Virus record (IMG/VR): IMGVR_UViG_3300036819_000183
Coordinates: 1-28,008 of that record
Length of the DNA: 28,008 nucleotides
Strand: one strand, 5' to 3'
Origin: a virus
Both the position numbers and the translations under genes were made by a program. Below the pieces are notes generated by a model that saw nothing but the letters and a program-made list of their open reading frames with translations, searched no databases and was not told the DNA's origin. Below, in pieces: positions 1 through 28,008 of this stretch. How positions within the stretch are numbered: position 1 is the first letter of the stretch; each line of letters starts with the position of its first letter.

Positions 1-769
1 TGACCGCCTTGGCGTGCATCTGGCACACGCGGCTCTCGGTGACGCCGAGCACCTGACCGATCTCGGCCAGGGTGAACGCCTCGAAGTAGTAGAGCCGGAC
101 CAGCACCTGCTCACGCTCGCTGAGCGCGTCGACGGCCTCGGCGAGGATCCGCCGGGTCTCGGCGGACTCGAAAACGGTTGCCGGGTCCGGGGTGTCGAGG
201 TCGGCGAGCCGCTCGCCGAGGCTGACCTCACCGCCGTCGGTACCGGTCAGCAGTTCGTCGAGGGCCATCACGTTGAGCGCGGCCAGCTGCCGGAAGTTGT
301 TCTGCAACTCGGAGTGCGAGACGCCCATCTCGGCGGCGATCTCGGTCTCGCTCGGGGTCCGGCCCAGGCGGGTCTCGGCCGCCGCGTAGGCCTGCTCGAC
401 CGCCCGTGCCTTGGCCCGTACCGAGCGCGGGATCCAGTCCAGCGCGCGCAGCTCATCGATGATCGCCCCGCGGATGCGCCGGATCGCGTACGGCTCGAAG
501 GCCGACCCGCGGCCGGGCTCGAACTTCTCGATGGCATCGATCAGGCCGAAGATCCCGAAGGAGATGCAGTCGCCGGACTCCACGTTGCGCGGCAACCCCA
601 CACCGATGCGGCCGGCCACGTACTTCACCAGCGGCGAGTAGTGCAGGATCAGCCGCTCCCGCAACGACTCGTCGCCGGTCTCCTTGTACCGCTGCCAGAG
701 CCGGTCGACCGTCCCGGCGGGGTCGTCGACGCGGCGCTGGGCCGCCACCTTGGCAATCGCGTCAAGCAC
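1..769 (-). CDS. whiG: WhiG/FliA-type RNA polymerase sigma factor (C-terminus outside window)
   Basis: An alternative sigma factor of the sigma-28 class; in this family WhiG directs early sporulation genes in streptomycetes and FliA directs flagellar genes. The minus-strand frame is open from a GTG at 769-767 to the window edge (256 codons). Region 2 carries [20 protein letters not shown] and [15 protein letters not shown], followed by [20 protein letters not shown]. Region 4 carries [20 protein letters not shown] and [15 protein letters not shown]. Only a few C-terminal residues should be missing. The GTG overlaps the stop of the upstream recombinase gene by 8 nt, which implies translational coupling in a comM-dprA-xerC-whiG operon. 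Family assignment is firm; whether its role is sporulation or motility cannot be decided here. Confidence 0.93.
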
Positions 770-1742
770 GGGGATGCGCCTGTTCGTAGGACGCCCGCAG
801 GCGGTCGACGGTCACATGGGTGTACAGCTGGGTGGAGTTCAGCGAGGCGTGGCCCAGCAGCTCCTGGACGCTGCGCAAGTCGGCCCCGCCTTCCAACAGA
901 TGGGTGGCCGCGCTGTGCCGCAAGCCGTGCGGCCCGATCGCCGGAGCGTCGCCGACGTGGGCCAGGTTCTTGGTGAGGATCTCGCGGACCGCCCGGGTCC
1001 CGAGCCGACCGCCGCGGGCCCCGAGGAACAACGCTGCCCCGGACCCGTCCCGGGCCAGCGCCGGTCGACCCGACTCCAGCCACGCGAGGACCGCAAGCCG
1101 GGCCGGATCGCCGAACGGCACCCGCCGTTCCTTGGCGCCCTTTCCCATCGCCTGCAGCAGCCTGACGGCCATGTCGAGGTCGTCGACGTCCAGTCCGACC
1201 AGTTCACCCACCCGCAGCCCGGTCGCATAGAGCAGTTCGAGCACGGCCCGGTCGCGTAGGGCGGCGGGCCCGGAGTCCTGCGCACAGACGGCCAGGAGAG
1301 TCTCGGCCTGCGCCCGGCTGAGCACCGAAGGCAGCCGCCGACGCACCTTCGGGCTGATCAGTCCGGCCCCGGCGTCGGCGCAGGCCCGACCGGTCCGGGC
1401 CGCGTGAGCGGTGAAGGCCCGCGCCGCGGCGGCCCGCCGGGCCACGGTGACGTCGGAGTGCCGGGTCGTCCGCTCGGCGGCCAACCAACTGCGCAGGACG
1501 CGAAGCGTCAGCCCGTCGACGTCGGTGGCTCCCGCCCGCGAGGCGTGGCGCAACAGGCGGCCCACGTCGCCGACGTAGGCCCGCACGGTGTGCACGGACA
1601 AGCCGCGCTCGGCCGCCAGGTGGGTCTCGAACGACGCCAACGCATCGGCCAGTTGCTGGGGCAGCCCGGTGGTCGGGTGCGCGACGGTCGCCCGCCGCCG
1701 TTGGGCCGTGATGACCGAACCTCCCCGAGACCCTTGCTGCAT
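762..1742 (-). CDS. xerC: XerC/XerD-type tyrosine recombinase
   Basis: A site-specific tyrosine recombinase of the chromosome-dimer-resolution type. The N-terminal core-binding domain begins around [20 protein letters not shown]. The catalytic domain shows the family residues: Arg in [17 protein letters not shown], Lys in [13 protein letters not shown], the [15 protein letters not shown] box, and [14 protein letters not shown] with the nucleophilic Tyr. It lies between dprA and whiG, a conserved host neighbourhood, so it is a housekeeping gene and not a phage integrase. I chose the ATG at 1742 (326 aa); an in-frame GTG at 1799 would add 19 residues with no family resemblance. The usual length is about 300 aa. 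It overlaps whiG by 8 nt and starts about 80 nt after the dprA stop. Confidence 0.9.
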
Positions 1743-1823
1743 AGCCTCAACGTTGCCCGTCGGGCCGCCCTGTGCAAAGCACCGCCACGCCCTCTTCACC
1801 CCCCTACGGCGCCGGCCTCCGCC

Positions 1824-2987
1824 TCAGCCCCCAATCGCACTGCGCGCCGAACCGCGCTGCCGCGCCGCCCGGGTCAGGCGCCAACCGCCATCGACCCGTT
1901 CCACCAGGCCCAGCACGGACAGCTCGCCCAACGCCGGCAGCACCTCCTCGTCGGGACGTCCGCAATCCCGACCCACCACGCCCAGCGGGACCACCGCCCG
2001 GCTCGGCAGCGCCTCCAGCACCGCCTGCAACTTCGGCTCCAGCGCGTCGGCCGCCCGCGCGGTCCCCCGCCGCGGTTCGGCCAGGTCCGCGCCCAACCGG
2101 CCCAACGCCTCGATCACCTCCTCGGCCCGGGTGATCGGGACGGCGTGCCGGGAGCGCAGCAACTCGTTGCTGCCCGCCGACACCGCCGAGGTGATCGGGC
2201 CCGGCACCGCCATCAGGACACGCCCGAGTTGCTCGGCCCACCGCGCGGTGGTGGCCGCGCCGCTGCGGGTCGCGGCCTCCACCACCAACGTGCCACGGCT
2301 GCACGCGGCGATGATTCGGTTCCGCGTGAGGAACCTGCGGCGGGCCGGGGTCGAACCGGGGGGCGCCTCGCTGAGCAGCACGCCCTCGCAGGCGATCCGC
2401 TCGATCAGGGCCGCATGGGCCGCCGGGTAGGGCACGTCGACGCCACCGGCCAGCACCCCGGCGGTGAACCCGGAGACCGCCAGCGCTCCCCGGTGCGCGG
2501 CGACATCGATCCCGAAGGCACAACCCGAGACGATCGCCCAACCCGCCTCGGCCAGGGTCGCGGCCAGTTCCGTGGCCACATGGACCCCGTAGCCGGTGGC
2601 CGCCCGCGAGCCCACCACCGAGACGGACTCCAGCAACGCGGTGCGCCACCCCACCGGGCCCCGCACCCAGATCCCGTGCGGGCGCCCGGCACCCAGGTCG
2701 TCGAGCTGGGCCGGCCATTCCGGCTCCCCCGGGCACACGAATCGGATCCCGACGCGCTCGGCGCCGGCCAACTCGGCCGCACCGCCCGCCCCGGCCAGCC
2801 GGACCCGCATCGCCGCCGCACCAGGCACCTCCGCCTTCCCGCTCTGCAGCACGTGGATCACCTCGACCGCCCCGATCCGGGCGACCAGGCCGCCGAGTGC
2901 GGGTTCGTCGGGTTCGGCGATCCGGGTCAGCAGGGCCCGCGCCTCGCGCTCCTCCTGGTCCATTCGCTCACTGGCAAGCTCGCTCAC
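1824..2987 (-). CDS. dprA: DNA-processing protein DprA
   Basis: DprA binds incoming single-stranded DNA during natural transformation and loads RecA; it is also widely kept in bacteria not known to be competent. The product is 387 aa from a GTG at 2987-2985 that overlaps the comM stop (GTGA), the reason for choosing this start over the longer open frame. The Rossmann-like domain is clear: SVVGSRAATGYG, GCAFGIDVAAHRGAL, GVLAGGVDVPYPAAH, RRRFLTRNRIIAACSRGTLV, TRSGAATTARWAEQLGR and AVPGPITSAVSAGSNELL. A C-terminal winged-helix-like segment follows. The gene is intact although the comM gene directly upstream is broken, so its native operon promoter is now separated from it by at least one whole prophage. 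Confidence 0.93.
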   Translation of the reverse strand: MSELASERMDQEEREARALLTRIAEPDEPALGGLVARIGAVEVIHVLQSGKAEVPGAAAMRVRLAGAGGAAELAGAERVGIRFVCPGEPEWPAQLDDLGAGRPHGIWVRGPVGWRTALLESVSVVGSRAATGYGVHVATELAATLAEAGWAIVSGCAFGIDVAAHRGALAVSGFTAGVLAGGVDVPYPAAHAALIERIACEGVLLSEAPPGSTPARRRFLTRNRIIAACSRGTLVVEAATRSGAATTARWAEQLGRVLMAVPGPITSAVSAGSNELLRSRHAVPITRAEEVIEALGRLGADLAEPRRGTARAADALEPKLQAVLEALPSRAVVPLGVVGRDCGRPDEEVLPALGELSVLGLVERVDGGWRLTRAARQRGSARSAIGG

Positions 2988-3565
2988 GCCGCCCACCCGT
3001 CGGTGACCCCGCTGCGCAGCGCCAGCGCCGCGCCGACCTCGCTCGGCCCCGGCCGTGGCTTGCCGGCCAGGTCGCTCACGCTCCACGAAACCCGCAACAC
3101 CCGGTCCATTCCCCGGGCCGACAACCACCCGCCGTCCAACGCCCGCTCGAGGATTCGGACCGCTGCGTCCTCGACCCGGAACTCCCGACGCAGCGCCCGC
3201 GACGGGACCTGGGCGTTCAGCGTCCAGGGGGTGCCCGTGAGCCGATGCAGAGCACGATGCCGGGCCGTCAGGATCCGCTCGGCGACCGTCGCGGTGGACT
3301 CACCGTCCGCGGCGCCGATCAGTTCCACCCGGCTGGGTCGGTCGACGTAGACCTGCAGGTCGATCCGGTCCAGCAAGGGCCGGGACAGTCGGCTGCGGTA
3401 GCGGCGCCGAACGTGCGGGGTGCACGAGCAGCCCCCTCCGCGGCCGAGGTCGGCGGCCTTCCCGCACGGGCACGGGTTGGCGGCCAGCACCAGCAGGAAC
3501 GCTGCCGGGAACCGCGCGGTCAACGCCGCCCGGGCGATGATCACCTCCCCGCTTTCCATCGGCTG
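2984..3565 (-). pseudogene. comM: comM (YifB-type Mg-chelatase-like ATPase), 3' fragment
   Basis: The C-terminal third of ComM, a hexameric AAA+ branch-migration helicase that helps integrate transforming DNA. Reading from the prophage junction, the frame begins with Gln-Pro-Met-Glu-Ser-Gly-Glu-Val, which in intact relatives directly follows the Walker B segment. It continues with FLLVLAANPCPCGKAADLGR and YRSRLSRPLLDRIDLQVYVD, hallmark sequences of the YifB C-terminal half, and ends at a TGA overlapping the dprA start. It lacks the ATP-binding part, which lies at 20164 onward. The ATG at 3559 could start a truncated protein, but without Walker A and B it could not be an active helicase. Confidence 0.92.
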
Positions 3566-3580
3566 ACCTAGCCAGTGTCC
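3545..3580. other. attL of prophage 1
   Basis: Host comM sequence ends on the left of GCTG (3562-3565) and prophage sequence begins to its right. On the minus strand the host side reads in frame as Gln-Pro-Met-Glu-Ser-Gly. The phage arm (3566-3580) ends in TGTCC, which pairs with GGACA at 20151-20155 on the other arm when attP is rebuilt, giving an imperfect 32-bp dyad whose centre falls on the TG of the core. Short identity and dyad arms are what a serine integrase is expected to use. Confidence 0.8.
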
Positions 3581-3618
3581 GCAACATAAGTCGTCAGCCA
3601 GCCAGCCAAGGAGTAGTC

Positions 3619-4116
3619 GTGAGCCGCTACAACCGTCACAACCCCCGCGCCATTGCCGCCGGGACCGTCATCGGCACCGCCATCTCAGCCGTCATCGCCA
3701 TGCTCGTGCTCTCCGGGTGCAGCAGCGCGAGCGCCTCACCGCCCGCCGCTGCGCCGTCGGCCGCAGCCGCCCCCAGCACGGCCGCCTGCGAGACCGCCAT
3801 CACTGCCGAGATGCTGACCCACGACAACAGCAAACCGGCCGCGTGCAACGGCCTCAGTGACGCGCAGCTCCAGCAGCTCGTCGCCGGCATGTTCACGGTC
3901 GGCGCCACGGAGCTAGGCGCGTACTGCGTGCCCTCGACCGAGTACAACAACCTGGTCGTCGGGTGGAACGCGCTGACCGAGGCGCAGCGGACCGCCTATG
4001 CGAAGGGCTCGTCCGGTGACGCGATCGCCACCTACGCGAACGCGGCACACCCGGGCTGGTCGAACGGCCTGACCAAGGCCCAGACCGCCGACATCACGAA
4101 GCCGGCCTGCGCCTAG
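3619..4116 (+). CDS. Prophage-encoded exported lipoprotein (cargo gene)
   Basis: A 165-aa protein with a typical lipoprotein signal: basic start (MSRYNRHNPR), a hydrophobic segment to about residue 31 and a lipobox LSGC with Cys34 as the predicted lipidated residue. An Ala/Pro/Ser-rich linker follows, then a globular part with four Cys that could form two disulfides. The GTG start has a good ribosome site (AAGGAG, 6 nt upstream). It is the only plus-strand gene of prophage 1, lying 53 bp from the crossover and converging on the tail operon with a 4-nt CTAG overlap of stop codons. Position and orientation fit a lysogenic-conversion gene, for example surface exclusion, but no family is recognised. 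Confidence 0.82.
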   Translation: MSRYNRHNPRAIAAGTVIGTAISAVIAMLVLSGCSSASASPPAAAPSAAAAPSTAACETAITAEMLTHDNSKPAACNGLSDAQLQQLVAGMFTVGATELGAYCVPSTEYNNLVVGWNALTEAQRTAYAKGSSGDAIATYANAAHPGWSNGLTKAQTADITKPACA

Positions 4117-4319
4117 CGCAGGACCAGCGCCAGTACGGTCCCAAGGCCGGACATCAGCGCTGCCGAACCAACCAGCCCCGTCCAGAGTTGCCGCGCGGTC
4201 ACGTAGCCGCGCGGCTTCTCCAATTCCCGGAGCCGCGTCTCGTGGTCGCTGGCACTCAGCAGCAGCGTGTCCACCTTGACCTCGATGCGGGCCAGCGTGA
4301 TCAGCGCGTCGTCCCCCAT
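4113..4319 (-). CDS. Small coiled-coil plus TM protein, XhlA-like holin candidate
   Basis: A 68-aa protein starting at ATG 4319 (ATGA overlap with the upstream gene's stop). The N-terminal part is a short amphipathic, charged helix (LARIEVKVDTLLLSASDHET, then RLRELEK). The C-terminal part is one hydrophobic segment (LVGSAALMSGLGTVLALVLR). This coiled-coil then membrane-helix design, at the end of a tail operon, is typical of small XhlA/holin-like phage proteins. No endolysin accompanies it, so a lysis role is inferred only. Its 68-aa counterpart in prophage 2 (21501-21707) keeps the pattern YVT-RQLWT. The stop codon overlaps that of the convergent lipoprotein gene. Confidence 0.72.
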   Translation of the reverse strand: MGDDALITLARIEVKVDTLLLSASDHETRLRELEKPRGYVTARQLWTGLVGSAALMSGLGTVLALVLR

Positions 4320-4849
4320 CACGCCACCGCCCGGCACACCGCGAACGAGCCGGCCATGAGTCGAACCGCGTTCGACGCCACCGCGGTGAACTGGGCGAAC
4401 TGGAGCTGGATCGTGCCGCCCGACGCACCGCCGTCGAGCAGCAGCACCTCCCGGACGTAGTAGTTCGTCGAGGCCGTCGACATCGTGTTCAGGTTGTTCG
4501 TCCCCAGCGAGAACGCCCGGGACTGCACCAGCATCGAGTCCGGCGCCGCGGTGGCCGTGTCCGGCGAGCCCTGCACCATACGCTCCTGACCGCTGGCCAC
4601 GGCCGCCACGGTCCCGGTGACCGCCCAGGCGAGGCGCAGGTTGCCGGTCGTCGCCGATGACTGGGCAACAAGGTTGGCCTCGACCATGTACCGGGTGTTG
4701 GCCAGCAGCGTGAACACGATGTCGTTGTCATTGACCAGGGTCACCGAGTTGGTCACCGACTGCGTGCTGGCCTTGACCGCCGTCATCGGGCACAGCAGGT
4801 TGAGCTGCGCAGCAGTGACCTGCTGGAGCACCGAGAAGCTGATCGTCAC
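4319..4849 (-). CDS. Beta-rich phage virion protein, probable tail appendage
   Basis: A 176-aa protein of short, alternating polar and hydrophobic Thr/Ser/Val-rich stretches, with no membrane segment and no enzymatic motif. The start (MTISFSVLQQVTAAQLNLLC) and end (SFAVCRAVA) are recognisable in the 177-aa counterpart at 21707-22240, while the middle differs strongly. It lies directly downstream of the large tail-tip gene, two bases after that gene's stop. This suggests a minor tail or fibre-tip component expressed with it. No named family is recognised; the assignment rests on position, composition and conservation between the two prophages. Confidence 0.65.
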   Translation of the reverse strand: MTISFSVLQQVTAAQLNLLCPMTAVKASTQSVTNSVTLVNDNDIVFTLLANTRYMVEANLVAQSSATTGNLRLAWAVTGTVAAVASGQERMVQGSPDTATAAPDSMLVQSRAFSLGTNNLNTMSTASTNYYVREVLLLDGGASGGTIQLQFAQFTAVASNAVRLMAGSFAVCRAVA

Positions 4850-4850
4850 G

Positions 4851-7451
4851 TCACATACCCCCGTTTAGACCGGGGCGGTTGCCCGAGTCGAGCTTGCCGA
4901 ACGTCGAGTCGTCGAGCCGGAACACCGCGAACGGCCCGAACGGGCGCAGCACGTAGGTGATCGACTGCTCGTTCACCGCGCCGATCACCTCGGCCGTGCC
5001 GATCACCAGGTGGTCGGCCGGGCCGGGCTGAACCCAGGCCGGGGTGTTGGTCGTCTGCACGTGCTGGCCGATCTCGACCGCCATGAGGGCTGCTGCGCTG
5101 GCCGGGATCGCCTCCAGCACCGAGGTGACGGCCTTGAAGCGTTCTGCGTCGATCGTGCCCAGCGCCAGCGCCCAGGCCGCGATATTCGGCAGGTCCCGGC
5201 CCTGCTCGTCGGTGCTCACCGTGACCGAGGTGACGTACTGCCCGACACCCGCCGGCGGCGGCATCACGGACAGCGCACCGGTCGCCAGATAGGCCCTGGC
5301 CGAGCTGCCGCCCTGCTGCGTCGCGGTGCAGTCGTTGCGGATCAGCGTGTCGTCATCGGTCGGCTCGAACGGGTCGCCGATGTAGCCCGGCGTCGAGTAG
5401 TCGAAGGTCTGAGCGCTCGCCTGCGAGCACAACGCCGAGAGGGGCCGGTACAGCAGCCCCGCGAACCCGCGTGCCTCGGCCAGCTCACCGCCGTCGGTGG
5501 CCTGGGCCAGGGTGAACAGGTCCGGGCCGGTCGCAATGGGCTGCGGACCCTGCCAGACGTTGTCACTGCGCACGCCGGGGATCGCGTCCGAGACCAGCGG
5601 CAGTGACAGCGGCACGGAGTCCTCCTGAGCCAGCCGCAGCATGCGCAGCACGACATCCTCACCCGACCAGGACTGAACCAGGCCCGCCTGCGCGAACACG
5701 TTCGGGAACAGGCCCTTGGAGACCGGATCGGCCGTCGTCCCGTCGGTGGAGTAAGCCATATGGCCGACGGTCATCACCCCGGAGCCGCCCAGAGGCCCTG
5801 CAGTGAACTTCGTGACCCGCCCGTTGGTGCCGGTGTTGGCCGCGAAGTCCCCGAAGGACTCGTTCGAGCCGTCGGCCGGCGAGATCCGCCAGTGGACGTC
5901 GAACAGGGTCGGTCCCAGCGCGTGCGGCTTCCAGTACAGCGAGATCGCGCACGGGACACCGACCATCGTGGCGCCGTGGCTGCCCGGGTTGGTCAACGCC
6001 TCGGTTACGGTGGCACCGGTGCCGTCGGTCCAGTAGAGCTGGAAGCCGGTCGAGGCCCACTGCACACCGATTGCCGAGATCGTGGCACTGGTGCCGTCGT
6101 TGGCCATATTCAGCGAGTAGACATACCCGCCGCTGGCGCCGGCGGCCGTCACGTTGACCAGCGCGCAGGCACTACCGGACTGGGAGGCCGCCGTGGCCGG
6201 GAACGCCGGGAAACCGTAGGTGTAGCCGGTCGCCGGCAGGGTCGGCAGGGCGCTGGAGGCCGCGAACGAGGTCGAGTCGGCACCTGCGGAGGCGCCGACC
6301 AGGGTCATCGACGCCACGCCTTGGATCGGCGAGGCCGCGTAGTTCGCGCTGGCAGTGCCGGACTCCAGCGGCCAGTAGGCCGAGGGGGAACGGTCGGACA
6401 GGTACCGGTGCGCGGCACTGCGCGCGGCCGGTGTGCCCTGCGTGTACACGCGCAGGGCCGACCCGCAGGTGACTGCGGTGCGCAGGTCCTTGCCGAAGCT
6501 GCTCGACGCCGGGGCGATCTCGGAGCAGAAGCCGGCGAACCGGGGCTGGTAGGGCGTCGCGTTGAACCGGTAGTAGGAGAACGACCGGTCGGACTGGGCG
6601 TAGACCTCCCCGGCCGGGTAGAACGAGATCGTCCCAGCGGCCGGGCAGTACCGCGCCCAGGCCTGCACCCGGGCACCGCTGGACGGCCCGCTGTCTGCAA
6701 CCAGGATCCAGTCCGCGCGCGTGGACGTGTCCATGGGCGCCTGCAGCATTGCGTTGCGCGGGTCGGCCGACCAGGCGGTGAAGACAATGCAGACGTCGCC
6801 GGCAGTCACGGTGTCCGTGATCCAGTTGGAGGTCGAGGCCGAGCCGTTCGGGGCGTTCGCGGCCGAGTACTGGCGCAGGCCGTGCTGGCTCGACGCGGCG
6901 GCCGTGGCGCCCGGGATGAACAAGGACAGCGCGGCACCAGCGGCGGTCTTCGTCGACGTCGCGGTGACGGCCGCCACGGTCCCGGCCGAGATCCCCGTCT
7001 TGTAACCGGCGTTCGTCGCCAGCCCGGCCACGGACAGGCCAGTGAAGGTGCCCTGCATTGTGTAGCCGGCCGGGCCGGTGATGGCCGCCGCATTGTCGTT
7101 CTGCGCCCAGAAGGACAGCACCGTGCCCGAGGCTTCAGCGTTGACCGCCGGGGCCTGCAGCGCCCCGCTGGCTACCCACGGCGCCGACGTGCCCGCCGGG
7201 GGCGTGCCGATGCCGATCCGGATCGGGGTGTTGCGGTTGAACTGGCCGAAGTACGGCCCGCTGGGATACCGGGGCGAGAAGCGGAAGTCGGCATTGTTGA
7301 AGGACAGCGTTGCGGAGCTGTTCTCGGCCGAGCCAGTCTCCGAAGACCGGCCACGCCGGATCTGGATCTTCTCGTCGGTGAGCACGAAGCTGGTCACGTC
7401 GGTCCAGGCCCCGCCCAGCAGCAGGTCCACGCGCGGGCCGGTCAACGTCAC
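4851..7451 (-). CDS. Large minor tail protein (tail tip) with variable central domain
   Basis: An 866-aa structural protein, the largest in the element. The N-terminus (MTLTGPRVDLLLGGAWTDVT, then IQIRRGRSSETGSAENSSAT) is typical of actinophage minor tail proteins downstream of the tape measure. From about residue 355 a segment opens with AYWPLESGT, the usual entry of a LamG/concanavalin-like domain, and runs to about 580. The C-terminal part resumes with EDVVLRMLRLAQED and ends in TFGKLDSGNRPGLNGGM. Compared with the 877-aa relative at 22240-24873, both ends are nearly identical but the central domain is highly divergent, which fits a receptor-binding region. The GTG start overlaps the tape-measure stop (GTGA). 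Confidence 0.82.
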   Translation of the reverse strand: MTLTGPRVDLLLGGAWTDVTSFVLTDEKIQIRRGRSSETGSAENSSATLSFNNADFRFSPRYPSGPYFGQFNRNTPIRIGIGTPPAGTSAPWVASGALQAPAVNAEASGTVLSFWAQNDNAAAITGPAGYTMQGTFTGLSVAGLATNAGYKTGISAGTVAAVTATSTKTAAGAALSLFIPGATAAASSQHGLRQYSAANAPNGSASTSNWITDTVTAGDVCIVFTAWSADPRNAMLQAPMDTSTRADWILVADSGPSSGARVQAWARYCPAAGTISFYPAGEVYAQSDRSFSYYRFNATPYQPRFAGFCSEIAPASSSFGKDLRTAVTCGSALRVYTQGTPAARSAAHRYLSDRSPSAYWPLESGTASANYAASPIQGVASMTLVGASAGADSTSFAASSALPTLPATGYTYGFPAFPATAASQSGSACALVNVTAAGASGGYVYSLNMANDGTSATISAIGVQWASTGFQLYWTDGTGATVTEALTNPGSHGATMVGVPCAISLYWKPHALGPTLFDVHWRISPADGSNESFGDFAANTGTNGRVTKFTAGPLGGSGVMTVGHMAYSTDGTTADPVSKGLFPNVFAQAGLVQSWSGEDVVLRMLRLAQEDSVPLSLPLVSDAIPGVRSDNVWQGPQPIATGPDLFTLAQATDGGELAEARGFAGLLYRPLSALCSQASAQTFDYSTPGYIGDPFEPTDDDTLIRNDCTATQQGGSSARAYLATGALSVMPPPAGVGQYVTSVTVSTDEQGRDLPNIAAWALALGTIDAERFKAVTSVLEAIPASAAALMAVEIGQHVQTTNTPAWVQPGPADHLVIGTAEVIGAVNEQSITYVLRPFGPFAVFRLDDSTFGKLDSGNRPGLNGGM

Positions 7452-8557
7452 TTCGCCACCCCCAGCACGAGCTGGGCGTTGCCACCGCGCAGGCGCACAC
7501 CCTGCCGCAGCGCGTTGACGAGCGCGTCGTTGCTGACCCCGGAGAAGTCGACGGTCACATGTGTGCTGCCGCCCCCACCCGGGCCGGGACCGCCGCGCAT
7601 GGGGACGATCGCCCCCGGGCCGTCGGGCATGAACATCTCGGGACCGCGCTCACCGACCAGCGTCGGGCCGGTCGGCCGGCCGCCGTTGGCCATGCGCGGA
7701 ATGGTGAAGCCGGGGGTGTGGAACAGGCCCAGGTTGATCGACGGAATACCGAAGCCGCCAACAGTCGAGTTCCAGGCCGACTTGACCAGGTTGAAAGCGG
7801 CAGTGAACGGGGCCGAGATCACGCTCGTGAGTGCCTGCCAGCCGGTCTTGAACCAGCCGAGCAGCGTCGAGGCGCCCGACTTGATCCCGTCCCAGTGGCG
7901 GGAGATCTCCAGTACCGCTATGCCGATGGGGCCGGTCAAGATCGCCAGCAGCAACGGCCAGTGGCTCTTGATCCAGTCCCAGGTGTCGACGACCACGGCC
8001 TTGGCGACCGAGAACGCTTCTTTGACGCCGTCCCGGAACGCGGCGCAGTGCTGCCACAACTCGTAGAAGCCGACTGCCAGCAGCGCCACGGTGCCGATGA
8101 TCAGACCAATCGGGTTGGCCAGCAGCGAGACGTTCAGCTCGTCGCTGGCCACGGTGCCTTCCTCGGTGGCCACGGTGTTCGCCTCGGTGGCCGTGGTGGA
8201 CGCACCGAACAGGCCCTTCACCTTGTTCAGCGCGCCGGACAGCGCCCCGCCCAGTCCTTCGGTTAGGTCCTTCGCGCCTTTGGCCAGGTCGAACCCGACC
8301 TGCGCGAACATGATCGCCTGCTCGCCCGGGAAGCTGATCCCCAGCGCGAGCAGGCCGTCGGTCAGACCCTTGGCTGTGTCCTTCACGCCCTTGGCGGTCT
8401 TGGTGGTCCTGTCCATGTGGCTGTTGAAACCGTCGACGTTGCTGGTCTGATTGCTGAAGGACCGACCGGTCTGCTCGGTCTGCGACCGGACGTCCTTCAG
8501 GGTCTTGTCCAGCGACGTGGCGTCGCCGGCGAAGGTCAGGGTTACCGCGTTGCTCAC
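7448..8557 (-). CDS. Short tail tape measure protein
   Basis: A 369-aa protein from a GTG at 8557 that overlaps the upstream stop (GTGA). The start SNAVTLTFAGDATSLDKTLK is the usual beginning of tape measure proteins. A helical coiled region follows, then hydrophobic segments (LANPIGLIIGTVALLAVGFY and HWPLLLAILTGPIGIAVLEI). The C-terminus carries MANGGRPTGPTLVGERGPEM, a common tape-measure ending. At about 0.15 nm per residue the tail would be roughly 55 nm, very short for a siphovirus. It lies between the gp10-like gene and the tail-tip gene. The 372-aa counterpart is at 24873-25991. Confidence 0.85.
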   Translation of the reverse strand: MSNAVTLTFAGDATSLDKTLKDVRSQTEQTGRSFSNQTSNVDGFNSHMDRTTKTAKGVKDTAKGLTDGLLALGISFPGEQAIMFAQVGFDLAKGAKDLTEGLGGALSGALNKVKGLFGASTTATEANTVATEEGTVASDELNVSLLANPIGLIIGTVALLAVGFYELWQHCAAFRDGVKEAFSVAKAVVVDTWDWIKSHWPLLLAILTGPIGIAVLEISRHWDGIKSGASTLLGWFKTGWQALTSVISAPFTAAFNLVKSAWNSTVGGFGIPSINLGLFHTPGFTIPRMANGGRPTGPTLVGERGPEMFMPDGPGAIVPMRGGPGPGGGGSTHVTVDFSGVSNDALVNALRQGVRLRGGNAQLVLGVAK

Positions 8558-8970
8558 TTGTTCACCTTCAGGCCGCGCGCCTCGCACAGGTCGGTCAGTG
8601 TCTTGTCGAGCAGCTCACTGATCGCGGCCTTCTGGCCGTAGTAGGACGGATAGAGGATCCGGCCGTCCTTGACGAACGGCCGCCGGATCTTGCGCTCGTG
8701 CCCGACCCGACCACCGAAGTCGATGAACCCCGCATACGGGACCTTGGCCGAACCCATCCGCACGGCCGCCGTGCGCTGCGTCGAGGCAACCCGGATAGTG
8801 CCGCGCAGCGCCCCGGACCGGCTGGGCGCGCGAGACTTGGCGGTCGTGACCACCAGCTCGGCGACCTCGTTCAGAGCCAGCCGGAGTTGCTTTCCGGTGT
8901 CGTCCATCGCCTTCAGGCTGGCCTGAATCTCGCGCAGCCCGGTCACCTTGATCGGGTCAATGGTCGGCAC
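8554..8970 (-). CDS. HK97 gp10-like tail completion protein
   Basis: A 138-aa protein with the family layout: LREIQASLKAMDDTGKQLRL helix, VVTTAKSRAPSRSGALRGTI, then VPYAGFIDFGG and a C-terminal helical end. HK97 gp10-like proteins act at the head-tail joint. It is unusual that the gene sits after the tail chaperones and before the tape measure, instead of between the connector and tail-tube genes; prophage 2 has the same order (25991-26437). It may therefore have a tail-specific role. The stop overlaps the GTG of the tape-measure gene. Confidence 0.8.
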   Translation of the reverse strand: MPTIDPIKVTGLREIQASLKAMDDTGKQLRLALNEVAELVVTTAKSRAPSRSGALRGTIRVASTQRTAAVRMGSAKVPYAGFIDFGGRVGHERKIRRPFVKDGRILYPSYYGQKAAISELLDKTLTDLCEARGLKVNK

Positions 8971-9388
8971 TCAGACCACCTTCCTTTGGTTCTCGATCGC
9001 GTTCTTGGCGGTGTGGTAGGCCTGCCACTGGACGAACTCCGCGTAACTGAGCTGGGCCTCCAGCTCCCCGACGGTCTTGCCCAGCTCGGTGGCCAGGAAG
9101 AACAGGTACGCATTCGTGTCCGACGGCCGGCCGTTGAGGCTGAGCATCATGGCCCGGTCAGCCGCTTTTCTGCGCACCCTCGGTGAGCCCGGAAACCTCG
9201 AAGATCGCAGCGATTGCGGTCGAGGCAGGCCCGGCCGCAGTGGTGTTGAAGTACTCGCGTGCCTCGTCCAGCGTGATGCCGTAGGACAGCGACAGCGCCA
9301 GCACGTCGGACTCGTCGGCATCGGTCTGCCGGCACTTGCGGACCTCGGGCAGGGTGAGTGCCCGAGGCGTTCCCAGGGTGACTGCCAC
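8971..9388 (-). CDS. Tail assembly chaperone GT fusion made by ribosomal frameshift
   Basis: The G frame (9388 to 9158) ends at TGA in the string GCGCAGAAAAGCGGCTGA. A second open frame, needing a +1 (or -2) shift on the AAAA run at 9166-9169, passes the stop and continues through MMLSLNGRPSDTNAYLFFLA to AKNAIENQRKVV at 8971. The predicted fusion is about 138 aa. Tail chaperones of siphoviruses are normally made as G and GT products by programmed frameshifting and guide assembly around the tape measure. The same shift string and frame relation occur in prophage 2. No good ribosome site precedes the internal ATG-ATG, so independent translation of the second part is less likely. Confidence 0.78.
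9158..9388 (-). CDS. Tail assembly chaperone G (unshifted product)
   Basis: A 76-aa protein starting at GTG 9388, one base after the tail-tube stop. It contains RALTLPEVRKCRQTDADESD and LDEAREYFNTTAAGPASTAI, and ends in EGAQKSG at the TGA that lies inside the frameshift string. This is the abundant, unshifted product of the G/GT pair expected to coat the tape measure during tail assembly. The 79-aa relative at 26621-26860 is nearly the same over its last 60 residues. Family assignment rests on gene order (tail tube, this gene, then tape measure) and on the frameshift. Confidence 0.78.
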   Translation of the reverse strand: MAVTLGTPRALTLPEVRKCRQTDADESDVLALSLSYGITLDEAREYFNTTAAGPASTAIAAIFEVSGLTEGAQKSG

Positions 9389-9389
9389 G

Positions 9390-9794
9390 TCAGTAGGTCC
9401 CGTCCGTGACGGCGCCATCGATCTGCAGCACGGCGGTGAAGGTGACCAGGTCGGCGACCGGCGCGGACTCCGCGTAGGAGACCAACCAACAGTTGCCCGA
9501 GATCTTGACGTTGCCGGTCGTCGAGCCGGCCGGGCCGTAGATGAATGCCGAGTGGGACGTCGAGCCGAGCATGGCGTGGAACACGGTGTAGGAGCCGACC
9601 GTGGCGGTCTTGTCCCAGAGGCCGGTCACGGTGATCTTGCCGTTGGTCAGCCCCGTGATGAAGGTGTGACCGGACGCACCGTAGGTGGTCGTGTCGTGCA
9701 CATCGTTGTCGCGTTCGGTCGCGACGTTGGTCAGGTACGGGGAGATGTCGTTGGTCCCCACGGTGAGCTGAACGTTCTTGCCATGCGTTGCCAC
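9390..9794 (-). CDS. Major tail tube protein
   Basis: A 134-aa protein with the small tail-tube pattern: MATHGKNVQLTVGTNDISPY, DVHDTTTYGASGHTF, GLTNGKITVTGLWDKTATVG, ending in VLQIDGAVTDGTY. Tail tube proteins polymerise into the siphoviral tail around the tape measure. It lies between the tail-terminator and chaperone genes, the standard place. The 136-aa counterpart (26857-27267) is very similar, differing mainly around the FHAMLGSTSHSAF stretch. Confidence 0.85.
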   Translation of the reverse strand: MATHGKNVQLTVGTNDISPYLTNVATERDNDVHDTTTYGASGHTFITGLTNGKITVTGLWDKTATVGSYTVFHAMLGSTSHSAFIYGPAGSTTGNVKISGNCWLVSYAESAPVADLVTFTAVLQIDGAVTDGTY

Positions 9795-9803
9795 GGCGTA
9801 CTC

Positions 9804-10199
9804 CTAGGCTGCGACGTCGACGGAAAAGGTGAGCCCGGCGTAGCTGCCGGAGGAAAGCGCAATGGTGGCGAACTCGGCCTTCGTGACGCGGACCGAGGTG
9901 CCGATGTCGGCCGCCTCGATCGCGGCCTTGATCGAGAGATCGCCGGTGCCCGAGGCGTAGGCGGCCAGGGCGTCGCGGGAGGTGCGGTCGACCTGGTTCG
10001 CGACCCCAAGGAAAACCTCGAGTGTCATGCGGTCCGAGCCCCGGCCGTAGGTCAGGTCGTAGTCGATCGACTCGGGCAGGTTCACGAACGCGAACGGCGG
10101 CTGGGCGGACAGCGGCGGAAACGAAAAGACCCTGAGCCCGTCGATGGTTGCGAGTGCCGTTTCCAGCTCGGTCATCACAGTTGCCAGGTCGATTGCCAC
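9804..10199 (-). CDS. Tail terminator-like protein
   Basis: A 131-aa protein (MAIDLATVMTELETALATID, then AQPPFAFVNLPESIDYDLTY and GRGSDRMTLEVFLGVANQVD) with the alpha/beta pattern of small tail-terminator or minor tail U-like proteins, which cap the tail tube and join it to the head. It follows the connector with a 1-nt overlap and precedes the tail tube. The counterpart at 27277-27672 has the same length and near-identical sequence; the DNA is also closely similar, with stretches of more than 50 identical bases, indicating recent common ancestry. Confidence 0.75.
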   Translation of the reverse strand: MAIDLATVMTELETALATIDGLRVFSFPPLSAQPPFAFVNLPESIDYDLTYGRGSDRMTLEVFLGVANQVDRTSRDALAAYASGTGDLSIKAAIEAADIGTSVRVTKAEFATIALSSGSYAGLTFSVDVAA

Positions 10200-10840
10200 T
10201 ACGACGCCGCCCAGGTCCGCGTGACGGTCTGCAGCATCAGCCGCACGTCAGGGTCGAGCTGCGCGAACAGGCGAACCTCGGAGCCGGTGTCCGGCGAACC
10301 GGCCACCCCGTAAGCGGAGTCCCGGCGCACGAAGAACCGGGCGGCCTGAATGAGCGCGGCCTGCTCGACGACTACCGGCACCGCGGACCAACCCCAGTTG
10401 GCGGTGATCTGGACTCCCCGGGTGAACCGCGGGAAGTACGCCTTCGTGATCGGGCGCATCACCATCAGCTTGTACGGTTCACCATTGGCCGGGGCGTTCC
10501 AGGGCCACAGGTCGAAGTCGACGCCGTTGAGCACGGTCGTCTCGAAGATCCCGTCGTAGTTCAGGTCGAAAGCGAACGCGGCCGGGCCGGTCGTCAAGTC
10601 CTGCAGATCGTCGATCGCCAGGCACGAGCGACGTTCGATGAACTGGCCGACGTAGGTGTACACCCGGGCCACGGCCGTGCTGGTGATGCCGAACTGGCGG
10701 TTGGTGGCCAGGTCGATGGCGCGGGAGGCAGCCGTGATCGCGATCGAAAGCGCGGCGTCATCGGTCGTGTCGCCGATGCGCAGGTGCGCCTTCAGGGTGT
10801 CCAGGTCGGTGTAGTCGGTGGACTTCCAGCCGCTGGTCAA
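10199..10840 (-). CDS. Head-tail connector protein (gp6-like)
   Basis: A 213-aa protein with the connector pattern DLDTLKAHLRIGDTTDDAAL, then AITAASRAIDLATNRQFG in the helical part, as in HK97 gp6-type adaptors that ring below the portal. The C-terminal half includes NPAN-type loops and RGVQITANWGW and RFFVRRDSAYGVAGSPDTG. The start is a TTG at 10840 with a strong ribosome site (GGGAGG) about 5 nt upstream, sitting just after the capsid terminator hairpin. It is the first gene of the tail part of the operon. A partial relative closes the window (27672-28008). Confidence 0.82.
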   Translation of the reverse strand: MTSGWKSTDYTDLDTLKAHLRIGDTTDDAALSIAITAASRAIDLATNRQFGITSTAVARVYTYVGQFIERRSCLAIDDLQDLTTGPAAFAFDLNYDGIFETTVLNGVDFDLWPWNAPANGEPYKLMVMRPITKAYFPRFTRGVQITANWGWSAVPVVVEQAALIQAARFFVRRDSAYGVAGSPDTGSEVRLFAQLDPDVRLMLQTVTRTWAAS

Positions 10841-10867
10841 AGCTGCCTCCCTTCAGAGGTCTGGCGT

Positions 10868-10897
10868 CCCGGGGCGGCCATCACCGGCCGCCCCGGG
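10868..10897 (-). terminator. Strong hairpin after the capsid gene
   Basis: A perfect 12-bp inverted repeat, CCCGGGGCGGCC (10868-10879) and GGCCGCCCCGGG (10886-10897), with a 6-nt loop ATCACC. It begins 9 nt beyond the capsid stop and ends before the connector's ribosome site. There is no U tract. It probably acts as a partial terminator or RNA-stabilising end that keeps capsid mRNA more abundant than tail mRNA. Confidence 0.75.
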
Positions 10898-10906
10898 TCG
10901 TTCGGG

Positions 10907-12136
10907 TTACGCAGCGGCGGTGAGCAGGACCGAGGCGTTGACGTCCTGAACCATTCCGTCCATCCGCGCCCAGGCGAGGAAACCGACCTGGCCGTTGGGG
11001 GCGTACAGCTCGTTCAGGGTGACCAGCGTGACCGCCTTGACGTTGCGGACGACGTAGGTCTGACCGACGTCGCCGAACAGGCCGAAGTGGTTGCTGCCGC
11101 TGGGGTCCGGGAACGCCTGGTCGATGATGACCGGGTAGCCCAGCAGGGTCAGGCCACCGCCGGCCGCGGACAGGTCCACGTTGTTGTTCCAGACCAGCGG
11201 GCGGCCGTTGGAGTCGACCAGCTTGTTGATCTTGGCCAGGGTCTGGTCGTTGAAGACCCACTTCGCGCCGGCGCGGTAGGCCGGGTCGAGGGAGTGGACG
11301 ATCGTGACCAGCTCCAGGTAGGTCGGGCCGACAGTGTTGCTGGCGATCGCGCTGGCCCCGGTGAGGCCACCGCCGGCCGAGAGGACACCCTGCGGCTCGT
11401 TGACACCGGAGCCGTTGACCCAGTCGGTCGCGAACTTGCGGGCCAGGCGCATGCCCAGCGCCTTGGCCAGGTAGGCCTCGACGTCAAACGCGCTGTCCTG
11501 CAGCAGCTCGGTGGAGACCTTCAGCGGCAGGTTGCTGCCACCGCCGGCCATGTACTTGTAGGCGCCCAGCGAGCGGGTCGCGATCACGAAGTCGTTGCCG
11601 CTGGCGAAGGTCGAACCCTCGGAGACGATCGCGCCGGTGTTGCCGGTGTCGTCCACGGTCGGGTAGGGAAGCGGGTTGCCGCTGTCCGTGGTGAGTTGCT
11701 CGGCCGCCATGCCGAACCCGCCGAACGCCTTCAGGCGCTCGATCAGCTTCTCGCGGAAGCCTTCGGGGACGAGGTAGCCACCCTGCGAGCCGACGGCCTC
11801 GCCCTGGGCGCGGTACTGGGCCAGCTCGGGGCTGGACTGCCCGCGCAGGTAGCTGCGGAACGCCACACCGTGCACGTCGCTGGTGCCGTGGTTCGCGTTG
11901 CCGCGAGCAATCGGCATCGAGGTGACGTTGGTCCGGTAGGCGGCGTTGCGCTTCTGGATCTCGTCGGTGCGCTGGGCGGCCTTGAGCATGCCCTCCAGCT
12001 CCTCGTAGCGGTTGGCCTGGTCGTCGGTCAGCGGCGCAGGAGCAGCGTCGCCGGTACCGGCAGAGGCGTTGACGGAGTCGAGCAGCGCCTGCATGGCTGC
12101 CAGGATCTCCGGGATCGACATCGGGGCGTCAGCCAC
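10907..12136 (-). CDS. HK97-family major capsid protein
   Basis: A 409-aa capsid protein. Residues 1 to about 85 form a charged, helical delta-like scaffold (RYEELEGMLKAAQRTDEIQK) that the prohead protease would remove. The HK97 fold follows: VGSQGGYLVPEGFREKLIER, then LKVSTELLQDSAFDVEAYLA, RLARKFATDWVNGSGVNEPQ and the P-domain and A-domain region GYPVIIDQAFPDP. It lies directly downstream of the protease gene (GTG start one base after that stop) and is followed by the 12-bp hairpin, as expected for the most expressed virion gene. Prophage 2's copy would lie outside the window. Confidence 0.93.
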   Translation of the reverse strand: MADAPMSIPEILAAMQALLDSVNASAGTGDAAPAPLTDDQANRYEELEGMLKAAQRTDEIQKRNAAYRTNVTSMPIARGNANHGTSDVHGVAFRSYLRGQSSPELAQYRAQGEAVGSQGGYLVPEGFREKLIERLKAFGGFGMAAEQLTTDSGNPLPYPTVDDTGNTGAIVSEGSTFASGNDFVIATRSLGAYKYMAGGGSNLPLKVSTELLQDSAFDVEAYLAKALGMRLARKFATDWVNGSGVNEPQGVLSAGGGLTGASAIASNTVGPTYLELVTIVHSLDPAYRAGAKWVFNDQTLAKINKLVDSNGRPLVWNNNVDLSAAGGGLTLLGYPVIIDQAFPDPSGSNHFGLFGDVGQTYVVRNVKAVTLVTLNELYAPNGQVGFLAWARMDGMVQDVNASVLLTAAA

Positions 12137-12137
12137 G

Positions 12138-12701
12138 TCAATTGCCCTTCGGGAACAGGACTCGCGCGCGAGCCCGGATGAGTTGGTCCCGGAGCAGACG
12201 CTCAGGGGGAATTGCGTCGAACGTCATGGACCGCAGGCAACTCGACGCGCCTTCGTAGGCCGGGTAGGTGACCGGCGAGACGTCCAGCAGCGTGCGGATG
12301 TTGGTGTGCGTGCGGAGCAGCCGGCCGTCCGGTGCCCGGCCTCGGCTCTGGTCGCCGGGCATGAACCCGAACGAGGAACCCGAGATGTCCCCGCGCTTCA
12401 GCAACTCGCGCAGGTCGTCGGCCGCCCGGGTGTTGGGCAGGTCGCATTCGTACTTCAGGCCCTTCAAATCCACTGACAGGCGCAACGTCCCCGCCGTGGT
12501 GCGCCCCAGGAGCTGGTTCGGGTCGTGGTTGACCAGGCACCGGACGTCCGGCTGAGCCGCCAGCAGCGCGTCGAAGGCGTGCGGGTCGATGTTCTCGACC
12601 TCGTTGCCCAGGTCCGCGAAGCCGTCGAAGATCGCGGCATACCCGGTCAGGGTGTTGCCCTCGATCGCCGAGCGGTACTCAGCCCGCAGCCGGTGCGTCA
12701 C
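12138..12701 (-). CDS. HK97-family prohead protease
   Basis: A 187-aa serine protease that matures the capsid. The family core is visible: LTGYAAIFDGFADLG, LVNHDPNQLLGRT with the catalytic His, then YECDLPNTRAADDLRELLKR and GDISGSSFGF with the catalytic Ser. It sits between a small beta-rich gene and the capsid gene, the usual protease-capsid pair. The C-terminal tail is rich in Arg (LIRARARVLFPKGN) and may bind the scaffold. Confidence 0.92.
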   Translation of the reverse strand: MTHRLRAEYRSAIEGNTLTGYAAIFDGFADLGNEVENIDPHAFDALLAAQPDVRCLVNHDPNQLLGRTTAGTLRLSVDLKGLKYECDLPNTRAADDLRELLKRGDISGSSFGFMPGDQSRGRAPDGRLLRTHTNIRTLLDVSPVTYPAYEGASSCLRSMTFDAIPPERLLRDQLIRARARVLFPKGN

Positions 12702-13103
12702 TCAGATCAGGCCGTTCGGGGCAACGATGGTGTAGGCCGCGACGACGCCACCGGAGGTAACCGTGGTGCTGGTGACCGAGACCCGCACGTAGGGCCGACC
12801 AGCAACCGGGATGTAGGAAGCGGTCTTGTCGGTGTCAGCAGCGGAGATCGCGGCCAGCGAACCGGCGAGCAGGGTGACCGCGGCGAACGAGCTGTTGTCC
12901 GCGGAGTCCTCCAGCGCGAAGGTGAAGGTCCCGTCGGTCCGCGAGCCGACCGAGCAGACCGCCATCACGCGCGCGTCGTGCGGGCTGGTGCTGGCGGCCA
13001 GGTTCACCGAGGTGCCGTGCACGGTGGTGCTGGATGCAACGGCCTGCGCGCCGATGCTTGAGTTGATCGACAGGCGTGCGTCGATGTCGTTGCGGACTGT
13101 CAC
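12702..13103 (-). CDS. Small beta-rich virion protein (capsid decoration candidate)
   Basis: A 133-aa protein with a pattern seen in small phage proteins encoded next to capsid genes: SVNLAASTSPHDARVMAVCS, RTDGTFTFALEDSADNSSFA and GRPYVRVSVTSTTVTSGGVV. It has no membrane segment or enzyme motif. It starts at GTG 13103, four bases after the portal stop, and its stop abuts the protease gene. A head-decoration or head-completion role is inferred from position and fold; no experimental family function is known to me. Confidence 0.68.
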   Translation of the reverse strand: MTVRNDIDARLSINSSIGAQAVASSTTVHGTSVNLAASTSPHDARVMAVCSVGSRTDGTFTFALEDSADNSSFAAVTLLAGSLAAISAADTDKTASYIPVAGRPYVRVSVTSTTVTSGGVVAAYTIVAPNGLI

Positions 13104-13107
13104 GGGG

Positions 13108-14382
13108 TTACTCCGCCTTCGGGTCGGGTTTGATCGGCACGGGGCCGAGGATGGGTTCGAGAACAGGTGCGGGAGTGCTGGTCGGTGGGAGATTGCGAAT
13201 GGCCCGCGCCTCGTTCACGGTGAGAATCCCGGCCTCGATCTGCTGGATCAGCAGGGGAATCTCGACCTCGGGAGCGGCTTGGAGCAACCCGGCGAAGTCG
13301 AATTCACAGAAGCGCGGTTGCGGCAGGAGCTGGGAGAGCTTCTCTTCCAGCGCGGTCGTCCAGCGGGCCAGCGTGTAGCGCGCCAGCCCGCGGTTCTGTT
13401 CCTCGACACCCTGACCCCATGAGGTCTGTTTCTCGGTCTGGCCCAGCAGGTGCGGCGGGACACCAGTCATTCGACTGACTTCCTCGACCTGGTGCACGCG
13501 GGCCTGGATGAACTGGGCGCTCTCGGCATCCATGGACCAGGGGCTGAAGGTCAGGCTGGCGTTGATCACGGCAATGTCGCCGGCGTTGTTCGTGCCGGAC
13601 ATCTTGGCCTTCATGCCGGACTTGATCTCGTCGGCCTGCTCGGTGGTGAGGCTTTCGTTGCTGGTGACGATCCCGCCCAGCAGCATGCCGCTGGAGAACA
13701 TCCGCGCGGCGGCCTTGTCCCCGGCAATGCCGGTGCCGATCGCGTTGCGCATGACGTTGATCGGGGACAGGCCCACGATTCCGTCGACGGACAGGCCCAT
13801 CACATGCGTGAGGTCGTCCTCGGTGTAGATGACGTCGGCCGCGCCGGAGACCGAGATCTCGTAGAGGCGCTGGTCCGGGCCGACCGGGTTACCGGCGGCG
13901 TCCTTCAGTTGGCCGTAGCGCACGTGCACGAGGCGCGGCTGGATCGGGAACAGGCCGATGATCGCTCCGGCGGCATTGTACAAATGCAATAGATATGCAT
14001 TTCCGTGCAACATCAAATGCGTAATTACTAAATGCTTCCATTGAAACGGGCTGAAGAATGTGCCGCCCGGGCTATCCAGGAAGCTGGTCACCTTCTGCCG
14101 TTCAGGTGTTCCGTCGGGGCGCAGCACGTCGGTGTCCCGGTAGGTCTTGAGCGGCAGCGTGCCGATGGTCCCGGCGACGACTTCCACGGCCCGCCAGTAG
14201 GCCGAAAATCCCAAAGTCGTCAGCTCGGTGACCTCGACGCCGGCGTCATTCCGGCCCGCCATCCCAAGGAACTCAGCCAGCGCTGGATCACCCAAATTGT
14301 AATCGGGTCCAACAAACGAACGCGCCTGCTCACCAGAGGTGAGAGCCAGGGCGTTGCGCGCGCGAGTCCAGGGAAGTTGCAT
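13108..14382 (-). CDS. HK97-family portal protein
   Basis: A 424-aa portal, the dodecameric ring through which DNA enters the head. The family blocks are clear: YWRAVEVVAGTIGTLPLKTY, HLMLHGNAYLLHLYN, EDDLTHVMGLSVDGIVGLSP, and MTGVPPHLLGQTEKQTSWGQ followed by EEQNRGLARYTLARWTTALE. I chose ATG 14382 (MQLPWTRARNALAL); the frame is open farther upstream but enters the terminase gene. A promoter-like -10 (TACAGT) ends only 8 nt before this ATG, so the transcript may be nearly leaderless. The block HLVITHLMLHGNAYLLHLYN is written in AT-rich codons with a TTA, unlike the rest of the gene. Confidence 0.93.
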   Translation of the reverse strand: MQLPWTRARNALALTSGEQARSFVGPDYNLGDPALAEFLGMAGRNDAGVEVTELTTLGFSAYWRAVEVVAGTIGTLPLKTYRDTDVLRPDGTPERQKVTSFLDSPGGTFFSPFQWKHLVITHLMLHGNAYLLHLYNAAGAIIGLFPIQPRLVHVRYGQLKDAAGNPVGPDQRLYEISVSGAADVIYTEDDLTHVMGLSVDGIVGLSPINVMRNAIGTGIAGDKAAARMFSSGMLLGGIVTSNESLTTEQADEIKSGMKAKMSGTNNAGDIAVINASLTFSPWSMDAESAQFIQARVHQVEEVSRMTGVPPHLLGQTEKQTSWGQGVEEQNRGLARYTLARWTTALEEKLSQLLPQPRFCEFDFAGLLQAAPEVEIPLLIQQIEAGILTVNEARAIRNLPPTSTPAPVLEPILGPVPIKPDPKAE

Positions 14383-14390
14383 CGATATCC

Positions 14391-14434
14391 ACTGTACAGC
14401 ATGTCCATACAGTCTGTCTGGACATCCTGTCCGG
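14391..14434 (-). promoter_or_regulatory. Promoter and GGACATCCTGTCC operator before portal
   Basis: On the minus strand a -35 CAGACA (14420-14415), an 18-bp spacer and a -10 TACAGT (14396-14391) lie 8 nt from the portal ATG. Overlapping it is the inverted repeat GGACA-TCC-TGTCC (14420-14432). Fourteen bases, GACATCCTGTCCGG (14421-14434), recur exactly upstream of the HNH nuclease gene at 16332-16345. Confidence 0.55.
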
Positions 14435-14435
14435 C

Positions 14436-15827
14436 CTAGCGGACGAAGACCGGCGCCCGTCGAGGTGCTGCCAGTACGGCCCGCGAGTAGGCGATCACGG
14501 CCGCCACCGCGAGGTCGATCTTGGCCGGGCTGTCCTTGTCGGCCTTGGTGATCAGATCGCCCATCGGGCTCGACCTGACGACCGCGTTGGACACGTGGCG
14601 GGCCAGCCGGGGGTCGTCCTGGTGGGTCAGCTTGCCCTCGACGACGCCGGCGTAGAACGTCGAGCAGGCCGGGGCCATGCGCGCCCGGACGTAGGTCGGG
14701 AACTCGATCACCTTGCCCGGGTATCGCTTCTCCCAGTCGGCGATCTCCCGCGCCCAGTACGGCGGGTCGCACAACATCTCGCGCACGTCGTAGGTCGCGA
14801 ACGCGGCGGCCACCGCGGCGTCGACGGCATCCCTCGGGACGCGCCAGCCCTTGCGCCCGGGATTCTCCCAGCAGCCGAGCACCTGGACGAACCCGTCGGC
14901 CGTGCATGCGACCAGCGCGGTGCTGTCCCCGCTGTAGGAGCCGTCGAAGCCGACCCAGATGGTTTCACCAGGGGCCAGCTCGCGGGTCGTCATACGGTCG
15001 TCCCAGGCCCCGTACGGGAGCCATGCCGAGGCCGCGGTGGTCCACTGACCCAACCTGAACCTGCGGTAGTCGTGCTCGGGCAGAGTCTCGCGCTCGAAGT
15101 CGAAGACCTCGGCCATGTCGGGCCGGTCGATCAGCACGGGGTTGGCCTGCACCAGCGCGGTCTGGTCGTCCAGCGCGCAGTCGGCCTGCTCGGGCTCGAA
15201 GATCCGGCCGTACAGGCGCGGGTTGGTGCCCGCCTTCAGCGTGACGTACAGGTCGTGCGCCATCGAGGTGACGTCGTAGCCCGGGGTCGTGATCCCGAGC
15301 AGCAGGCCGCGCGGGCGGGCGGCCGTGGCCAGCGCCATGCCGTTCCAGGTCTGGTCGTTCTTCTGCATGTGCACCTCGTCGAAGATCACGAGGTCGGGGT
15401 TGATCGACTGGGAGGCGCCGACGTTGTTCGGGCGCAGGTAGACACCCCCGCCGGTCTCCGGGCACTCCAGGTGGTCCTTGTAGATGTGGACCGCCCCGCT
15501 GAGTTGCGGGCTGTTGCGGATCAGCGTGCACAGCTCGAAGAACAACGCGCTTTTGAGGTTCCGTTCGGAGTCGGCGATCAGGAAGACCTGGCCACCGCGC
15601 AGGCACATCTCGTCGATGGCCAGCGAGGCGCCCAGCCGGCTCTTGCCGTTCTTCCGCCCGACCTGGACGTAGGCGATCCGGGGGCGCGAGTCGGCGGTCA
15701 GGTCGGCCAGGATCGGCGCCTGCCAGGCGTACAGCGGGCCGGTGACCAGCTCGGAGAACTCGACCGACGAGGCGCAGCGAGGCAGCGGCGTGGTGACCTG
15801 GGATTTGGGGCCGGCCTTCAGCGCCAC
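14436..15827 (-). CDS. Terminase large subunit
   Basis: A 463-aa DNA-packaging motor. The ATPase half has Walker A GRKNGKS (residues 57-63) and Walker B LVIFDE (146-151), followed by the ITTPGYD coupling segment. The nuclease half has acidic positions in VGFDGSYSGDST, MLCDPPYW and KIDLAVAAVIAYSRA. Start is a GTG at 15827 with GGAG about 12 nt upstream. It is preceded by the 41-aa zinc-finger-like gene and the HNH nuclease gene. I see no small terminase subunit, normally encoded just upstream, so DNA recognition may be done by the large subunit, by an unrecognised protein, or by another phage's protein. Confidence 0.93.
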   Translation of the reverse strand: MALKAGPKSQVTTPLPRCASSVEFSELVTGPLYAWQAPILADLTADSRPRIAYVQVGRKNGKSRLGASLAIDEMCLRGGQVFLIADSERNLKSALFFELCTLIRNSPQLSGAVHIYKDHLECPETGGGVYLRPNNVGASQSINPDLVIFDEVHMQKNDQTWNGMALATAARPRGLLLGITTPGYDVTSMAHDLYVTLKAGTNPRLYGRIFEPEQADCALDDQTALVQANPVLIDRPDMAEVFDFERETLPEHDYRRFRLGQWTTAASAWLPYGAWDDRMTTRELAPGETIWVGFDGSYSGDSTALVACTADGFVQVLGCWENPGRKGWRVPRDAVDAAVAAAFATYDVREMLCDPPYWAREIADWEKRYPGKVIEFPTYVRARMAPACSTFYAGVVEGKLTHQDDPRLARHVSNAVVRSSPMGDLITKADKDSPAKIDLAVAAVIAYSRAVLAAPRRAPVFVR

Positions 15828-15881
15828 AAGCGGGCTGCTCCAAGTGAGTCGGGACTGAGTGGGAAATTTAGACGGGCTACG

Positions 15882-15899
15882 GGTTAGTAGCGGCTAACC
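15882..15899. promoter_or_regulatory. Operator copy 1: GGTTAG-N6-CTAACC
   Basis: GGTTAG (15882-15887), six bases TAGCGG, CTAACC (15894-15899). The same half-sites with the same 6-bp spacing recur at 16486-16503. It lies between the 41-aa gene (whose stop codon it contains) and the terminase start, so a dimeric regulator could act there. Confidence 0.6.
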
Positions 15900-16019
15900 T
15901 TTTGAACTTTCTGCGACTGATTCGTCACGCAAAGTGACAGCCGCCGGGCACTTGCCGCACGCCTTGCCGTACCGGCAGTCCCAGCACCGCGCCGGCCGAG
16001 CCGCCCCCGCACCACTCAC
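15894..16019 (-). CDS. 41-aa zinc-finger-like small protein
   Basis: A 41-aa frame starting at GTG 16019, which overlaps the HNH nuclease stop (GTGA), the same coupling used by many genes in this element. The sequence contains CWDCRYGKACGKC, a Cys-x2-Cys ... Cys-x2-Cys arrangement that could bind one zinc ion, followed by an acidic, serine-rich tail. It sits between the HNH nuclease and the large terminase, where a packaging cofactor or small terminase would be expected, though it is too short for a normal small terminase. Its last codons have lower GC than the rest. It may be a real packaging accessory or a chance frame; start coupling and Cys pattern favour a gene. Confidence 0.55.
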   Translation of the reverse strand: MSGAGAARPARCWDCRYGKACGKCPAAVTLRDESVAESSKG

Positions 16020-16309
16020 AGCGCACCAGCGCCCTTGCCCGAGTTGCATGACCGGCACAGCCAGCGCAGGTTGGCCGGTGAGTTGTCCCCGCCGACGGCC
16101 AGCGGCACCACATGGTCGATCGTCATGCGTTCCACGACGCCGCAGGAAGGGCACGGCATGACCGGTCGCTCCAGCGCGCGGTACGCAGCGTCCTGGTAGG
16201 CCCTCCTTGACACGGAGGCGTTCCGTACGCGCTCCAGGGCGCGCCTGCAGCCAGCGCAGCGCGCGCCAGCGCCTACGAACGTCGCGGGGCAGTCCAGGCA
16301 GAGGCGCAT
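16016..16309 (-). CDS. HNH endonuclease (packaging-associated)
   Basis: A 97-aa HNH nuclease starting at ATG 16309. Two Cys-x2-Cys pairs near the N-terminus (CLDC, CAGC) are followed by MPCPSCGVVERMTIDHVVPL and NLRWLCRSCNSGKGAG, the classic HNH zinc-bound core with Asp-His, Asn and Cys-x2-Cys. HNH proteins next to terminase genes, such as HK97 gp74, help terminase cut concatemers at cos sites, so cos-type packaging is likely. A -10 TACACT ends 5 nt before this ATG, suggesting a leaderless transcript; an in-frame ATG at 16336 lies upstream of that -10 and is less likely. Confidence 0.87.
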   Translation of the reverse strand: MRLCLDCPATFVGAGARCAGCRRALERVRNASVSRRAYQDAAYRALERPVMPCPSCGVVERMTIDHVVPLAVGGDNSPANLRWLCRSCNSGKGAGAL

Positions 16310-16314
16310 GCCCC

Positions 16315-16345
16315 AGTGTACACCCCGTCCAGACATCCTGTCCGG
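16315..16345 (-). promoter_or_regulatory. Promoter before HNH nuclease, sharing the portal operator
   Basis: Minus strand: -35 CGGACA (16344-16339), 18-bp spacer, -10 TACACT (16320-16315), then GGGGC and the ATG. It overlaps the exact 14-base repeat GACATCCTGTCCGG (16332-16345) also found before portal. Both promoters have xxGACA, an 18-bp spacer and TACAsTGG. Confidence 0.58.
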
Positions 16346-16485
16346 ACACCGAGTCCAGGGCTGTCACGGTTGTCAATGACAGGTCGGGGTTACTTCCACC
16401 ACTACCACTACAACTACTTCTGCATCTTTTTTAGAACTGTCAATGACAGGAATGACAGTAGTTCATAACAGCAGGTCAGACCCTT

Positions 16486-16503
16486 GGTTAGGGTACCCTA
16501 ACC
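16486..16503. promoter_or_regulatory. Operator copy 2: perfect 18-bp palindrome GGTTAGGGTACCCTAACC
   Basis: A fully self-complementary site with half-sites GGTTAG and CTAACC separated by GGTACC. It shares both half-sites and spacing with copy 1 at 15882-15899. The two copies bracket the HNH nuclease and 41-aa gene, so they probably bind the same dimeric regulator, which is not identifiable in the element. Confidence 0.65.
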
Positions 16504-16549
16504 AGCGGTGACAGCCAGGTGACAGACTGGGTGCCTGTCATCACCCCGA

Positions 16550-16598
16550 GCACGGAACAGCCCCTGACGCTGGCGCCAGGGGCTGCTGTCCTCCGTGC
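16550..16598 (-). terminator. Hairpin terminator after the SF3 helicase gene
   Basis: Outer arms GCACGGA (16550-16556) and TCCGTGC (16592-16598) enclose inner arms CAGCCCCTG (from 16558) and CAGGGGCTG, with a 10-nt loop and a small asymmetric bulge. It begins 7 nt after the helicase stop (16605) on the minus strand. There is no U tract, common for actinobacteria. It probably ends the early int-HNH-helicase transcript. Confidence 0.75.
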
Positions 16599-16604
16599 TG
16601 GTGC

Positions 16605-18137
16605 TCACCTGTCAGCGGTGGCGACCACCCAACCCAGAACCATCCACGGACCACGCTCGGACTCCGGGCCGATCCGCGCGACGCGGTGACCCGCCGCGCG
16701 CAGCTCGACCTCGGTCTGCTTCTGCGACTGGGCGCGCAGTCCAGCGCCGGCACGCCACGACAGGTACGCCGCGTGCACGTCACTGAGCTTCTGCCCGAAC
16801 TCGGCCGGTACAGCCGAGCACCGTTCGGCCAGGAACTGCGCGAGCGGGCTACCGAGTGCCGTGGACAGCTCCCGGTCCTCCTGCGAGCTGGCAGGCACGG
16901 TGAAGCGCCAGCCGTTCGCCTCCAGGCGTGCCAGCCCGTCCAGCGCCCACACCAGAATGCCCTGCAGCACTTCCGGGCTGGTGAGTACGGCCTCCAGGAA
17001 CCAGTCCTCGCGCCCCACCTTCGACCACGGCGCCCGCAGGAACAGCGAGCGCGCGGCCAGGGCCCCGGTGCCGTCGTCGATCTGCACCGGGCTGTTGGCG
17101 CACATCATGATCCGTGCCGGCAGACGCATGGACAGGGGTGACTTGTGCTTACGGTCGACGAACACGATGCCCCCGCCGGTGATGCTCAGCAGGCGTTCGA
17201 TCGCGCCACTGCCTTTGAGCCGAGCATCGTCGATGGTCGCGTACGGGGCCGTGACCAGGCCTTGGAGTCCGAACGGACCGGCCAGCGCCTCCAGGCTGGT
17301 GGCTGCCCCGCTGTGCCCGAACAGCGCGGCCATGACGTTGGTGAACAACGTCTTGCCCGCCCGGGGCGGTCCGATGATCTGGATCCACTTCGAGGCGTAG
17401 GTGCTGCCGCTGATCAGGTAGCCGGCCCATTCCTGCGCGAGCATTTGACCCTCGGCATCGAAGGTCTCCCGCAGGAACTTGAGCCAGCACTCGGGCACCG
17501 CCGCGCCGGCGTCATAGGGCACGGCCAGGACCGAGGTGTTGAATCGCTCCGGGCCGGCCGGGGCGGTGCGCCAGTTCTCCCCGTCCTGTGACTGCTCCAG
17601 GCGGTTGCCCCGGCAGTCGATGGTCGGCATGCGCGGCTGCTCGTCGAGCTGGCCGTGGTTCAGCCAGCCGCCGGGTGCCAGGTCGTCCGGGACGCGTGCG
17701 ACCTCCTGCAGCGCGTGACGGACCGTACCGAGCTTGTTCTTGTTCGGAAGCCACGCGACCAGGCCCTGCGGGCCGTTGTACGTGGCGTGCTGGAGGTGCT
17801 TCTGCAGCTTGCCGTCGACGGCCTCGTCGGAGCACTCGACCCAGATGCCCCGCTCGGCCTGCCAGACCCACCAGGTCTCCTGCCAACGGACGAGCGTCGG
17901 TTGCCACTCGTCGTTGTGGAAGAACGTGTCGTGCACGTCCGTGGCCACCCGCACAGGCTCGGTGTGCTTGACCGTGGTGAAGGACAGCGAGCTGGCGGCC
18001 TGCATGGTGTCGATCTGTGCTTGCAGCACCTGCTCCAGCAGAGCCACCAGCTTGGTGTCGCCAGATGCCGTGGCAGCAGTGTGGGCCTTGGCCAGCTCGA
18101 AGGGGGACACGCTGGCGATCGGTGGCAGGTTCGTCAC
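16605..18137 (-). CDS. D5-like superfamily 3 helicase
   Basis: A 510-aa phage/plasmid replication helicase. Walker A is GPPRAGKT (residues 256-263) in WIQIIGPPRAGKTLFTNVMA. Further SF3 features are TAPYATIDDARLKGSGAIER, MRLPARIMMCANSPVQIDD (motif C) and AARSLFLRAPWSK (arginine finger). The upstream DTFFHNDEWQPTLVRW part matches the D5 N-terminal region. No primase (prim-pol or TOPRIM) motif is visible, so host primase would be needed. The GTG start overlaps the upstream HNH stop (GTGA). Similar proteins occur in phiRv1-type elements. It implies that the element initiates its own replication, possibly at the repeat region just downstream. Confidence 0.88.
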   Translation of the reverse strand: MTNLPPIASVSPFELAKAHTAATASGDTKLVALLEQVLQAQIDTMQAASSLSFTTVKHTEPVRVATDVHDTFFHNDEWQPTLVRWQETWWVWQAERGIWVECSDEAVDGKLQKHLQHATYNGPQGLVAWLPNKNKLGTVRHALQEVARVPDDLAPGGWLNHGQLDEQPRMPTIDCRGNRLEQSQDGENWRTAPAGPERFNTSVLAVPYDAGAAVPECWLKFLRETFDAEGQMLAQEWAGYLISGSTYASKWIQIIGPPRAGKTLFTNVMAALFGHSGAATSLEALAGPFGLQGLVTAPYATIDDARLKGSGAIERLLSITGGGIVFVDRKHKSPLSMRLPARIMMCANSPVQIDDGTGALAARSLFLRAPWSKVGREDWFLEAVLTSPEVLQGILVWALDGLARLEANGWRFTVPASSQEDRELSTALGSPLAQFLAERCSAVPAEFGQKLSDVHAAYLSWRAGAGLRAQSQKQTEVELRAAGHRVARIGPESERGPWMVLGWVVATADR

Positions 18138-18658
18138 GACGCACTGCCCAGCGTGCGCCAGTACGCCTCGTTGGCAGCGGCGACAGCGCGCTCGATCTGC
18201 TTGGGGGTGTGCGCCCGCCCGGCGAGGTCGGTGAGCTGCTCGGCCTTCTTGGCACGGGACGGCTTGGCGACCAGGTGCTCGGGCCGGAAGCAGGCCTTCT
18301 GGCCGCAGGTGTGGCCGACGGTGTGGCCGTCCGGGATGTCGCCGATCCAGAGCCGGTACGCCACGCGGTGTGCGTAGTCGGTGGTGCCGCTGGCCCCGCC
18401 GACCGACATGCGGCCGTAGCCGTAGAGCAGGGAGCCGGTGAAGAGCCAGCAGCCCTCCGGGGTGATGGTGCGCTTGGCCAGCAGCCGGTCCTCGACCGTG
18501 CGGCTGGTGCGGTGCTTGCGTGGCGCGTCGATGTTCGACAAGGTGTATCCTGTCTTGAGAGAGACATCGGACCCTGGTCGGGTGCGATCAGGCACTGGAA
18601 TGCCTGACCTGGCCGGGGTCTTCTGCGTTGGTACGGCCCGTTTGTGCCGCGTACCCAC
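18134..18658 (-). CDS. HNH endonuclease-like protein, second copy
   Basis: The conserved part is a zinc-bound HNH of a phage-typical type: TPEGCWLFTGSLLYGYGRM, YAHRVAYRLWIGDIPDGHTV, GHTCGQKACFRPEHL. These nucleases are often selfish or help replication or packaging. The open frame begins at GTG 18658, but its first ~39 residues resemble no family member and overlap a hairpin (18570-18620). A TTG at 18541 with AGGA 6 nt upstream would give a more usual 135-aa protein. It is coupled to the helicase gene by a GTGA overlap. It is distinct in sequence from the HNH nuclease at 16016. Confidence 0.8.
   Translation of the reverse strand: MGTRHKRAVPTQKTPARSGIPVPDRTRPGSDVSLKTGYTLSNIDAPRKHRTSRTVEDRLLAKRTITPEGCWLFTGSLLYGYGRMSVGGASGTTDYAHRVAYRLWIGDIPDGHTVGHTCGQKACFRPEHLVAKPSRAKKAEQLTDLAGRAHTPKQIERAVAAANEAYWRTLGSAS
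18570..18620 (+). ncRNA. Possible plus-strand hairpin RNA upstream of HNH-2
   Basis: Inner arms TCAGGCA (18588-18594) and TGCCTGA (18601-18607) close a 6-nt loop. Outer arms 18570-18582 and 18608-18620 pair over 13 positions, three of them wobble pairs that are G-U only if the plus strand is transcribed. The two stems are separated by a 5-nt bulge. No promoter is assigned, so it is a structural candidate only. Confidence 0.3.
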
Positions 18659-18713
18659 TGTACCATACGTTTGTCAAGATCCCGGCGTGTAAAGGGCTGG
18701 CAAAGCTTCAAGC

Positions 18714-20156
18714 TCAGAACGGCGCCCCGGGCATCTCGACCTCGACCGTCTCCGGCCGGAACGCCCGCGAGCCCCGCCCGGGCGCATGGACCACAACCCG
18801 GAACCAGGCCGCGAGCACCGCGCGCTGCGCCCCCGTACCGGCCGCCAGGAACGCCTGGCCGTAGTCCTCGGCGTCGCCGAGCGGCAGGAGCTGCTCCAGC
18901 GCCCGAGGCTCCTGCGCCACGGCCTGCGCCGCGATCCCGGCGCGCAGCTCGGCTAGCCGAGCTTCGATCGCGGCCGTGCGCCGCGCGAGCACGCGCGGGC
19001 TCAACGCGAGATCGTCGGCCAGCGCGTCGAGCTGGCTCTCCAGCCCGGCCAGCTCGGCCACGGCAGGCCCGGCCACCGCCGCGACGCCACGGGCCAGTGG
19101 CGGGGCCAGGGCCGAGGCGATCACCGAGCTGTGCGGGCCGGGGTCGAAGGAGAACCGGCCGGTTCTGACATCTCCCCACCAAGCCAACAACTCGGCCACA
19201 ACCCGACGAACATGTTCGTCGACGGCCTCCCGTTTGACGGCCACGTCCCGGCCGCTGGCGCAGACGTACAACCCGCCCCTCGCCACGTTCCCACCGCCAT
19301 GCATGACGCCGTCGCAGGCCCCGCACAGGGCCAGCGAGGCCAGCAGTGAGCTGCGGATCGGCTGCTTGTTCTGGCGCCTCCCCGGGGCGGCCAGCAGGCC
19401 CTGCGCGGCCTCCCATGCGCCGCGTTCGACCAGCGGCTCCCAGGCGGCGTCACCGACCACCTTCCCGAGGTGTGTGCGCAGTCCGGCGTAGGTCGGGTTG
19501 GCCAGAATCGGCGTGATCCACTCGCTGCGCCACGGCACACCGGCCTGCGTCGTCACCAGGCCCCGGGCGTTCCAGCGCCGGGCGATCTCGGCCGGCGCCA
19601 CGCCCCCGAGGAACCAGCCGAAGCCGTCCCGGACGGCCTGCGCCTCGGCCGGCACCAGCGCGCCCATGCCGACCTCGTAGCCGAACGGCCGGCGCCCGCC
19701 GGACCACTTGCCGGCCGCCCGGGCCTGCCGTGCCGCGGATTCCTGCCGTGCTCGCCGGTGCTCGCCTTCGTGCTGGGCGACCGAGGTGAGGATGCGGGCG
19801 TTCATCCGCCCCGACGGCGTCGACAGGTCGATGCCACCTGCCTGCACCGCGTGCACCAGCGGGTAGCCCGCCCCGATGACGCGCTCGAGGTCTCCCATGG
19901 TGCGGATCAGTCGGTCGGTGTGCCAGCACAGGACCACGGCCGGCTGATCCTCGAGGAGCTGCTCGAAGTCCGGGCGCCGGACACCCGAGGTCGCGGACAG
20001 GTCGTTGTCGACGTAGACCCGCCCGACGGCCAGGCCCAGCCGGTCGGCCAGGGCTCTGCAGTCGGCCTCGTGCCGCGTCACCGCGAGCCGGTCACCTGCC
20101 TCGTCCTCGGAGATCCGGACGTAGATCGCGCATGCCTTGACGTCTGCCATGGACAT
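18714..20156 (-). CDS. int: Large serine recombinase (prophage 1 integrase)
   Basis: A 480-aa large serine integrase. The N-terminal resolvase domain has ACAIYVRISEDEAGDRLAVT with catalytic Ser16, then VLCWHTDRLIRTMGDLERVI and PSGRMNARILTSVAQHEGEH. The recombinase domain has RRPFGYEVG and WRSEWITPILANPTYAG. The zinc ribbon reads LALCGACDGVMHGGG then LYVCASGRDVAVKREAVDEH, with only three of the usual four Cys. A coiled-coil-like segment follows (about residues 365-410). The ATG (20156) lies only 8 bp from the crossover core, inside the attP arm; a second ATG is two codons on. Its promoter must therefore come from across the att site: comM in the lysogen, the left arm in the circle. Confidence 0.93.
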   Translation of the reverse strand: MSMADVKACAIYVRISEDEAGDRLAVTRHEADCRALADRLGLAVGRVYVDNDLSATSGVRRPDFEQLLEDQPAVVLCWHTDRLIRTMGDLERVIGAGYPLVHAVQAGGIDLSTPSGRMNARILTSVAQHEGEHRRARQESAARQARAAGKWSGGRRPFGYEVGMGALVPAEAQAVRDGFGWFLGGVAPAEIARRWNARGLVTTQAGVPWRSEWITPILANPTYAGLRTHLGKVVGDAAWEPLVERGAWEAAQGLLAAPGRRQNKQPIRSSLLASLALCGACDGVMHGGGNVARGGLYVCASGRDVAVKREAVDEHVRRVVAELLAWWGDVRTGRFSFDPGPHSSVIASALAPPLARGVAAVAGPAVAELAGLESQLDALADDLALSPRVLARRTAAIEARLAELRAGIAAQAVAQEPRALEQLLPLGDAEDYGQAFLAAGTGAQRAVLAAWFRVVVHAPGRGSRAFRPETVEVEMPGAPF

Positions 20157-20190
20157 AGTCTACGCTGCCGAAGGCAGTCCAGCACGCCTG
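20148..20190. other. attR of prophage 1
   Basis: Prophage DNA ends and comM resumes at the core GCTG (20164-20167). Reading minus, comM gives Val-Leu-Asp-Cys-Leu-Arg-Gln up to the core and then leaves the family. Joining to 3562 restores Leu-Arg-Gln-Pro-Met-Glu-Ser-Gly. The rebuilt attB also has an imperfect dyad centred on the core (ATCGGC and GCCGAA). Confidence 0.82.
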
Positions 20191-21103
20191 CGCGGAACTC
20201 GGGTGCCTCGTCGAGGAAGAGCACGCCCCGGTGGGCCAACGAGACCGCACCCGGGCGCAGTTCTCCGGAACCGCCGCCGACCAGGGCAGCCGTCGTCGCG
20301 GTGTGGTGCGGTCGCGCGTAGGGCGGGCGGGTCACCAAGCCACCGCCGGTCGGCAGCACACCGGCCACCGAATGGATCTCGGTGACCTCCAGGGCCGCGG
20401 CCCGGCCCAGCTCCGGCAACAGGCCGGGCAACCGTTCGGCCAACATGGTCTTACCCGCCCCGGGTGCCCCGTGCAGGAACACGTGGTGGCCACCGGCGGC
20501 CGCCACCTCCAGCGCCCGGCGGGCCTCCGCCTGCCCCCGGACGTCGGCCAGGTCCGGCACCTCTGCCGGCTCCACGAGCGCGCGACGCGGCATCGGACCG
20601 AGCCGCTCCACCGGTTCCGGCACGGGCTCCCCACGCAGCACCGCCAGCGCGTGCCGCAACGAGGCGACGCCGACCACCTCGAGGCCGTCGACCAACCCGG
20701 CCTCGCCGACATTGGCCACAGGCACCATGACCCGGGTCAGGCCGGACCGCCCCACGGCCGCAACGGCGGGCAGCACCCCCCGCAGGCCGTGCACGCTGCC
20801 GTCGAGGCCGAGTTCGCCGAGCACGACCATCCCGGCCGTCGCGTCCTCCGGGACGGCTCCCGCGGCAGCCAGCACGACCAGCGCGAGCACCAGGTCGAAC
20901 CCCCCGCCACGCTTGTGCAGATCGGCCGGCGACATCGAGACGGTGACCTTCTGCTTCGGCCAGGCCTCCCCGCTGTTCTGGACCGCGGCCCGGACCCGTT
21001 CCCGGGCCTCCGACAACGCGGTGTCCGGCAGCCCGATCAGCCCGAACCCGGGCAGGCCCGGGCCGACGTCCGCCTCCACCCCCACCAGCCGACCGGTGAC
21101 CCC
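20164..21103 (-). pseudogene. comM: comM, middle fragment cut at both ends
   Basis: About 313 codons of ComM from near the N-terminus to Walker B. Visible are LVGVEADVGPGLPGFGLIGL, PDTALSEARERVRAAVQNSG, the ATPase Walker A GAPGAGKT, and VLFLDEAPEFRAGVLDCLRQ (Walker B) ending at attR. With the 3' fragment (about 194 codons) the sum is close to the usual ~500 aa. At the other end, family resemblance starts only at Gly-Val-Thr-Gly; the preceding residues are not ComM-like and the first ~12 codons are missing, where prophage 2 begins. The frame runs on from a GTG at 21133 and into the att arm downstream, but no functional protein is expected. Confidence 0.9.
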
Positions 21104-21124
21104 GGGTTCCGCGATTACGTAGAC
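21098..21124. other. Predicted attL of prophage 2 (approximate)
   Basis: comM identity fades at about 21103-21104 (codons GGG-GTC-ACC-GGT are still ComM-like; the next upstream codons are not), and a phage cargo gene starts at 21139 with AGGAG at 21126-21130. The sequence differs from prophage 1's att site, so a different integrase is implied. The exact core cannot be set without the right end, which is outside the window. Confidence 0.6.
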
Positions 21125-21138
21125 CAGGAGCACACCGC

Positions 21139-21504
21139 ATGAAGATCAACTGGCAGGCCACGCTCATGACCATCACGCTCGTCGCGAGCGGCATGGCCGC
21201 CGGGTCGATCCTCGCCGACGCCCACGGCGCGCCAGCCGCCGCGGTCCAGTCCGCGCCCGACTGCCGCGACGGCGCGCAGTGGTCGCAGTCCTTCCCCGCC
21301 AGCGACAGCACCGCCGCCTACAACGTCACGTGGACGTGCACCGCGGGCAAGATCCTGCCGACGGTCGTGCAGCCGTCCAGCGCCCCCGCGCCCGCGCCCG
21401 CAGCCGTACCGGCGCCAGTGAAGCCGAAGCCGGGCCGACAGATCGCCTGCGCCCAGGCCGTGCCGACCGGTGCCGTCGCCAGCTCCTGCCTACCGGTCCG
21501 CTAG
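21139..21504 (+). CDS. Prophage 2 exported small protein (cargo gene)
   Basis: A 121-aa protein with a signal-peptide-like start (MKINWQATLMTITLVASGMA, then AGSILADAHGAPA), a short globular part and an Ala/Pro/Val-rich stretch near residues 80-100. It has four Cys, as does the mature part of the prophage 1 lipoprotein, but I see no sequence similarity between the two and there is no lipobox. The ribosome site AGGAG lies 8 nt before the ATG. It occupies the same place, next to the att site on the plus strand, and ends with the same CTAG overlap with the convergent holin-like gene. A lysogen surface or exclusion role is possible but unproven. Confidence 0.72.
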   Translation: MKINWQATLMTITLVASGMAAGSILADAHGAPAAAVQSAPDCRDGAQWSQSFPASDSTAAYNVTWTCTAGKILPTVVQPSSAPAPAPAAVPAPVKPKPGRQIACAQAVPTGAVASSCLPVR

Positions 21505-21707
21505 CGCAGGAACAGCCCGGCACCCGTCGCCACGCCGCCGATCACGGCGGCGCAGGAAACCGTCACCGTCCAGAGCTGCCGGCCGGTGACGTAACCGGCC
21601 CGCTCGATCGTGCGCAGCCTGCCTTCGTGGTCGTTGCTGTCCGCGATCGACTGGTCAAGCTTGACTTCGATGCGGATGAGCCGCTCGCCCAGCTCGTCGA
21701 GCGTCAT
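21501..21707 (-). CDS. Small coiled-coil plus TM protein, prophage 2
   Basis: A 68-aa counterpart of 4113-4319: MTLDELGERLIRIEVKLDQS amphipathic start, YVTGRQLWT in the middle, then one membrane helix (SCAAVIGGVATGAGLFLR). The ATG overlaps the upstream stop (ATGA) and the TAG overlaps the stop of the convergent cargo gene. Holin-like by design. Conservation of length and of both overlaps in the two prophages shows that it is a real gene. Confidence 0.72.
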   Translation of the reverse strand: MTLDELGERLIRIEVKLDQSIADSNDHEGRLRTIERAGYVTGRQLWTVTVSCAAVIGGVATGAGLFLR

Positions 21708-22240
21708 CACGCCACGGCCCGCAGGATCGCCCAGGTGCCGGCCTTGAGGGTCGTCGTGGTCGCGGCGCCCGCGGTGGCCTGCGCGCCCTGCAGGGTGATC
21801 GTGCCGCCGGACAGACCACCGACGAGGGTGAGGTACTCCGTGATCCCGGAGACGCCGGACGAGATCGCGGCCGTGTCGGTGCCGTAGGTGACCGCACCGA
21901 GCGCGTTGTACAGGTAGGCGTGCATCGACGTCGAGGTGGACTGCGTGGTGCCCGACGTGGACGGGCCGTTGCCGAGCCGCAACCCGGAGCCGAGCGCGAC
22001 AGTCCCAGTCGTCGTGTAGGCCAGCGCCAGGCCGTGACCGGTCGCCGAGCTGGTCGCCCCGGCGTGCAACTCGAGCACGTAGGTCGTGTTCGCCAGCAGG
22101 GTGAACGAGAGATCCGTGGCCGACGCCGGGGTCGTCGTGTTCGTGTACGTCTGGTCCGAGGACAGCACCGCCAGCACGGGGCACAGCAGGTTCATCTTGG
22201 CGGCCAGTAGCTCCTCGCCAGAGGTGAAGGAGATCGTCAC
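21707..22240 (-). CDS. Beta-rich virion protein, prophage 2
   Basis: A 177-aa counterpart of 4319-4849. The start (MTISFTSGEELLAAKMNLLC), LSFTLLANTTYVLELHAGAT and the end (LKAGTWAILRAVA) align, while the middle has diverged. The GTG shares one base with the tail-tip stop (TAGTG). Probably a tail appendage expressed with the tail-tip protein. Confidence 0.65.
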   Translation of the reverse strand: MTISFTSGEELLAAKMNLLCPVLAVLSSDQTYTNTTTPASATDLSFTLLANTTYVLELHAGATSSATGHGLALAYTTTGTVALGSGLRLGNGPSTSGTTQSTSTSMHAYLYNALGAVTYGTDTAAISSGVSGITEYLTLVGGLSGGTITLQGAQATAGAATTTTLKAGTWAILRAVA

Positions 22241-24873
22241 TACATGCCGCCATTCAGGCCGAGGTGGTTACCGGAGTTGAGCTTGCCGAACGTTGAATCG
22301 TTGAGCCGGACGACCGCGAAGGTCCCGAACGGGCGCAGCGCGTAGGTGATCGACTGCTCGTTCAGCGCGCCGATCACCTCGGTCGTCCCGATCACCAGGT
22401 GGTCCGCGGGGCCGGGCTGAACCCATGCCGGGGTGTTCGTGGTCTGCACGTGCTGGCCGATGTCGACTGCCATCAGCGCGCCCGCGCTGGCCGGGATCGC
22501 CTCGAGCACGGACGTGACCGCCTTGAACCGCTCCGCGTCGATCGTGCCGAGCGCCAGGTTCCACGAGGCGATGTTCGGCAGGTCGCGACCCTGCTGCGAG
22601 GTGTCCACGGTGACTGACGTGACGTACTGCCCGACGCCGAGCGGTGGCGGGTTGATCCCGAGCGCGCCGGTCGCCTGGTACGCGCGAGCACTTGAGCCGT
22701 TGGTCTGCGACGCGGTGACGTCGTTGCGGATCAGCGTGTCGTCGTCGGCCGGGGTGAACGGGGCGCCGATGTAGCCCGGCGTCGAGTAGTCGAAGGTCTG
22801 CGACACGGCCTGCGAGCACAACGCCGCAAGGGGCCGGTACAGCAGCCCGGCGAACCCTCGCGCCTCGGCCAGCTCCCCGCCGTCGGTGGCCTGCGCGAGG
22901 GTGAACAGGTCCGGTCCGGTCGCGATCGGCTGCGGGCCGTGCCACACGTTCTGGTTCGCCGAGTTGACTGTGCCGTCCACGACCGCGGGCAGCGACAAGG
23001 GCACGGAGTCCTCTTGCGCGAGGCGCAACATGCGGACCACGACGTCCTCGCGGTTCCACCCGCGGACCATTTCGGTGAAGGCGTAGGTGTTGGGGTACAG
23101 GCCGCCGTTGCCGTAGTCGGTGACTGTCCCACGGTTCGAGTAGGCCATATGGCCGACGGTCAGCAGCGCGTTCGCGTTCGTGCCCGAAAGTATGGGTCCG
23201 GCCGTGAGGCTCGTGGCTCGACCGGCGGTAGCTGTCACGGTGTAGACGCCGTTCGACAGTTCCGGGCCGCCACTGGCGGGCGCGCACTTGATCGTGATGT
23301 CCGTTTTCGTGGTCGGGTTGGTCCCGTTGGGCGCCCACGAGATCGCGATGCCGAGGGGCTGCAGCAGGTTGACTATGACCCCGGAGAACGCGCCCGAGTA
23401 GTTCAGGTTTGAGGTGGACCCGTCGCCGAACACGACCACGAACACGGCCTGGTTCTGGATCCCCGCGACGCCTATCGCGGCGATGGACGTGGACGAGCCC
23501 GACGTGGCGGCGAAGGTCACAGCGAAGATGTCCCCATCCTCGGGCGGCACCGTGCCCGATCCGGGATCGCCGTTGAGGTACGTGAGCACGGAGGCGCTAC
23601 CCGACTGGTTCGACGCCGCCGCGACCGCAGGGATGAGCCCGGTGACGAACCCATTCTCGGAGAGCTGCACGAGCGCACCCGAAGTTGGGAACGAGGCGCT
23701 GTCAGTGCCGCCGCTGGCGCCGCCGACGATCGCCGGGAGCACGCCCGCGATCGGGGAGGCGTATGAGGTGCCCTGCGTGCCCGACTCCAGCGGCCAGTAC
23801 GCGATCGGCGTCCGGTCGGTCAGGTACCGGTAGAAGTTGGACTGCGCGGCCGGTGTGCCCTGCGTGTAGACCCGCAGCGCCGACCCGCACGTGACCGCGG
23901 TGCGCAGGTCCCGGCCGAACGAGGTCGAGCCCGGCACGATCTCGGAGCAGTAGCCGGCGAACCGCGGCTGATAGGCCGTGGCGCCCGTCAAGCGGAAGTA
24001 GTGGTAACTGCGGTCCGACTGCCCGTAGACCTCGCAGACCGGGTTGAGCTTGATCGTCTCCCCGACCGGGCAGTAGCGCGCCCAGGCCTGAACGCGGGCA
24101 CCGCTCGACGGGCCGGAGTCGGCGACAAGGCACCAGTCGGCGCGCTGCGAGTTGTCCATCGGCGCCTGCAGCATGGCGTTGCGGGCATCCGAGGACCAGG
24201 CGACCAGCACGACGCAGACGTCACCCGCACCGACCGTGTCGGCGAGCCAGTCGGACGGGAAGTCCGGGTTCGGGGTGTTGAACACGTTGAACGTGCGGAT
24301 CTTCTCGGCGGTCGCGGCCACCGCCGTCGCCCCAGGGATGAACAGAGAGAGCGCCGCGCCCGCCGCAGTCTTGGTGGACGTCGCCGTGACGGCCGCGACG
24401 GTGCCCGCCGAGATCCCAGTCTTGTATCCGGCGTTCGTGGCCAGCCCGGCGACCGAGGCGCCCGTTTGCGTGCCCTGCATCGTGTAGCCGGACGGGCCTG
24501 TAATGGCGGCCGTGGAGTCGTTCTGCGCCCAGCACGAGAGGACCGTGCCCGAGGCCTCGGCGTTGACCGCGGGGGCCTGCAGCGCCCCGCTGGACGCCCA
24601 CAGTGCCGACGTGCCGGCCGGGGGCGTGCCGATGCCGATGCGGATAGGGGTGTTGCGATTGAACTGGCCGAAGTACGGCCCTGACGGGTAGCGGGGCGAG
24701 AAGCGCAGGTCATTGTTGATCAGGGTGAGGGTCGCCGAGCTGTTCTCCGCGCTGCCAGTCTCGCTCGACCGACCGCGGCGAATGGTGATCTTCTCGTCGG
24801 TCGCCACGAACGACGTCACGTTCGTCCATGCGCCGCCGAGCAGCAGATCGACGCGGGATCCGGTCAGGGTCAT
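22240..24873 (-). CDS. Large minor tail protein, prophage 2
   Basis: An 877-aa relative of the prophage 1 tail-tip protein. The first ~350 and last ~270 residues are close to identical in many blocks (RRGRSSETGSAENSSAT; PADHLVIGT; STFGKLNSGNHLGLNGGM). The central segment after AYWPLESGT is different in sequence and slightly longer (for example DPGSGTVPPEDGDIFAVTFA), as expected if the receptor-contacting domain evolves or is exchanged separately. The ATG overlaps the tape-measure stop (ATGA). Confidence 0.82.
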   Translation of the reverse strand: MTLTGSRVDLLLGGAWTNVTSFVATDEKITIRRGRSSETGSAENSSATLTLINNDLRFSPRYPSGPYFGQFNRNTPIRIGIGTPPAGTSALWASSGALQAPAVNAEASGTVLSCWAQNDSTAAITGPSGYTMQGTQTGASVAGLATNAGYKTGISAGTVAAVTATSTKTAAGAALSLFIPGATAVAATAEKIRTFNVFNTPNPDFPSDWLADTVGAGDVCVVLVAWSSDARNAMLQAPMDNSQRADWCLVADSGPSSGARVQAWARYCPVGETIKLNPVCEVYGQSDRSYHYFRLTGATAYQPRFAGYCSEIVPGSTSFGRDLRTAVTCGSALRVYTQGTPAAQSNFYRYLTDRTPIAYWPLESGTQGTSYASPIAGVLPAIVGGASGGTDSASFPTSGALVQLSENGFVTGLIPAVAAASNQSGSASVLTYLNGDPGSGTVPPEDGDIFAVTFAATSGSSTSIAAIGVAGIQNQAVFVVVFGDGSTSNLNYSGAFSGVIVNLLQPLGIAISWAPNGTNPTTKTDITIKCAPASGGPELSNGVYTVTATAGRATSLTAGPILSGTNANALLTVGHMAYSNRGTVTDYGNGGLYPNTYAFTEMVRGWNREDVVVRMLRLAQEDSVPLSLPAVVDGTVNSANQNVWHGPQPIATGPDLFTLAQATDGGELAEARGFAGLLYRPLAALCSQAVSQTFDYSTPGYIGAPFTPADDDTLIRNDVTASQTNGSSARAYQATGALGINPPPLGVGQYVTSVTVDTSQQGRDLPNIASWNLALGTIDAERFKAVTSVLEAIPASAGALMAVDIGQHVQTTNTPAWVQPGPADHLVIGTTEVIGALNEQSITYALRPFGTFAVVRLNDSTFGKLNSGNHLGLNGGM

Positions 24874-25991
24874 CAGTAGCCAACCCCGAGCGCGGTCTGC
24901 ACGTTGCCGCCGCGGATCTTGATGCCCTGCCGCAACGCGTTGATCAGCGCGTCACTGCTGACCCCGGAGAAGTCGACGGTCACGTGAGTGCCGCCGCCGC
25001 CGAAGCCGCCACCGCGCAACGGAACGATCGTCCCCGGGCCGTCGGGCACGAACATTTCAGCTCCGCGTTCGCCGACGATTGTGGGGCCGGTCGGGCGGCC
25101 GCCGTTCGCCATCATTTTCGGAATGGTGAAGTCGACCCCAGGGGTGTGGAACGGGCCGATACCGAAGGACGGGATGTGGATACCGAAGCCACCGACAGTC
25201 TCGTTCCACACCGTTTTGATCGCGTCGAACGCCGCGGTGAACGGAGCCGAGATGACGTCCTTCAGCGCCTGCCAGCCGGACTTGAACCAGCCGAGCAGCG
25301 TCGATGCGCCACCCTTGATCGAGTCCCAATGCTTCGAGATCTCGAGTACCGCCAGGCCGACCGGGCCGGTCAGGATCGCCAGCAGCAACGGCCAGTGGTC
25401 CTTGATCCAGTCCCACGTATCGACGACGACGGCCTTAGCGACCGCGAACGCCTCTTTCACGCCGTCCCGGAACGTCGTGCAGTGCTGCCACAGCTCGTAG
25501 AAGCCGACCGCGAGCAGCGCCACCGTGCCGATGATCAGCCCGATCGGGTTGGCCAGCAGCGAGGCGTTCAGCTCGTCGCTGGCCACGGTGCCTTCCTCGG
25601 TGGCCACGGTGTTCGCCTCGGTCGCCTCGGCGGACATGCCCATGAGGCCCTTGACCTTGGACAGCCCGGAGGACAGCGCCCCGCCCAGGCCCTCGGACAG
25701 GTCCTTCGCACCCTTGGCCAGGTCGAACGCGATCGCGGCGAACGCGATCGCCTGCTCGCCGGGGAAGCTGACCCCCAGGGCTGTCATGCCCATGATCAGG
25801 CCCTCGGATGTGTCCTTCACGCCCTTGGCCGTCTTGGTGACCTTGCCCATGTGGTCGTTGAAGCCGTCGAAGTTGCCCGACTGATTGCTGAAGGACCGCC
25901 CGGTCTGGTCGACCTGCGAACGGACGTCGGTCATTGTCTTGTCGAGCGACTTGGAGTCGCCGGCAAAGGTCAGCGTTACCGCGTTCGCCAT
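24873..25991 (-). CDS. Short tail tape measure protein, prophage 2
   Basis: A 372-aa protein starting MANAVTLTFAGDSKSLDKTM and ending with MMANGGRPTGPTIVGERGAE, DGPGTIVPLRGGG and a short tail. It shares the hydrophobic blocks LANPIGLIIGTVALLAVGFY and DHWPLLLAILTGPVGLAVLE with the prophage 1 protein. The difference of three residues implies an equal tail length for the two elements. Confidence 0.85.
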   Translation of the reverse strand: MANAVTLTFAGDSKSLDKTMTDVRSQVDQTGRSFSNQSGNFDGFNDHMGKVTKTAKGVKDTSEGLIMGMTALGVSFPGEQAIAFAAIAFDLAKGAKDLSEGLGGALSSGLSKVKGLMGMSAEATEANTVATEEGTVASDELNASLLANPIGLIIGTVALLAVGFYELWQHCTTFRDGVKEAFAVAKAVVVDTWDWIKDHWPLLLAILTGPVGLAVLEISKHWDSIKGGASTLLGWFKSGWQALKDVISAPFTAAFDAIKTVWNETVGGFGIHIPSFGIGPFHTPGVDFTIPKMMANGGRPTGPTIVGERGAEMFVPDGPGTIVPLRGGGFGGGGTHVTVDFSGVSSDALINALRQGIKIRGGNVQTALGVGY

Positions 25992-26437
25992 CAGGTCACC
26001 TTCAATCCGTGCGCCTCGATCAGCTCGTCCAGCCGCTGCGCCAGCAACTTGTCGATGTTGGCCTTCTGCGAGTAGTAGGCCGGGTAGACGATTCGGCCGC
26101 CCTTGATGAATGTGCGGTGGATCGAGCCGGAGCCGTTACGGCCACCGCTGTGTCGACCTCGGCCGACGTTGCCGCCGTAGTCCAGCCAGCCGAAGTACGG
26201 GACCCTGGCCGAGCCACCCCGGACCTGCGCGGTCCGCTGCGTCGAGGCGACCCGGATCGAGTCGCGGGCCGCGCCGGTCAGGGTCGGTGTCCGGGGCTTG
26301 GCGATCTTCACGACGACCGCGGCGGCCTCGTTCAGCACCAGCCGGAGTTGCTTCTGCGACTCCCCGTCGATCGCCTTCAGGCTGGCCTGCAGCTCGCGCA
26401 GGCCGTTCACCCGAAGTGCCGCTTCGCCGGTCGCCAT
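25991..26437 (-). CDS. HK97 gp10-like protein, prophage 2
   Basis: A 148-aa relative of 8554-8970, ten residues longer because of a GRGRHSGGRNGSGSIHRT insertion before the C-terminal part. Core: LRELQASLKAIDGESQKQLR, PTLTGAARDSIRVASTQRTA, RVPYFGWLDYGGNVG. ATG 26437 overlaps the GT stop (ATGA). It sits again between the chaperones and the tape measure. Confidence 0.8.
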   Translation of the reverse strand: MATGEAALRVNGLRELQASLKAIDGESQKQLRLVLNEAAAVVVKIAKPRTPTLTGAARDSIRVASTQRTAQVRGGSARVPYFGWLDYGGNVGRGRHSGGRNGSGSIHRTFIKGGRIVYPAYYSQKANIDKLLAQRLDELIEAHGLKVT

Positions 26438-26860
26438 CAGAGCACCTTCCGCTGATTCTCGATCGCGTTCTTGGCCGTGAAGTAGGCGCGCCACTGGACG
26501 TACTCGGTGAAGGTCATCGAATCCAGCTCGGCCACCGTCTTGCCCAACTGCGTGGCCAGGTAGAACGCGAACGCGTCGACGTCGGTCGGCCTGCCGTTAA
26601 GGCTGAGCATCATGCCGCGCTCAGCCGCTTTTCTGCGCGCCCTCGGTGAGCCCGGAGACCTCGAAGATGGCAGCGATAGCAGCCGATGCGGGTCCGGCGG
26701 CCGTCGTGTTGAAGTAGTCGCGTGCCTCGTCGAGGCTGATGCCGTAGGACATCGACAGCGCGAGCACGTCGGACTCGTCGGCGTCGACCGCGCGGCACTT
26801 CCGCACCTCGGGCAGGGTGAGCGCACGCGGGTCGTGGTCGGCTCCGTTGACGGTGATCAC
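26437..26860 (-). CDS. Tail assembly chaperone GT fusion, prophage 2
   Basis: The G frame ends at TGA 26621-26623 within GCGCAGAAAAGCGGCTGA, identical to prophage 1. The shifted frame continues from the AAAA run (26629-26632 on the plus strand as TTTT) through MMLSLNGRPTDVDAFAFYLA to AKNAIENQRKVL. As in prophage 1 the relation is +1 (or -2). Exact conservation of the 18-base shift string, while neighbouring codons differ, supports function. Confidence 0.78.
26621..26860 (-). CDS. Tail assembly chaperone G, prophage 2
   Basis: A 79-aa protein from GTG 26860, which overlaps the tail-tube stop (GTGA). It starts MITVNGADHDPRALTLPEVR and then follows the prophage 1 protein closely to EGAQKSG. It is the unshifted member of the pair. 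Confidence 0.78.
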   Translation of the reverse strand: MITVNGADHDPRALTLPEVRKCRAVDADESDVLALSMSYGISLDEARDYFNTTAAGPASAAIAAIFEVSGLTEGAQKSG

Positions 26861-27267
26861 GGGTAAACCCCATCGGTGACGGCGCCGTTGATCTGCAGCG
26901 ACGCGGTGAAGGTGATCAGGTCGGCGACGGGCGCGGACTCGGAGTAGGAGGCGAGCACGAAGTTGCCCGTGATCTTGACGTTGCCCGTGGTCGAACCCAT
27001 CGGGCCGTAGACGAACGCGGTCGACGCGCTACCGGCCGCAGCCAGTGCGTGAAACACGGTGTATGAGCCGACCGTGGCCGTCTTGTCCCAGAGCCCCGTG
27101 ACGGTGATCTTGCCGTTGGTCAGGCCACCGATGAACGTGTGACCGGTCGCGCCGTAGGTGGTCGTGTCGTGGACGTCGTTGTCACGCTCGACCGCCACGT
27201 TCGTGACGTAAGGGCTGATGTCGTTGGTACCGACCTCGAACTGAACGTTGCGACCATGAGTGGCCAC
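26857..27267 (-). CDS. Major tail tube protein, prophage 2
   Basis: A 136-aa protein, MATHGRNVQFEVGTNDISPY through GLTNGKITVTGLWDKTATVG to NGAVTDGVYP, very close to 9390-9794. The two differ mainly in a loop near residues 73-85, which may face outward on the tail. Confidence 0.85.
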   Translation of the reverse strand: MATHGRNVQFEVGTNDISPYVTNVAVERDNDVHDTTTYGATGHTFIGGLTNGKITVTGLWDKTATVGSYTVFHALAAAGSASTAFVYGPMGSTTGNVKITGNFVLASYSESAPVADLITFTASLQINGAVTDGVYP

Positions 27268-27276
27268 TGCGTGCTC

Positions 27277-27672
27277 CTAAGCTGCTACGTCGACGGAAAA
27301 GGTGATGCCGGCGTAACTGCCGGACGAGAGTGCGATGGTTGCGAATTCGGCCTTCGTGACCCGGACCGAAGTGCCGATGTCGGCCGCCTCGATCGCGGCC
27401 TTGATCGACTGGTCGCCCGAGCCCGAGGCGTAGGCAGCGAGGGCGTCCCGGGAGGTGCGGTCTACCTGGTTCGCGACCCCCAGGAAAACCTCGAGGGTCA
27501 TGCGGTCCGAGCCCCGGCCGTAGGTCAGGTCGTAGTCGATCGACTCGGGCAGGTTGACGAACGCGAACGGCGGTTGCGCGCTGGCGGGCGGGAAGTCGAA
27601 CACCCGCAGGCCGTCGATCGTGGCCAGCGCGGTGCCCAGCTCGGTCATGACCGTGCTCATGTCGATGGCCAT
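27277..27672 (-). CDS. Tail terminator-like protein, prophage 2
   Basis: A 131-aa protein from ATG 27672 (MAIDMSTVMTELGTALATID), the same length as the prophage 1 protein and nearly identical from residue 30 onward. The longer open frame upstream belongs to the connector gene in another frame and is not coding here. Confidence 0.78.
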   Translation of the reverse strand: MAIDMSTVMTELGTALATIDGLRVFDFPPASAQPPFAFVNLPESIDYDLTYGRGSDRMTLEVFLGVANQVDRTSRDALAAYASGSGDQSIKAAIEAADIGTSVRVTKAEFATIALSSGSYAGITFSVDVAA

Positions 27673-28008
27673 TACGACGCCGCCCATTGCCGCGCCACGG
27701 TCTGCAGCATCAGCCGGACGTCCGGGTCGAGCTGGGCGAACAGGCGCAGTTCGTTGCCGAGGTCGGGCGAGCCCGCCACGCCGTAGGCGCTGTCCCGGCG
27801 GACGAAGAACCGTGCGGCCTGAATGAGCGCGGCCTGCGCGACGACCGTCGGGACGGCCTCCCAGCCCCAGTTCGCGGTCACCTGAACGCCGCGGGTGAAG
27901 CGGGGAAAGTACGCCTTCGTGATCGGGCGCATCACCATCAGCTTGTACGGCTCGCCGTTGGCGGGCGCGTTCCACGGCCACAGGTCGAAGTCGACGCCCA
28001 GCTCGACG
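27672..28008 (-). CDS. Head-tail connector protein, prophage 2 (N-terminus outside window)
   Basis: The C-terminal 112 codons of a gp6-like connector: GVDFDLWPWNAPANGEPYKL, MRPITKAYFPRFTRGVQVTA, RFFVRRDSAYGVAGSPDLG, ending in QWAAS. It closely matches 10199-10840 and continues past the window edge, so prophage 2 should carry on into capsid and packaging genes. Confidence 0.82.
   Translation of the reverse strand, partial: VELGVDFDLWPWNAPANGEPYKLMVMRPITKAYFPRFTRGVQVTANWGWEAVPTVVAQAALIQAARFFVRRDSAYGVAGSPDLGNELRLFAQLDPDVRLMLQTVARQWAAS

Follow-up and report, generated by a model that had tools for sequence, protein, structure and literature searches.

The window analysed here, a linear virus contig of 28,008 bp from a metagenome-type virus record, has an uncultured actinobacterium as its host. 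The host genes at the left end (a WhiG-type sigma factor, an XerC-like recombinase, dprA, and comM) all lie on the minus strand. The comM gene is present in two pieces (Table 1) separated by prophage 1 (about 3,570-20,164; ~16.6 kb), and the middle comM piece is in turn abutted by a second element, prophage 2, within which the contig ends; the right end of prophage 2, its integrase, and comM codons 1-12 would lie beyond the contig. The gene order of prophage 1 is end gene, tail, capsid, protease, portal, terminase, HNH, primase-like protein, and large serine integrase. The integrase gene starts at 20156, a few bases from the attachment junction (about 20165), and thus stands at the prophage edge.

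Table 1. Features of the window, and comM pieces of other doubly interrupted genes (positions in codons or contig coordinates as indicated)
Feature	Position	Strand	Evidence or neighboring genes
dprA, host gene 3' of comM	1824..3128	-	Pfam DNA_processg_A, E=5.6e-63; within flank 1-3576 matching G121 at 99.7%
comM C-terminal piece, codons 326-517	2984..3565	-	Mg_chelatase and Mg_chelatase_C; in-frame join with middle piece
Prophage 1 attachment junction, comM C-terminal side	3562..3570		Comparison with intact G121 comM
Prophage 1 end gene, small exported/lipoprotein-like protein	3619..4116	+	Lipobox-like LSGC
Prophage 1 tail, connector, capsid, and protease genes	4319..12701	-	PHROGs: tape measure, major tail, major head, head maturation protease
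Prophage 1 portal	13108-14427	-	phrog_12, E=1e-74
Prophage 1 large terminase	14436-15827	-	phrog_9, E=2.8e-71
Prophage 1 DUF5906 primase/helicase-type replication protein	16605..18137	-	Pfam DUF5906; phrog_6088 DNA primase
Prophage 1 large serine integrase	18714..20156	-	Resolvase, E=1.7e-20; Recombinase, E=1.3e-11
Prophage 1 attachment junction, comM N-terminal side	20164..20170		Frame-restoring join and G121 comparison
comM middle piece, codons 13-325	20165..21103	-	ChlI and Mg_chelatase; 99.8% nucleotide identity to intact G121 comM
Prophage 2/comM boundary, between codons 12 and 13	21098..21110		G121 alignment stops at 21103
Prophage 2 end gene	21139..21504	+	Position and strand as prophage 1 end gene, protein different
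Prophage 2 tail and connector module, truncated at contig end	21707..28008	-	79% nucleotide identity, prophage 1 order; phrog_5313, tape measure
L089 comM	codons about 20-315		Flanked by a serine integrase and a TIR-domain/PDDEXK island, one per side
L097 comM	codons 18-284		Tape measure / integrase
L099 comM	codons 68-354		Portal and terminase / integrase and conjugation-type coupling ATPase
L100 comM	codons 82-311		Integrase and terminase / DNA methylase
L167 comM	codons 81-481		Capsid genes / integrase
G189 contig C24 comM pieces	63789, 74170, 86086		Gaps of 9.6 and 11.7 kb; serine integrase in each gap

Among a sample of 297 genomes of the host's class, genome G121 belongs to the same species as the window host (99.7-99.8% nucleotide identity) and encodes an uninterrupted comM of 517 codons, which is 100% identical, after rounding, to the joined comM of the window, the two being one residue apart (GELRPG versus GALRPG). 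Nucleotide identity to G121 is 99.69% over window positions 1-3576 and 99.79% over 20164-21103, with sharp ends. Both breaks in the window thus mark the edges of insertions into a comM that is whole in the same species. No PF07508 (recombinase family) match occurs in the G121 genome, which fits two empty sites.

By comparison with G121, prophage 1 interrupts comM after codon 325 (LRQ/PME). A 4-bp core, CAGC on the comM strand (GCTG on the plus strand), is common to both prophage 1 junctions, and deletion of the prophage at the common CAGC yields one open comM frame through LRQPMESG; G121 provides the close-relative empty site for a conservative insertion of this kind. The earlier note on this DNA had described comM as cut at Walker B by prophage 1, with halves that rejoin in frame; the cut and the join stand, and the location is approximate only, the cut lying some 10 codons beyond the Walker B/FLDEAPEF motif (codons 308-315). 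The two junctions, the 4-bp core, the restored frame, and the integrase at the prophage edge together show that prophage 1 was placed there by its own large serine integrase.

Identity to G121 stops abruptly at 21103, between comM codons 12 and 13, and the native start in G121 reads MGLARGWSVALA followed by GVTGR, with the break falling between the two; exactly 12 codons are absent. The next phage ORF begins at 21139. From there to 28008 the prophage 2 module is collinear with prophage 1 positions 3619-10500 in the same orientation, at 78.8% nucleotide identity over 4.2 kb, and amino acid identity is 70% for the 866/877-aa tail protein and 82% for the major tail protein. The distance from end gene to comM boundary is 35 bp in prophage 2 and about 42 bp in prophage 1. 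One abrupt edge, seen against the intact gene of the same species, with a phage end at the position that it has in the prophage 1 module, places prophage 2 between codons 12 and 13; it was presumably inserted there by its own, different integrase. Duplication of the tail module by the assembler, raised in the earlier note as a possible artefact, is ruled out, since the second module, at 79% identity to that of prophage 1 and with no exact match longer than 59 bp, is too divergent for a repeat-assembly duplicate. Other readings of the same note are borne out by these comparisons: the middle comM piece loses its N-terminal codons, estimated there at about 12, where prophage 2 begins, and the tail genes to the right repeat those of prophage 1 in order and orientation.

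Each prophage carries, beside its attachment end and on the opposite strand, a small secreted or lipoprotein-like gene without a family match, and the two genes differ; the protein of the prophage 1 end gene (3619..4116) had no Pfam or PHROG match. The end genes at 3619-4116 and 21139-21504 are candidate lysogenic conversion genes. Prophage 1 is small (~16.6 kb) and has a short tape measure protein (366 aa), and none of its proteins that were scanned was recognisable as a lysis protein or a repressor. Prophage 1 may therefore be a phage of very small size or depend on others.

The two prophage sites are 313 codons apart within comM, and their 50-bp surroundings are alike at 17/50 positions, which is near chance. 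Tandem integration at one attB is thus ruled out, both by the distance and by the differing sequences. Serine integrases recognise their attB specifically, and given the unrelated attB sequences it is very likely that two integrases of different specificity are involved, that of prophage 2 being predicted from its site. This agrees with the earlier proposal of differing integrases and of two related phages at two comM sites on a common virion module. We consider it highly probable that the window contains two distinct temperate siphovirus-like phages with related tail modules, both integrated into a single actinobacterial comM, at attachment sites unrelated to each other. The gene would be doubly interrupted, and restored only if both prophages excise. 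The most plausible reading of the two sites is independent use of a gene that is targeted by many serine-integrase elements, as comM is widespread, apparently dispensable, and rich in strongly conserved codons.

Related insertions are known. Durrant et al. 2022 (PMC10083194) report that 12.4% of predicted site-specific large serine recombinases target magnesium chelatase/ATP-dependent protease genes (the ComM family); like prophage 1, those elements combine a large serine integrase, mobile cargo, and a conserved coding site in a comM-family gene, whereas in the window a pair of related phages occupies two sites within a single comM. In Wolbachia, phages of the WO sr1 group likewise use a serine recombinase and split a magnesium chelatase gene, but these are of another phage type in another host, with one insertion per gene in the available part of that report (PMC9203015). 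AbaR islands in the comM of Acinetobacter baumannii (PMC11472951, PMC7508600) are also mobile elements that inactivate comM; however, they are Tn7-like resistance islands, whereas the elements of the window are phages, prophage 1 with a serine integrase. An AbaR-type island, which would bring tni transposition genes and a target duplication, was considered for prophage 1 and rejected: the genes scanned are phage genes, the edge enzyme is a serine integrase, and there is a 4-bp core only. The prophage 1 integrase matches integrases of Streptomyces phages (phiCAM, Pablito, Issmi) at about 40% identity across two thirds of its length; the terminase is about 33% identical to those of phiBT1/phiC31/TG1, and the tail protein about 30% identical to Streptomyces phage proteins, although prophage 1 (about 16.6 kb) is much smaller than those phages. 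Neither prophage had a nucleotide match to sequenced phage records. Single-protein scans of virus contigs gave 0 matches for the integrase and for the tail protein and one locus for the comM middle, and a scan with an alignment of both tail proteins gave two distant matches only. Junction 23-24-mers of both prophages were not found in the other virus contigs available for the search, nor were the tail proteins found in 5 genomes of the host order (a search without a positive control).

Two alignment-based scans of virus contigs returned about 80 contigs with comM, for which breakpoints were placed by profile mapping. In five of these (L089, L097, L099, L100, and L167), the comM middle is broken at both ends, with mobile-element-like genes beside the middle piece (Table 1); no further comM pieces occur on records L089, L097, L099, and L100, each of which shares the window's limit. 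Contig C24 of a sampled actinomycete genome, G189, carries comM in three ordered pieces (codons 1-224, 219-306, and 303-501), with the integrase of the second gap more than 700 bp from the comM break; G189 is an independent, fully bounded double interruption of comM. Partial matches that resemble frameshifts or contig ends (G110, G116, L119, and L114) were not counted as doubles. Of the 297 sampled genomes, at least 10 have an interrupted comM (one of them twice), where an interruption was accepted if an integrase lay next to the comM break or both halves were on one contig. One double among ten, at about 3% interrupted, is no demonstrable excess. About 34 virus contigs and 6 genomes have a serine integrase no more than 700 bp from a comM break. 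In 395 genomes, the 30 closest relatives retrieved for the prophage 1 integrase include at least 6 that are located at such a break. Double stacking of insertions in comM is less ordinary, and is not unique.

The 60 hand-collected comM breakpoints fall into about 12 clusters, mainly at the P-loop (codons 217-226), FLDEAPEF (300-314), AANPCPCG (344-358), and codons 80-83. Local conservation is 0.81 at the breakpoint clusters versus 0.66 at random positions (p=5e-5), where the conservation values derive from an actinobacterial panel, the breakpoints come from all phyla, and positions are accurate to a few codons. The prophage 1 site at codon 325 stands alone between two hotspots and is absent from the other broken comM genes collected, and the prophage 2 site at codon 12/13 has three neighboring breakpoints, at 17-23. 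In the integrase tree, comM users do not form one group, with 6 changes, at least 2 of them forced by well-supported branches; comM was thus adopted more than once. Related integrases occur at different comM codons (82-84, 306-309, 325, and 481-485), and the prophage 1 integrase groups with integrases that are not beside comM, with moderate support (87).

These data bear on why comM is used. Loss of comM could protect resident elements from removal by transformation, and the double insertion could reflect that selection, which we regard as a tentative and rather unlikely explanation. It is consistent with the enrichment of competence genes among serine recombinase targets (PMC10083194), with the frequent inactivation of comM by mobile elements in A. 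baumannii (PMC11472951), with ComEC being encoded in the host order, and with natural transformation having been studied in Actinobacteria such as Micrococcus luteus (PMC8467076); among the relatives of the prophage 1 integrase, moreover, comM-targeting arose more than once, at different codons. However, whichever insertion came second struck a dead gene, gained nothing by doing so, and cannot have been favored for killing comM; the breakpoints track conserved codons, as a pure sequence-target explanation predicts; and Wolbachia phages, too, use a magnesium chelatase gene (PMC9203015). The claim in the earlier note that the double hit is evidence of competence loss protecting mobile elements is thus not established: its support for selected competence loss is weak, and the pattern is equally well explained by a dispensable gene in which conserved, attB-like codons abound. 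A broader reading, in which comM is a multi-site landing gene that serine-integrase elements, unrelated as well as related, repeatedly retarget at about a dozen codons, so frequently that two of them stack in one gene, and in which the convergence is driven, beyond codon conservation, by the benefit of comM loss or by double-locked reversibility, is likewise doubtful. The use of comM as a serine-integrase target was already known; new are the sister phages at two unrelated comM sites and the recurrence of stacking. The window is a bounded case, with two related phages, two unrelated sites, one host gene, and a same-species empty-site control, in an arrangement that recurs, and the collected breakpoints make the choice of comM testable as site conservation versus gain from lost transformation.

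With regard to structure, the window could be an assembly chimera, in which cells with prophage 1 only and cells with prophage 2 only were present in a mixture and were joined across an identical comM middle. The source is a metagenome-type virus record and the 940-bp comM middle exceeds the usual span of read pairs, and the metagenomic doubles L099 and L100 are open to a like doubt. We nevertheless judge a chimera improbable, as the phages are not mutual repeats, given the divergence of their tail modules, and the same architecture is complete on a single contig in G189; even in a chimera, both comM insertions are real, merely not in one cell. Less probable still is a reversible switch, in which excision of both prophages would rebuild comM when needed: removal of prophage 1 does restore the comM frame exactly, but this follows from any conservative site-specific recombination, and two locks that must both open make regulated restoration unlikely. 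Precedents for such a switch are the prophages in comK of Listeria. Another is spsM of Bacillus (PMC4191935). Two distinct prophages in one comM remain the preferred reading.

Several other comM records were observed. In L089 (5990-12894), an Arthrobacter-like comM has a serine-integrase element near codon 20 and a TIR-domain protein with a PDDEXK nuclease near codon 315, and the codon-315 side is a possible defence island in comM. Virus record G003 (114 kb) carries the N-terminal comM piece (codons 4-351) twice, 39 kb apart (L084 and L085; 28621-29667 and 68642-69691), along with pairs of serine recombinases; since a single gene cannot give two N-termini, this implies either a duplication or a comM fragment carried by a phage. 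The 9.2-Mb actinomycete genome G123 has two full-length comM genes, on contigs C25 and C44. The serine integrases of L294, L309, and L167 form a tight clade at comM codons 481-485, near the 3' end, a position that leaves most of the protein in place and is possibly a comM-sparing site.
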